From the NCBI RefSeq assembly GCF_023264855.1, contig NZ_JAHFUW010000030.1, forward strand, positions 1 to 52,863: DNA of 52,863 nt, read 5' to 3'. Under the pieces are notes generated by a model. It saw only the letters and a program-made list of their open reading frames with translations. It was not told the DNA's origin and searched no databases. Made by a program: the position numbers and the translations under genes. The stretch comes from Herbiconiux sp. (GTDB lineage: Bacteria > Actinomycetota > Actinomycetes > Actinomycetales > Microbacteriaceae). Positions 1 through 52,863 of the stretch are shown here, in pieces (positions within the stretch are counted from its first letter, which is position 1; each line of letters opens with the position of its first letter).

Positions 1-612
1 GAGGTAGGTCTTGTTGGCGATCAGCGGCGCCGCACCCTTGTAGGCGGTGACTCCGACGTCTTCGAACACGAAGGCGCCGAGCAGGAAGTTCTCCTCCGAG
101 GCGTAGACGTCGAAGGTGCCGCCGGCCGGGATGAGACCGGCCGCCGCGGCCGCCGCACTGAACGCCGCGTTGATGTCGATCGCCGGGCGGGCCACCGCCG
201 CAGAACCGAGGGCGGTGCGCAGGAACGCGACGTGCGCCTTCTCGTCGGCCGCGATCTCCTCCGCATACGCCTTGATCTTCGGGCTCTTGAACGGAACAGT
301 CTTGCCACCCGACACGCCCCCCGGCGTGCCCTTTCCGGTGATCATGCTGTTCGGCAGCCCGGCTCCGGTGGTGGCCCGCAGGTAGAACTCCGCCTCGAGG
401 TACTCGAGGTTCAGAGCGAAGTTGAGGATGGACGCGTCGCTGACGCCCGCCGCCGAAGCGGCTCCGACGGCCCCGGCGCCCGCCGCCGGCAGCACAACGG
501 ATGCTCCGACTCCCGCCGCCGCGATCCCCGCCGCCGCGAAGAGCTTGCGACGGTCGAACTCGGTCTCGGCACTTCGGGTGATCGCATCCGCTAGGAATTT
601 CTTCTCGAACAT
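1..612 (-). CDS. Ferritin-like domain protein with Tat-type leader (C-terminus beyond window)
   Basis: This frame is open from an ATG at 612 to the window edge, so 204 codons are visible and the C-terminus is missing. GGAG lies about 8 nt before the start. The N-terminus has DRRKLF followed by an alanine/glycine-rich hydrophobic stretch, which resembles a twin-arginine leader. After it come helices with the ferritin-like carboxylate pattern: [10 protein letters not shown] near residue 70, and an [10 protein letters not shown] segment near residue 120. This matches the Ferritin_2 / PCC13-62 desiccation-related family, which is exported and has no settled enzymatic role. Metal binding is inferred from the Glu and His residues only. 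Confidence 0.8.
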
Positions 613-918
613 AGTGCGCGTTCTCCATCTTCATCGAGGCGAGCTGGGTGAGGTGATCGTCACCATACAGTCGTCGAAACCGGGGTGAACAGCCGCTGCA
701 AGTGCCTCATCTGTCCCACCAGTCACATGCACAACATCCGCACCACTGGCCCCTTGCGTGTATCCAGATAACGACGACATCACGATTCCGGCACTCTCAG
801 CCCATTTACGGCGTCTGTGAGCGGCAGGTAGCTTGAGCACACCGCCGGCCCCACGCACGGGGCGACGACGCTCTCTTCCCGGGGGTGATCGGCGGTCACC
901 ATCAGAGTTGGAGCACCG
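613..918. other. Non-coding interval between divergent genes
   Basis: This is about 300 bases between the ferritin-like gene (leftward) and the LAxTG protein gene (rightward). It should hold both promoters. I see no convincing paired -35/-10 boxes, no strong hairpin and no conserved small reading frame. The long antisense frame that covers it has no ribosome-binding site and no recognisable protein signature. Confidence 0.5.
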
Positions 919-2151
919 ATGCACAGCACTTCTCCGTCTTCCCGCCGACACCGTTCGAGGCTCGCCGCTCTCGGCGTCGCCCTCGGCGTTCTGGCCCTGC
1001 CTTTCGTGGGCGCGACCACGGCCTACGCGGCCGCGGACACCTTCACGGTGACGAGCCCCACCCCGGGGCAGACCGACGTTCCCGAGGCGTTCCCGAACAC
1101 CGCGGTGGTCGATGGGACCGGCCTCACCGACGGCAACCACGTCGACGTGCAGTACGTCACCGGGGACGGAACCCTGCACACCGCGATCTACGCCGACACC
1201 ACGGGTGCCGACGAATGGTCGGTGATCGCCAACTTCGACCTGCTCGGCGTCGGCGAGACGACCGTGGTCGCCACGGTCTCGGAGCTGACTCCGGATGACA
1301 CGGTGGTGGTGACCGTTCCGCTCACGTTCAGCCTCGCCGTGGCCCCGAACCCGGCCGATCCGTTCACGGTCACCTCCCCCGAGGTGGGCGAGGTGGTCGC
1401 CACGGCCACCCCCGACTTCACCGGCACCGCGACGCCCGGCACCCAGATCGTGGTGCTCTACGGCGCCCGCTCCGGCTCCACCGCCGAGGCCGGCACCGCG
1501 ACGGTGGAGGCCGACGGCACCTACACCGTGCCGACCGACTTCAGCCGCCTCGAGCCGGGGTCGCTGGGCACCGGAGCCGACGTGTACAACTTCGACTCCG
1601 AGGGTCAGCCGATCCCCGGCATCGACCGCCTCGCGGTGTTCTTCACCTTCGAGTCCGCACCGGTTCCGCTCATCCCGCTCGCCCTCGCGGTCGACCCCGC
1701 GTCGAGCACCGTGTCGGCGGCGACCAGCACCGGTGTCGCGCTGACCGCGGCGGGCTTCAGCCCGAACGAGGAGCTCACGCTCTCGATCGTCGACGCCGCC
1801 GGAACGGCGATCGTGCCGGTCGACCTGCCGCTGAACATCTACGCGAACGACGAAGACGGCAGCTATGCCGGAACCGTCGTGCTCCCGGCCGGCACCACCG
1901 CGGGCGACTACACCGTGACGCTGACGGGCGTGCGCAGCGAGCGCACCGTCTCGGCGGGCTTCGCCGTGGTGGCCGACCCGGTGACGCCGGTGAACCCGGT
2001 CACGCCGGGCGACCCCGGAACCGCCGGTAACGGCGACGGCCGTCTGGCAGCCACCGGCCTCGACGGCGGCGGGTTCCTCGGGCTCGGCGCACTGCTGCTG
2101 CTCGCCGGCGCCGCGGCCGTGATCGTGCGCCGCCGGGTGAGCAAGGCCTAG
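919..2151 (+). CDS. LAxTG cell-wall-anchored surface protein
   Basis: A 410-residue secreted protein. The N-terminus is Arg-rich, followed by a hydrophobic segment and an AYA-A type signal peptidase site near residue 38. The body is made of beta-rich Ig-like segments rich in Thr, Val, Asp and Gly (repeated FTVTSP starts near residues 41 and 149). The C-terminus carries the sorting signal LAATG near residue 377, a hydrophobic helix, and an RRRVSKA tail. LAxTG is the class E sortase motif typical of Actinobacteria, so the product is probably linked to peptidoglycan. No sortase gene lies in this window. No catalytic motif is visible, and the role (adhesion or S-layer-like coat) is unknown. A perfect hairpin follows the gene at 2185-2225. 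Confidence 0.85.
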   Translation: MHSTSPSSRRHRSRLAALGVALGVLALPFVGATTAYAAADTFTVTSPTPGQTDVPEAFPNTAVVDGTGLTDGNHVDVQYVTGDGTLHTAIYADTTGADEWSVIANFDLLGVGETTVVATVSELTPDDTVVVTVPLTFSLAVAPNPADPFTVTSPEVGEVVATATPDFTGTATPGTQIVVLYGARSGSTAEAGTATVEADGTYTVPTDFSRLEPGSLGTGADVYNFDSEGQPIPGIDRLAVFFTFESAPVPLIPLALAVDPASSTVSAATSTGVALTAAGFSPNEELTLSIVDAAGTAIVPVDLPLNIYANDEDGSYAGTVVLPAGTTAGDYTVTLTGVRSERTVSAGFAVVADPVTPVNPVTPGDPGTAGNGDGRLAATGLDGGGFLGLGALLLLAGAAAVIVRRRVSKA

Positions 2152-2184
2152 GCCGACCCCCGCGCTTAGCGCGGAGCCCGACCC

Positions 2185-2225
2185 GCGAAGGCGGATTGAG
2201 AGAACTCCTCTCAATCCGCCTTCGC
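2185..2225 (+). terminator. Perfect 18-bp hairpin after the LAxTG gene
   Basis: The arms at 2185-2202 and 2208-2225 are exact reverse complements with a 5-nt loop. There is no T-tract after it. It probably ends the surface-protein transcript and stands just 21 nt before the ATG of the next gene, so it would also sit in any read-through leader of that gene. Confidence 0.75.
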
Positions 2226-2246
2226 CGTCTGCTCCGAACAACCTTC

Positions 2247-2588
2247 ATGGCCGACCACACCGATCCGGTACGCCTCGCGTGCCGTTTCATGCAGGCGAAC
2301 GCTCACCTCGACATCGGACTGAGCGAGATCGCCCAAGCCGCCCGATTGTCCAGCCGCGGCCTCCAGCACGCGTTCAAGAGGCAGCTCGGGATGTCGCCGC
2401 TGGCCTACCTGCGAACGGTGCGGCTCGCCCGTGCCCACAATGAACTGCGCGCGAGTAGCCCCGGCGAGAAGGCCACGGTGAACGAGATCGCCCGGCGATG
2501 GCACTTCACCCATCTCTCCCGCTTCGCCGCGCACTACCAGGAGAAGTACGGGCACTACCCCGCGGAGACGCTCCGCGAGTGCGGGTAG
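2247..2588 (+). CDS. AraC-type DNA-binding domain protein, short
   Basis: A 113-residue protein that is almost entirely an AraC/XylS C-terminal domain with two helix-turn-helix units. The first is LSEIAQAARLSSRGLQHAF (about residues 25-43). The second is VNEIARRWHFTHLSRFAAHY (about residues 79-98), followed by the family-typical G-x-x-P. I chose the ATG at 2247 because the in-frame TTG at 2196 lies inside the 18-bp hairpin. No Shine-Dalgarno sequence is evident. Most AraC regulators are about 300 residues with an N-terminal sensor. This one has none, so it is either a SoxS/MarA-like stand-alone binder or the surviving 3' end of a longer gene. Confidence 0.65.
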   Translation: MADHTDPVRLACRFMQANAHLDIGLSEIAQAARLSSRGLQHAFKRQLGMSPLAYLRTVRLARAHNELRASSPGEKATVNEIARRWHFTHLSRFAAHYQEKYGHYPAETLRECG

Positions 2589-2610
2589 GCCTTTTCCCCC
2601 GCGAGACCGT

Positions 2611-3342
2611 TCAGACGCGCGCGGCGAGGGCCTCCGCGTAGAACTCCGCGGGGTCGTTCGCGAGCGAGGCCTTCACCAGGCGCGCCCAGTCGTCGGCCAG
2701 CACCTCGATCGCTCCGGCCTCCACGCCGTCGAGGGCTGCCGCGGCGACCGCGCGCGGGTCGATCATGGGTCCGTCGTAGCCGGCCATCATGTCGGTGTCG
2801 GCGGCGCCGAGGTGCACGCCCTGCACGAGGGTTCCCTGGCCGGCGAGCTCGAGGCGCACTCCGTTGGTCATGGCCCACTCGGCCGCCTTCGCCACGCTGT
2901 AGCCGTTCGCACCCAGGGTCGAGAACCACGACAGGGCCGAGTGGATGTCGACGATCGCTCCCCCGCCGTTCGCGCCGAGCACGGGCGCGAACGCACGGAT
3001 CACCCCGAGCGTGCCGAAGAAGTGGGTGTCCAGCTCGAGGCGGAGCTTCTCGAGATCGCCCTCTCCCAAGAGGTTGGCTCCGGTGGTGATGCCGGCGTTG
3101 TTGATCAGCAGGGTGACGTCGGTGGCGTGCGCCGCAGCATCCGTCACCGTCTGCGCGTCGAGCAGATCCAGGCGCAGCACCTCGACGCGGGTGTCGGTGA
3201 ACTCGCCTTCGGCCACCTGATCGGGGCGGCGGACGGCCGCGTAGACCTTCGCCGCGCCGCGCTCGAGCAGCTCGTCGACGAAGCGGCGGCCGATGCCGCG
3301 GTTCGCTCCGGTGACCAGCGCGACGGATCCTTCGATGTTCAT
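2611..3342 (-). CDS. SDR family oxidoreductase
   Basis: A 243-residue short-chain dehydrogenase. The glycine-rich cofactor loop TGANRGIG lies at residues 11-18, NNAG near 83, and the catalytic Ser-Tyr-x-x-x-Lys set is complete (Ser near 138, YSVAK near 151). Basic residues after the first strand (AAVRRPD) favour NADP(H). The start at 3342 has AAAGGAA 5-6 nt upstream. It is divergent from a MerR regulator, and its promoter carries a MerR-like operator. This arrangement usually means the MerR protein controls the SDR. The substrate cannot be read from the sequence. Confidence 0.88.
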   Translation of the reverse strand: MNIEGSVALVTGANRGIGRRFVDELLERGAAKVYAAVRRPDQVAEGEFTDTRVEVLRLDLLDAQTVTDAAAHATDVTLLINNAGITTGANLLGEGDLEKLRLELDTHFFGTLGVIRAFAPVLGANGGGAIVDIHSALSWFSTLGANGYSVAKAAEWAMTNGVRLELAGQGTLVQGVHLGAADTDMMAGYDGPMIDPRAVAAAALDGVEAGAIEVLADDWARLVKASLANDPAEFYAEALAARV

Positions 3343-3389
3343 GGGTTTCCTTTCCCGGTGGGGCGACCGCGGTCGCGGGCGCCATCCGT

Positions 3390-3420
3390 GGACTAGGCTA
3401 AAACCTCACGTTGACGTCAA
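3390..3420 (-). promoter_or_regulatory. MerR-type operator/promoter for the SDR gene
   Basis: Read on the minus strand, TTGACG (3420-3415) is a good -35 box, and about 19 bp further lies TAGTCC (3395-3390). The long spacer holds a CGTGAGGT half-site opposed to CTTGACG. TTGACGTCAA (3411-3420) is itself a perfect 10-bp palindrome. A 19-bp spacer with an embedded dyad is the hallmark of MerR-activated promoters. The assignment of the -10 box is tentative. Confidence 0.55.
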
Positions 3421-3466
3421 GGGCAAGTTCTGCCCGCTCGCCGACAGCGAACACGAAAGGATGCCT

Positions 3467-3892
3467 GTGGACGAGATGCGGATCGGCGACCTGGCTTCGC
3501 GCGCACAGGTGAGCACGCGCGCGCTGCGGTACTACGAAGAGCAGGGCATCCTGCACTCCGAGCGCACGCCGAGCGGGCAGCGCGTGTACAGCGAATCCGC
3601 CGTCGATCGGGTGCGCCTCATCCAGCACCTGTTCTCGGCGGGGCTCGCGAGCCGCACGATCGCACTCATCCTCCCCTGCGTCGACACCGGCCACGCCTCG
3701 CCGGAGATGCTCGTCAGCCTGCACACCGAGCGCGACCGCATCACGACCGTCATCGCCGACCTGCAGGAGGCGCAGCGGCGCCTCGACCAGGTGATCGAAC
3801 TCACCGAGCACTCGACTCCCGAGCAGTGCGCCCGCGTGCGCGATGCCGCCGGCCGTACGAGCGCGCTGGCCGGCGCCGGCGCCCCGGCGTAG
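3467..3892 (+). CDS. MerR family transcriptional regulator
   Basis: About 141 residues. It starts with MRIGDLASRAQVSTRALRYY, the winged-helix N-terminus of the MerR family, followed by the typical YYEEQGIL and R-x-x-G-x-R-x-Y wing. A long coiled-coil dimerisation helix follows (about residues 85-115), then a short C-terminus. The single Cys in LILPCVDTGH resembles the metal/redox-insensitive SoxR-like relatives rather than a true metal sensor. I prefer the GTG at 3467, which stands 6 nt after GAAAGG. The ATG at 3461 touches that sequence. It probably regulates the divergent SDR gene. Confidence 0.85.
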   Translation: MDEMRIGDLASRAQVSTRALRYYEEQGILHSERTPSGQRVYSESAVDRVRLIQHLFSAGLASRTIALILPCVDTGHASPEMLVSLHTERDRITTVIADLQEAQRRLDQVIELTEHSTPEQCARVRDAAGRTSALAGAGAPA

Positions 3893-3897
3893 CGCCC

Positions 3898-3969
3898 ACG
3901 ACCTTCACCGTGGTCGACCCGTGGGGCTATCGCTGGAGCTTCTGGGAGGGCGAGGCCGGCTCGCCCTGA
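3898..3969 (+). pseudogene. 3' remnant of a VOC/glyoxalase-family gene
   Basis: Directly after the MerR stop, in another frame, the DNA encodes TTFTVVDPWGYRWSFWEGE and a stop at 3967-3969. The D-P-x-G-x-x-W-S-F pattern is the last strand of VOC (glyoxalase/PhnB-like) domains. The upstream part of that frame overlaps the MerR C-terminus and does not resemble a VOC domain, so only the tail survives. A MerR-VOC-SDR cluster may once have stood here. Confidence 0.6.
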
Positions 3970-3970
3970 C

Positions 3971-4642
3971 CTATCCGACTACGCGCAGCGGCGGCGGCGT
4001 GAGCCTCGGGGCCGCCGGCAACTCTCCGTGCGTCGTGGAGGCGCGGAACGCGTCGGTCGCGAGGGCGGCGAAGCGGCGGGCCGCCGCCTCACGCGCCAGC
4101 GCCGGCACCGAGGCCAGGCCACGGCCGGCCTGCAGCACGAGCACGAGGTCTTCGATCGCGAAGTCCGCCCGCAGGCCGCCGGCCTCCTTCGCCCGCTCGG
4201 TGAGGCCCCCGAGGCGGCGGAGGAGGGTCGCGCGGTGCGCCCCGAAGGAGTCGGCGCCCGGGTTCGCCGCGAGGTAGGCCTGCACGAAGCCGTGGTTGCG
4301 GCCGTTCAGCAGCGTGATGCGCTCGATGACCGCACAGAATCCGCGCCACGGATCGGGGTCGGCGCATCCGTCGTCGACGATCTGCGTGCAGGAACGCAAC
4401 TCGTCGGCGAACGCCGCGTCGATCAGCAGCTGCTTCGTGGGAAACCGGCGGTAGAGGGTGGCGGGACCGACCTGCGCGCGTCGCGCGATCTGCCGCATCG
4501 TCACGTCGATTCCCTGCTCGGCGAACAGGGCGCGCGCCGCTTCGAGCACCCGCTCGCGATTCTCGAGCGCGTCTGCACGCAGCATCTGAGGCACTGTCTC
4601 GGGCATGTCTCTCGTTTCGCCGAAGTGGACGGCGGCGTCCAT
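3971..4642 (-). CDS. TetR/AcrR family repressor
   Basis: A 223-residue regulator. The N-terminal domain is a clear TetR helix-turn-helix: VTMRQIARRAQVGPATLYRRF near residues 47-67, then PTKQLLIDAAF. The C-terminal ligand domain is not assignable to a substrate. The start at 4642 has GGAG 6 nt upstream; an internal ATG at 4606 has a weaker site. It is divergent from the oxidoreductase gene at 4708 with only 65 nt between starts, so it very likely represses that gene and itself in response to the substrate or a related compound. Confidence 0.88.
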   Translation of the reverse strand: MDAAVHFGETRDMPETVPQMLRADALENRERVLEAARALFAEQGIDVTMRQIARRAQVGPATLYRRFPTKQLLIDAAFADELRSCTQIVDDGCADPDPWRGFCAVIERITLLNGRNHGFVQAYLAANPGADSFGAHRATLLRRLGGLTERAKEAGGLRADFAIEDLVLVLQAGRGLASVPALAREAAARRFAALATDAFRASTTHGELPAAPRLTPPPLRVVG

Positions 4643-4707
4643 TAGCGTCTCCAGCGTAGTCGGCCGCGATCACCGTGTGGCCCGATGACCGCGATGAAGG
4701 AGAGACG

Positions 4708-5691
4708 ATGCGAGCAGTGCAGATCCGCCGGTTCGGAGACCCGAGCGGCCTGGAGGTGACCGAGGTGCCGGACGCCATGGCCGGGCCGGGTCAGGTGGTC
4801 ATCGCCGTGGAGACGATCGGGGTGGGCGGGGTCGACGCCGTCATCCGGCGGGGAACGCTCGGAGGCTTCGGTTTTCGCGAAGGACTGATCCCCGGCAGCG
4901 AGGTCGCCGGCGTGGTCGAGGCGGTCGGCGAGGGTGTCGACGGCGGCTGGATCGGCCGGCGGGTCTGGGGGTTCACCGGAACCGGTGGCGCCTACGCCGA
5001 GCGGGCCGTCGCGAGGCTGGACGACATCACGGCGTTGCCCGCCGGCCTGTCGGCCGTCGACGCGGTCGCCGTGGGCAGTTCCGCGCCCGTCGCGCGGTTC
5101 GCGCTCGCCCACGCGCACTTCTCAGCCGGGGAATCCGTGCTCGTGCGCGGTGCCGCCGGTAGCATCGGCATCGCGGCGGTGGAGCTCGCCGCGACCGCAG
5201 GCGCAAGCACGGTGGCCGTGACCACGTCGTCGACCGAGCGCGGCCGACGGCTGCAGAAGCTCGGAGCCACGCTGGTGCTCGACCGGAACGGCGAAGCGCC
5301 GGCCGACGCGGAGACGGATGCCGCAGCATCCGATTTCGACGTCGTCATCGACATCGTGGGCGGGCCGGAGCTCCCCGGCTTCCTCGACCAGCTGGCCCCG
5401 AACGGGCGACTGGTCAGCGTGGGCGTGGTGGCCGGGATGCCGCCCGCCGACTTCGGCATGCGGCTGCTGCAGTCGTTCCAGAGGTCGCGCTCCTTCGCCA
5501 CGTTCAGCCTCGACACCGTGCCGATCGCCGACCGGAACACCGCGCGCGCCGAACTCCTCGCGGCGACCGCGCGAGGCGAGCTGCACGCGGTCGTGCACGA
5601 CGTGTTGTCGTTGACCGCCGCAGCCGACGCCCACCGCGCCATGGACCGCGGCGAGGTGTTCGGCCGGATCGTGCTGACGACCGAGCCCTGA
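4708..5691 (+). CDS. Quinone oxidoreductase / zinc-independent MDR alcohol dehydrogenase
   Basis: A 327-residue medium-chain reductase. The N-terminal GroES-like domain has the PGxEVAGVVEAVGEGV core near residues 60-75. The Rossmann domain has the VRGAAGSIGIAAV loop near 148-160. The Cys and His residues that bind catalytic zinc in true alcohol dehydrogenases are absent, as in NADPH:quinone reductases (QOR). AAGGAGA lies 4-10 nt before the ATG at 4708. It is controlled, by position, by the divergent TetR repressor. A role in reducing an electrophilic quinone or enone is inferred from the family. Confidence 0.85.
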   Translation: MRAVQIRRFGDPSGLEVTEVPDAMAGPGQVVIAVETIGVGGVDAVIRRGTLGGFGFREGLIPGSEVAGVVEAVGEGVDGGWIGRRVWGFTGTGGAYAERAVARLDDITALPAGLSAVDAVAVGSSAPVARFALAHAHFSAGESVLVRGAAGSIGIAAVELAATAGASTVAVTTSSTERGRRLQKLGATLVLDRNGEAPADAETDAAASDFDVVIDIVGGPELPGFLDQLAPNGRLVSVGVVAGMPPADFGMRLLQSFQRSRSFATFSLDTVPIADRNTARAELLAATARGELHAVVHDVLSLTAAADAHRAMDRGEVFGRIVLTTEP

Positions 5692-5728
5692 GCGGGGCAC
5701 GCGCGCAAGCGGGGCCGGCGCCGGCGCC

Positions 5729-6532
5729 TCAGCTGCGGTGGGCGATGACCTCGCGGAAGTCCTTGGCGCCGGCGCGGACGGCCTCGGCGATCTGCGTCTT
5801 GTGTTCGTCGGTGAGGCGGTAGTCGGGGGCCACCACAGTGAGCGCTCCGGCCGAGATGCCGTTCGTGCGCACGCTGGCGGCCGCCGCCCAGACGCCGCGG
5901 TCGACCTCACCGGCGCTCTCGGCGTAGCCGGAGGCGCGCAGGGGCTCGAGGTCGAGCTCGAGCTTCTTCTTCTCCTGCTTCGACAGGGTCGACCCCAGAC
6001 GGTTGAAGTACTGGGTGAGCTTCGCCGAGGTGAGCTCGCTCAGCAGCAGCTTGGCCGCCGCACCGCCGTAGAGGGGCATCAGGTTGCCGGGCTGGAACGA
6101 GATCGAGATCGGATGATCCGACTCCGCGATCGCCAGGCACACCGCCGAATCGTTGACCCGGCGCAGGTACAACGCCGTCTCGCCCGTCTCCTCCGTCATC
6201 CGGTTCAGGATCGGCTGCACCTGGGCCCGGAAGTCGATCGTCGTCTCCGCGGCCCGCGACAGGCGCAGGATCTGCGGCGAGAGCACGAAGCGGCCCTTCT
6301 CGCGCTCCTCGATCAGGTCGAGCTCCCGCAGCAGCGAGATGTAGCGATAGGCGCTCGGCACCGAGATGTCGTGCTTCTCGAGCACGTTGTCGACCGTGAG
6401 CTCCGGCGTGTTCTCGCTGAACTCGAGCAGGATCTGCAAGGCCCGGCGCGCACTGTCGACACCCTTGGTGCGCTGCGGCTCGGCGGCGGGTTCGCCTGCG
6501 TCGGTGATGTCGTGGTCGCTGATGTCGGTCAT
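5729..6532 (-). CDS. IclR family regulator of the B6 locus (predicted)
   Basis: A 267-residue IclR protein: N-terminal winged helix (VDSARRALQILLEF near residues 25-38, HDISVPSAYRYISLLRELDLI near 54-74) and a C-terminal effector domain (about 100-260). The ATG at 6532 has GGAG at a good distance; the longer frame from 6568 does not. It follows the second permease gene by 75 nt in the same direction, so it is probably the last gene of the transporter operon. IclR proteins often control aromatic and heteroaromatic catabolism. It is the best candidate for the factor that binds the TGAAT-N-ATTCA palindromes at 11.67, 12.23 and 21.9 kb. That link is inference. Confidence 0.85.
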   Translation of the reverse strand: MTDISDHDITDAGEPAAEPQRTKGVDSARRALQILLEFSENTPELTVDNVLEKHDISVPSAYRYISLLRELDLIEEREKGRFVLSPQILRLSRAAETTIDFRAQVQPILNRMTEETGETALYLRRVNDSAVCLAIAESDHPISISFQPGNLMPLYGGAAAKLLLSELTSAKLTQYFNRLGSTLSKQEKKKLELDLEPLRASGYAESAGEVDRGVWAAAASVRTNGISAGALTVVAPDYRLTDEHKTQIAEAVRAGAKDFREVIAHRS

Positions 6533-6607
6533 GGTCGGCTCCGCTCTATCGTAAGGGCCTGTTCGCACGGGGCGTGTTCCCGACGTGCTGGCGCGCCACA
6601 GCTGTCG

Positions 6608-7543
6608 TCATCGCGCTCCGCGAGTGTACGGCGTTCCGAGCGCGGGCGGCACGACGGAACTCCGGGCGAACACGATCAGCATCACGATCACGATCAGGAA
6701 CGGCAGCATCTTGATGATGTCCGCCGGCACCGTGAAGCCGATCACCTGCAGCGCCGGCCCGATCGCCACCGCCAGTCCGTAGATCAGCGAGGTGATCATC
6801 ACCACCAGGATGCGACCGCGCGAGAGCATCGTGATGACGATCGCGATGAAGCCGAGTCCGTTGGTGAGGAACGGACTGAACGTGGCCGTGGTCAGCAGCG
6901 CCAGGTAGGCGCCGCCGAGGCCGACGAGCCCACCGCTCAGCAGAACCGCGATCGACCGGGTGCGCATCACACTGCCGCCCGCCGCATCCAGCGACGACGG
7001 CTTCTGGCCCGCCGACCGCGTCGACAGACCCCAGTTGGTGCGGGCCAGCGCGAAGGCGAGGCCGAGCGCCAGCAGGATGCAGATCCAGAAGATGCCCGAC
7101 TGCTGGAACAGCGCCGGCCCGATCACGGGGATGTCGGACAGGCCCGGGATGGGCAGTTTCGGCTGCGCCCCCAGGCTCGCGGGCGACTTCGTGTAGTTCT
7201 GCAGGTAGAGCACACTCGTGATGCCCTCGCCGATCAGCGTGATGGCCAGACCGATGACGATCTGATTCAGGCCCAGCCACACGTTCAGCACGAGCATGGC
7301 GAGGTTCGCGACCACGCCCCCGATGGCCCCGCCGAGCATCCCGAGCCAGAAGCTGCCCGTGGTGAGGGTCACCACGAAGGCGGTGTAGGCGCCGACCAGC
7401 ATCACACCCTCGATACCGAGGTTCAGGATGCCGGCCTGCTCGCCGATCGTCTCCCCCACCGCGGCGAGCAGCAGGGGCATCGCCTGCGCGATGACGGTGG
7501 CGATGAAGACCGTGATGAAGGCGGCGGACAGCATGTCGCTCAT
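6608..7543 (-). CDS. BMP-type ABC transporter permease, second subunit
   Basis: 311 residues with about eight to nine membrane helices. It has the conserved GILNLGIEGVMLVGA segment near residues 38-52 that marks BPD_transp_2 permeases of the nucleoside/sugar/vitamin group (NupC-, YufQ-, RfuD-like). Its ATG overlaps the stop of the first permease by 4 nt (7540-7543), so the two are translationally coupled. With the ATPase and lipoprotein upstream it forms a complete importer. The cargo is predicted to be a B6 vitamer from its place inside the B6 degradation locus. Confidence 0.88.
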   Translation of the reverse strand: MSDMLSAAFITVFIATVIAQAMPLLLAAVGETIGEQAGILNLGIEGVMLVGAYTAFVVTLTTGSFWLGMLGGAIGGVVANLAMLVLNVWLGLNQIVIGLAITLIGEGITSVLYLQNYTKSPASLGAQPKLPIPGLSDIPVIGPALFQQSGIFWICILLALGLAFALARTNWGLSTRSAGQKPSSLDAAGGSVMRTRSIAVLLSGGLVGLGGAYLALLTTATFSPFLTNGLGFIAIVITMLSRGRILVVMITSLIYGLAVAIGPALQVIGFTVPADIIKMLPFLIVIVMLIVFARSSVVPPALGTPYTRGAR

Positions 7544-8700
7544 GCCGAGTTCCTCTCGGAGGCGCGGCGGAAGGGCTGCAGCACGGTGCGCTTCAGACCC
7601 GGGGGAAGGTAGCTCTGGCCGAGCCGGCGGCGATCGCCGATGTACTCGGTGATGGTCATGAACAGCAGGATGAGGCCCACGATCACCAGCAGGAAGTCGA
7701 CGTTCAGCCCCGCTTGCTGCGCGGCCAGCGTGCCGCCGGTGGCGAGCACGGCGTAGAACGCCACGAAGGGGATGGCGGCCACCGGCCGGAAGCGTGCCAG
7801 GAACACCAGCGGCATCACGGCGTCGCCGTACCGCGGATCCCAGTCGGCCCGCTGGTAGCTGAACTGCCCGAGGATGTCGACCGAACCGGCGAACGCGATC
7901 AGTCCGCTGGAGAGCGCGAAGAGCAGGATGACCATCCAGGTGGAGTTCAACCCCACGTGCCGGGCTGCTTTGGGGCTCGCCCCGAAGATGTCGACCCGCA
8001 GCCCGAACGAGGTGCGGCTGAACACGTACTGCGCCACGACGGCCAGCACGATGGCGATCACGAAGCCGATGTGGATCTCGGTGCCCGGGATGTAGGGCAG
8101 CAGATCGCTGTCGGGGATGACGGCGGTCTGCGGCGTCGAGGTGCCCGGATCCTTGAACACGCCCTTGATCAGCAGGTTCACCACGCCCACGGCGATGAAC
8201 GACATCACCAGCGAGGTGATGATCTCGTTCGTGCCGTAGCGTGCCTTGAGGATGGCCGGGATGAGCGACCACACCGCTCCGGTGAGCACCGCCACGACGA
8301 AGATGACGAGGGTGGCGAGAAAGGCCGGCATCACGTCGAACAGGATCGGCCCGAGACCCGAGGCCACGACCGCGCCGAGCAGGTACTGGCCGTTGTAGCC
8401 GAGGTTCCAGAGCTGGCCGCGGAAGGCGACGATCAGGCCGACGGCCACGATCAGCAGGGGCGCCATCAGCGAGAGGCTGCGCTGCCAGTTGCTGCCGGTG
8501 ATGCCGTACTTCCACACTCCCGCGAAGAACTCGAGCGGGCTGGCGCCGATGGCGAGCATCACCAGGCCCGACACGATGAGCGCCAGGAGAACCGGCACCA
8601 CCGAGCGGATGAAGCCCTGCGCGAATCGCTGGGCGGCGCCGGCCTGATTCGAGCCGGGGAGGTTCGGCGTGACCGGGGTCTTGAGGTCTGCAGTCGTCAT
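7540..8700 (-). CDS. BMP-type ABC transporter permease, first subunit
   Basis: 386 residues. A short hydrophilic N-terminus is followed by about ten hydrophobic segments. It has the family motif RGQLWNLGYNGQYLLGA near residues 92-108 and KARYGTNEIITSLVMS near 145-160, which is the coupling-helix region of nucleoside-type permeases (NupB/YufP/RfuC). The start overlaps the ATPase stop by one base (TGATG at 8700). The product would pair with the other permease to form the membrane channel. Confidence 0.88.
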   Translation of the reverse strand: MTTADLKTPVTPNLPGSNQAGAAQRFAQGFIRSVVPVLLALIVSGLVMLAIGASPLEFFAGVWKYGITGSNWQRSLSLMAPLLIVAVGLIVAFRGQLWNLGYNGQYLLGAVVASGLGPILFDVMPAFLATLVIFVVAVLTGAVWSLIPAILKARYGTNEIITSLVMSFIAVGVVNLLIKGVFKDPGTSTPQTAVIPDSDLLPYIPGTEIHIGFVIAIVLAVVAQYVFSRTSFGLRVDIFGASPKAARHVGLNSTWMVILLFALSSGLIAFAGSVDILGQFSYQRADWDPRYGDAVMPLVFLARFRPVAAIPFVAFYAVLATGGTLAAQQAGLNVDFLLVIVGLILLFMTITEYIGDRRRLGQSYLPPGLKRTVLQPFRRASERNSA

Positions 8701-10319
8701 CAGTCGGTGCCTTCGATCGCGCCGGTCATGTAGTGGCCCACTTTCTCTGCCGTTCCGGCTCCGTCGTTCACGACGCCGCCGACGAGGCTGCCGCGCGAGA
8801 TGACCTCGATGCGGTGCGAGAGCTCGATCAGCTCGTCGAGGTCGGTGGAGAGCAACAGCACCGAGCCGCCCTGGGCGGCGAACTCGATCAGGATCTCGCG
8901 CACGAGGTGCACGGTCTTCAGGTCGAGCCCGTAGGTGGGCTTGTTCACCACCACCAGGCGGGCGCCGTTGGTGAGCTCGCGGGCCAGGAGGATCTTCTGG
9001 ATGTTGCCTCCGGAGAGGGTGCCGGCGCGCGTGGCGGCCGACGGGGTGCGGATGCCGTACTCGTCGATCAGGCGCGTGGCCTCGGCGTCGACGGCCTTCT
9101 GCTGGATGCGGCCGGCCTTCCAGAACGGCTTCTGCCCGATCCGCTTGATCACGAGGTTGAGCGCCACCGACATCGAGCCGACCGTGCCCTCGTGCAGCCG
9201 GTCGTCGGTGACGTAGCGCACGCCGAGCTGCTGCCGGCCGCGCACGCCCGAGCGGGTGATGTCGACTCCGTCGAACAGCACGGTTCCGGAGACGGCCGAG
9301 CGCTGCCCGGCAACCACCTCGGCGAGGGCGGCCTGGCCGTGGCCGTCGATGCCCGCGATGCCGAGGATCTCGCCCTCGTGCACCGTCAGCGTGACGTCCT
9401 CGGCCTCGATGTCGCGGCCTCCCGCGCGGCTGGTGACGCCGCGCAGTTCCAGCCGCACCGGCCGGGTCTCGAAATCGATGGCGCGGGTCTCGCGCGTGGC
9501 CTCGGTGGCGCCGGCGAGTTCCGCGGCCTCCTCGAGGTCGGCGGCCGTGGGGTCGCTGCCCGCCGCACCGAGGTCGTCGCCGAACATCGCGGACAGGATC
9601 GCATCCTGAGCCTGCTTCTCGCTGTAGGAGGCGAGCTCGTCGACGCCGATGTGCCCCACATTGCGGCCACCGCGCAGGATGGTGACGCAGTCGCCCATCG
9701 CATAGGCCTCGCGGAGCTTGTGGGTGATCAGCACGACGGCCAGGCCCTGGGCCTTCACCCGCGCGATGCTCTCGCCGAGGTGCTCGATGGCCTGGGGGGT
9801 GAGCATGGAGGTGGGCTCGTCGAGCACGAGCAGCCGGCTTCCCTTCCACATCGCCTTGGCGATCTCGACCTGCTGCTGCTGGCCGAGGCCGAGGTCGGAG
9901 GTGAGAGCGTGCGGGTCGATCTGCACGCCGAGCAGGTCGGCGAGCTCTTCGAGGCGCTCGGCCGCCTGCTTCTTGTTCTGCAGCACGCCGGTGTCGCCGA
10001 GCATGAGGTTCTCGAGCACGGTGAACGCCGGTACCAGGGTGGAGTGCTGGTGCACCACGCCGATGCCGTAGTCGACGGCCACCTTGGGCGAGGAGATGTC
10101 GACGGTCTTGCCGCCGATGGCGATGCTGCCCGAGTCGGGCTGCTGCATACCGGCGAGGATGCTGATCAGGGTCGACTTGCCGGCCCCGTTCTCGCCGAGC
10201 AGGCAGTGCACCTGCCCGCCGACGATGTCGAGCGACACGCGGTCGTTGGCGATGACGCCGGGAAACGCCTTCGTGATGTCTCTCAGGGAGATGACGTCAG
10301 TCGTGGCCGTTGTCGTCAC
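8700..10319 (-). CDS. BMP-type ABC transporter double ATP-binding protein
   Basis: 539 residues with two fused nucleotide-binding domains. Domain 1 has Walker A GENGAGKST near residue 43 and Walker B VLDEPT, but its signature is altered (LGLGQQQQ). Domain 2 has a proper signature, LSGGN, but its P-loop is degenerate (GIDGHGQAAL) and its Walker B reads VVNKPTYGLD, without the catalytic Glu. One composite ATP site (domain 1 Walker plus domain 2 signature) is therefore intact and the other degenerate, as is usual in the RbsA/YufO-like family. The GTG start has AAGGAG 5 nt upstream. It is co-transcribed with both permeases and sits 126 nt after the lipoprotein gene. Confidence 0.92.
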   Translation of the reverse strand: MTTTATTDVISLRDITKAFPGVIANDRVSLDIVGGQVHCLLGENGAGKSTLISILAGMQQPDSGSIAIGGKTVDISSPKVAVDYGIGVVHQHSTLVPAFTVLENLMLGDTGVLQNKKQAAERLEELADLLGVQIDPHALTSDLGLGQQQQVEIAKAMWKGSRLLVLDEPTSMLTPQAIEHLGESIARVKAQGLAVVLITHKLREAYAMGDCVTILRGGRNVGHIGVDELASYSEKQAQDAILSAMFGDDLGAAGSDPTAADLEEAAELAGATEATRETRAIDFETRPVRLELRGVTSRAGGRDIEAEDVTLTVHEGEILGIAGIDGHGQAALAEVVAGQRSAVSGTVLFDGVDITRSGVRGRQQLGVRYVTDDRLHEGTVGSMSVALNLVIKRIGQKPFWKAGRIQQKAVDAEATRLIDEYGIRTPSAATRAGTLSGGNIQKILLARELTNGARLVVVNKPTYGLDLKTVHLVREILIEFAAQGGSVLLLSTDLDELIELSHRIEVISRGSLVGGVVNDGAGTAEKVGHYMTGAIEGTD

Positions 10320-10445
10320 GGGAGCTCCTTGGCTGGTGGCGTACGGGGTGAGACGGGCCGGAGGACCGGCGGGGTTCGAGGAGAGAGCCGGTGCCGCAGG
10401 CGGGGGGGCTGCGGCACCGACTCCGTCTGGATCAGACGCGGTGGA

Positions 10446-11549
10446 TCAGGCGCCCTTGGCGGCGATCACGGCGGCGACCTCGGCGGCCGAGGTGGCGATC
10501 GTGGGAACGATCGAGCCGTCGATGATGCCCTGCTTGGCCTTCTCGACCGCGGCCTCGATCTCCGGGGTCATCTGGTCGGTCTCCTGCAGGTACATGCCGC
10601 CGTTCTCGACGTCGACCGGGTAGGTCACGGTGCCGAAGGTGCCGGCGTCGACGTCTTTGATAGCCTGCACGTAGGCGGGCTCGTAGTTCCAGCGCACCGA
10701 GGTGAGCAGCTTGCTCGGGTCGCTGAGACCGGGGGTGACGTCGCCGATGTCGGCGATGTACTTCACGCCGGAGGAGGCATCGATCGCCTGGAGGTAGCCG
10801 TGCGTGGCACCGTCACCCATGCCGAACACGACGTCGGCACCGGAGGCGATGATCTGCTCGGTGGCCGTCTTGCCGCCGGCGGCGTCGGCGTAGGCCGCCG
10901 GGCCGACCGAGGTGTAGAGCACCTGGATGCTCGGGTCGACGCTGAAGACGCCCTCGGCGAAGCCGGACGACATGGCGAACCAGTTCGCGTTGTCGGCCGA
11001 GAGCACGAGGCCGACCTTCTTCGAGGTGGTCGACATGGCGGCGGCGACTCCGGCGAGGTATCCGCCCTCCTGGCCCTCGGGCTTGGCGGCGGCGATCTGG
11101 CCGGGCACGTTCTCGTCGGCGCCGGCATCCTGGATCAGGATCGGCACCTTCTTGGCGGCCGCGGCGCTGGCCGCTCCCACGTTGTAGCCGGAGGCGTGGG
11201 CCACGATGAACTGCGCTCCCCCGTCGGCCACCTGGTTCAGCACGGTCTCGATGTTGTCGTAGCCGGCATCCGGAACGATCGTGACGTCGATGCCGAGCTC
11301 TTCGGCGGCACCGTTGGCCGCATCGATGCCGGCCTGGTTGTAGCCGAAGTCGGACTCGTTCTCGGGCGCGACCAGGGCGAACTGGGTGACCTCGGTGGTA
11401 CCGGCCGACGAGGTCTCGGTTCCGCTGGAATCATCTCCTCCACGGCCCGACGAGCAGGCGGCGAGGCTGAAGGCGAGCGCACCGGACACGGTGAGCACCG
11501 CCAGACGGGTTGCAGTGCGGCGAGAAGTGCCGCTGGTGATTCTGTTCAT
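10446..11549 (-). CDS. BMP family substrate-binding lipoprotein
   Basis: 367 residues. A lipoprotein signal peptide ends with lipobox LAAC (Cys near residue 32), then a Ser/Gly/Thr linker, then a periplasmic-binding domain of the basic membrane protein (PF02608) type: DFGYNQAGIDAA near residue 65 and DVVFGMGDGATHG near 235. BMP proteins bind nucleosides (PnrA, BmpA) or riboflavin (RfuA). A vitamin ligand is therefore within the known range of the family. The gene heads the transporter operon, and its promoter carries palindromes shared with the B6 catabolic promoters, so I predict pyridoxine, pyridoxal or pyridoxamine as ligand. An upstream in-frame start at 11606 lies within the leader and is less likely. 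Confidence 0.88.
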   Translation of the reverse strand: MNRITSGTSRRTATRLAVLTVSGALAFSLAACSSGRGGDDSSGTETSSAGTTEVTQFALVAPENESDFGYNQAGIDAANGAAEELGIDVTIVPDAGYDNIETVLNQVADGGAQFIVAHASGYNVGAASAAAAKKVPILIQDAGADENVPGQIAAAKPEGQEGGYLAGVAAAMSTTSKKVGLVLSADNANWFAMSSGFAEGVFSVDPSIQVLYTSVGPAAYADAAGGKTATEQIIASGADVVFGMGDGATHGYLQAIDASSGVKYIADIGDVTPGLSDPSKLLTSVRWNYEPAYVQAIKDVDAGTFGTVTYPVDVENGGMYLQETDQMTPEIEAAVEKAKQGIIDGSIVPTIATSAAEVAAVIAAKGA

Positions 11550-11606
11550 TGCCGAGATCTTCCTCTCAGGGTGAATGGGCCCCCGGGTTTGAGTGCTGCG
11601 GTGCAA

Positions 11607-11684
11607 AATTCTCTTACATTGTGCAGGGGTAGCGATACGATATGAGAATTAACAACGGATGCCAAGCCTGAAATTCAGTTGTTA
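11607..11684 (-). promoter_or_regulatory. Promoter and nested operators of the transporter operon
   Basis: On the minus strand TTGGCA (11665-11660) and TATCGT (11642-11637) are separated by 17 bp. Several inverted repeats surround them. CTGAA-A-TTCAG is at 11668-11678, just upstream of the -35 box. TAACAAC/GTTGTTA arms lie at 11650-11656 and 11678-11684. AATTCTC/GAGAATT arms lie at 11607-11613 and 11644-11650. The AATTCAG core recurs in the two other promoters of the locus. Confidence 0.6.
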
Positions 11685-11732
11685 CACGCTCGAAACACGC
11701 CCGGTCGACGATGTCCGGAGGAGGTTGTCCCC

Positions 11733-12125
11733 ATGAAACGCTGGACCCCTACGGTGCTTTTCGCCGCGCTCGCCCTCGCGCTCACCTCGTGTGCCGGCGC
11801 ACCCGCGTTGTCACAACAGGATGCGGAGGCACTCGAGACGCTCGCCCAGGTCGCCGGTCCGACATCGAATGTCGATCCGGCTGCGATCACCAGCACGGAG
11901 TGCTGGTTGCCCTCCGATCATCTCATCGACGACGAGAGCGTGAGCGATACGACTTGGCGCGTCCTCTGCCGTGCCCATTACACCGACTCCAGCGGCGAGC
12001 GCTATCAGGACGCCACCTGCGTCGGTGACTTCGACGCCCAGCCGATGCTCGACCACTGCTACCGCTGGGCCTACTACTCGGGCATGCCCAGCTTCGAGGA
12101 CTTCCCCGGAGTCACCGCCCCCTGA
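11733..12125 (+). CDS. Small lipoprotein of unknown function
   Basis: 130 residues with a lipoprotein signal peptide. The lipobox is LTSC with the acylated Cys near residue 20. The mature part is acidic and has four further cysteines, probably in two disulphides (near residues 59, 75, 93 and 103). GGAGGAGG lies 8 nt before the ATG. It is divergent from the transporter operon and lies upstream of the lactonase operon, so it sits inside the B6 locus. I do not recognise a family. It could be an accessory binding protein or an unrelated insertion. Confidence 0.75.
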   Translation: MKRWTPTVLFAALALALTSCAGAPALSQQDAEALETLAQVAGPTSNVDPAAITSTECWLPSDHLIDDESVSDTTWRVLCRAHYTDSSGERYQDATCVGDFDAQPMLDHCYRWAYYSGMPSFEDFPGVTAP

Positions 12126-12179
12126 GCGCCCGCCGGAGGGGTGCCCGTGTTTCCGGTTCGTTAAGTCGGCACCGGATGC

Positions 12180-12239
12180 TTGACACCGCTCTTTTTCTTC
12201 TCATAACGTGATCGACAATTAGCGTCGGATGATAATTCA
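12180..12239 (+). promoter_or_regulatory. Promoter and operator of the lactonase operon
   Basis: TTGACA (12180-12185) and CATAAC (12202-12207) are separated by 16 bp, which is a good housekeeping promoter. A CGAC/GTCG dyad covers the expected transcription start (12213-12227). TGATAATTCA (12230-12239), a near-palindrome related to the motif in the other two promoters of the locus, follows it. This is AT-rich compared with its surroundings. Confidence 0.6.
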
Positions 12240-12267
12240 GACAGTCCCCGAGGAAAGCGAGCATCAC

Positions 12268-13026
12268 ATGACGGACCCGAAGGTCTATCTGCTGGACGGA
12301 GGCACGCTCGTCATCGACGAATCCGACGTGCACTGGCACATCAACGCCGGCAACCCGGTGCGCTTTCCGGTGTACAGCGTGCTGATCGAGCATCCGGACG
12401 CCCTGATCCTCTACGACACGGGCTTCGACCTCGACCACGTCAACGCCGTGCTGCCCTTCGAGCTGCCGCTGCAGACGCCCGAGCAGACGATCCCGGCGCA
12501 GTTGGCCGCCTGCGGCTTCACGCCCGACGATGTCGACATCGTGGTCAATTCGCACTTCCACTTCGACCACGTGGGCGGCAACAAGCACCTCACGAAGGCC
12601 ACCACCCTGGTGCACAAAGAAGAGCTACGGCACGCCAAGGTGCCCGAGCCCTTCGAGCGCCTCGGCTACTCCGACCTCTCGTTCGACCACGCCGAGGTGT
12701 CGTACAAGCCGATCTCGGGCGACTACGAGATCGTCCCGGGCGTCTGGCTGTTCGAGACCCCCGGCCACACCATCGGGCACTACTCCCTGCTGGTCGAGCT
12801 CGAGAACGAGCGCAACATGCTGTTCTGCGGCGACGCGGCCTACACGCACACCACCCTCGAAAAGGAGTGGATCGCGGGCTTCCACCTCGACCCCACGAAG
12901 TCGGTCGAGGCGATCCGCCGCCTGAACTACCTGGCGCGCACCAAGAACGCCGACATCTACCCCTCGCACGAGCTGGCCTCGTTCGAGACCTGGAACCTCG
13001 CACCCGCGTACTACGGAGGAAACTGA
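12268..13026 (+). CDS. 4-pyridoxolactonase (metallo-beta-lactamase fold)
   Basis: 252 residues of the metallo-beta-lactamase/lactonase fold. The metal motif HFHFDH is at residues 96-101, and further metal ligands lie in TPGHTIGH and near GDAA. The N-terminal VYLLDGG, the VRFPVYS segment near residue 31 and GYSDLSF closely match, from memory, the Mesorhizobium loti enzyme that hydrolyses 4-pyridoxolactone to 4-pyridoxate (EC 3.1.1.27). AHL lactonases share the fold, but the neighbours settle the role. The ATG at 12268 follows GAGGAAAG by 10 nt. It is the first gene of a three-gene operon, 2 nt before the dehydrogenase. Confidence 0.88.
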   Translation: MTDPKVYLLDGGTLVIDESDVHWHINAGNPVRFPVYSVLIEHPDALILYDTGFDLDHVNAVLPFELPLQTPEQTIPAQLAACGFTPDDVDIVVNSHFHFDHVGGNKHLTKATTLVHKEELRHAKVPEPFERLGYSDLSFDHAEVSYKPISGDYEIVPGVWLFETPGHTIGHYSLLVELENERNMLFCGDAAYTHTTLEKEWIAGFHLDPTKSVEAIRRLNYLARTKNADIYPSHELASFETWNLAPAYYGGN

Positions 13027-13028
13027 CC

Positions 13029-13799
13029 ATGCCCGAGACCGCCGAGACGCCCTCGACCACCACGGCCTCCCCCGCCGGCCAGCGCGTCGCCCTCATCACC
13101 GGCGCCGCCCAGGGCATCGGAGCCGCGATCGCCGACGAGCTCGCCGCCGACGGCATGAAGGTGGTCGTGGCCGACGTGAACCTCGCCGGCGCCGAGGCCG
13201 TGGCCGCCCGCAACGGCGGCGTGGCCAAACTGCTCGACGTGAGCGACCCCGAGCGCGTGCAGACGGTCGTCGACGAGATCGTGGCCGAGTTCGGCCGCAT
13301 CGACGTGCTGGTGAACAACGCCGCCCTCGTGCCGCTCACCCCCTGGGCCGACATCTCGTTCGCCGAGTGGCGCAAGGTGATGTCGGTGAACCTCGACGGC
13401 ATCTACCTGGTCACCCACGCCGTCACCTCGGTGATGGGCGAGGCCGGCTACGGCCGCATCGTGAACATCGCCTCCAACACCTTCGTGGCGGGCACCCCCG
13501 ACTGCGCGCACTACGTCGCCACCAAGGGCGCCTCTATCGGGCTCGTGCGCGGCCTCGCCGGCGAGCTCGGCCGCCTGGGAATCACCATCAACGCGGTCGC
13601 TCCCGGCATCATCGCGAGCGAGGGCGTGCTCTCGGGCCCGCACGAGGCCGGATTCGAGTTCGTGGTGCCGATGCAGGCCTTCGACCGGCGCGGACTCCCC
13701 CAGGACGTCGCGCCCGCCGTCGCCTTCCTCGCCTCGGAGAAGGCGGGATGGATCACCGGGCAGACCCTCGTGGTCGACGCCGGCCATACCCGCAACTAG
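13029..13799 (+). CDS. pldh: Pyridoxal 4-dehydrogenase (SDR family)
   Basis: 256 residues. It has the cofactor loop TGAAQGIG at 24-31, an acidic residue after strand 2 (VVADVN), which indicates NAD+, NNAA near 96, and catalytic Ser149, Tyr162 and Lys166. The segments IASNTFVAGTP and WITGQTLVVDAG match the M. loti NAD-dependent pyridoxal 4-dehydrogenase (EC 1.1.1.107) as I recall it. That enzyme oxidises pyridoxal hemiacetal to 4-pyridoxolactone. The start follows GGAGG of the preceding gene's end, so translation is coupled to the lactonase. Substrate and product connect directly with its two neighbours. Confidence 0.87.
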   Translation: MPETAETPSTTTASPAGQRVALITGAAQGIGAAIADELAADGMKVVVADVNLAGAEAVAARNGGVAKLLDVSDPERVQTVVDEIVAEFGRIDVLVNNAALVPLTPWADISFAEWRKVMSVNLDGIYLVTHAVTSVMGEAGYGRIVNIASNTFVAGTPDCAHYVATKGASIGLVRGLAGELGRLGITINAVAPGIIASEGVLSGPHEAGFEFVVPMQAFDRRGLPQDVAPAVAFLASEKAGWITGQTLVVDAGHTRN

Positions 13800-13886
13800 C
13801 AGGCCCGCAACCGACCGCGTGCGCCGGCTCTCACCGGCATCCGACAGCTGACGCTCAGTGCTGCTGCTTAATAGATAGGTAATGAG

Positions 13887-15434
13887 ATGGGTTCCGACGT
13901 CTTGATCATCGGCGCCGGATCGGCCGGCAGCGTGCTCGCGAACCGGCTGAGCGCCGATCCGTCGCGCCGGGTGACCGTGCTCGAGGCGGGCGAACGGGTC
14001 ACCGACCCGGAGATGCGGCGGCCCGAGCTGTGGCCGTTCATCCACGGGCGATCCTACGACTGGGCCTACCGCACGACGCCGCAGGCCGGCTTGGCCGGGC
14101 GCTCGCTGGACTGGGCGCGCGGCAAGGGGCCGGGCGGTTCGAGTCTCGTGCACGCGATGGCCCACATGCGCGGCTGCCGGGCCGACTTCGACCGCTGGGT
14201 CGACGAGACCGGCGACGAGCGATGGTCGTGGGAGGCCCTGCTGCCGGCGTTCATCCGCTCCGAGATGTTCTCGGGCGGCGCGAGCGACGTTCACGGCGAC
14301 AGCGGTCCGCTTCCCGTGCTGCTGCCGGGGCCAGATCTCTCCAGTCCCCTGGTGCTCGACTACCTCGCGGCCTGGGAGGCGCTCGGCGTCGCCCGCATCC
14401 CCGATCACAACGGCGGCGAGATGATCGGCGCCACCCCGAACTCGCTCACCATCCGTGACGGGAAGCGGGTGACCGTCTCCGACGTGTACCTCGATCCGGT
14501 GCTCGATCGGCCCAACCTCACGCTGCTCACCGGCGTCACCGTGCATCGCCTGCTGATCGACGGCGGCCGGGTCACCGGCGTCGCCGTGACGCGTGACGGG
14601 CACCACGAGGTGCTCGAGGCCGACGAGGTGATCCTCTGCGGCGGGTCGATCGGCGACCCCCTGCTGCTCATGCGCTCGGGCGTCGGAGACCCGCGGATGC
14701 TACGGCAGGCGGGCGTGGACGCCGTGCTGGAATCGCCCGAGGTGGGCGGCAATCTGCACGACCACCTGCTGGGTGCCGGCAACGTCTACACCTCCCGCCG
14801 GCCGGTGCCGCCGACGCGCCTGCAGCTCTCGGAGTCGATGACGTACCTGTCGGCGAACGGGGTGTCGGAGACATCCGGAGTCGTCGACGTCGTGGTGGGT
14901 TGCGTGGTCGGTCCCAGCGCGTCGGAGATCTGGGCCGGCGAGGCGGCGGACGCCGGTGCGGTACCGGGCGAGGCGTACACGCTGCTGTTCGGTGTGACGA
15001 ACCCCACCAGCCGCGGATCGCTGCGCATCTCGGGGCCCGACATCGGCGACGAGCCCGTGATCGACCCGAACTACCTCTCCACCGAGCACGACCGCGCGAT
15101 GTTCCGGCTGGCGCTCGAGCACTCCCGGCTGGTGGGCGGATCGGAGGGTCTCGCCTCCTGGCGCAAGGCCGAGGTGCTGCCCTCTGCGGCGCTCACGACC
15201 GATGCCGAGGCGGATGCCTTCATCGCCCGCGCGGCGATCACCCACCACCACCCCGTCGGCACGCTCAGCATGGGCCGCTCGGAGCACGCCCCCGTCACGC
15301 CCGACCTCCGCTTCCGCGGCCTGGACAACCTCCGGGTGGTGGACGCCGCGGTCATCCCCTCCATCACGGCCGGCCCCGTGCACGCGGCAGTGCTGGCGAT
15401 CGCCGAGTCGTTCGCGCACACCTACCCGTCCTGA
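13887..15434 (+). CDS. pno: Pyridoxine 4-oxidase (GMC flavoenzyme)
   Basis: 515 residues of the glucose-methanol-choline family. The FAD loop IIGAGSAGS is at residues 6-14, the GPGGSS signature near 80, and the catalytic His region ITHHHP and TAGPVHAAVLA lie near the C-terminus. The central NLHDHLLGAGN, RRPVPP and ESMTYL blocks match pyridoxine 4-oxidase (EC 1.1.3.12) of M. loti very well from memory. The enzyme oxidises pyridoxine to pyridoxal and makes H2O2. The enzyme activity was classically studied in Microbacterium luteolum, a plausible relative of this host. It lies 87 nt after the dehydrogenase and ends at a bidirectional terminator. Confidence 0.88.
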   Translation: MGSDVLIIGAGSAGSVLANRLSADPSRRVTVLEAGERVTDPEMRRPELWPFIHGRSYDWAYRTTPQAGLAGRSLDWARGKGPGGSSLVHAMAHMRGCRADFDRWVDETGDERWSWEALLPAFIRSEMFSGGASDVHGDSGPLPVLLPGPDLSSPLVLDYLAAWEALGVARIPDHNGGEMIGATPNSLTIRDGKRVTVSDVYLDPVLDRPNLTLLTGVTVHRLLIDGGRVTGVAVTRDGHHEVLEADEVILCGGSIGDPLLLMRSGVGDPRMLRQAGVDAVLESPEVGGNLHDHLLGAGNVYTSRRPVPPTRLQLSESMTYLSANGVSETSGVVDVVVGCVVGPSASEIWAGEAADAGAVPGEAYTLLFGVTNPTSRGSLRISGPDIGDEPVIDPNYLSTEHDRAMFRLALEHSRLVGGSEGLASWRKAEVLPSAALTTDAEADAFIARAAITHHHPVGTLSMGRSEHAPVTPDLRFRGLDNLRVVDAAVIPSITAGPVHAAVLAIAESFAHTYPS

Positions 15435-15529
15435 TCGCCGCATCCGCCGCATCCGGCGCATCTGCCGCGTTCGGCCCACCCGCCGCATCCGGCGCATCCG
15501 AATGGATGGAGTTTCGGGGCGCACGACGA

Positions 15530-15575
15530 AACGGATGGAGCCTGAGACCGTAGGTGGTCTCAGGCTCCATCCGTT
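15530..15575. terminator. Bidirectional terminator between convergent B6 operons
   Basis: The arms at 15530-15549 and 15556-15575 form a perfect 20-bp stem with a 6-nt loop. It lies between pno (rightward) and the YbhB gene (leftward), so it can stop both operons. Upstream, 15436-15500 is a degenerate GC-rich string of CCGCATCCG-like units. Confidence 0.85.
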
Positions 15576-15599
15576 CGGATGCCCGGGCGGGGCCGCAGG

Positions 15600-16058
15600 T
15601 CAGTCGCGGCTGAAGGTGCCCACCGTGCGCGCGACCTCGATGATCGAGTCGGCGTAGGAGGCCAGGAAACCCTCGCGGGTGGGCTCGCCCACGACGGGGG
15701 TGCTCAGCGCGTAGAGGTGGAAGAAGTAGTGGTGCTGGCCGTGACCGGCCGGCGGCTGGGGGCCGTAGTACACCGCGGCGCCGGCACCGTTCGGAGCCAC
15801 GCGCACGCCCTCGGCCGAGAGGTCGAGCGTGCTGGCGTCGGCGGGGATGCCGTAGACCACCCAGTGGGTGAAGCCGTTCGCGAGCGGGGCATCCGGGTCG
15901 TTCACGATCAGGGCGAACTCGACCGTGCCCTCGGGAGCACCCGAGATGGCGATGCCGGGGGTGTCGTTGCCGCCGTCGGCGCTGAAGTTCTCGGGGATGC
16001 GCTCGAGGTTCACGAAGTCGGGGCTCGAGATGGCGAGCTTGTCGATGAAGAGGGGCAT
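15600..16058 (-). CDS. YbhB/YbcL family (PEBP) protein
   Basis: 152 residues of the phosphatidylethanolamine-binding protein family. The ligand-pocket motif DPDAPLANGFTHWVVYGIP lies near residues 52-70, and GPQPPAGHGQHHYFF near 98-112. AAAGGAA precedes the ATG. It is the last gene of the leftward catabolic operon, after the acetamidomethylene-succinate hydrolase. PEBP proteins bind phospholipids or small anionic ligands, and no enzymatic step of B6 breakdown is known to need one. Its inclusion may mean a binding or chaperone role for a pathway intermediate, or simply read-through. Confidence 0.85.
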   Translation of the reverse strand: MPLFIDKLAISSPDFVNLERIPENFSADGGNDTPGIAISGAPEGTVEFALIVNDPDAPLANGFTHWVVYGIPADASTLDLSAEGVRVAPNGAGAAVYYGPQPPAGHGQHHYFFHLYALSTPVVGEPTREGFLASYADSIIEVARTVGTFSRD

Positions 16059-16070
16059 GGGTGGTTCCTT

Positions 16071-16104
16071 TCGATCAGGTGGAGCGGTCGATCAGGTGGA
16101 GCGT
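16071..16104. repeat. Tandem 17-bp duplication
   Basis: TCGATCAGGTGGAGCG occurs at 16071-16086 and again at 16088-16103. It lies in the short gap between the hydrolase stop and the YbhB gene. It looks like a recent slippage event and has no clear regulatory form. Confidence 0.7.
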
Positions 16105-16117
16105 GAGGCCGATGCGG

Positions 16118-16987
16118 TCACACGCCGAGTGCCAGGGCGATCTCGGCGGCGACCAGCTCGGGTTGTTCTTCGGGGATGTAGTGGTCGGCGCCGGCGACCT
16201 CGATCCAGCGGTCGGCCGGATGGCTGTCGGCGGGGCGGAGCGCCATCGCCTGTTTCCAGGCGGCCTCGCTCACCAGCTTGCTCTCGGCACCGCGCAGGTG
16301 GGTCATGGGCACAGGGACTTCCCGGAATTCCCGGTCGTACGGGGTGCGGAAGCCGTCGATCAGCTGCGCCATCGCCGAGGCGGAGGCCCGCGGCATCCAC
16401 TCGCCGTCGCCGACCTGCTCGTAGCCCCACGCGGCCCGCCGCTGCACGGCCCCCGGCAGGATGGCCGGGTAGCGCTCGCGCAGGTACTGCTCGATCTCGG
16501 CGGGGCTGCCGAACGGGCGGAAGCCGAGGGCGACCCGCTCGTCGAGCTGATCGAGAACGGATGCCTCGACGAACGGCGTGTAGTCCACCACCACGGCGCC
16601 GGTGACGCGCGAGGGATGGCGGGCCGCCGCGAGCCAGGCGTTGCGGCCGCCGAGCGAGTGCCCGGCGACCAGCGCCTGGTCGAGGCCGAGGGCATCGAGC
16701 ACGGTGATCACGTCCGAGACGAAATCATCACCGGCATATCCACCACCGGGCTGGCCGTGCGAAGGCTTATCACTCCGGCCGTGACCGCGCTGATCCAGCG
16801 CGATCACGGTGGAGCGGTCTTCGAGGGCGTCGCCGACCGGCTCCCAGACGGCGTGGTTCGCCGAGGTGCCGTGCAGCAGCACGACGGCGGGCCCGGCGCC
16901 CCGCATCCGGAACGCGATGTCGACATCGGCGCCCCGGGTGCGGGAGAGGCCGTCGCCGATGCTCTCGACGGAGACGGCTCTGCTCAT
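16118..16987 (-). CDS. (E)-2-(acetamidomethylene)succinate hydrolase (alpha/beta hydrolase)
   Basis: 289 residues of the alpha/beta-hydrolase fold: oxyanion strand VVLLHGTSANHAVWEP near residues 35-50, nucleophile elbow GHSLGGRN with Ser near 111, and the acid and His (GADHYIPEE) near the C-terminus. DQRGHGRSDKP, VDYTPFVEA and LRGAESKLVS fit the M. loti enzyme that hydrolyses the ring-opened product of B6 catabolism (EC 3.5.1.29) to succinate semialdehyde, acetate, ammonia and CO2. This would be the last pathway step. The start has only a weak ribosome-binding site, 13 nt after the preceding stop, which suggests coupled translation. Confidence 0.87.
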   Translation of the reverse strand: MSRAVSVESIGDGLSRTRGADVDIAFRMRGAGPAVVLLHGTSANHAVWEPVGDALEDRSTVIALDQRGHGRSDKPSHGQPGGGYAGDDFVSDVITVLDALGLDQALVAGHSLGGRNAWLAAARHPSRVTGAVVVDYTPFVEASVLDQLDERVALGFRPFGSPAEIEQYLRERYPAILPGAVQRRAAWGYEQVGDGEWMPRASASAMAQLIDGFRTPYDREFREVPVPMTHLRGAESKLVSEAAWKQAMALRPADSHPADRWIEVAGADHYIPEEQPELVAAEIALALGV

Positions 16988-17000
16988 CAGTGGATGCTCG

Positions 17001-17936
17001 TCAGACGTTCGGGATGGTGGAGAGCGTCTTGCGCGCCGCGATGAGACCGGTGATGATCTCCTTGCGCTTCGCGTCGACGTCGCCCTCGCCGTACTCGTAC
17101 ATGCCGCCGTTCGACTTGAAGCCGAGCTGGCCGGCCGCGATCTTGTCCTTGATGAACTGCGGGGTGTCGGTGCTGACGTCGAGGTCTTTGTTCAGGTAGC
17201 TCGAGACGGCCTGGTAGATGTCGAGGCCGGCCATGTCGAGCAGACGGGTGGGGCCGATCACCGAGAGCTTGTAGCCGATGCCCCACTTGACGCAGGCGTC
17301 GAGACCCTCGGGGGTGACGATCCCTTCTTCCAGCAGCGCCATGCACTCGCGCAGGATCGCGTAGAGCACGCGGTTCTCGACGAAGCCGGGGATCTCCTTC
17401 TCCAGCACGGGCGTGTAGTTGAAGGCCTTGACGATCTCGGTGAGCTTGCCCACGAGCGCCTCGTCGGTGGCCTTGCCCGGGATGATCTCGATCATCGGGA
17501 TGAGGTGCGGCGGGTTCGACCAGTGCATGCCGATCAGGCGGCCGGGCACGGTCATCGACTCGGCCATGGTGCTGATCGGGATGCCCGAGGTGTTGGTGGC
17601 GATGATCACGTCGTCGCCGATGCGCGACTCGAGGTCGGCGAGCACCTTCTGCTTCAGGGCGAGGATCTCGGGCACGGCTTCGATGATCAGCTCGGTGCCC
17701 TCGAGGGCCTCGTCGAGGTCGGTGCCGAAGCTGACCGATCCGCCGGGGGCGGAGGGCGAGTCGACGGCGGCGAGCACGTTCTGCACCATGCCGTAGGCGG
17801 TTTCGGCGCGGGCGATCGCGTCTTCGGAGATGTCGTACAGACGCACGGTGGAACCGGCGCGGGCGAGGACGGCGGCGATGCCGGGGCCCATGGTGCCCGA
17901 TCCGATGACGGTGGCGATCGTGGGGAGACTGCTCAT
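17001..17936 (-). CDS. 5-formyl-3-hydroxy-2-methylpyridine-4-carboxylate dehydrogenase (3-hydroxyacyl-CoA dehydrogenase fold)
   Basis: 311 residues with an N-terminal Rossmann domain (VIGSGTMGPGIA at residues 10-21, acidic YDIS for NAD+) and the C-terminal helical domain of 3-hydroxyacyl-CoA dehydrogenases. NTSGIPIS, GMHWSNPPHLIPMIEII and the FVENRV segment are present. Among such folds, the M. loti enzyme of the B6 pathway (EC 1.2.1.100) oxidises an aldehyde on a pyridine ring rather than an acyl-CoA. The neighbouring decarboxylase uses its product, and no other fatty-acid oxidation gene is near, so I assign that role. GAAAGAGAG precedes the ATG. Confidence 0.85.
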   Translation of the reverse strand: MSSLPTIATVIGSGTMGPGIAAVLARAGSTVRLYDISEDAIARAETAYGMVQNVLAAVDSPSAPGGSVSFGTDLDEALEGTELIIEAVPEILALKQKVLADLESRIGDDVIIATNTSGIPISTMAESMTVPGRLIGMHWSNPPHLIPMIEIIPGKATDEALVGKLTEIVKAFNYTPVLEKEIPGFVENRVLYAILRECMALLEEGIVTPEGLDACVKWGIGYKLSVIGPTRLLDMAGLDIYQAVSSYLNKDLDVSTDTPQFIKDKIAAGQLGFKSNGGMYEYGEGDVDAKRKEIITGLIAARKTLSTIPNV

Positions 17937-18005
17937 CTGGGTGCTCTCTTTCGCGGGTTGATACGGGTGGAGATCTAAGGGATGGTCAGGATGCCTTGCG
18001 GCGGC

Positions 18006-18785
18006 TCAGACGCCCGGGGGCAGGCCGATCGGCGAGATGCCGATGCCGAAGGCGGTCTCGACGCGCTCGAGGCGGCGGTTGAAGAAGGTCCAGAAGTTGT
18101 GCTGGGCCTTCGGCGGGTAGATGCGGTCGAACTTCTCCTTGGTCTCCTCGGCGTCGGGCTCGATCGGCACGAAGCCGGACGCCTTGAGGTCGACCTGGAA
18201 GCGGGCCGCCTTCTCGAGGAAGATGCCCGTGAGCGTCACCTCGGCGACGGTGCTGCCGACGAAGGCCACTCCGTGGTTGGCCAGCAGCAACGCCTGGGCG
18301 TCTCCCAGCGTCTTCGCCGCCGCGATGCCCAGCGGCACCGTGGTGATGATGTGGCTGGTCTCGGCGAAGCGCGGAACGCCCTCGTAGGCGAACCAGACGC
18401 CGTGGTTGTTGTAGGGCTTCAGCGACTCCTCCGAGGCGCCGAGCACCGTGGCGTAGTGCGCGTGCGAGTGGCCGACGAAGTTCACGTCGGGGCGGGCCTT
18501 CATGATCTCGGCGTGCAGCGGCCACTCGATGTGGCGGAGGCCGGTGCCCTCGAGCATGTTCCCGTCGAAGTCGATCAGGATGAAGTCGTCGCCCTCGACC
18601 TCGCTGAGCGCGAGGTTGCCGCGCTTCAGCCAGAGGCCGCGGCCGAAGGGGTCACGGAACGAGAGGTGGCCCATCGACATGTCGCCGTGGCCCTCGAGCT
18701 CGAGGATGCGGTGCGCGCGCGCCACATCGGCGAGGATGCTGGCGATGGACTGGTCTTCGTAGTACGGCGTGTGCGAGTAGGTCAC
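18006..18785 (-). CDS. 3-hydroxy-2-methylpyridine-4,5-dicarboxylate 4-decarboxylase (class II aldolase fold)
   Basis: 259 residues of the class II aldolase/adducin fold. The metal-binding HSHAHY lies near residue 105, with a further His in NHGV (near 169) and the acidic partner HIEWPLHAE near 86. Family members are aldolases, epimerases or decarboxylases. Between the formylpyridine dehydrogenase and the ring oxygenase, the expected reaction is loss of the 4-carboxylate (EC 4.1.1.51) in a Mn-dependent way. It starts with GTG, preceded by AAGGAG at 5 nt. The order in the operon matches consecutive pathway steps. Confidence 0.86.
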   Translation of the reverse strand: MTYSHTPYYEDQSIASILADVARAHRILELEGHGDMSMGHLSFRDPFGRGLWLKRGNLALSEVEGDDFILIDFDGNMLEGTGLRHIEWPLHAEIMKARPDVNFVGHSHAHYATVLGASEESLKPYNNHGVWFAYEGVPRFAETSHIITTVPLGIAAAKTLGDAQALLLANHGVAFVGSTVAEVTLTGIFLEKAARFQVDLKASGFVPIEPDAEETKEKFDRIYPPKAQHNFWTFFNRRLERVETAFGIGISPIGLPPGV

Positions 18786-18837
18786 GGATGCTCCTTCGGG
18801 CTCTGCGTGTCTTGCGGCTGGGTGATACGGCTGGTGC

Positions 18838-19425
18838 TCAGGACTGCTTGCCGGCGACGACCTCGTCGACGGTGATGCCCCCGACGCGGGCGTTCACCCG
18901 GCCGCCGGTGGCGACGGCCGCGATGATCACGATCTCGTCGGGGCGCGGCGCATCCGGAAGCGTCAGGGTGATCGCGTCGTAGTGCGACCGCACGTACACC
19001 TCATCTTTGTACGCGAGGGGGATGTCGATCTGCGCCCCCGCCGGTGCGACCTTGGTGGCCGACGAGATCCAGGCCTCGCCGCCGCCGACGGCCGCGCGCA
19101 GGGCGTTGCCGAACACGGTGGTGACGCAGGCCACGATGTGCTCCTGTTCGCCGTTCACGCCGGCGAGCCCGCCCTTGCCGTAGCTCTCGACGGGGCGGCC
19201 GCCCAGCAGGGCGACAGCGCGACGGCCGAGCTCGGTGCCGAGGCTCTCGCTGGCGTCGGTGAGCGGCGAGAGGTCGTCGACCCACTGCCCCGCGAACGGG
19301 TTCTGGAACACCACGGCGACGGCGGCCTTGATCAGCGGCTGCTCCGGTGCGGGGCCGAGCTCGTGCACGGTCTCCTGCACGAAGGAGTGCCAGGCTCGGA
19401 CCTTGTAGATGGAATCGATGCTCAT
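18838..19425 (-). CDS. AA_synth family protein, role unknown
   Basis: 195 residues resembling the 'amino acid synthesis' family (PF06684), whose biochemical role is not established. Visible features are the conserved KAAVAVVFQNPFAG near residue 36, GKGGLAGVNGEQEH near 83, AVGGGEAWISSATK near 112 and a C-terminal ATGGRVNARVGG near 170. It has no obvious catalytic metal motif. It lies between the decarboxylase and the ring oxygenase and overlaps the latter's stop by 4 nt (19422-19425). This tight coupling makes a part in B6 ring breakdown, or processing of a labile intermediate, likely. Confidence 0.8.
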   Translation of the reverse strand: MSIDSIYKVRAWHSFVQETVHELGPAPEQPLIKAAVAVVFQNPFAGQWVDDLSPLTDASESLGTELGRRAVALLGGRPVESYGKGGLAGVNGEQEHIVACVTTVFGNALRAAVGGGEAWISSATKVAPAGAQIDIPLAYKDEVYVRSHYDAITLTLPDAPRPDEIVIIAAVATGGRVNARVGGITVDEVVAGKQS

Positions 19426-20606
19426 GATGCTGCTACCTCGTGTCGCTCGGTGTCGTTTCGGTCGGAATCGTGACGGTGGGGATCGGTGGGGTTGTAGAGG
19501 GCGGTCTCGACGCTCTCGCCCACGAACTGATTGCCCTTGGCCATCTCGCGGGTGTCGGCGTACCACTGGGAACGGTCCTGCGCGAGGTCGGTGTAGGGGC
19601 GCTCGACGCGCTCCCACTCGGTGAGCGCGTGCGGCAGGGAGTCGGTGCCGCCGGATGCCACGGCCTCCGTCGCCGCCACGGCCAGCGTCCAGGCGTTCTG
19701 CATGGCGGTGCCGGCGCCCTGGGCGAGCGCGGGGCACATGGCGTGGGCGGAGTCGCCGATCAGGGCGGCCCGGCCCTGGGTCCAGTGCTCGAGCCGGGTG
19801 GTCTGGTAGCCGTAGTAGCGGCCCTGGATGCCCGCGGCATCCTGGAGCACCGGCGCCAGCTGCGGGAACACCGAGGTCCACAGCTCGAGGTCGATCGGCA
19901 CGCGGGAGCCGTCGGCGTCGGCGGAGGGCGACATCAGGGCGATGTAGAGCTCTTCGTCGTTGGCCGGCGTGTAGAGCACGCGCAGCACGCGGGGCTCGAG
20001 GTTCCAGAAGTCGATCACGTTGTCCCACTCGGTGTCGGGCTCGAGCGCCTGCAGCTCGGCCTTGTGCCGGGGCACCAGGAAGCGCGTGATGCCGTCGCCC
20101 GAGCGCTGGCGCTTCAGCGGGATCCCGAGCGAGTCGCGCACCGCCGATCCCACGCCGTCGGCCCCGATGACGAGGTCGGCGGTCCTCTTCTCACCGGAAG
20201 CCAACGTGACCTCGCCCTCGGGCGTGGCCGCCACGACTTCGGAGCCGGCCAGGATCTCGACGCCGGCCTCGCGCGCCGCGGTGAGCAGCGTCTGGTGCAG
20301 GTGCGGGCGGGTCATCGTGCGCCAGCGGATGCCGTCGAGCTCCTCCTGCGACTGGATGACGTTGTTCATACGCGTCTCGTAGGCGGGCGGGGTCATCGAG
20401 CGCTCGTTCAGGTCGTGCGTCGCTCCGATCGCATCCAGCACCTGCAGGCTGTTGTTCCAGAGCACGATGCCCGCGCCCTCGGCGCGCAGCTCCGGTGCCC
20501 GCTCGTGCAGGCGCACGCTCCAGCCCTTCTGCGCCAAGGCGGTGGCCGCGGTGAGTCCCGCGAAGCCCCCACCCGAGATCTCGGCGTGGCGTCGGCTATC
20601 GGTCAT
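19422..20606 (-). CDS. 2-methyl-3-hydroxypyridine-5-carboxylate oxygenase (FAD monooxygenase)
   Basis: 394 residues of the PHBH-type flavin monooxygenases. It has the FAD loop GGGFAGLTAA near residues 12-21, the DG motif IGADGVGS near 147, and the GD motif IGDSAHAMCPALAQGAG near 285. The MTRPHLH, WDNVIDFWN and SRVPIDLELW segments match MHPCO of M. loti (EC 1.14.13.242) strikingly from memory. MHPCO hydroxylates and opens the pyridine ring in one reaction to give (E)-2-(acetamidomethylene)succinate. It is the signature enzyme of the route and the strongest single evidence for it. The charged His/Asp/Arg-rich tail after residue 375 is probably unstructured. Confidence 0.9.
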   Translation of the reverse strand: MTDSRRHAEISGGGFAGLTAATALAQKGWSVRLHERAPELRAEGAGIVLWNNSLQVLDAIGATHDLNERSMTPPAYETRMNNVIQSQEELDGIRWRTMTRPHLHQTLLTAAREAGVEILAGSEVVAATPEGEVTLASGEKRTADLVIGADGVGSAVRDSLGIPLKRQRSGDGITRFLVPRHKAELQALEPDTEWDNVIDFWNLEPRVLRVLYTPANDEELYIALMSPSADADGSRVPIDLELWTSVFPQLAPVLQDAAGIQGRYYGYQTTRLEHWTQGRAALIGDSAHAMCPALAQGAGTAMQNAWTLAVAATEAVASGGTDSLPHALTEWERVERPYTDLAQDRSQWYADTREMAKGNQFVGESVETALYNPTDPHRHDSDRNDTERHEVAAS

Positions 20607-20693
20607 GAGCTGATTCCTGTCTGTTCTGTCGTGGAGTGTGCGTGGTCTGGGCTCGGCGGCGGCCGGTGCGGGATGCTCCGGCGGCGACCGGGC

Positions 20694-21830
20694 TCAGAAG
20701 TCCTGGGCGGCGCCGATGGTGATCACCGAGAGGCCGATCACCTGTGCGGTCGAGATCGCGTTCTGCTTGCCGGCTCTTCCCGCGAACTCCTCGGCGCCGG
20801 TGGGGGTGTGGTAGCGCCAGCCGTCCGGATGACCGACACCCACGATCGCCGCGCGGGTGACCTGGGTGACGTTGCCGAAGTCGGTGGCGAAGCCGAGTGC
20901 GGGCGGCTCGGCCACGAAGTCGCGGCCGGCGGCGGCGAAGGCCTCGGCGACCAGGGCGGTGACGCCCGCATCCGGTCGCACCGCGTCGATGACGCCCGAT
21001 GTGGTCCAGGTGGCCTCGCCGACGGTCTCGTGCAACTCGGCGATGCGGGCCTCGAGCTCCTCGGCGGTGTGCGCGAAGACCAGGAAGCTCGCCTCGAAGG
21101 TCATGCCGGCCGACTCCTCGACATCGCCGTCGACGGTGACCGACTCGATGATGAGGGTGGCGGGGTCGAACCGCTCGGCGACCTTCGACACGTTCGCCAA
21201 CGCGACCAGCGGGGTGCACACGACGTCGCGGCGCAGGGTGCGGATGCCGACGACGTGCGCGGTCTCGCGGCGCATCAGCAGCGAGGCGGGCCAGACCGTG
21301 TCGATGAACTCCGGATGCGGGTAGAGGGCCACGTCGATGTCGTCCCACACGCCGGCCGCGGCGGTGCGGGCCTTGCCGCTGCCGAGCTCGCGGGTGAGTG
21401 GGGAGTGGATCTCGTCGGCCGGGCAGCCCACGATCACCACGGAACCGGTGAGCTGCTCGCGCACGGCGGCGAGGGCGAGGGCCGCGCCGATCACGCCGCC
21501 GGCCTGCGGGCCGTGGCCGCAGGAGTGCACGGGGTTCACGCGGCCGTCGTCGTCGATGGAGGCGGGTGCGTCGTAGACGGCGATGACGCCGACCTTCGTG
21601 CCGGGCGCGGCGAACTCGAGCTCGGCACGGAAGGCCGTGTCCATCCCGGCGACGCCCTCGGTGACGGTGTAGCCGGCGGTGCGCAGCTGCTCGACGAGGT
21701 AGGCCGCGGTCTCGGTCTCCTGGTGGGCGAGTTCCGGATGCTCGTTCACGAAATCGACGATCGCCTCGATCGACGGCGTGGCGGCCGACACCGCATCCTG
21801 AAATGCGTCCACCGTCGTCTGGCTTGTCAT
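20694..21830 (-). CDS. M20 family metallo-hydrolase, first gene of the catabolic operon
   Basis: 378 residues of the M20 peptidase/amidohydrolase type. The HSCGHG metal motif is near residue 102, and a DEIHSP segment near 136 replaces the usual GExxGG dyad. This is closer to the M20D/PM20D2 (aminoacylase or dipeptidase) group. AGGAG lies 6 nt before the ATG at 21830. It leads the leftward operon that ends at YbhB. No M20 enzyme belongs to the known pathway. It may cleave an amide, such as an acetamido intermediate or a conjugated pyridoxine form, but this is inference. Confidence 0.85.
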   Translation of the reverse strand: MTSQTTVDAFQDAVSAATPSIEAIVDFVNEHPELAHQETETAAYLVEQLRTAGYTVTEGVAGMDTAFRAELEFAAPGTKVGVIAVYDAPASIDDDGRVNPVHSCGHGPQAGGVIGAALALAAVREQLTGSVVIVGCPADEIHSPLTRELGSGKARTAAAGVWDDIDVALYPHPEFIDTVWPASLLMRRETAHVVGIRTLRRDVVCTPLVALANVSKVAERFDPATLIIESVTVDGDVEESAGMTFEASFLVFAHTAEELEARIAELHETVGEATWTTSGVIDAVRPDAGVTALVAEAFAAAGRDFVAEPPALGFATDFGNVTQVTRAAIVGVGHPDGWRYHTPTGAEEFAGRAGKQNAISTAQVIGLSVITIGAAQDF

Positions 21831-21866
21831 CGCATGCTCCTCGTCGCCGAACAATTCTTAGTATGT

Positions 21867-21930
21867 AGATCGGAATGTCATCATATGACGCAACGATCTG
21901 AATTATTCACGACTCGACCAGATGTAACAA
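21867..21930 (-). promoter_or_regulatory. Promoter and operators of the ring-cleavage operon
   Basis: On the minus strand TTGTTA (21930-21925) and AATAAT (21907-21902) have a 17-bp spacer. The -10 box lies within the perfect palindrome TGAATTATTCA (21899-21909). A second symmetric element centred on 21883 follows at the start site: AGATCG (21867-21872) and CGATCT (21894-21899) enclose GTCAT-CAT-ATGAC (21877-21889). Such placement over the -10 and start site is typical for repression. Confidence 0.6.
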
Positions 21931-22028
21931 GGCCTTAACACAAGGCTGGGACACGAAGGCCGCGACAGCAAGACGGTGCGGGCCGCGCCCGTGACCGAGC
22001 CGACCCGCACCACCACGCCCTCCGGCGA

Positions 22029-24320
22029 CTACCGGATCGTCACCGCCACCCGGAACGACGAACTGTGCCGGTTCGTCACATCCCACGGCGCCCACGGATC
22101 AAGGGTCCAACCCGTGACCGACGGCGCCACCACCGAGCCCGTCGCCGTCTCCGCCGGAGTGAACGTGAGGCCACCGGGGCTCGCAGTGAAGGTTCCCCCG
22201 TCGACCGTCAGCACCGATCCATCCCCGCCCGAGGGATCGAACAACCTCGGGATGGGCGGATGCAGCACCGTGAGCCCGCCCGCCATGGAGCAGTTCAAGG
22301 GAACGGCGATCGGCGTACCCTTCTCCGCCGCCCGGTCGTACTCGATCGTCACGTCGGAGCAGACCGGATCCACGTCGCGCACGTTCACGGCGATCTCCAC
22401 CGTTTCGCTCGGGGCACCGGTCTGCTCGTCCCACGCCGTCACCTTCAGGGGAGCGACTGCGCCCACCACGTCGGGGTCGGTCCAGCTATAGGTGACCGTG
22501 CCGTCGGCATTCACCTTCGACGTAGCCCCTTGGATACCCGTCTCGATGTTCACCCGGTAACCGTCCCGCCAGTCCGTCGAGCAGAACGCTTTCGGGTCGA
22601 GCGTGAAAGACGTGTTCCGCACCAGCTGAAGGGTGCCGTGCTGCACGAACGTCGTGTGATCCTCGCCTAGGAAACCGCCGTAGTCGTCTCCGATGCACGT
22701 GGGAGGGCTTTTCACTGCGACCTTGATGAGGAAGTAGTGCTCGGCGCCGGCCCGATCCGTCGCGACAGCGACCAGACCATCGATGCCTCCACCGGCTTCC
22801 AGCGGCGGCTTGTAGTAGAGCACCCCCCTGCCGTCGTCGGACGGGGAGAGGCTGGCGTTCCCGTCGGCGAGGACCGAGACCGAATCGGCCTTGACACTAC
22901 CGGGGTCGTAGTCGAGGTCGCTGTACCGGCGGAAGGCGGCGCCGAAAGCTCCCGCATCCAGCACGGTATCGCTCCCGATGGTCTGGAGTTCACGCGCCGC
23001 TTCCGACGAGATCCTGCTCGTCTCGGCGCGACTGAGCAGCCGCACGCGCCCGAGCGGGCCCCGACAGCCCGAGGTGACCGAGACCATGTTCACCTGGCCC
23101 GCCGTCGCCTCCACCTCCACCGGGGGACAGTAGCCGGCCGGTGCCCTGAGCAAACGCAATTGATCGACGAGGGTGCCGTACTCGGTGCCGACCAGGGTCA
23201 CGCGAACCCAGTGCTCGCCCGCAGCGACGATGCCCGAACCACTCGTACCGAGGTCGGTGACCATCCCTGCACCTACCTGGCCGCACGCGCTGCCGTTCGG
23301 CGCGCCACTGACCAGCACGCCGGAGCGGGTGCGGGCCGCCGACATGGCGAGGTAGAGTTCCACGTCGTCCGAGGAGCCAGGGCCGGAGATCGTGCCGAGG
23401 TCGTGCAGTAAGTCCTCGATCAGATCGAGGGCCACCGATCCCGCCCGGGTCTTGCTCACGTACCGCACCTGCCGCAGGAACGCCTCGGTCATCTCCCTGA
23501 CCTCGGGGGTGGCGTTCGACAGGAGTCGCTGAAAGGCCGATCGCGCCGTCGCGTTGCCGCCGATGTACTTTGTCGCCTCGGCGACGAGGCTCTTCAGGGC
23601 GGTGCCCCTCGGCCCGACCTCGGTGTAGGTCGGGTCGACCCCACCCGGCCAGTAGAGCGAACGCAGCGCCTCCTCGGCGGTGTCGCCGTCGTAGGGATTG
23701 CCACCCGCGGAGTCGCTGACCTTGACGTCGAGCGACGTGAAGCGAGTAGGGGGAAGACCCGGGAACTTCAGGCGGTCTTCCGCCGGCGTCGTATCGACCA
23801 CGATGGTGCCGGATTCGAGCCCGGCCACGACGTTGTCTCGCACCGTGCGCCCGTCGCCGGTGGAGTCTCCCGCCTCCCTACCCGGCGTCTTGTCGTTGTT
23901 CGAACCCCTGACACAGGCCGGCGCCGCTCCGGGCGGGATCGACGGAGGAGGGGCGGGCAACGCGGGCCCAGGCGGCAGAGGGGGGCCGGGAGGCGGCGCG
24001 GTGCCGTCGCCACCTCCTCCACCGGTGCCTGACCCGCCGTCGCCGGGCAGGGGCGTTTCGATCGTGTCGCACTGGATGATCGTGCCTTTGATACCGGACG
24101 TCTCCTGCACCTCGTTGCCGTCGGACAGGGTTCGGGTCGTCGTGGTGCCCGCACTCCACTGGACATAGGGCTCGCAGCGACCGGGCAGGGCATCCGCCAC
24201 CGTCGTTCCCGGTGGGAAGACGCTCCCCATGACGAGCAGCCCGAGTCCGAGCGCCGCCGTTGCGAACCGGACGGATCGGCGCGCGATCGACGACGGTGCG
24301 AGGGGAGATTCACGGCGCAT
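22029..24320 (-). CDS. Large secreted protein with Ig/cadherin-like repeats
   Basis: 763 residues with a signal peptide (Arg-rich start, hydrophobic core near residues 20-33, likely cleavage near ADA-L). A Gly/Pro-rich linker follows near 90-135. The remainder has Asp/Thr/Val-rich beta segments like bacterial Ig or cadherin-like domains, with about ten Cys residues. There is no LPxTG motif or C-terminal helix. The ATG at 24320 has AAGG 8 nt upstream; the earlier TTG at 24365 is poor. The frame stays open with strong GC3 bias for about 20 codons after the TAG at 22029-22031, so the C-terminus may be truncated. It is secreted, of unknown function. Gap to the tat genes is 52 nt. Confidence 0.75.
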   Translation of the reverse strand: MRRESPLAPSSIARRSVRFATAALGLGLLVMGSVFPPGTTVADALPGRCEPYVQWSAGTTTTRTLSDGNEVQETSGIKGTIIQCDTIETPLPGDGGSGTGGGGGDGTAPPPGPPLPPGPALPAPPPSIPPGAAPACVRGSNNDKTPGREAGDSTGDGRTVRDNVVAGLESGTIVVDTTPAEDRLKFPGLPPTRFTSLDVKVSDSAGGNPYDGDTAEEALRSLYWPGGVDPTYTEVGPRGTALKSLVAEATKYIGGNATARSAFQRLLSNATPEVREMTEAFLRQVRYVSKTRAGSVALDLIEDLLHDLGTISGPGSSDDVELYLAMSAARTRSGVLVSGAPNGSACGQVGAGMVTDLGTSGSGIVAAGEHWVRVTLVGTEYGTLVDQLRLLRAPAGYCPPVEVEATAGQVNMVSVTSGCRGPLGRVRLLSRAETSRISSEAARELQTIGSDTVLDAGAFGAAFRRYSDLDYDPGSVKADSVSVLADGNASLSPSDDGRGVLYYKPPLEAGGGIDGLVAVATDRAGAEHYFLIKVAVKSPPTCIGDDYGGFLGEDHTTFVQHGTLQLVRNTSFTLDPKAFCSTDWRDGYRVNIETGIQGATSKVNADGTVTYSWTDPDVVGAVAPLKVTAWDEQTGAPSETVEIAVNVRDVDPVCSDVTIEYDRAAEKGTPIAVPLNCSMAGGLTVLHPPIPRLFDPSGGDGSVLTVDGGTFTASPGGLTFTPAETATGSVVAPSVTGWTLDPWAPWDVTNRHSSSFRVAVTIR

Positions 24321-24372
24321 GCGGGCATCCTTGCTCTGACGGGAGTCATGGGCAGGGATCCGCAACTCTGAG

Positions 24373-24792
24373 TTAGTGAGACATGCTCAGCTTATCGGAA
24401 ACGGCTGCATCGGTGACAGTGTTTTTCGTGCGAGCCAAGAGGGCCTCCTGCCAGCCGCCGGGGGCGACCGCGCGGGGGCGCGCCGGGGTCAGGGCGGGAG
24501 TCGGGTCGAGCGCGGCGGGGACGGCGGGAACAGTGGTGTCGTCGTCGGCGAGCGCGTCGCGCACGATTCGGCGGGGGTCGTACTGGCGGGGGTCGAGCTT
24601 CTTCCAGTCGGTCTGGTCGAACTCGGGGCCGAGCTCCTCGGCGGCGCGCACCTTGACGGTGTCGGCGAAGTCGCGCACCGTGCGCACGAGCGCGCCCAGC
24701 TTCTGGGCGTAGACCGGCAGCTGACGCGGGCCGATGAGGAACGCCGGCAGCAGGCCGATCAGCAGCAGCTTCTCGACGGTGAGCCCGAACAT
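24373..24792 (-). CDS. tatB: TatB-like Sec-independent translocase subunit
   Basis: 139 residues. A single N-terminal helix (FGLTVEKLLLIGLLPAFLIGP, about residues 2-22) with a Gly-Pro hinge is followed by the amphipathic helix YAQKLGALVRTVRDFADTV and a long charged tail. This is the TatB/TatA topology. The acidic, longer C-terminus and the GPRQLP hinge indicate TatB. GGGAG lies 7 nt before the ATG, and only 4 nt separate it from the tatA stop. No tatC is present in the window. Confidence 0.85.
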   Translation of the reverse strand: MFGLTVEKLLLIGLLPAFLIGPRQLPVYAQKLGALVRTVRDFADTVKVRAAEELGPEFDQTDWKKLDPRQYDPRRIVRDALADDDTTVPAVPAALDPTPALTPARPRAVAPGGWQEALLARTKNTVTDAAVSDKLSMSH

Positions 24793-24796
24793 CCGG

Positions 24797-25054
24797 TCAC
24801 TCCCGGGTGGCGGACGACACGGTGGCCGACGTGGCGGGAGACGCCGTGGAAGACACCTCCGGATACACCGCCGCCGGGACCGGGACCGAGACCGGGGCCG
24901 TGGCCGCGCCCTCCCCGACCTCGTGCTTCAGGATGCGGGCCGACTGGCCGAGGCTCTTGGCGAGCGTCGGCAGCTTCGCCGCTCCGAAGAACAGCAGCAC
25001 GACGGCGAGCAGGATGAGCGCGTGCCATCCGGTGAGGTTCTGCAGCAGTCCCAT
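24797..25054 (-). CDS. tatA: TatA-like Sec-independent translocase subunit
   Basis: 85 residues from the ATG at 25054, which has AGGAG 6 nt upstream. The helix WHALILLAVVLLFFGAAKLP lies at about residues 10-29, then the amphipathic helix KSLGQSARILKHEV. The FFGAAKLP hinge is canonical for TatA/E. The C-terminal half is Ala/Val/Pro/Ser-rich. The gene shares its reading frame with the dioxygenase upstream, without a stop between them, so it may be made both alone and as a fusion. Confidence 0.88.
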   Translation of the reverse strand: MGLLQNLTGWHALILLAVVLLFFGAAKLPTLAKSLGQSARILKHEVGEGAATAPVSVPVPAAVYPEVSSTASPATSATVSSATRE

Positions 25055-26125
25055 GAGGTCTCCTCTTTCTGATCGCGGGTTCTCTGGATCGTCAGGTGGT
25101 CGGATGCCGGCGGTTAACTGCGCGGGCGCGCCGGAGGGCGGGGTCCCGCCGCCCCCGGGACCGCCCGAGCCGCCCGCTCCCCCGCCGCCCGAGGGCGCCG
25201 CGCCGGCGGTCGGCGTGGTGCTCGTGTCGACCCGCACGGTGAGCGAGACCGCGTAACCCGAGGTCGCGTCGCCCGAGACGGTCGCGAGCTGCAGCGCGCC
25301 CGAGTCGTCGCCGAACACGTTGTCGGAGTCGAGGCTCACCTGCGCGAGGTTGGCGCTGGATCCGTCGTACTCGGAGAGCTGGTACACCGCATCGCAGGCC
25401 TCCTGCGGCAGGGCCACCTGCGAGGTCGCGATCGCGTTGGCGGAGTCGGTGATGTCGTTCACCGAGGGGTACACCTCGAAGTGGATGTGCGGCCAGCGGC
25501 CGCTGTAGCAGGCCGGGAAGATCGAGGTGTACGACACGGTTCCGGTGCTGTCGGCCACCTGCACCCCGCGCAGGTAGGTCTCGTTCTCGATACCCTCCGA
25601 ATACATGGAGTAGTCGCCGTGGGCGTCGCAGTGCCAGACGTAGACCGCGACGTTCTCGAAGGGCGCATCGCCGTTCGCCATGTCGAGGATGGTGAGCGAG
25701 AGCGCCATCGGTACGCCGGCCGCCGTCGTTCCGCCGCCGATGCTCGAGCGGATGTCGCTGCGCACCACGCCCGACTCCTCGAGCACGTCGGCGCCGTTGG
25801 AGCCGTCACCGGGATAGGGGCCCGCGGTCTCGTCGGGGATCTCGCCCGACGGCAGGCCCGAGCCGGAGGTGCCCGAGACCGTGGCACCGGATGTCGCGGT
25901 GGCGGTCGATCCGGAGGCGCTGCTGCCGCTCGTGCCGGTGCAGGCGGCGAGGGCGACCGCCCCCAGGCCGAAGCCGACGGCACTCAGCACCGTTCGGCGG
26001 CTCACCAGCGTGCGGATGTCGAAGGCCACACCCTGGTCGACCACCTCCTCATCGGCTCGAGTGAGGAGCCGGCCCTCATAGGCCGGGCCGTCGGGGGTGG
26101 ATTCGGGTTCGGGGATCCTGCTCAT
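24797..26125 (-). CDS. Tat-exported intradiol ring-cleavage dioxygenase-like protein, open into TatA
   Basis: The frame runs 442 codons. It has a Tat signal SRRTVLSAVGFG (about residues 42-53) with a lipobox-like LAAC, a Ser/Thr/Gly linker and an intradiol dioxygenase domain (about 95-290). The expected iron ligands are seen: tyrosines near SMYSEG and PACYSG, and the RWPHIHFEV motif. A Gly/Pro-rich tail follows (about 300-340). No stop codon separates this from the TatA sequence (residues 358-442). The segment QLTAGIRPPDDPEN looks like translated intergenic DNA, so a nonsense codon may have been lost or a frameshift may exist. The ATG at 26125 has GAGGAC upstream. Family members are extracytoplasmic and mostly of unknown substrate. 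Confidence 0.75.
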   Translation of the reverse strand: MSRIPEPESTPDGPAYEGRLLTRADEEVVDQGVAFDIRTLVSRRTVLSAVGFGLGAVALAACTGTSGSSASGSTATATSGATVSGTSGSGLPSGEIPDETAGPYPGDGSNGADVLEESGVVRSDIRSSIGGGTTAAGVPMALSLTILDMANGDAPFENVAVYVWHCDAHGDYSMYSEGIENETYLRGVQVADSTGTVSYTSIFPACYSGRWPHIHFEVYPSVNDITDSANAIATSQVALPQEACDAVYQLSEYDGSSANLAQVSLDSDNVFGDDSGALQLATVSGDATSGYAVSLTVRVDTSTTPTAGAAPSGGGGAGGSGGPGGGGTPPSGAPAQLTAGIRPPDDPENPRSERGDLMGLLQNLTGWHALILLAVVLLFFGAAKLPTLAKSLGQSARILKHEVGEGAATAPVSVPVPAAVYPEVSSTASPATSATVSSATRE

Positions 26126-26295
26126 GTCGTCCTCGCTGGTTCGTCGACCGGTGCCGGATGGGCCGGTGGGGTGGTCGTTCTGCGTCCAGTTTTCGTGACC
26201 CGGCCAAGGGCCTCCTATGGCCGCTCTATGGGAAACCTATGAATGCGAAGACCCGTGCATCCGCGCCGCGAGGAGTCCGGAGTAGCGTTGCCCTC

Positions 26296-27234
26296 ATGGC
26301 ACGCAGCTGGATCGCACGGGAGTACGGAGACCTCGACGTGTTCGAGGAGATCGAGACCGAGGTGCCGGCCCCTGGGCCGGGCGAGGTAACCATCGAGGTG
26401 AAGGCTGCGGGGATGAACCCGGCCGACTTCAAGCACGTGGCGCGCGGCGGCGACCCGAGCGACCTGCCCGTGCGCGTCGGCTACGAGGTGTCGGGAGTCA
26501 TCTCGGCTATCGGCCCCGACACCGGGATCGCCTCGGGTGGCGGCGCCGTGGGCGACGCGGTGCTGGCCTTCCGCGTGAGCGGCGGGTACTCCAGCGCGCT
26601 GACGCTCCCGGCCTCCGACGTGTTCGCCAAGCCCGCGAGCCTGTCGTTCGAGGAGGCTGCAGGGCTGCTGCTGGCCGGTACGACCGCCGCCGAGATGCTG
26701 CACGTGACCGGAGTGGGGCCAGGCGATACCGTGCTCGTGCACGGCGCATCCGGAGCGGTCGGCGTCAGCCTGCTGCAGCAGGCGGCGCTGATCGGCGGGG
26801 TACGCGTGATCGGCACGGCGAGCGAGGCGAGCTTCGACGTGGTCCGGCGCTTCGGCGGCGACCCCGTGGCCTACGGCGAGGGGCTCGAGCAGCGGCTGCG
26901 ATCGAAGGCGCCCGAGGGCGTCGACGCGGCGCTGGACTGCGTGGGCACCGACGAGGCCGTCGACACCTCGCTCGCGCTCGTGAGCGACCGCCGGCGCATC
27001 GTCACGATCGCGGCCATGGGCCGGGCGTCCGCCGACGGCATCATCGCCATCGGCGGTGCCATGCCCGCGAGCGCCGCCTTCCGCGCCGAGGTGCGCCCCC
27101 GCCTGATCGCAGCCGCGGGCCGCGGCGAGCTCGTGGTTCCGATCGCCCGCACCTACCCGCTCGACGAGGCCCGCGCCGCCCTCGAGGAGCTGCAGTCGCA
27201 GCATCCGGGCGGCAAGCTCATCCTCGTCCCGTGA
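26296..27234 (+). CDS. MDR family NADP-dependent oxidoreductase
   Basis: 312 residues of the quinone oxidoreductase-like medium-chain family. The N-terminal domain holds GMNPADFKHVARGG and a PVRVGYEVSGVI core near residue 60, and the cofactor loop VHGASGAVGVSLLQQA lies near 149-164. Zinc ligands are absent. The start at 26296 has a TAGCGT box at 26283-26288, seven nt before ATG, and no Shine-Dalgarno site, so it is probably a leaderless message. The substrate is unknown. It converges on the META lipoprotein gene, with a hairpin between them. Confidence 0.85.
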   Translation: MARSWIAREYGDLDVFEEIETEVPAPGPGEVTIEVKAAGMNPADFKHVARGGDPSDLPVRVGYEVSGVISAIGPDTGIASGGGAVGDAVLAFRVSGGYSSALTLPASDVFAKPASLSFEEAAGLLLAGTTAAEMLHVTGVGPGDTVLVHGASGAVGVSLLQQAALIGGVRVIGTASEASFDVVRRFGGDPVAYGEGLEQRLRSKAPEGVDAALDCVGTDEAVDTSLALVSDRRRIVTIAAMGRASADGIIAIGGAMPASAAFRAEVRPRLIAAAGRGELVVPIARTYPLDEARAALEELQSQHPGGKLILVP

Positions 27235-27306
27235 CCGCCCATCGCGCAACGCACCCGCCACTTCGCAGAAGTCGCCGCAATCCGCCGCGGCTTGGCACAA
27301 GTTGTG

Positions 27307-27335
27307 GCAAGTCGCGGTGAAGAGCGGCGACTTGC
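27307..27335. terminator. Hairpin between convergent genes
   Basis: GCAAGTCGC (27307-27315) and GCGACTTGC (27327-27335) are perfect complements around an 11-nt loop. The surroundings hold further AAGTCGC-like copies, so more than one fold is possible. No T-tract is seen. Confidence 0.55.
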
Positions 27336-27354
27336 GCCAAGTGGCGGATCCGCT

Positions 27355-27771
27355 CTACTCGGCGGAGCGGTGCAGCTCCACGAGATCGGCGCCGTCACGG
27401 TCGCGGACGGTCAAGACGTCGCCGCTCAGCTCGCCCGAGGCCAGACCCCGGAAGGAGAGGGTCACACCGGAGCAGGCCTTGAGGGTCATCAGACCCATCT
27501 CGAAGTCCACGGCGTCGCCGGTCACGGTGGCCGTGCCGGTAACGCCGTTGCAGCCGTCGCTCCCGGTCACCGCGCCGTCCTGGTCGATCCCGAGCCAGGC
27601 CTTGTCGGGATCCTGCGCGCGCCACGTGCCGACCACCGAGGAGGAGGACGCCGTGCCGGGGTCGCTCGCGCCTCCCCCTTGCGCCTCACCGGCGGGGCTC
27701 GACGCGCAGCCGGCCAGCGCCGTCAGCGCGATCGACAGGGCAAGGAGGGGCAGAAACCGGCGAGAAGACAT
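27355..27771 (-). CDS. META-domain (HslJ-like) lipoprotein
   Basis: 138 residues with a lipoprotein signal (LAGC, Cys near residue 22) and a Gly/Ser-rich linker. The META/HslJ domain follows, with VVGTWRAQD near residue 46, the central SDGCNGVTGT near 71 and KACSG near 98. These two motifs with cysteines are typical of the family, which is linked to outer-surface stress protection such as heat-shock protein HslJ. The ATG at 27771 follows GGGGGT directly, a weak site. Confidence 0.85.
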   Translation of the reverse strand: MSSRRFLPLLALSIALTALAGCASSPAGEAQGGGASDPGTASSSSVVGTWRAQDPDKAWLGIDQDGAVTGSDGCNGVTGTATVTGDAVDFEMGLMTLKACSGVTLSFRGLASGELSGDVLTVRDRDGADLVELHRSAE

Positions 27772-27947
27772 ACCCCCATCCGATCAGTCCGGGGCGTAAC
27801 AAACAAGAAAATGAGAACTTCCTTTGATTTCACCCTGTGTTTATCGACAAGAGTTGACTACCCTCGGATGAGGGGGCGGACATCAACGGGCGACCGGTAT
27901 GTTCGAAAGCCCCCGTTCTCCAATACAGAACCAGAGGGTATCAATCG

Positions 27948-29957
27948 ATGACGTTGAAAAAGAGGCTCGCGTATCTCGCGGTCGGAACACTCGCGGTAGC
28001 CGGCATGACCGGTACCTTCGGAACAGCGGCCTTCGCTGCGGATGACGCCGAACTCCCCACCAGTGGCGCAGCTTTCGACGCTCTGGCGCAGTCCCTGCTG
28101 AGCGCCGACGGCGGCGCCGACATCCAGGCTGTGGCCTCCGACGGTGCCGGCAACGTGGTCATCTACACCACGGCCAAGGCCGACTCCCTCGGTGACGAGG
28201 CTCGACTGCTGCTCGGCTCCGCCGGCAACACCGAGTACCGCACCATCTCCGCACCGTTCGAGGCCTACGCCGACGACGAGGTCGTGGGCGGCGCCGGATA
28301 CGCGGCCTTCCAGAGCCCCGACGACGCCGAAGTCGGGCTCTGCTCGGTCGGCTTCTCCGGCTTCAGCCCCGAGGGCGACCCGGCCATCATCTCGGCCGGT
28401 CACTGCACCGACGGCAGCACCAAGACGCTCAACGCGCTGACGGTTCCCTCGCAGGACCCGGCCGGCGGTGGCGACAGCCCCGCCTTCCTCGCAGACCTGG
28501 GCGAGCTCGCCTTCTCGCAGTTCGGCGGCCCCGGCGACTCGGCCGGAGCATCCGGTGACCTGAACTCGGTCGACATCTCCACCTGGGACGTCACCAACGA
28601 CGACCTGACCCTGCTCCCCGCCGTGACCGACTGGACCACCGCGTCCAGCGAAGACCTCGCGGCCTCCACCGTTCCGGTGCGCTCGGTCGGCGACGCCACG
28701 GTCGGCGCCACCGTCTCCAAGAGCGGTCGCACCACCGGCTTCAGCACCGGCACGGTCGACTCGATCAAGGGCTGGGCCAACGTCAGCGGCCACCAGGTCT
28801 ACGGCTTCGGGGCATTCCTCGAGTCCAAGCCCGGTGACTCCGGTGGATCGATGATCCAGGGCGATGCCGCCATCGGCGTCGTCTCGGGTGGTACCGACAT
28901 CGACGGCGAATCCTTCGTCTGGGGCGCCGACCTCAAGGCCGGCCTCGCGCTGACCGGCGGTTACACCGTCGAGGTCAAGCTCGATGCACCGAAGCTCACC
29001 TTCCCGGGTGACGGCGGCGACATCTACGCCGGCGGCTTCATCACCGGAACCGGTCCTGCCGGTAAGACCCTGACGGTCGACCCCTCCACGGGTGACTCGT
29101 TCGAGGTCGCGATCGACGGCAGCGGTAACTGGTCGTTCGCCGCCCCCGGCACCCCCGGTGAGATCTCCTACTCGATCCGCACCGCATCGGGCTTCTCCAC
29201 CTCCCCCGCCACGACCTTCAGCGTCGACGTGATCCCGGCTCCGCTCGCGGCTCCGAAGTTCACCTCGCCGTACGAGGGCCAGTCGGTCGAGACCTCGATC
29301 AGCACCCTGCGCGGCACCGGCGTCCCCGGCGCCACGGTCACGCTGACCGGCGACGTCGAAGACACCGCCACGGTCGGTTCCGACGGCACCTGGAGCGTCG
29401 ACGTCGAACTCGGCTACGGCAAGTACACCGTCTCGGCCACGCAGTCCAGCGAAGGCGCGACCACCTCCCCGACGGCCTCGCTGTCGTTCCAGGTCGCACC
29501 GGTCGCCCCGGCGATCACCGACCCGAAGAGCGGCACCGGATACGACCAGGGCTCCGGCCCCAAGTCGGTCTCCGGCACCGGCATCGACGGCGCGACGGTC
29601 ACCCTCTGGGTGAACGGCACGATCGTGGGAACCGACACCGTCTCCGACGGCACCTGGAGCATCGCCCTGACCGGGCAGCTCGCGGCCGGCAAGGTCACCA
29701 TCACGGCGACCCAGTCGATCGAGGGTGTGGCCAGCGCCGGCACCACGTCGACCATCAGCATCACCGCCGTCAACGGCGGCGGCGGCAACGGTGGTAACGG
29801 CGGCGGCAGCGTTCCGGCGGGCAACCCCGGAACCGGCCTCGCCAACACCGGTGGCACCGTGGCTCCGCTGCTCGGCGGCGGGCTGGCCCTGCTGCTCGCA
29901 GCCGGTGGAGCACTGCTGATCGCACGCCGCACCAACACGGCACGTCGCAGCAACTAG
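27948..29957 (+). CDS. Cell-wall-anchored trypsin-like serine protease
   Basis: 669 residues. A signal peptide ending AFA-A lies near residue 31, then a propeptide-like region. The S1 protease domain (streptogrisin/alpha-lytic type, about 115-340) has the catalytic His in IISAGHC and the catalytic Ser in KPGDSGGS; an Asp in the SVDIST segment is the likely third residue. Three Ig-like domains of about 90 residues follow (with SDGTWS hairpins), then a Gly/Asn linker and the sorting signal LANTG with hydrophobic helix and RRTNTARRSN tail. The protease should be displayed on the wall by a class E sortase, for protein degradation or processing. A strong terminator follows. Confidence 0.88.
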   Translation: MTLKKRLAYLAVGTLAVAGMTGTFGTAAFAADDAELPTSGAAFDALAQSLLSADGGADIQAVASDGAGNVVIYTTAKADSLGDEARLLLGSAGNTEYRTISAPFEAYADDEVVGGAGYAAFQSPDDAEVGLCSVGFSGFSPEGDPAIISAGHCTDGSTKTLNALTVPSQDPAGGGDSPAFLADLGELAFSQFGGPGDSAGASGDLNSVDISTWDVTNDDLTLLPAVTDWTTASSEDLAASTVPVRSVGDATVGATVSKSGRTTGFSTGTVDSIKGWANVSGHQVYGFGAFLESKPGDSGGSMIQGDAAIGVVSGGTDIDGESFVWGADLKAGLALTGGYTVEVKLDAPKLTFPGDGGDIYAGGFITGTGPAGKTLTVDPSTGDSFEVAIDGSGNWSFAAPGTPGEISYSIRTASGFSTSPATTFSVDVIPAPLAAPKFTSPYEGQSVETSISTLRGTGVPGATVTLTGDVEDTATVGSDGTWSVDVELGYGKYTVSATQSSEGATTSPTASLSFQVAPVAPAITDPKSGTGYDQGSGPKSVSGTGIDGATVTLWVNGTIVGTDTVSDGTWSIALTGQLAAGKVTITATQSIEGVASAGTTSTISITAVNGGGGNGGNGGGSVPAGNPGTGLANTGGTVAPLLGGGLALLLAAGGALLIARRTNTARRSN

Positions 29958-29975
29958 TCTGCTTCGACTGAGGGA

Positions 29976-30003
29976 GGGCGGTACGGCTTCGGCCGTGCCG
30001 CCC
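29976..30003 (+). terminator. Rho-independent terminator after the protease gene
   Basis: The 12-bp stem (29976-29987 with 29992-30003) has one G-U pair and a TTCG tetraloop, and is followed by TTCTTCGTT. It is the clearest intrinsic terminator in the window. Confidence 0.9.
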
Positions 30004-30055
30004 TTCTTCGTTCCCGCACGAGCCGAGGCGGGCCGACCTGGCTAGGGTCGGGACC

Positions 30056-31519
30056 ATGAGCCAGACACCCGACATCGCAGACGCACCCGGAATCCCCGAC
30101 ACATCCGTGAGCGCTGACGCCCCCGGTATCCCCGACGCGGAGTCCCTCTCCCCCGCCACCCGTTCGATCGCCGTGCTGGGTGCCGGCGGCGACCTCACCG
30201 AGCGGCTGCTGCTGCCGGGCCTCGGCCAGGTGCTCGACGTCTCCCGCGGCATCCGGCTGCAGATCATCGGCGCCGCCCGCACCCCGCAGAGCGACGAGGA
30301 GTGGCAGGGCCTGGTGCGCCGCAGCCTCGAGGCGGCGGAGGTCTCGCCGCGCACGGTCGACGCCCTGGTCGCCGACGCGCGGTTCGTGCCGACGGATGCC
30401 TCCGACCCCGAGCAGCTCGCCGCCCTGTTGGCCGCGTGCGAGCATCCGCCGATCCTCTACGTCGCTCTGCCGCCGGCCATGGGGCGCACCGTGGCCGAGT
30501 CGCTGGCCGCGATCGAGCTGCCCGACGACCTCGTGGTGGCCATCGAGAAGCCGTTCGGCTCCGACCTCGCCGACGCCCAGGAACTCAATGCGGCCCTAAC
30601 CGCCGTGATTCCGGAGGACCGCCTCTGGCGCGTCGACCACTTCCTCGGCAACGCCACCGTGCTCGGGATGCTCGGGCTCCGCTTCGGCAACCGCCTGATG
30701 GAGGCCGGCTGGTCGGCCGAGCACATCGACAAGGTCGAGATCGTCTACGACGAGGAGCTCGGCATCGAGGGCCGCGCCACCTTCTACGACCAGACCGGCG
30801 CGCTGCGCGACATGCTGCAGAGCCATCTGCTGATGGTGCTGGCGCTCACGGCGATGGAACGACCCGAGGCCGTCGCCCCGGATGAGGTGCACGAGCGGAT
30901 GGCCGAGGTGCTCGGCGCCGTGCGGCTCTGGCGCGACGACCCCTCCAGCGCCCGCCGGGCCCGCTATACCGAAGGCCGGGTCGACGGCCGCTTCTTCCCC
31001 TCCTACGTCGACGAACCGGATGTCGAGGCCGAGCGCGGCACCGAGACGCTCGCGCAGCTGCTCCTGCAGGTCGACACCCCGCGCTGGCAGGGTGTGCCGT
31101 TCGTGCTGCGCTCGGGCAAAGCGCTCGGGCATCCGCGCACCGAGGTGGCGGTGCACTTCAAGGCCTCATCGGCGCCGGCCGGGCTGCGCACTGCGGGTGG
31201 CGCATCCGGTGACTCCGAGACGGTGCTGCGGATGTCGCTCGAGGGCGGCGACGTCGACCTCGACCTGTTCGTCAACAGCGCCGACGACGCCGGCGGCCTC
31301 GAGCGGGTGGCGCTCGAGGCGCGTCCGGGCGAGCCGACCCTCGGCCCCTACGCCCAGGTGCTGGCCGGCATCCTGCAGAACGACACCCTGCTCTCGGTAC
31401 CGGGCACAGTGGCCGAGCAGTGCTGGCGCATCGTGACGCCCGTGCTCACCGCCTGGGCCGAGGATGCCACGCCCCTCGAGGAGTACGAGGCCGGCTCTCC
31501 CGGCCCCGAGGGCTGGTGA
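30056..31519 (+). CDS. zwf: Atypical glucose-6-phosphate dehydrogenase
   Basis: 487 residues with the full Zwf domain order. The N-terminal NADP fold has GAGGDLTERLLLPGL near residues 43-57 (usually GASGDLT-x-R-K-L), and EKPFG is near 164. The helical domain has GALRDMLQSHLL with the catalytic base His. The active-site motif reads RVDHFLGN instead of the usual R-x-DHYLGK. The Lys that contacts the phosphate and substrate is therefore Asn. The N-terminus carries a repeated DAPGIPD element that is not part of the fold. TAGGGT lies 7 nt before ATG, suggesting a leaderless mRNA. It may be a paralogue with a changed sugar substrate. Confidence 0.82.
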   Translation: MSQTPDIADAPGIPDTSVSADAPGIPDAESLSPATRSIAVLGAGGDLTERLLLPGLGQVLDVSRGIRLQIIGAARTPQSDEEWQGLVRRSLEAAEVSPRTVDALVADARFVPTDASDPEQLAALLAACEHPPILYVALPPAMGRTVAESLAAIELPDDLVVAIEKPFGSDLADAQELNAALTAVIPEDRLWRVDHFLGNATVLGMLGLRFGNRLMEAGWSAEHIDKVEIVYDEELGIEGRATFYDQTGALRDMLQSHLLMVLALTAMERPEAVAPDEVHERMAEVLGAVRLWRDDPSSARRARYTEGRVDGRFFPSYVDEPDVEAERGTETLAQLLLQVDTPRWQGVPFVLRSGKALGHPRTEVAVHFKASSAPAGLRTAGGASGDSETVLRMSLEGGDVDLDLFVNSADDAGGLERVALEARPGEPTLGPYAQVLAGILQNDTLLSVPGTVAEQCWRIVTPVLTAWAEDATPLEEYEAGSPGPEGW

Positions 31520-31535
31520 GCGCCCGGCCGCTGCT

Positions 31536-31591
31536 CAGCGCCTGCCTCGTCAGCGCCTGCCTCGTCAGCGCCTGCCTCGTCAGCGCTTGCC
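31536..31591. repeat. 15-bp tandem repeat, about 3.7 copies
   Basis: CAGCGCCTGCCTCGT is repeated at 31536-31550, 31551-31565 and 31566-31580, then partly at 31581-31591 with one change. The last copies include the stop codon of the SRPBCC gene. Such a minisatellite between convergent genes is prone to copy-number change. Confidence 0.9.
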
Positions 31592-32014
31592 CTCCGCGAT
31601 GAACGCGAGCCGGCGCAGGGTCTCGACGTTGCGCAGGTGCAGCGGCACGTCCAGCACCGGCCCCGGAACCAGGGCTCCCGGCCCCTTCACCGCCTTCTCG
31701 CTCATCCGCACCACGCAGCCGTCGCGGTGCGGGCGCACATCGAGGGTCACCTCCGCCTCGCCGATCGGCCAGCCGGCGGGACGGATCGTCATCCGGTGCG
31801 GCGGATCCCACTCGGTCACCGTGGTCTGGTCGTCGATCAGTACCGGCCACACGCCGAAGGAGTGGTGCAGACGGCTGCCCACCGCGGGCCAGGCGTCGTC
31901 GACCTCCCGCATCCGCGACGCCCCCACCACCCACACCGGGAACAGCCAGCCGTCGGCCAGCACCTCGAAGAGCTTCTCGGGCGAGCAGGCGATGCGACGG
32001 GTGTTGGTGGACAT
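31580..32014 (-). CDS. SRPBCC family (START-like) protein
   Basis: 144 residues of the SRPBCC/polyketide-cyclase type. RRIACSPEKLFEVLADGW is near residues 6-23, a Val/Thr-rich beta sheet fills the centre, and a long C-terminal helix follows. Members bind hydrophobic ligands in a deep cavity. The gene stands next to a phytoene desaturase-like oxidoreductase in the same direction (11 nt gap), so a lipid- or carotenoid-like ligand is possible. The function remains unknown. Confidence 0.8.
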   Translation of the reverse strand: MSTNTRRIACSPEKLFEVLADGWLFPVWVVGASRMREVDDAWPAVGSRLHHSFGVWPVLIDDQTTVTEWDPPHRMTIRPAGWPIGEAEVTLDVRPHRDGCVVRMSEKAVKGPGALVPGPVLDVPLHLRNVETLRRLAFIAEGKR

Positions 32015-32025
32015 GAGGCCTCCGA

Positions 32026-33470
32026 TCAGGGTGCCAGCGAGGGCGGGGTGGTGATTCCGAACTCCTTCGCCAGGGCCCGGCGGGCGGCGTACCAGCCGGC
32101 GAGGCCGTGCACACCGGGGCCGGGAGGCGTCGACGAGGAGCAGAGGTAGACACCCTCGGCCGGCGTGGCCCAGGGGTTGAGCGAGAGCGTGGGCCGGCGG
32201 ATCAGCTGCCCGAAGGTCGCCGCTCCGGCCGCGATGTCGCCCCCGACGTAGTTGGGGTTGTGATTCTCGAGGTCGACCGCCGTGCGCGAGCTCGAGGCCA
32301 GCACGAGATCGCGGAAGCCGGGCGCGAACCGCTCGATCTGCCGGGTGATGGCCTCGGTGAGGTCGAGCGGCGAGTCGGCCGGCACGTGCGTGTAGGCCCA
32401 GAGCACGTGCCGGCCCTCGGGTGCACGCGAGGGGTCGAAGCCCGAGGGCTGCGAGACGAGTACGTAGGGGTCTTCCGGATGCCGGCCCGCCGCGACCTCG
32501 GCCTCCGAGGCGGCGATCGCCTCCCGGGTGCCTCCGACGTGCACGGTGCCCGCCTGCGCGAGCGCCGGATCCGACCAGGGCACCGGGCCGCTGAGCGCGA
32601 AGTCGACCTTCGCCACCGCGTTGCCGAAGCGGAACCGCCGCAGCGCGGCGAGGTAGCGCGCCGGCAGCCGGTCGCCGGCCAGCCGGGCGAGGCCGGCCGC
32701 CGAGGTGTCGAGCAGCACGGCGCGCGGCGAGCCCAGCTCGCGCAGCGACGCCACGGGTGAACCCGTGAGGATCTCGCCCTCGTGCGCGCGCAGGTCGTCG
32801 GCCAGCGCGTCGACGATGCTCTGGCTGCCTCCGCGCGGAATGGCCCAGCCTCGGCCGTGCGCGTAGGTGCCCAGCGACAGGGCCGCGCCCGCGGTTCCGA
32901 GGCTCGGCATCGGCTGGATCGAGTGCGCCGCCACCCCGCTCAGCAGGGCCGGGGCCCGCACGCCGCGGAACCTCAGGTTCCACAGCCGCGACCCCTGCTC
33001 GAGGCTGCGCAGCCCGAAGCGCGCTGCGGTGAGCGGATGCGCCGGCAGACGCAGCAGCGACGACCCGGTGAACTGCGCCACCTGGTCGGCGTGCTCGGCC
33101 AGCGGGCCCATCAGACTCCGCCAGGCCGCGCCGTCGACGCCGAGGTCGTCGACGGTGCGCTCCAGGTCGCGGTACGCCATACCGGCCGGTTCGGTGTCGA
33201 GCGGATGCCCGTACGAGGCCTCGGGCACGATCAGCTCGATGCGCTCCGCGAGCCCGAAGCGGCGGAAGAAGCCCGAGGCCAGGGCGAGCGGATGCACGGC
33301 CGAGCACACGTCGTGCCGGAAGCCCGGCAGCGTGGTCTCGGCCGTGCGCGAGCCGCCGCCGATCGTGGCCTCGCCCTCGTGCACGCGCACCGACAGCCCG
33401 GCGCGCGCCATCGTGACGGCGGCCGCGAGACCGTTGGGTCCCGAGCCGACGACGACGACGTCGGGGTCGG

Positions 33471-33474
<4 letters not shown>
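32026..33474 (-). CDS. FAD/NAD(P)-binding oxidoreductase, phytoene desaturase-like
   Basis: 482 residues. The dinucleotide motif VVVGSGPNGLAAA is near residues 6-18, then GGGSRT near 40. The C-terminal GLAGWYAARRAL helix is typical of the FAD-binding fold of the CrtI/NOX family (pyridine nucleotide-disulphide oxidoreductase domain-containing protein 2-like). The start at 33474 overlaps the glgX stop by 4 nt, so the two genes are translationally coupled. No carotenoid genes are nearby, and the substrate is not known. Confidence 0.82.
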
Positions 33475-35570
<2,096 letters not shown>

Positions 35571-35691
35571 GGAACGGTTCCTGTCGGTGAGATTCGGGTA
35601 GTCCTCTTATTCAGGCATGAACGCGCTCCCGGCGCAGGGGGTTGCGTTCCCAGCGGAATATCGGGAATACCGAACGGCCCCCAGCGTTGAA

Positions 35692-35712
35692 CTTGAGCGT
35701 AAGGCACTCAAG
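35692..35712 (+). promoter_or_regulatory. HAIR operator (HspR binding site)
   Basis: CTTGAGC-N7-ACTCAAG fits the HspR inverted repeat consensus CTTGAGT-N7-ACTCAAG with a single mismatch. It ends 21 nt before the GTG of the Clp ATPase gene, so it would cover the promoter/start region. HspR and DnaK repress such operons until heat stress; hspR itself is not in the window. Confidence 0.9.
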
Positions 35713-35733
35713 TTTCACAAACCAGGAGGTTTC

Positions 35734-38367
<2,634 letters not shown>

Positions 38368-38373
38368 TCCGGA

Positions 38374-38910
38374 TCAGCGGATGAACTGGTTCACGAAGTC
38401 GGCACCGAGGCCCACCGCCTCGTAGTGGCGGCGGGCGTTCTCGATCTTCGTGAACACATCTTCGACCCCGATGGAATTCCCATCGGGGTCGACGTAGATG
38501 TAGGCGCCGGTGACGTGGAACAGCGTCGCCATCTCCTCCACGTCGTCCGGGATCTCGAGGGTGTGGATGTCGCCCGGCGGCTCGAAGGCGTAGCCGCCCT
38601 CCTCGGCCCACCAGCTGTGCTCGAGGTAGTGCCAGCGCCCCTTCAGCACGGTGGCGTGCACCGGACCGGCGTGCCGGTGCCGCGACAGGATGCCGCTCTT
38701 GCGCACGCGCAGGATGTTCACGAAGTACCCCTGGCTCACCGAGAGCAGCAGGGGCTTGAAGGTCACGTCCGCCGACTGCGGCACCCAGAGCCGCTCGTCG
38801 CCGCCGAGATCCAGGGCGCCGTCGACCACCAGATCGTCGACCATGCCGAACGGCTGCTCGCCCCGGTACGGGATGGCCGCGTCTTCCCGGCTCACTTCTG
38901 CAGGATTCAT
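38374..38910 (-). CDS. 2,4'-dihydroxyacetophenone dioxygenase-like cupin
   Basis: 178 residues. A cupin fold with ChrR-like features: RKSGILSRHRHAGPVHATVLKG near residues 69-91, followed by GDIHTLEIPDD near 113. The His residues (RHRHAG and GDIH) and the Glu in LEHSWW form the usual metal site. The DAD family cleaves 2,4'-dihydroxyacetophenone with Fe(II), but family members vary. GGAGGG lies 9 nt before the ATG. It is divergent from an IclR gene, its probable regulator, and the shared interval has a symmetric operator. Confidence 0.82.
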   Translation of the reverse strand: MNPAEVSREDAAIPYRGEQPFGMVDDLVVDGALDLGGDERLWVPQSADVTFKPLLLSVSQGYFVNILRVRKSGILSRHRHAGPVHATVLKGRWHYLEHSWWAEEGGYAFEPPGDIHTLEIPDDVEEMATLFHVTGAYIYVDPDGNSIGVEDVFTKIENARRHYEAVGLGADFVNQFIR

Positions 38911-38938
38911 CGTCGAATGCCCTCCATTTTCAAATAGC

Positions 38939-38968
38939 TGTAGTAACTTCTACAATATGAAATAGACT
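38939..38968 (+). promoter_or_regulatory. IclR operator and promoter of the divergent pair
   Basis: TGTAG-TAACTT-CTACA (38939-38954) is a perfect dyad midway between the two starts. TAGACT (38963-38968) lies 6 nt before the ATG of the IclR gene, as expected for a leaderless promoter. The 38925-38968 stretch is strongly AT-rich. Autoregulation by the IclR protein is likely. Confidence 0.55.
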
Positions 38969-38974
38969 AGTCGG

Positions 38975-39733
38975 ATGACCGCCGCCACCGGAAGCAGCAC
39001 CACGATCCAGTCCGTCGCCCGCGCCTCGCGCATCCTCGTCGCCGTGGCCGGATCCAGCGGCGGGCTCACCGCCCAGCAGGTGGCCGACCGCCTCGATCTC
39101 GGCCTCTCCACCGCCTACCACCTGCTCAGCACCCTCGCCGAGGAGGGCATGCTCAGCAAGGTCGAGGGGCGCCGCTACGCCCTCGGGCCGGTGCTCGGCG
39201 AGATCGCCGCCACGATCGTGCGCGAGCTCCGGCCGCCGGCCCGCTACCTGCGCGCCCTGAACCAGGTCGCCGAGGCCACCGGCGAGACGGCGTACCTGAC
39301 CGGCTGGCACGTCGGCACCATCACGATCCTCGCCACCGTCGAGGGCGCTCACGCCGTTCGCGTGGCGGGCCTGGAGACCGGCTTCAGCGAGAGCGTGCAT
39401 GCCCGGGCGAGCGGCAAGCTGCTGCTCGCCTTCGCCGAGCCGGCCGCGCGCGACGCCCTGCTCGGCACCCACGAGCTCACCCGGTACACCCCGGCCACCC
39501 TCACGGATGCCGCCCGCTTCGACGAGGAGCTCGACCGCATCCGGGCCGCCGGCGAGGCGCACGACCGGGAGGAGTACCGGGAAGGGGTGCGCACCCTCGC
39601 CCGCCCGATCCTCGAGAACGGCACGGTGACGGCGGCATTGGCCGTGTCGGCGCCGGCGGCCCGCTTCGAAGCGCACGAGGACGCCATCCGCAGCGCTCTG
39701 GCCGCGGCCTGCCGGGCGGCACAGCTCGGCTGA
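38975..39733 (+). CDS. IclR family transcriptional regulator
   Basis: 252 residues. The N-terminal winged helix contains GLTAQQVADRLDLGLSTAYHLL near residues 30-51, and the IclR effector domain spans about 85-245 with TGETAYLTGW and GLETGFSES. The mRNA is probably leaderless (see promoter). It is predicted to control the divergent cupin dioxygenase gene in response to an aromatic acid or ketone. Confidence 0.87.
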   Translation: MTAATGSSTTIQSVARASRILVAVAGSSGGLTAQQVADRLDLGLSTAYHLLSTLAEEGMLSKVEGRRYALGPVLGEIAATIVRELRPPARYLRALNQVAEATGETAYLTGWHVGTITILATVEGAHAVRVAGLETGFSESVHARASGKLLLAFAEPAARDALLGTHELTRYTPATLTDAARFDEELDRIRAAGEAHDREEYREGVRTLARPILENGTVTAALAVSAPAARFEAHEDAIRSALAAACRAAQLG

Positions 39734-39739
39734 TCGGCC

Positions 39740-40132
39740 TCAGATGCGCGGAATCGCCTCGGAGCCCGGGGCGGGCTTCGCCGGATCGCACAACCGCAGC
39801 ACCAGAACGATGACGCCCGCAATGGGCACGAGCAGCCAGAGCAGCTGAAGCCAGCTGTTGCCGCCGTCGCGCAGGCGCCGCACGGCGACCGCGAGGGTGG
39901 GCAGAAGCACCACGACCGACCAGACCGACGCGAGCGTGGTGCCGATGGCCAGCATGCCCAGCGGTGTGCTGATGTTCAGCGCTCCCAGCCCGAAGCTCAC
40001 CACCGAGACGAACAGGATGAACCACCAGAACTCGGCGACACCGGCGCGACCGGCGAAATCGGCGTACTTGCGCGCACCGGTGACGATGGCGGTACCGAAC
40101 GACATCGAGGGGCCTGCGGTCGAGTCGCTCAT
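39740..40132 (-). CDS. DUF805 membrane protein
   Basis: 130 residues with four hydrophobic helices and the DUF805 pattern: KYADFAGRAGVAEFWWFILF near residues 22-41, VRRLRDGGNSW near 83-93, and a charged C-terminus with a Pro-rich tail. A TAGAAT box (40144-40139) lies 6 nt before the ATG, so it is probably leaderless. It is found widely in bacteria, and no function is established. Confidence 0.87.
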   Translation of the reverse strand: MSDSTAGPSMSFGTAIVTGARKYADFAGRAGVAEFWWFILFVSVVSFGLGALNISTPLGMLAIGTTLASVWSVVVLLPTLAVAVRRLRDGGNSWLQLLWLLVPIAGVIVLVLRLCDPAKPAPGSEAIPRI

Positions 40133-40204
40133 CCCCCGATTCTACCGAGGCCGCATCCGGTGCTCCGATCGGGAGTACGGATGCGGCCTCCCTAGGATGA
40201 GGCC

Positions 40205-40846
40205 ATGTCACCCGAACCCGGCGAGGCCCCCGAGAGCGGTGTCAGGCGCCTCGTGGCCTTCACCGACGCGGTCGTGGCGATCGCCATCACGCTGATCGTG
40301 CTGCCCCTGGTCGACACGGCCCAGGAGGGGGCGTCGTCCGCGACCGACTTCCTCACCGCGAACGCGCTCGGCCTCGGCGCGGCCGCGCTCAGCTTCGTGG
40401 TGATCGCCGCGTTCTGGAAAGACCACCACCGGCTCTACCAAGGCGTCACGCGGTCCACCCGGGCGCTGGTGAACGCGAACCTCCTGTGGGTGGCGGGCAT
40501 CGTGTTCCTGCCGCTGCCCACAGTGCTCGTGGTCTCCTCGCCCGGGCACGACTCGCTCGCCGCCGGGCTCTACATCGGCGCCGTGCTCGTGACGCAGATC
40601 GCGGTGCGCCTGCAAGAGCTGATCCTGGCGCGACGGGGGCTGCTCCCGCCCGGACGCGAACCGGTGCGCGGCTACCTCTGGGCCGACTGGATCACCGCCG
40701 GCCTCACCGCGCTCGCTCTGGCCGTCACGCTCAGCGTTCCGCCGGCGGGTCTCTACCCCCTGCTGCTGATGCTGCTCTCCTGGCCGATCAACTGGCTCGT
40801 GCGCCGCGGCGGTCCGCCCGAGGCGCGCACGCACCGCATCCTCTGA
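40205..40846 (+). CDS. TMEM175-like potassium channel protein (DUF1211)
   Basis: 213 residues with six hydrophobic helices. The family signature RLVAFTDAVVAIAITLIVLPL (residues 14-34) corresponds to the pore-lining first helix of TMEM175 channels, with FTD in place of FSD. AFWKDHHRLYQG near 75 is also conserved. Bacterial members conduct K+ with weak selectivity. A TAGGAT box at 40193-40198, 6 nt before the ATG, indicates a leaderless message. Confidence 0.85.
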   Translation: MSPEPGEAPESGVRRLVAFTDAVVAIAITLIVLPLVDTAQEGASSATDFLTANALGLGAAALSFVVIAAFWKDHHRLYQGVTRSTRALVNANLLWVAGIVFLPLPTVLVVSSPGHDSLAAGLYIGAVLVTQIAVRLQELILARRGLLPPGREPVRGYLWADWITAGLTALALAVTLSVPPAGLYPLLLMLLSWPINWLVRRGGPPEARTHRIL

Positions 40847-40901
40847 CCGCCCGGGGCGGGGCGGGGCGTGCGGAGTCGGCGCATCCGTCCATACTGAGAG
40901 G

Positions 40902-42287
40902 ATGCCCCCGGAACCGGCCTGGATCGACCTGACGGTCGCGCAGACGCGCCGCTCGGCACTCGTCGAACCGCCCTCCCGGCGAGGCCTGTTCACTCGACTG
41001 ATCGCGGCCGCCGTGCTGGTGGTGCTCGTGGTCGTCGCCGTCGGCGTGTTCGTGGCCCGCCAGCTCGCCGAGCGCGAGGCCGTGCACGATGCCGCCCGCT
41101 CGGCTCAGCTGCTCGGCGACGTGATCGTCGAGCCGGCGCTCAGCGACGCGCTGCTCGACGGCGATGCCGAGGCGCGCGCGATGCTCGACGAGCTGGTGCG
41201 CAGCCGGGTGCTCGGCGACTCCGTGGTGCGGGTCAAGATCTGGGACGCCGACGGCCGCATCCTGTACTCCGACGAACCGCGCCTGATCGGCGAGACCTTC
41301 GGCCTCGACGACGAGGAGCGGACGGTGCTCGCCAGCAACGGGGTGGAGGCCGAGGTGAGCGACCTCGGCGCCCCCGAGAACCGCTACGAGACCGGGCAGG
41401 GCGCCTTGCTCGAGGCCTACCACGCGGTGACCAGCCCCAGCGGGCGGGCCGTCTTGTTCGAGGCCTACTTCCGCTACGACCAGGTGAGTGTGCGCACGGG
41501 CGAGCTCTGGGGCGCGTTCTCGCTGCTCGCCGTGGGCAGCGTGCTCGCTCTGCTCGTGCTGCTGCTGCCGCTCGGGCGGCGGCTGGTGGTGTACCTGCGC
41601 GACGTGCGCGCCCACCGTGAGGCCGTGCTGCAGCACGCGCTCGACGCCTCCTCCGACGAGCGGCGGCGGATCGCCGGCCGTCTGCACGACGGCGCCATCC
41701 AAGACCTCACGGCGAGCGCCCTCGCGCTGCACGGCGGGGCCTCGCGCGCTCAGCGATCCGGAGACGCCGCCCTCGCCGCCGAGCTCGACGAGGCGGCGCG
41801 CACGCTGCGCGCCAACGTGGGCGGACTGCGCTCGCTGCTCGTGGACGTGTACCCGCCGAGCCTGACGGCGGCGGGCATCCGGCCGGCACTCGACGATCTC
41901 GCCGACGCGGTGCGCGGCCGCGGCGTGCGGGTGCGGATCGTGGACGACGAGCTGCCCGACCTCACCCCCGACGAGGCGCGCCTGGTGTTCCGGGTGGTGC
42001 GGGAGTGCCTCGCGAACACCGTGCGGCACGCGAAGGCCGGCGAGGCGGTGGTGACGCTCGGGCCGGTGCAGCCCGACGGATCGGTGCCGGTGGAGATCGC
42101 CGACGACGGGCACGGCTTCGATCCGGAGGGCATCGAACAGCCGGAGTCGGGGCACCTCGGCATTCCGCTGATCGTCGAGGCGGCGGCCGCCGAGGGCGCC
42201 CGGCTGCGGGTGCGCAGCAGGCCCGGGCAGGGCACCCGCTGGCAGCTCGTTCTGCGCGCGAACGCCTCTGCGGGGGCCCGCGGATGA
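40902..42287 (+). CDS. NarL-type sensor histidine kinase
   Basis: 461 residues. The N-terminal helix (about 28-51) and a second helix (about 197-220) flank an extracytoplasmic sensor of roughly 145 residues. After a short linker comes HisKA_3 with ERRRIAGRLHDGAIQDL (phospho-His near residue 266), then the HATPase with RECLANTVRHAKA, DDGHGFD and GHLGIPL. The C-terminal ATG/TGA overlap with the response regulator shows coupled expression. CATACT lies 6 nt before the ATG. The stimulus is not known. Confidence 0.9.
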   Translation: MPPEPAWIDLTVAQTRRSALVEPPSRRGLFTRLIAAAVLVVLVVVAVGVFVARQLAEREAVHDAARSAQLLGDVIVEPALSDALLDGDAEARAMLDELVRSRVLGDSVVRVKIWDADGRILYSDEPRLIGETFGLDDEERTVLASNGVEAEVSDLGAPENRYETGQGALLEAYHAVTSPSGRAVLFEAYFRYDQVSVRTGELWGAFSLLAVGSVLALLVLLLPLGRRLVVYLRDVRAHREAVLQHALDASSDERRRIAGRLHDGAIQDLTASALALHGGASRAQRSGDAALAAELDEAARTLRANVGGLRSLLVDVYPPSLTAAGIRPALDDLADAVRGRGVRVRIVDDELPDLTPDEARLVFRVVRECLANTVRHAKAGEAVVTLGPVQPDGSVPVEIADDGHGFDPEGIEQPESGHLGIPLIVEAAAAEGARLRVRSRPGQGTRWQLVLRANASAGARG

Positions 42288-42913
42288 TCCGGGTGGCGCT
42301 GATCGACGACCATCCGCTGGTGCGCGCCGGGTTGATCGCGCTGCTGCGCGAACTCGACGACGTGACGGTCGTGGGTGACGCGGCCGACGGATCCGACGCG
42401 CTGGCTCTGGTGCGCGACAGCCACCCCGACCTGCTGCTGATGGACCTGTCGATGCCGGGCATGGACGGAGTGGATGCCACCCGGGTGCTGCGGCAGGAGC
42501 ATCCGGCCCTCCCCATCGTCATCCTCACCTCCTCGCGCGACGGCGAGCGCCTGCGCGACGCCCTCGCCGCCGGAGCCACCGGCTACCTGCTGAAGGACGC
42601 CGAACCCGCCGAGATCGCTGCCGGCATCCGCTCGGCCGCCCGCGGCGAATCGCCGATCGATCCCCGGGTGGCGCGGATGCTCTTCCCGGCCGCCGAAACC
42701 ACTGCGGCGTCCGAGCCGCTCATCCGGGGCCGCGAAGCCGAGGTGCTGCGCCTGGTCGCCCGGGGTCTGGCGAACAAGCAGATCGCGCGCGAGCTCGGTA
42801 TCGCCGAACGCACCGTCAAGGTGCACCTCGGCAGCGTCTTCCGCCGCCTGGGCCTGAACGACCGCACCAGCGCCGCCCTCTGGGCGCGCGAGCATCAGCC
42901 CGACATCGAGTAG
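42284..42913 (+). CDS. NarL/FixJ-family response regulator
   Basis: 209 residues. The receiver domain has acidic DD at residues 8-9, the phospho-acceptor Asp in LLLMDLSMPG near 54 and the conserved Lys in LLKDAE near 104. The LuxR-type HTH contains REAEVLRLVARGLANKQIARELGIAERTVK split across helices near 149-178. It overlaps the kinase stop by 4 nt, forming a classical two-component pair. No divergent target is obvious; the secreted protein downstream is a candidate. Confidence 0.92.
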   Translation: MIRVALIDDHPLVRAGLIALLRELDDVTVVGDAADGSDALALVRDSHPDLLLMDLSMPGMDGVDATRVLRQEHPALPIVILTSSRDGERLRDALAAGATGYLLKDAEPAEIAAGIRSAARGESPIDPRVARMLFPAAETTAASEPLIRGREAEVLRLVARGLANKQIARELGIAERTVKVHLGSVFRRLGLNDRTSAALWAREHQPDIE

Positions 42914-43012
42914 GTACTAGTACCAAGGTCGTATCGACTGCACGACGGGCGTCGATGACGATGGGAGAGCGGCCAGCCCGCATCCGCTCCCCCCGTCTCC
43001 GGAAGGCCTGTC

Positions 43013-43906
43013 ATGACCACTCGACTCCCCCGCTCGCCGCGGCCGTTCCGCCGCATCGCCCGCGGCGCCCTCGTCGCCGCCACGATCACCGCCACCGCCC
43101 TGGTGGGAGCCACGGCCCTGGCCGCTCCCGCCAGCGCCAAGCCCTCGGCCGGCGGCGGCGACTACGCCGTCACCGTGAACGGCACCACCTACAACCCCGC
43201 GGCCGGCAAAGACGTGAAGCTGAAAGACATCGCGGTCGCCGGGTCGATCACCGTGAAGGGCCTGAACAACACCTTCCGCATCGATCCCAGCACGCTCGGT
43301 GTGTACGACTACACGCTCACCGGCGCTCCGGACGCGCTGCGCATGGTCACCGCGCCCACGGTGGTGTTCGCCTCGAAGGTGCCCACCCTCACCCCCGCGC
43401 AGATCGGCAAGGTCACGATCAAAGAGCTGCAGGTGCAGGACGACACCCTCGTCGTCACCTTCAACGCCGCCGGCGGCAAGCTGAAGATCCAGGCGAAGGA
43501 CGGCGCCCAGGGCGGCATCTTCCAGATGGAGCCGGAGTTCGCCGGATCCGTCGAACTCGTGCACACGCTCGGCCCTGGCCTGTTCTACTTCGTCAACCAG
43601 TACACCGGCAAGGTCAACTTCGGCAACGGAGTGGATGCCGTGAGCGCCTCGCAGAGCGCCACCGGCTTCCACCAGATGCTGCTCGGCAAGGACAGCCCTC
43701 AGGTCGCCACCAAGACCCTGCAGACCGGAACCGTCACCAAGTGGCTCGTGACCTCGGGCGGACGCCTCGGCGGCGTGCTCGGCGAAGACGCCATCGAGCT
43801 CTCGCAGGGCGCCACGAACTGCACCAGCCAGTGCCAGGCGCAGAACCAGATCCACGGATCGCTGCCGGTGCCGCCGAACCCGACGAACCCCACGCCCATC
43901 GGCTGA
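43013..43906 (+). CDS. Secreted protein of unknown function
   Basis: 297 residues with a strong signal peptide (RR-rich N-terminus, Ala/Val core, ASA-K site near residue 43). The mature chain is beta-rich, with repeated short T/V/K strands and a C-terminal Pro-rich end (PVPPNPTNPTP). Two cysteines (CTSQC, near 273) could form a loop. No domain is recognised. GGAAGG lies 7 nt before the ATG. It follows the two-component genes by 99 nt in the same direction, so it may be a target of that regulator. A terminator follows. Confidence 0.75.
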   Translation: MTTRLPRSPRPFRRIARGALVAATITATALVGATALAAPASAKPSAGGGDYAVTVNGTTYNPAAGKDVKLKDIAVAGSITVKGLNNTFRIDPSTLGVYDYTLTGAPDALRMVTAPTVVFASKVPTLTPAQIGKVTIKELQVQDDTLVVTFNAAGGKLKIQAKDGAQGGIFQMEPEFAGSVELVHTLGPGLFYFVNQYTGKVNFGNGVDAVSASQSATGFHQMLLGKDSPQVATKTLQTGTVTKWLVTSGGRLGGVLGEDAIELSQGATNCTSQCQAQNQIHGSLPVPPNPTNPTPIG

Positions 43907-43920
43907 GTTCGCCGGATGCG

Positions 43921-43948
43921 GGGCCGCACGCTTGGGGGCGTGCGGCCC
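43921..43948 (+). terminator. Terminator after the secreted-protein gene
   Basis: An 11-bp perfect stem (43921-43931 with 43938-43948), a 6-nt loop and a short TTTCC tract. It is directly followed by a 15-bp tandem duplication (43950-43979). Confidence 0.8.
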
Positions 43949-43949
43949 T

Positions 43950-43979
43950 TTCCGTCGTGTCAGGTTCCGTCGTGTCAGG
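43950..43979. repeat. 15-bp tandem duplication spanning a stop codon
   Basis: TTCCGTCGTGTCAGG is present twice in direct succession. The TCA in the second copy is the stop codon of the leftward membrane-protein gene. Confidence 0.85.
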
Positions 43980-44430
43980 TGCGGCGGATGCACCAGGCCG
44001 CGAAGAGGCCGGCGGCGAGCGCCCCCACCACCACGATCGACGAGATCATCAGCCACACCTGCCACGAGCCGAGCAGGCCGCTCGCCGCGATGCCGATCGA
44101 GGCCGTGCCCACGGCGATCCGCCACAGCACCGCGCGGCTGCGCGCGCGCACCGCGAGTCCGCGCCTATCGACCTCCAGCCAGGCGACGACGCCCACCAGG
44201 GTGGCCATCACCGCCACCACGAAGCCGAGCATCAGGCTGGTCGAGGCGGTCAGCACCCCGAGGCCCGGCGCCCCCTTCGAGGTGAGCGCGAAGGTGATCT
44301 GCGAGGTCACGAAGGTGACGATTCCGGCGGCGAGGCCGCCCTCCAGAACGAACCAGCCCGAGTGGCTGACGTCCTGTTCCTGCCGGAGGCCGTCGAGGCG
44401 GCTCCCCGTCTTGCGTACTGCGATGGTCAT
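43975..44430 (-). CDS. Four-helix membrane protein of unknown function
   Basis: 151 residues with four hydrophobic segments (about residues 28-48, 62-82, 98-115 and 120-140), the last ending in the basic CIRRT. The ATG at 44430 has GGAG 6 nt upstream; longer in-frame starts lack one. No family is recognised. The gene is bounded by a duplication at its stop and by a non-coding stretch upstream. Confidence 0.7.
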   Translation of the reverse strand: MTIAVRKTGSRLDGLRQEQDVSHSGWFVLEGGLAAGIVTFVTSQITFALTSKGAPGLGVLTASTSLMLGFVVAVMATLVGVVAWLEVDRRGLAVRARSRAVLWRIAVGTASIGIAASGLLGSWQVWLMISSIVVVGALAAGLFAAWCIRRT

Positions 44431-44806
44431 GGACACTCCGGATCGGAGACGAACGGATGCAGCCACCGGTCGTCGTGGTGCCGAATGGGCGACGCTGCCC
44501 TGGGGATTCGGAGCCCTCACTCGTCATCGAGTGGAACCGGGAATCGTTCGGCGGCCGGAGGCGATCGGCTGCGGTCGCGGTCGTTGCACGCATCCGTCAC
44601 CTCCTCAGAAGGCACCGGTCCCACGCTGGACCGGTCTGCTGCCCCCACGATACCGCCGCATCGGCTCCGGCGGCTTAGGCGGAGCTGCCGATTCCCGCGG
44701 GAAGTAGGGCATCCGCCCGATGAGGCGACCCCTCCTCAGCGAGGAACGTGAGGGCATCAGGACGATCCGTCGGGGATCGGCCGCATCCGACCGGAAGGCA
44801 TCTCCC
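44431..44806. other. Non-coding interval with one small palindrome
   Basis: About 375 bases between a leftward and a rightward gene. ACCGGTCC (44614-44621) and GGACCGGT (44628-44635) form a perfect 8-bp dyad with a 6-nt centre, possibly an operator. A strong GGAGGT site on the minus strand precedes an ATG at 44593, but the frame that follows looks like arbitrary GC-rich translation. No convincing gene was found. Confidence 0.45.
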
Positions 44807-44956
44807 ATGCTGTTCTTCATCGTCATCCTTGCCGCTCTCGCCCTGTGGGCCGTCATCGTGGCCGTTCTCGCCGTCGTCCACGACGGTCCCGGCCCCCGGC
44901 TGGGCGCAGGGGAAGAACAGGGCACACTGGAGGGACAGTCCCGTTCGAGGGGATAG
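44807..44956 (+). CDS. Small single-helix membrane protein
   Basis: 49 residues from the ATG at 44807. GGAAGG lies 9 nt upstream. Residues 2-25 form one hydrophobic helix (LFFIVILAALALWAVIVAV) and the rest is polar and Gly-rich. It ends 21 nt before the esterase gene in the same direction, so they could form an operon. Small proteins like this are frequent in the group and usually have no assigned role. Confidence 0.6.
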   Translation: MLFFIVILAALALWAVIVAVLAVVHDGPGPRLGAGEEQGTLEGQSRSRG

Positions 44957-44977
44957 TCCGACCGATCCGAGGTGGCC

Positions 44978-45886
44978 ATGTCCGTTCCGATGTCCCTCAC
45001 GCGCGGCCTGCTCGGCATCGCGCCCCTGAAGGCGGCGTGGCGGAGAGCCGGCGAGTCGCGCGGCCTCCACGACGCCCCGGCGCCACCTTCCCTCCGCCGT
45101 CTCTGCACGGTCGAGCACCGGATGCTGGGCGGCTTCCCGGTGACGCTCGTCACGCCCCGCGAGCACGCGACCGGCACGCAGCTGGTGTACCTGCACGGCG
45201 GCGGATACGTGGGGCCGATCATCGCGGCGCACTGGAGCATCATCACCTCGCTGGTGCTGCGCTCCGGAGCGACCGTCGTGGTGCCGAGCTACGGCCTCGC
45301 TCCCGAGCACACGGCGGTGGAGGCCTATCCGTTCCTCGAGGAGGTCTACCGGCAGGCGCTGGACCGGGCCGCCGCCACCGGGTCCCCCGTCTTCGTCGGG
45401 GGCGATTCGGCCGGCGCCGGTCTCGCCGTGGGGCTCGCGGTGCGCTGCCGCGACGGCGAGCTGCCCCCGCCGGCCGGGCTGCTGCTGTTCTCGCCCTGGC
45501 TCGACGTGCGGCTCGAATCGGCGGCCATCGCCGCGCTCGAGCCGCGCGATCCGCTGCTCGAGCGCTCGAACCTGGTCGAGGCGGGAAGGCTCTGGGCCGC
45601 AGGGTCGCCGGGCGGCACCGCCGATCCGCTGGTCAGCCCGCTCACCGACTCGCTCGCGGGCCTGCCGCCCGCCTTCGTGTACCAGGGCGACCGCGACATC
45701 CTGCTGCCGGATGCGAAGACCTTCGCCGCGAAGGCGACGGCGGCCGGCAGTTCGGTGCAGCTGCGCATCTACCCCGGCGCCATCCACGTGTTCGTGGGCG
45801 CCGGCTGGACGCCCGAGGCGAAGCGGGCTCTGGCCGATGCGGCCGGGCGCCTGCGTGCGCACGACACGGCCGACGACTCCGCCTGA
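44978..45886 (+). CDS. Alpha/beta hydrolase of the HSL-type esterase family
   Basis: 302 residues. The oxyanion motif HGGGYVG is near residue 69, the nucleophile GDSAGAG near 145, the acid in QGDRDILLPD near 240 and the catalytic His in GAIHVF near 267, all in expected order. HSL-type enzymes cleave short acyl esters. GAGG lies 5 nt before the ATG at 44978, which I prefer to the GTG at 44972. The natural substrate is unknown. Confidence 0.85.
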   Translation: MSVPMSLTRGLLGIAPLKAAWRRAGESRGLHDAPAPPSLRRLCTVEHRMLGGFPVTLVTPREHATGTQLVYLHGGGYVGPIIAAHWSIITSLVLRSGATVVVPSYGLAPEHTAVEAYPFLEEVYRQALDRAAATGSPVFVGGDSAGAGLAVGLAVRCRDGELPPPAGLLLFSPWLDVRLESAAIAALEPRDPLLERSNLVEAGRLWAAGSPGGTADPLVSPLTDSLAGLPPAFVYQGDRDILLPDAKTFAAKATAAGSSVQLRIYPGAIHVFVGAGWTPEAKRALADAAGRLRAHDTADDSA

Positions 45887-45902
45887 GCGGACGGCCGGGC
45901 GC

Positions 45903-46454
45903 CTACCGGGTCCGGATCGCCGGGCTCGCCGATCCGCGGATCGTCACGACGGTGTACTCGATGTTGGCCACCGCGTGCAGCACGCAGCCCACTCCCACCA
46001 CGGCGAGCGCCGCGGTGCCGAGCAGCCGGTCGCCCGGCCAGAACGACTCCACGAGCAGCAGCAGCGGGAAGCCCGCCATCAACAGCACCGTGCGCACCCG
46101 GCCGAGCCAGCGCACCACCACGATGCCGGGCTTCTTCGCCAGGATCGTGATGCCCAGCAGCAGATCGCTCAGCAGCAGCACGACGGCCATCCACAGCGGC
46201 ACCAGCCCGGCGGCGACCAGGGTGACGCACACCACGAACTGGCTCACCCGATCGGCGATCGGATCGAGCTTCTTGCCGAGGTCGGTGATCTGGTCGAAGC
46301 GGCGGGCGATGAAGCCGTCGGCCCAGTCGGTGATGCCGAGCACGATCAGCACCATCAGCGCCAGCAGCGGATTGCGGAACACCAGCAACGACACCACGAA
46401 CAGCGGTGTCAGAACGACGAGTCGCCCGATGGAGATGGTGTTGGGAACGTTCAC
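45903..46454 (-). CDS. CDP-alcohol phosphatidyltransferase family protein
   Basis: 183 residues with about five membrane helices. The full catalytic signature D-x2-DG-x2-AR-x8-G-x3-D-x3-D is present (DWADGFIARR, then GKKLDPIAD, about residues 43-69). The enzyme joins a CDP-activated lipid to an alcohol phosphate or inositol/glycerol and acts in phospholipid synthesis. PgsA-type glycerol-phosphate use is likely by length, but not proved. It starts with GTG and has no clear ribosome-binding site. Confidence 0.87.
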   Translation of the reverse strand: MNVPNTISIGRLVVLTPLFVVSLLVFRNPLLALMVLIVLGITDWADGFIARRFDQITDLGKKLDPIADRVSQFVVCVTLVAAGLVPLWMAVVLLLSDLLLGITILAKKPGIVVVRWLGRVRTVLLMAGFPLLLLVESFWPGDRLLGTAALAVVGVGCVLHAVANIEYTVVTIRGSASPAIRTR

Positions 46455-46478
46455 GCGACCGGGTTCAGGCTCTGGGGC

Positions 46479-46694
46479 TCAGGCGTCGGGCAGCGACTCG
46501 GTCGTGATGATCGAGCCCGTCCAGCCTTCTTGCGAGGCGATCAGACCGGTCAGCTCGGCGTTGATGTAGAGCGTTCCCCCGTCGGGCCCGGCGGAGTGGA
46601 AATACGAGTCGGCGAACACGGAATCGCTCAGCACGACCTTCACGTTCGGATACGTCTGCACGATGCGTGTGATGGCTTTTTCCGGATCGGACAC
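46479..46694 (-). CDS. Small soluble protein of unknown function
   Basis: 71 residues from a GTG at 46694 that follows AAGGGG by a short spacer. The composition is balanced, with two Tyr/Phe-rich beta stretches (VKVVLSDSVFADSYF). No motif is recognised. It is divergent from the STAS gene at 46748 and only 53 nt from it, so it could share regulation with the partner-switching module. Confidence 0.55.
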   Translation of the reverse strand: MSDPEKAITRIVQTYPNVKVVLSDSVFADSYFHSAGPDGGTLYINAELTGLIASQEGWTGSIITTESLPDA

Positions 46695-46747
46695 CTCTCC
46701 CCCTTTCGATAGCCTGGGTACAGCTTACTTCTAGGGGGTATCCATCG

Positions 46748-47080
46748 ATGGAGTTCCAGACCGAATCGATCGGCGACGACGTCGCCGTCATCCGCGGTGA
46801 AGGCCGCCTGAACATGGTGTCGGGTCCGACCCTGCGCGAAGCCGCGAAGCGCGCCATCGACGGCGGCCGGCCGCGGCTCGTGCTCGATCTCGCGCCGATC
46901 CCGTTCATGGACTCCTCCGGGCTCGGCGCCATCATCAGCTGCCTGAAATCGGCCCGCGAGGCCGGCGGCGACCTGCGCATCGTGTCGCCGTCCAGCCAGG
47001 TGGCGATGGTGCTGAAGCTGTCGAACGTCGACAAGATCCTGCCCGCCTACGACAGCGCCGAGGCGGCCTACCGTGACTGA
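46748..47080 (+). CDS. STAS-domain anti-sigma factor antagonist
   Basis: 110 residues. A single STAS domain with the phosphorylatable Ser in the FMDSSGLGAII loop near residue 58, as in SpoIIAA/RsbV. In the dephosphorylated state it should bind the anti-sigma kinase and set a sigma factor free. The stop overlaps the start of the kinase gene by 8 nt. AGGGGG lies upstream of the ATG. Confidence 0.9.
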   Translation: MEFQTESIGDDVAVIRGEGRLNMVSGPTLREAAKRAIDGGRPRLVLDLAPIPFMDSSGLGAIISCLKSAREAGGDLRIVSPSSQVAMVLKLSNVDKILPAYDSAEAAYRD

Positions 47081-47489
47081 GGAGCGCCGAGATCTCGTCT
47101 TCAGCTCCCCGCCCGACGACGTGGATGCGGTGCACGCCTTCCTCGAGACCGTGTGGGCCGCGAACCCGGGCATCGCCGAGTTCGAGCGGATGGCCTTCGA
47201 GACGGCGCTGATCGAACTCGCCTCCAACGTCATCCAGCACGCCGCCGGCGACACCGGGGTCACCTGCGTGCTCACCGTCTCGGCCGACGAGAGCGGCCTC
47301 AGCGCCTCGCTCACCGACACGGCGGATGCCGGCGGCATCGTGCTGATGAACCGCGAGATGCCCGACGAGCTGGCCGAGTCGGGGCGCGGGATCGCGCTCA
47401 TCCAGGCCCTCGTCGACGAGCTGCGCTACGAGCGGCTCGACGAGCGGAACGTCTGGACGATCAGCCGCGCGACACCACCACCAGAGTGA
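47073..47489 (+). CDS. RsbW-like anti-sigma factor kinase
   Basis: 138 residues of the HATPase_c_2 type. The N-box ELASNVIQHA (about residues 49-58), the DTADAGG and ESGRGIALI boxes (about 88 and 108) are in order. It should phosphorylate the STAS protein and hold a sigma factor, neither of which has its sigma partner here. The gene starts with GTG inside the previous gene, and its last 29 bases overlap the 3' end of the opposite-strand phosphatase. Confidence 0.88.
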   Translation: MTEERRDLVFSSPPDDVDAVHAFLETVWAANPGIAEFERMAFETALIELASNVIQHAAGDTGVTCVLTVSADESGLSASLTDTADAGGIVLMNREMPDELAESGRGIALIQALVDELRYERLDERNVWTISRATPPPE

Positions 47490-48666
47490 CGTCGTCGTCG
47501 GCGCGCGGCGGCACCAGCGAGGTGAAGGTGTCGACCACGCGCTGCGAGCCGCCGGCGCTGCCGGCCGCGCGCACCAGGGCGGCGATCGGGTCGAGCGACT
47601 CGAGCGAGCCGTCGAACAGGTCGAGCAGGCCGTCGGTGAAGGTGAGCAGGCGGTCGCCTCTGGCCAGGACGGCCTCGCCGCGGGTCCACAGGCCGTCGCT
47701 CACGATGCCGATCGGAAGGCCCGTGGCCTCGAGCCGCTCGTAGGAGCCGTCGGGGTGCACGACGATCGTCAGCCCGTGGCCGCCGTCGGCGTAGACGATC
47801 GCCCCCGTCGACGTGTCGATACGGGCGTGGAAGAGGGTGGCGAAGCTGCCGGTGGCGCCGAGGTCGTCGATCAGCTGCTCGTTCACCTGCTCGATCGCGG
47901 TCACGACGTCGATGCCGGTGCGCGATTGGAAGGCCGAGCGCACCGTGGCGGCGAGGATGGCACCGGCGGTGCCCTTGCCCATCACATCGGCGAGGGTCAG
48001 TTCGATCTCGCCCTCTTCGCCGTGCCAGGCGTAGAAGTCGCCGGCCACGGCCATCGCCGGCACGCAGGCGCCCGCGAGGTCGAAGCCGCCGGGCACCGCC
48101 TGGGCCGGCTGCCGGTGCGGCAGCAGCTTCTGCTGCACCTCGGTGGCGCGGTCGAGGTCGGCGGTGTCTTGCAGCTCGCGCTCGACCCAGCCGCCGAGCT
48201 CGTCCAGCAGCTGCCGCTGCTCGTCGGAGAACGCGCGGGGCGTCGTGTCGACCAGACACAGGGTGCCCACCTGGTTCTGCTGGTCGATGCTGAGCGGGCG
48301 GCCGGCGTAGAAGCGGATGTGCCGTTCGTCGCTCACCGCGGAGCGCGACGAGAAACGGTCGTCCTGCGTGGCATCCGGAACCACGATGATGTCGGACTGC
48401 TGCACGGTGACGGCGCAGAAGGAGTCGTCGAGGGCGATGTCGCCGGCCACCCCGCCGGGCTGCGGCGACTTGGTGTACTGCCGCCGGTCGTCGATGATGT
48501 TGATCTCGGCGATCGGCACGTCGAACAGCTCGCGCGCGATGCGCGTGATGCGGTCGAAGCGCTCCTCGGCCGGGGTGTCGAGCAGGTTCAGCCGTTCGAC
48601 GGCGTCGAGGCGGAGGCGCTCGAAGCGGTCGCGATCGGACGGGGCGGTCGGTTCGGCAGGCTCCAT
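47461..48666 (-). CDS. GAF-domain PP2C (SpoIIE-type) phosphatase
   Basis: 401 residues. A GAF domain lies at about 20-175 (with DDSFCAVTVQQ and LSIDQQNQVGTLCLVD) and a PP2C/SpoIIE domain at about 190-400. The Asp residues for metal binding are present: GDFYAW near 225, LADVMGKG near 241, YADGG near 290 and DD at the C-terminus. It would dephosphorylate the STAS protein in response to a signal sensed by GAF. A TACGCT box (48679-48674) lies 7 nt before the ATG, so it is probably leaderless. Its 3' end overlaps the kinase gene. Confidence 0.9.
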   Translation of the reverse strand: MEPAEPTAPSDRDRFERLRLDAVERLNLLDTPAEERFDRITRIARELFDVPIAEINIIDDRRQYTKSPQPGGVAGDIALDDSFCAVTVQQSDIIVVPDATQDDRFSSRSAVSDERHIRFYAGRPLSIDQQNQVGTLCLVDTTPRAFSDEQRQLLDELGGWVERELQDTADLDRATEVQQKLLPHRQPAQAVPGGFDLAGACVPAMAVAGDFYAWHGEEGEIELTLADVMGKGTAGAILAATVRSAFQSRTGIDVVTAIEQVNEQLIDDLGATGSFATLFHARIDTSTGAIVYADGGHGLTIVVHPDGSYERLEATGLPIGIVSDGLWTRGEAVLARGDRLLTFTDGLLDLFDGSLESLDPIAALVRAAGSAGGSQRVVDTFTSLVPPRADDDVTLVVVSRG

Positions 48667-48680
48667 GCTAGTTAGCGTAG

Positions 48681-49175
48681 TCAACCCCCGATGGGGGACG
48701 GGACGAGCCGGAAGATGCGCAGGGTGCGCCCGGATGCCCGCTCGTACCCGCGATAGCCCGGCCACTGCTGCTCGATGAAGGCCCAGACCGCCTCGCGCTC
48801 GTCGTCGCCCACCAGGGTCGCCCGCACCTCGATCCGGCGCCCGCGCACCGACACCCAGGCCTGCGGATGCGCGAGCAGGTTGGCGCTCCAGGCGGGATGG
48901 TTCTCGCCCGCGAAGTTGCTGCCGGTGACCAGCGTCCGGCCACCGGGCTCCGGGCAGTACATCAGGGCGGATTCCCGCGGCAGACCCGACTTCGCCCCCG
49001 TGGTGTGCAGCACCAGGGAGGGCACCAGCAGGCCGCTGAGCGGCACGCGGCCGCGGGTGAGCAGCGTCATCGCACGTTCCAGCGGCGGCATGATCGTGGG
49101 GCCGACGCGGCGGAAGAACCGGGTGCGCGAGAAGCGCGCCACCACGATCCGGAGGCCGCGTTTCAGGGATGCCAT
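48681..49175 (-). CDS. Ddn-like deazaflavin (F420)-dependent reductase
   Basis: 164 residues of the nitroreductase family of deazaflavin-dependent oxidoreductases. The split-barrel motif LVLHTTGAKSGLPRESALMY lies near residues 54-73, GSNFAGENHPAWSANLLAHP near 85-104, and a terminal PGYRGYERA segment. F420H2 is the expected cofactor. GGAGG lies 8 nt before the ATG at 49175. It is 14 nt upstream of the phosphatase start, in the same direction. Confidence 0.87.
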   Translation of the reverse strand: MASLKRGLRIVVARFSRTRFFRRVGPTIMPPLERAMTLLTRGRVPLSGLLVPSLVLHTTGAKSGLPRESALMYCPEPGGRTLVTGSNFAGENHPAWSANLLAHPQAWVSVRGRRIEVRATLVGDDEREAVWAFIEQQWPGYRGYERASGRTLRIFRLVPSPIGG

Positions 49176-49266
49176 GCGCCCATCCTCCCCCGCCCGGCAT
49201 CGCATCGCGCCGGGCCGCGCGCGCAATCGCCCCGCGTCGGCGGAACGACAGCTGTAGCCTGATGCC

Positions 49267-50541
49267 GTGCTCTCCGTTCTGACCCGCACGCTCCGCCTGG
49301 TCGCCGCTCGCTGGCCGGTGCTGCTGGCGTGGTTCCTGGCGGGCTGGCTGGTGCGCTACGCGCTGATCGAGGTGGCGGCCTTCGCGGGCGCTTCGAGCGC
49401 CCTGCTCGGGCTGCTCATCCTGCCGCTGGCCGTGCTGGCCCGGCTCGGCAGCTACATCGCGATGTTCCTGGCGCTGCGCGACGACATGCCCGCGTTCCGG
49501 CGCGTGGACGCGAGCGGCCTGGGCACGCTCGAGCAGCCGGCCGCCGGCGGGCGCCAGAGGGTCTCCGACATCTTCCTGGTGAGCATCCTGCCGTTCTTCG
49601 CCTTCTACGCGGCGTGGAAGCTGCTCGGCGCCGACGTGAAGTCGTACGCCGAATCGGCGCTCGGGAACATGAACCCCTTCGCCGACGGCCCCTCGCCCAC
49701 CGCGGCCGTGCTGAACCTGCAGCTGGATGCCGGCACCCTCGCGACGATCGTCGTCGCGTTCAGCGGACGGTTCCTGATCAAGCGCTACGCCAAGTCGTTG
49801 CCGAAGTGGACGAACCTGGTGGCCGTCTACCTCGAAGCGGTCTGGGTGTTCCTGACCCTCTTCCTGATCAGCAACTACACGGCCGGGTTCCAGGCCTGGG
49901 TGTCCAGCCGCGCGGCCATCCAGTGGTACGAGCAGCTGAAGGCCGCGGCGTTCGCGGTGTTCGCCCCGTTCGGCTGGCTCTGGAACGGGGTCGAATGGGC
50001 GATCAACGAGGCCGGAGCGCTGATGCTGTTCCCCCTCGCCTGGCTCACGCTCGCCGGAATCGTCTACGGGCGGGCGCTCACGACCCCGAAGATCGCCTAT
50101 CGGCCCACGCACCGGTACTACACCGGCGTGCGCGACCGGGTGGTCGCTCTGCCGAACGGGGTGCGCACCCGCCTGAAAGACGTCGGCGCCGACCTCACCG
50201 ACCGCTGGCGCCCGCTGGCCGGAGCCGTGCTGCTGATCTGGCGGGCCGGCGTGGTGCCGATGGGGCTGTTCGTGCTGGCCTACACGGTGCTGGACGCCGC
50301 CGGCACCTGGCTGCTGCTCGCGGGCGTGCGGCTGATCGGCCCACACGACCTCTACGGCTGGTGGATGAACTTCGACGACATCCTGGTGTTCGTGGTGAGC
50401 GTGCTGCTGGAACCGCTGCGGCTGTGCCTGATCGCGGCCGCATACGACTTCTGCCTGCGCCGGCTCGAAGAGCGCCGCGAGGCCGCGGATGTCGCGGCCT
50501 CGGTCTCAGGTGCCCAACCGGAGGAAACGCGGGAACTCTGA
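49267..50541 (+). CDS. Large integral membrane protein of unknown function
   Basis: 424 residues with seven to nine hydrophobic segments separated by a long hydrophilic loop (about 260-330). The N-terminus has a WPVLLAWFLAGWL helix, and the C-terminus ends in a charged tail. No family was recognised. It starts with GTG after a TAGCCT box (49255-49260, 6 nt before), so it is leaderless. Its last 36 bases overlap the convergent gene. Its job may be connected with the three membrane-anchored proteins encoded opposite. Confidence 0.75.
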   Translation: MLSVLTRTLRLVAARWPVLLAWFLAGWLVRYALIEVAAFAGASSALLGLLILPLAVLARLGSYIAMFLALRDDMPAFRRVDASGLGTLEQPAAGGRQRVSDIFLVSILPFFAFYAAWKLLGADVKSYAESALGNMNPFADGPSPTAAVLNLQLDAGTLATIVVAFSGRFLIKRYAKSLPKWTNLVAVYLEAVWVFLTLFLISNYTAGFQAWVSSRAAIQWYEQLKAAAFAVFAPFGWLWNGVEWAINEAGALMLFPLAWLTLAGIVYGRALTTPKIAYRPTHRYYTGVRDRVVALPNGVRTRLKDVGADLTDRWRPLAGAVLLIWRAGVVPMGLFVLAYTVLDAAGTWLLLAGVRLIGPHDLYGWWMNFDDILVFVVSVLLEPLRLCLIAAAYDFCLRRLEERREAADVAASVSGAQPEETREL

Positions 50542-51120
50542 GCCCAGCTGCACGTCGACGGCGAACTCGTCGCCGGCGTCTTCGGGCACCACGAAGTGCG
50601 ACTCGGCCGTGTACGCCGAGGTGCGTTCGGAGTCGCAGCCGACGGCGGCATCCGGATCGGCCACGTACTCCACGCCGGAGGAGAGGGCGTCGCGCCAACT
50701 GCGCAGCACCGAGCCGTCGGCGAGCTCGTTCAGCACGAAGGTGCACATCGACGAGCTCGTGACGCCCTCGGCGAGCTGCGGGTCGACGGCGACCGACACC
50801 ACGATCAGGTCGGCGCCCTCGGGCAGACCGGCGTCGGCCACGGCGGGGTCGTCTCCCGGAATGCGCTCGGCCCCGATCAGCTGCCAGGCGGTTCCGCCGA
50901 ATTCGGCGCGCTCCCCCGCCGCGACACCGACCGGAACACTCGGCCGCTCGGCGTAGTAGCCGCCCCACTCGTTCGAGAACGTCAGCGCGATCGTGGCCGG
51001 CGCCAGCACGAGGATGCCGAGCAGCCCCCAGCGGTTGCGGCGCCACCACCGGCGGCCGGTGCGGCTCGGCGCCGGGGCGGCGGGTGTCGCGGCGGGCACC
51101 GTCGGTGCCGTCTCGCTCAT
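50506..51120 (-). CDS. Membrane-anchored extracytoplasmic protein, third of three
   Basis: 204 residues. A Pro/Ala-rich N-terminus leads into RRWWRRNR and one hydrophobic helix (about residues 33-48), and the rest is a beta-rich extracytoplasmic domain. The pattern DLIVVSVAVD, then an Arg/Trp segment, resembles DUF4352-type Ig domains, but the match is weak. Two cysteines are present in the domain. The ATG overlaps the stop of the preceding gene by 4 nt. Confidence 0.7.
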   Translation of the reverse strand: MSETAPTVPAATPAAPAPSRTGRRWWRRNRWGLLGILVLAPATIALTFSNEWGGYYAERPSVPVGVAAGERAEFGGTAWQLIGAERIPGDDPAVADAGLPEGADLIVVSVAVDPQLAEGVTSSSMCTFVLNELADGSVLRSWRDALSSGVEYVADPDAAVGCDSERTSAYTAESHFVVPEDAGDEFAVDVQLGSEFPRFLRLGT

Positions 51121-51731
51121 CGAACGCCCCAGACGGGGTCGGATGTCTCGACGGAGGCCTCGACGGGCAGGGCACCGAGGTCGACGGGCACCTCGATCTG
51201 CGAGTCGACCCGCCGGTCTTCGTCCAGCGCGAGCTGGATGCTCGCCCGGTGTGCGGCCTCGCTGCCGAGCAGCGCCCGCGGCACCTCGAACATCAACGGG
51301 CCGGTGAGGGCGATGCCGGTGGTCAGCGACTGATCGGCGATCGTGCCGAACGCGGGCCTCGTCGAGGCGCTGTAGGACGTCTCGCCGATCTGCAACCGGG
51401 CGGAACCCAGTCGCGCCGGGGAATCGGAAACCACGCTCGCCACACCCGCGTCGACCACCACCCAGACGCCCGTGGTCTCGCCGGCCCAGCCGTTGGCCGC
51501 CGTGACCTGCTCGGCCACCCGCACCCCGTCGATCGTCGCGACGAGGTTGCGGCCGGCGATCTCCTCGCCCAGCGCGCCGGCCACCGGGATCGGCGCCTGC
51601 CACAACCCCTTGGTGGGTGCCGTGTGGGCCACCACCCCGGCCACCACGAGCACCGCGACGAGCACGAGGCCGTTCAGCGCGTACCGCCACCAGCCCTTGG
51701 CCGCCGGGCGGGCATCCGGGAGCGCGCTCAT
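51117..51731 (-). CDS. Membrane-anchored extracytoplasmic protein, second of three
   Basis: 204 residues. A short cytoplasmic start, one hydrophobic helix (NGLVLVAVLVVAGVVAH, about residues 20-36), then a beta-rich domain with GVWVVVDAGV near 89 in the position of the repeated VVV motif of its neighbours. The start at 51731 and the stop at 51117 each overlap a flanking gene by 4 nt. Function unknown. Confidence 0.7.
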   Translation of the reverse strand: MSALPDARPAAKGWWRYALNGLVLVAVLVVAGVVAHTAPTKGLWQAPIPVAGALGEEIAGRNLVATIDGVRVAEQVTAANGWAGETTGVWVVVDAGVASVVSDSPARLGSARLQIGETSYSASTRPAFGTIADQSLTTGIALTGPLMFEVPRALLGSEAAHRASIQLALDEDRRVDSQIEVPVDLGALPVEASVETSDPVWGVR

Positions 51732-52414
51732 CCTTCGCCCTCGCCCTCGCCGGTCTCGGCGCCCGAGCCGTCGCCGGAGTCGGTGACCGGAACCGTGACC
51801 GTGGCCGCCACGACCGGATCCACCCACCGTTCGCCGGAGGTGATGAAGCCGTCACTCTTGTACGTCTTGTCGTAGAGGTTGACCGCTATCGAGTCGCCCT
51901 CGGCCAGGGCTGCTGGATCGACCGACCAGATGAAGGCGAGCTCGATCGGCACCCCGGGCTGCAGGTCGGGGAACTCGGTGCCGTCGCTGATCACGGCCAC
52001 GCTCAGCGGCATGCTGGCCGCATCCAGCCCTGGCACGCCCATCGGACGCAGGTTGTCGGCGGCGCCGATGGTGTTGCGGGTCGAGGCGGGGTCGCGCCAG
52101 ACGTCCTCCACCGTCGCCACCACGACGAGCAGGCGGTCGCCCTCGTCGGGCAGGATGCCCTGCTCGGGGAAGCCGTCCAGCAGCACGGCACGCTCGACCG
52201 TGATGCTCAGCTGCGCACCGGTGTAGCTGTCTCCGGCGACGAGCTCGGGGATCGGCGCGGCCACCGCGTCGTTCAGGCCGCCGAACGCGGCCGAGACCGC
52301 CAGGAAGACCACGAGGCCGCCGGACACGAACCACTTCGTGGGCACCTTCTGCACCGCGGATCCGGCCCGGGCGCGCAGGCCTGCGGCGGGTGGTGCCGGC
52401 GGTGTGGTCGTCAC
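51728..52414 (-). CDS. Membrane-anchored extracytoplasmic protein, first of three
   Basis: 228 residues. An anchor helix (about residues 30-50) and an extracytoplasmic domain with RLLVVVATVEDVW near 95, and an acidic Gly/Glu-rich tail. I chose the GTG at 52414, because a TAGCAT box (52426-52421) lies exactly 6 nt before it, the pattern of leaderless genes here. The GTG at 52420 follows that box directly. It leads a tightly coupled three-gene operon. The domain folds look alike, suggesting ancient duplication, with low sequence identity. Confidence 0.7.
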   Translation of the reverse strand: MTTTPPAPPAAGLRARAGSAVQKVPTKWFVSGGLVVFLAVSAAFGGLNDAVAAPIPELVAGDSYTGAQLSITVERAVLLDGFPEQGILPDEGDRLLVVVATVEDVWRDPASTRNTIGAADNLRPMGVPGLDAASMPLSVAVISDGTEFPDLQPGVPIELAFIWSVDPAALAEGDSIAVNLYDKTYKSDGFITSGERWVDPVVAATVTVPVTDSGDGSGAETGEGEGEG

Positions 52415-52479
52415 TCCCACATGCTAGCCGCGGATCGTCAGGTGTCGACGGATCCGGTGACGACGAATAGGGAGCCGGA

Positions 52480-52863
52480 TCAGTACCAGTTGACCGACTG
52501 CGAGTGCGACCAGGCCGAGCAGGGCGTGCCGTAACCGCGGGCGATGTAGTCCAGACCCCAGGAGATCTGGGTGACGGCGTTGGTGGCCCAGTCGTCCGCG
52601 ATGCTCGACATCTTGCTGCCGGGCAGCGACTGCGGGATGCCGTAGGCGCCGCTCGAGGCGTTCTCGGCCTGGTAGTTCCAGCCCGACTCCTTGCTCCAGA
52701 GCGAATTCAGGCACTGGAACTGGTCGGACCCCCAGCCGTACTGGTCGGACGCCATCTGCGCGGCGACCGTGCGGGCGCCGTCGGGAGTGTTGGCCAGGGC
52801 CAGCGCCTCGGCCGCGGCCTGCGCCGCCGCTGCGGCGTCGGCGGCCGCCTGCGCCGCCGCATC
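52480..52863 (-). CDS. Transglycosylase SLT-like protein, C-terminal part
   Basis: The frame is open to the right window edge, so only the last 127 residues are visible. An Ala/Gln-rich coiled segment precedes an SLT-like domain: QFQCLNSLWSKESGW with the catalytic Glu, then SSGAYGIPQSLPGSKM and ISWGLDYIARGYG. This is the C-terminal lytic domain common in secreted actinobacterial transglycosylases, which cut peptidoglycan. The missing N-terminus should carry a signal peptide and other repeats. Confidence 0.85.
   Translation of the reverse strand, partial: DAAAQAAADAAAAAQAAAEALALANTPDGARTVAAQMASDQYGWGSDQFQCLNSLWSKESGWNYQAENASSGAYGIPQSLPGSKMSSIADDWATNAVTQISWGLDYIARGYGTPCSAWSHSQSVNWY

Follow-up and report, generated by a model that had tools for sequence, protein, structure and literature searches.

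The window analysed here, a 52,863-nucleotide stretch of DNA from Herbiconiux sp., carries at positions 5729-21830 a vitamin B6 catabolic locus comprising importer, regulator and seven enzyme genes (Table 1), which is very probably a unit for scavenging vitamin B6 as a source of carbon and nitrogen and follows the plan of degradation route I. This view is supported by a route I protein being the best solved match for six of the seven enzymes, and by five curated NCBIfam cut-offs that are passed. The view also draws on the Mesorhizobium loti LU cluster, which holds the same genes in a related order, and on a gene block kept across genera. It is further supported by the co-occurrence of 2-methyl-3-hydroxypyridine-5-carboxylate oxygenase (MHPCO) with a PF06684 gene in 12/12 loci, and with genes for (E)-2-(acetamidomethylene)succinate (AAMS) hydrolase and a PEBP protein in 11/12, together with a palindrome, shared by two promoters, that occurs mostly in the locus. 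The unit, which is probably inducible, appears to be a variant of the known route with one enzyme missing, one apparently replaced and conserved extra genes. Among the catabolic pathways of cofactors, B6 breakdown has been called the best understood (PMC3538738); the window offers a compact cluster for testing the dehydrogenase step that lacks its enzyme, the apparent substitute for the decarboxylase, PF06684, PEBP and the palindrome.

Gene content and predicted pathway

Judged by gene strands, the locus comprises three units. The ABC importer and IclR genes are read leftward, divergently from a rightward unit running from the lipoprotein gene through those for 4-pyridoxolactonase and pyridoxal 4-dehydrogenase (PLDH) to the GMC gene of pyridoxine 4-oxidase (PNOX); a leftward unit extending from the M20 to the PEBP gene converges on the latter. 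An earlier sequence-only reading had proposed two convergent operons instead of three units. All seven enzyme genes that it listed are present (12268-20606), near the coordinates it gave, as are its transporter and regulator, found here as an IclR protein, two permeases, an ATPase and a BMP-family binding lipoprotein; its inventory overlooked the PF06684, PEBP, M20 and 130-aa lipoprotein genes. A zinc-type reductase gene at 4675-5691 was rejected as a member, the locus surroundings in the relative G011 containing no match at 1e-8. The window genome (G000) is 95% complete, in 97 contigs.

Table 1. Features of the Herbiconiux sp. B6 locus; enzyme and importer functions are predictions from sequence
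Feature	Position	Strand	Evidence or remark
IclR-family regulator	5729..6532	-	PF01614/PF09339
ABC importer permease 1	6608..7543	-	NF047928 339 bits, cut-off 465 missed; 47.6% to Mesorhizobium copy
ABC importer permease 2	7540..8700	-	NF047929 500.9 bits, cut-off 400
ABC importer double ATPase	8700..10319	-	NF047930 787 bits, cut-off 670
BMP-family substrate-binding lipoprotein	10446..11549	-	NF047927 440 bits, cut-off 400
Candidate operator TTCTCATA-N22-TATGAGAA, 3 mismatches	11611..11648	.	Importer / lipoprotein gene interval
130-aa lipoprotein, undescribed	11733..12125	+	Lipobox cysteine and four invariant cysteines
Candidate operator, 2 mismatches	12198..12235	.	After CTTGACA -35-like box, ahead of lactonase
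4-Pyridoxolactonase	12268..13026	+	NF047925 425.8 bits, cut-off 325; PDB 3aj3 258 bits
Pyridoxal 4-dehydrogenase (PLDH, SDR)	13029..13799	+	NF047923 377.5 bits, cut-off 325; PDB 3ndr 241 bits
Pyridoxine 4-oxidase (PNOX, GMC flavoprotein)	13887..15434	+	PDB 4ha6 559 bits
PEBP/YbhB-like protein	15600..16058	-	PF01161
AAMS hydrolase, alpha/beta hydrolase	16118..16987	-	PDB 3kxp 183 bits
FHMPC dehydrogenase (3HCDH fold)	17001..17936	-	PDB 4om8 289 bits; NF042925 378 bits, cut-off 500 missed
Class II aldolase-fold enzyme, putative HMPDC decarboxylase	18006..18785	-	HxH and later His conserved
PF06684 (AA_synth, DUF1185) protein	18838..19425	-	Pfam; 58.2% to Mesorhizobium
MHPCO	19422..20606	-	PDB 3alj 401 bits; 53.8% to Mesorhizobium
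M20-family amidohydrolase, optional member	20694..21830	-	PF01546

For six of the seven enzymes, the PDB match to a solved route I enzyme is far stronger than to any other entry. PNOX scores 559 bits against 4ha6 (next family 265), is 54.3% identical to Mesorhizobium PNOX and keeps the ITHHHP motif; its best NCBIfam match, choline dehydrogenase, lies under that family's cut-off. The corresponding best and next scores are 258 and 123 bits for the lactonase (51.2% identity to the Mesorhizobium protein), 241 and 179 for PLDH, 401 (3alj) and 85 (next family) for MHPCO, 289 (4om8) and 140 for FHMPC dehydrogenase, and 183 (3kxp) and 68 for AAMS hydrolase, in which the GHSLG, Asp and GADHY motifs, presumably the catalytic triad, are kept. 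The sequence-only reading would have been contradicted by better alignment to genuine fatty acid or salicylate enzymes; sequence comparison showed no such preference for these six proteins, each of which aligns far better to its solved route I counterpart. Curated NCBIfam equivalog cut-offs are passed by the lactonase, PLDH, the ATPase, the binding protein and permease 2, while the B6 family NF042925 is the best NCBIfam match of FHMPC dehydrogenase at 377.9 bits, short of its cut-off of 500. No B6-specific NCBIfam model matched PNOX, MHPCO, AAMS hydrolase or the aldolase, and their identity rests on PDB sequence matches.

The activities and substrate ranges predicted from these matches suggest the following route. 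PNOX would convert pyridoxine to pyridoxal, PLDH pyridoxal to 4-pyridoxolactone, and the lactonase 4-pyridoxolactone to 4-pyridoxate. FHMPC dehydrogenase may oxidise the C5' position of 4-pyridoxate in two steps, first giving the aldehyde (FHMPC) and next the dicarboxylate, which the class II aldolase-fold enzyme would decarboxylate before MHPCO opens the ring. The alpha/beta hydrolase would split the ring-opening product into acetate, ammonia, CO2 and succinate semialdehyde, with the PF06684 protein perhaps assisting this final, semialdehyde-forming stage. A search of the window genome found no pyridoxamine-pyruvate transaminase (PPAT) orthologue (best match 31%), so pyridoxine and pyridoxal, and not pyridoxamine, are the substrates to be expected. 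A succinate semialdehyde dehydrogenase (SSADH) model gave 12 matches in the genome, none above its curated cut-off.

It is highly improbable that the cluster degrades another hydroxylated pyridine instead of vitamin B6. MHPCO homologues of 36-43% identity do occur on plasmids, the pAL1 copy adjoining a 3-hydroxy-2-methylquinolin-4-one dioxygenase gene, but in the window the lactonase and PLDH exceed curated B6 cut-offs, PNOX fits the B6 enzyme far above others, and MHPCO is 54% identical to the rhizobial B6-cluster copy. Five regions were inspected among the 13 plasmid matches (36-43%). In the four annotated regions the annotation describes something other than a B6 cluster, and an MHPCO homologue alone was rejected as a B6-cluster marker; the unannotated NGR234 region yielded no lactonase match by tblastn, and the plasmids no pyridoxolactonase match at 1e-40.

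PNOX, PLDH, the lactonase, FHMPC dehydrogenase, MHPCO and AAMS hydrolase, along with genes for the BMP-type ABC importer, PF06684 and PEBP, are common to the window and route I as known from Mesorhizobium loti and Pseudomonas MA-1. Unlike that system, the window lacks a second GMC gene (4-pyridoxate dehydrogenase), no PPAT orthologue was found in its genome, its aldolase is 32% identical to HMPDdc, and it has in addition the lipoprotein, the M20 gene and the IclR/palindrome pair. Route II, known from Pseudomonas IA and Arthrobacter Cr-7, ends in 2-(hydroxymethyl)-4-oxobutanoate, whereas the window matches are to route I enzymes. Arthrobacter Cr-7 is an actinobacterium that degrades B6 by route II (PMC3538738), which counts against the route I reading of the locus. 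Other observations that weigh against it are the sub-cut-off scores of FHMPC dehydrogenase and permease 1, the lack of B6-specific NCBIfam matches for PNOX, MHPCO, AAMS hydrolase and the aldolase, the aldolase mismatch, an off-locus palindrome match, the poor conservation of one arm in each promoter, and a second GMC gene in the incompletely assembled genome.

Oxidation of 4-pyridoxate and the decarboxylation step

The claim that the locus holds the whole route finds no support at the conversion of 4-pyridoxate to FHMPC, for which it contains no dedicated gene. In Mesorhizobium an extra GMC gene adjoins that for FHMPC dehydrogenase, and we take it to encode 4-pyridoxate dehydrogenase. No dedicated GMC-type 4-pyridoxate dehydrogenase was found in the window locus or in two near-complete relatives, G011 and G069, where a search with the Mesorhizobium gene retrieves nothing beyond the PNOX of the cluster (37-39%). 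The second GMC gene of G000 (39-41%; 39% to PNOX) lies on contig C51 near aldehyde dehydrogenase matches. In the 15 loci of a molybdenum-hydroxylase type described below, FHMPC dehydrogenase is present in all and a Mesorhizobium-type GMC gene in 0/15 within the fetched stretches. As the locus has no separate 4-pyridoxate dehydrogenase gene, we propose FHMPC dehydrogenase as the likeliest agent for both C5' oxidations, an assignment that for the 4-pyridoxate step is tentative.

That PNOX itself oxidises 4-pyridoxate, attacking the 5' alcohol as well as the 4' alcohol, is quite unlikely. The presumed Mesorhizobium 4-pyridoxate dehydrogenase is a GMC paralogue, and the cluster PNOX is what it matches best in G000, G011, G026 and G069; however, G047 and Glaciibacter superstes (L043) have the downstream enzymes without a PNOX GMC gene in the fetched stretches, carrying a zinc alcohol dehydrogenase instead, and the best GMC match of G047 (40%) is located elsewhere. 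Rather unlikely, too, is an unlinked, unrelated dehydrogenase encoded elsewhere in the genome. The genomes contain many alcohol dehydrogenases, with zinc-type matches of 32-44% outside the locus, and one palindrome match in G000 is off-locus (C9, 3 mismatches), but no particular gene is positively supported and the examined loci otherwise hold the route genes together.

The proposal that the seven folds are those of the route I enzymes is not supported for the class II aldolase, which is nearer to pyruvic oxime dioxygenases (85 bits to 8iqa/8il8) than to Mlr6791 (58 bits to 2z7b). The protein keeps an HxH and a later His, presumably the metal ligands. It is 32% identical to HMPDdc (Mlr6791 type) and distant from it in a tree that contains two duplicate rows and places long branches uncertainly; judged by these comparisons, it is not orthologous to the known decarboxylase, which it would replace as HMPDC decarboxylase. 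8iqa and 8il8 are Fe(II) pyruvic oxime dioxygenases (PMC11841055), and the bit scores favour such an oxygenase function over a decarboxylase. We nevertheless consider it improbable, as the route requires a decarboxylase, no further candidate for it was recognised among the locus genes, and the alphaproteobacterial B6 cluster L063 contains a related gene (48%).

Importer, regulator and accessory genes

Three of the four importer subunits exceed the curated cut-offs of NF047927-NF047930, a B6 ABC transporter family set whose own description says putative; permease 1 falls under its cut-off (339 of 465 bits), with the B6 family still its best match. The BMP-type importer would take up pyridoxine or pyridoxal. 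An IclR gene is above threshold in 12/28 tabulated non-proteobacterial loci, all of them of the MHPCO type. The palindrome TTCTCATA-N22-TATGAGAA is present in two window promoters and, allowing up to 3 mismatches, has three matches genome-wide in G000, two in the B6 locus and one outside it; the in-locus fractions are 2/3 in G011, 2/2 in G026 and 1/2 in G069. Each promoter conserves just one arm well: footprints show right arm TATGAGAA in 8/8 loci and a variable left arm at 11611-11648, and left arm TCTCATA in 9/9 loci at 12198-12235, where the right arm is degenerate in several loci, that of the window included. The IclR protein is predicted to bind this candidate operator and likely regulates the locus through it.

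The PF06684 gene accompanies MHPCO in every MHPCO-type locus among the 28, and the single exception for AAMS hydrolase and PEBP, L041, was fetched only as far as just beyond its PF06684 gene. PF06684 and PEBP genes are common to the window and Mesorhizobium B6 clusters, the PEBP copies sharing 53.9% identity; we know of no role for either in B6 breakdown, for PF06684 also after a literature search. In route I and in the trigonelline (tgn) pathway of Acinetobacter baylyi alike, succinate semialdehyde is formed by hydrolysis of an N-acyl-aminomethylene succinate. The tgn pathway differs from the window in substrate and ring-opening enzyme, and the likeness to TgnF is at the level of the PF06684 family, by description. 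According to PMC7913881, the PF06684-type TgnF stimulates succinate semialdehyde oxidation, and the window protein may be a helper at the succinate semialdehyde end. The 130-aa lipoprotein is found in 12/12 MHPCO-type and 0/16 other loci of the 28; besides its lipobox cysteine it has four cysteines that are invariant in an alignment of nine, and it gave no Pfam match above cut-off (best E 0.15) and no PDB match at E<=0.001 in a fold search. The M20 gene occurs in 8/28 of these loci, with identity as low as 35%.

Conservation and sister loci

The locus block recurs in relatives from several genera, and Herbiconiux solani NBRC 106740 also carries the locus (L032). The scan of relatives covered the best 80 of 468. 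The locus table covers 83 stretches, scored with hand-set bit thresholds and omitting L106-L111 (lactonase 30-32%). The 28 non-proteobacterial loci were picked from these by excluding proteobacterial loci, L061 and L067 (titled Mycobacterium, Inquilinus-like) as well as the fragmentary or flanking stretches L020, L023, L024, L094 and L103, and by including L051 (titled 'bacterium'); near-duplicates are L022/L043 and the Herbiconiux loci. Gene absences in these loci are weak evidence because many end at contig ends or at the 10 kb flank. Across the phylum, the lactonase was detected at 1e-60 in 5/396 sampled genomes and MHPCO at 1e-90 in 1/396, the window genome included in both counts; the MHPCO run scored only four first-look candidates per genome. 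Among the matches listed from open-licence papers, none described a route I cluster from an actinobacterium, though such a description may exist in print.

Fifteen sister loci contain a molybdenum hydroxylase in place of the MHPCO module, and 13 of these encode a protein for which modelling gave the NicX/M29 fold. They possibly represent another ring-opening route; the comparison reveals a separate locus type that may open the ring differently. A joint proposal, unlikely to hold as a whole, is that one NAD-dependent 3HCDH-fold enzyme carries 4-pyridoxate to the dicarboxylate with the separate dehydrogenase gone, that PF06684 is an overlooked semialdehyde-step enzyme shared with rhizobia, and that the sister loci follow a further route, opening the ring by molybdenum hydroxylase and NicX-type dioxygenase. 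The locus type without the MHPCO module occurs in Actinomycetota, Chloroflexota and other groups.

Gene layout and enzyme identities

The locus occupies 5729-21830 in a genome of 4.37 Mb (97 contigs) and falls into three units by strand. The sequence-only reading had described two convergent operons with a transporter and a regulator; ABC importer genes and an IclR gene are present and the second and third units converge, but the genes form three units rather than two. The nearest named loci, among the best 80 of 468 relatives, are from Herbiconiux, so the window probably belongs to Microbacteriaceae close to that genus.

Units of the locus and the lipoprotein gene
Feature	Position	Direction	Contents
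Unit 1		leftward	IclR, two permeases, ATPase, BMP-type binding lipoprotein
Unit 2		rightward, divergent from unit 1	small lipoprotein, 4-pyridoxolactonase, pyridoxal 4-dehydrogenase, GMC oxidase
Lipoprotein gene	11733-12125	rightward unit	lipobox cysteine; four other cysteines invariant across nine aligned sequences
Unit 3		leftward, convergent on unit 2	M20 hydrolase, MHPCO, PF06684 protein, class II aldolase, FHMPC dehydrogenase, alpha/beta hydrolase, PEBP protein

For pyridoxine 4-oxidase (PNOX), the lactonase, pyridoxal 4-dehydrogenase (PLDH), the ring-opening oxygenase MHPCO, the FHMPC dehydrogenase and the AAMS hydrolase, the top PDB sequence match was in each case a route I enzyme, well over the next family. 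Of the PDB entries compared, Mlr6791 (the aldolase match discussed below) carries its origin in the molecule name. Identities to the reference, the Mesorhizobium loti LU cluster read from DNA, are 54.3% (PNOX), 51.2% (lactonase), 52.7% (PLDH), 45.9% (FHMPC dehydrogenase), 53.8% (MHPCO) and 40.2% (AAMS hydrolase). By best PDB match, the equation of seven proteins with the M. loti enzymes is supported for these six (40.2-54.3%) but not for the class II aldolase, which is 32.2% identical to its counterpart and closer to another family. In NCBIfam, three subunits of the importer passed their cut-offs, as did the lactonase and PLDH; the FHMPC dehydrogenase and permease 1 scored under theirs, and no B6-specific NCBIfam model matched PNOX, MHPCO, the AAMS hydrolase or the aldolase. 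The locus is real and conserved and, judged by sequence, is predicted to be mostly the known route. Among the open-licence papers listed, none was seen to describe these genes in this lineage.

The decarboxylase and 4-pyridoxate steps

Among PDB sequences the class II aldolase scored 83-85 bits against 8iqa, 8il8 and 8ix6, compared with 58 bits against Mlr6791. The former three accessions are assigned to structures of pyruvic oxime dioxygenase, in which the class II aldolase fold occurs as an Fe(II) variant (PMC11841055). In the decarboxylase tree (29 rows, of which 27 differ), a terminal branch as long as 5.8 changes per column leads to the Mesorhizobium enzyme, whose placement is therefore unsure. 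The presumed metal-ligand histidines are retained in the window aldolase when it is aligned to M. loti LU. We infer, only from position and exclusion, that this protein is a functional replacement of the known decarboxylase.

In Mesorhizobium a second GMC gene (mlr6792), which we take to encode 4-pyridoxate dehydrogenase, lies directly upstream of the FHMPC dehydrogenase gene. The claim that the whole route is present is not supported at this step: no GMC of that type was found in the locus or, within the stretch covered, in any of 28 non-proteobacterial loci compared. In the genomes of two relatives, G011 (99% complete) and G069 (98%), the second Mesorhizobium GMC gene as query matched only the cluster PNOX; at the same threshold the window's genome and those of relatives G026 and G047 each held one further, weaker GMC gene, and the window's genome also a third.

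A PNOX-type GMC occurs in 9 of the 28 loci and a zinc alcohol dehydrogenase in 14, with both in none and neither in five. This pattern fits replacement of the PNOX-type GMC by the zinc enzyme in the first step, leaving the FHMPC dehydrogenase as a shared candidate for 4-pyridoxate oxidation. The Mesorhizobium FHMPC enzyme is reportedly an NAD-dependent dismutase that can interconvert FHMPC and 4-pyridoxate. The same GMC/zinc pattern could instead reflect a zinc alcohol dehydrogenase performing the 4-pyridoxate step. Examples of the zinc enzyme lie at L022:18070-19116 and L045:11834-12931. An alphaproteobacterial B6 cluster (L063) combines a window-type aldolase (48%) with a PNOX-type GMC, and no GMC of the 4-pyridoxate dehydrogenase type was found above threshold in its 20 kb.

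Companion genes and a candidate operator

PF06684 and PEBP genes are also present in the Mesorhizobium B6 cluster, and their products are 58.2% and 53.9% identical, respectively, between the window and M. loti LU. Of the 28 loci, all 12 that have MHPCO also have PF06684, and none of the remaining 16 does; PEBP occurs with MHPCO in 11/12, the exception (L041) being a stretch that ends just past the PF06684 gene. Because of this co-occurrence, both genes go with the ring-opening half of the route. PF06684 proteins have a chorismate-mutase-like fold without established function, and a structure paper suggests amino-acid metabolism (PMC2954203). According to PMC7913881, the oxidation of succinate semialdehyde when trigonelline is broken down is stimulated by a homologue, TgnF, and a comparable effect of HcdD was sought without success. 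Of 385 matching plasmid records, the PF06684 neighbourhoods of six were read, and in three of them a gene for succinate semialdehyde dehydrogenase lay nearby.

The small lipoprotein was likewise found in all 12 MHPCO-type loci and in none of the 16 others. Among the tabulated stretches this undescribed family occurred nowhere but in actinobacterial B6 loci of the MHPCO type and in two fragments (L024 and L094). Its best Pfam match stood at E 0.15, and its structure model (mean pLDDT 80) matched no PDB fold at E<=0.001; that it assists uptake as an accessory protein is conjecture.

The alignment of the region between the binding protein and lactonase genes covers two promoters. The first contains TATGAGAA in 8/8 loci and the second TCTCATA in 9/9, the opposite arm being less conserved in both and the right arm of the second degenerate in the window. 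When genomes were searched for the palindrome (N22 spacing, <=3 mismatches), sites inside the locus made up 2/3 in the window's genome, 2/3 in G011, 2/2 in G026 and 1/2 in G069; forward matches to the control, a reversed pattern, numbered 0, 0, 0 and 2, respectively. In front of unit 3 nothing beyond degenerate half-sites is seen. The palindrome is a candidate operator, to which the IclR protein would bind.

Distribution and sister loci

The locus is patchy in the family, MHPCO being detected at 1e-60 in 6 of 150 genomes, the window's counted. Four of the other five carry the block, and the fifth (G012) is a contig fragment with the lactonase, PLDH and part of MHPCO. In two of these four, G026 and G069, the M20 gene was not found, at threshold or within the stretch covered, and the G047 block is without both the M20 and GMC genes. 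The block also occurs in named relatives, among them Herbiconiux, Microbacterium, Naasia and Glaciibacter. Pyridoxamine-pyruvate transaminase was found in several relatives and not in the window's genome.

Fifteen of the 28 loci (L038-L040, L042, L044-L052, L054 and L058), among them loci from Actinomycetota, Chloroflexota, Dormiibacterota and one genome labelled Acidobacteria, each encode a molybdenum hydroxylase. These Mo-type loci share the lactonase and FHMPC dehydrogenase (15/15) and PLDH (14/15); no MHPCO, PF06684, PEBP or AAMS hydrolase was detected in the 15. In 13 of them there is also a gene for a luciferase-like monooxygenase and one for an M29-like protein; the other two are short contigs. 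The M29-like model (mean pLDDT 85) has as its top PDB fold match by E-value NicX, a 2,5-dihydroxypyridine dioxygenase (2.8e-20, TM 0.69), with M29 aminopeptidases just behind (from 5.8e-18; TM 0.64-0.70), and the modelled fold does not separate dioxygenase from aminopeptidase. By sequence, NicX is the sole PDB match at E<=0.01, a weak one (0.005). The gene content and model suggest hydroxylation followed by dioxygenase ring opening, possibly another B6 ring-opening route.

In a record titled Mycobacterium sp. KBS0706 (L067), a name that may be wrong, the B6 cluster has the same layout as in Inquilinus limosus (L064). In Dongia mobilis (L053:679-4073), genes for a cupin, an LVIVD-repeat protein and a glutathione transferase adjoin the FHMPC dehydrogenase gene, perhaps representing another variant.
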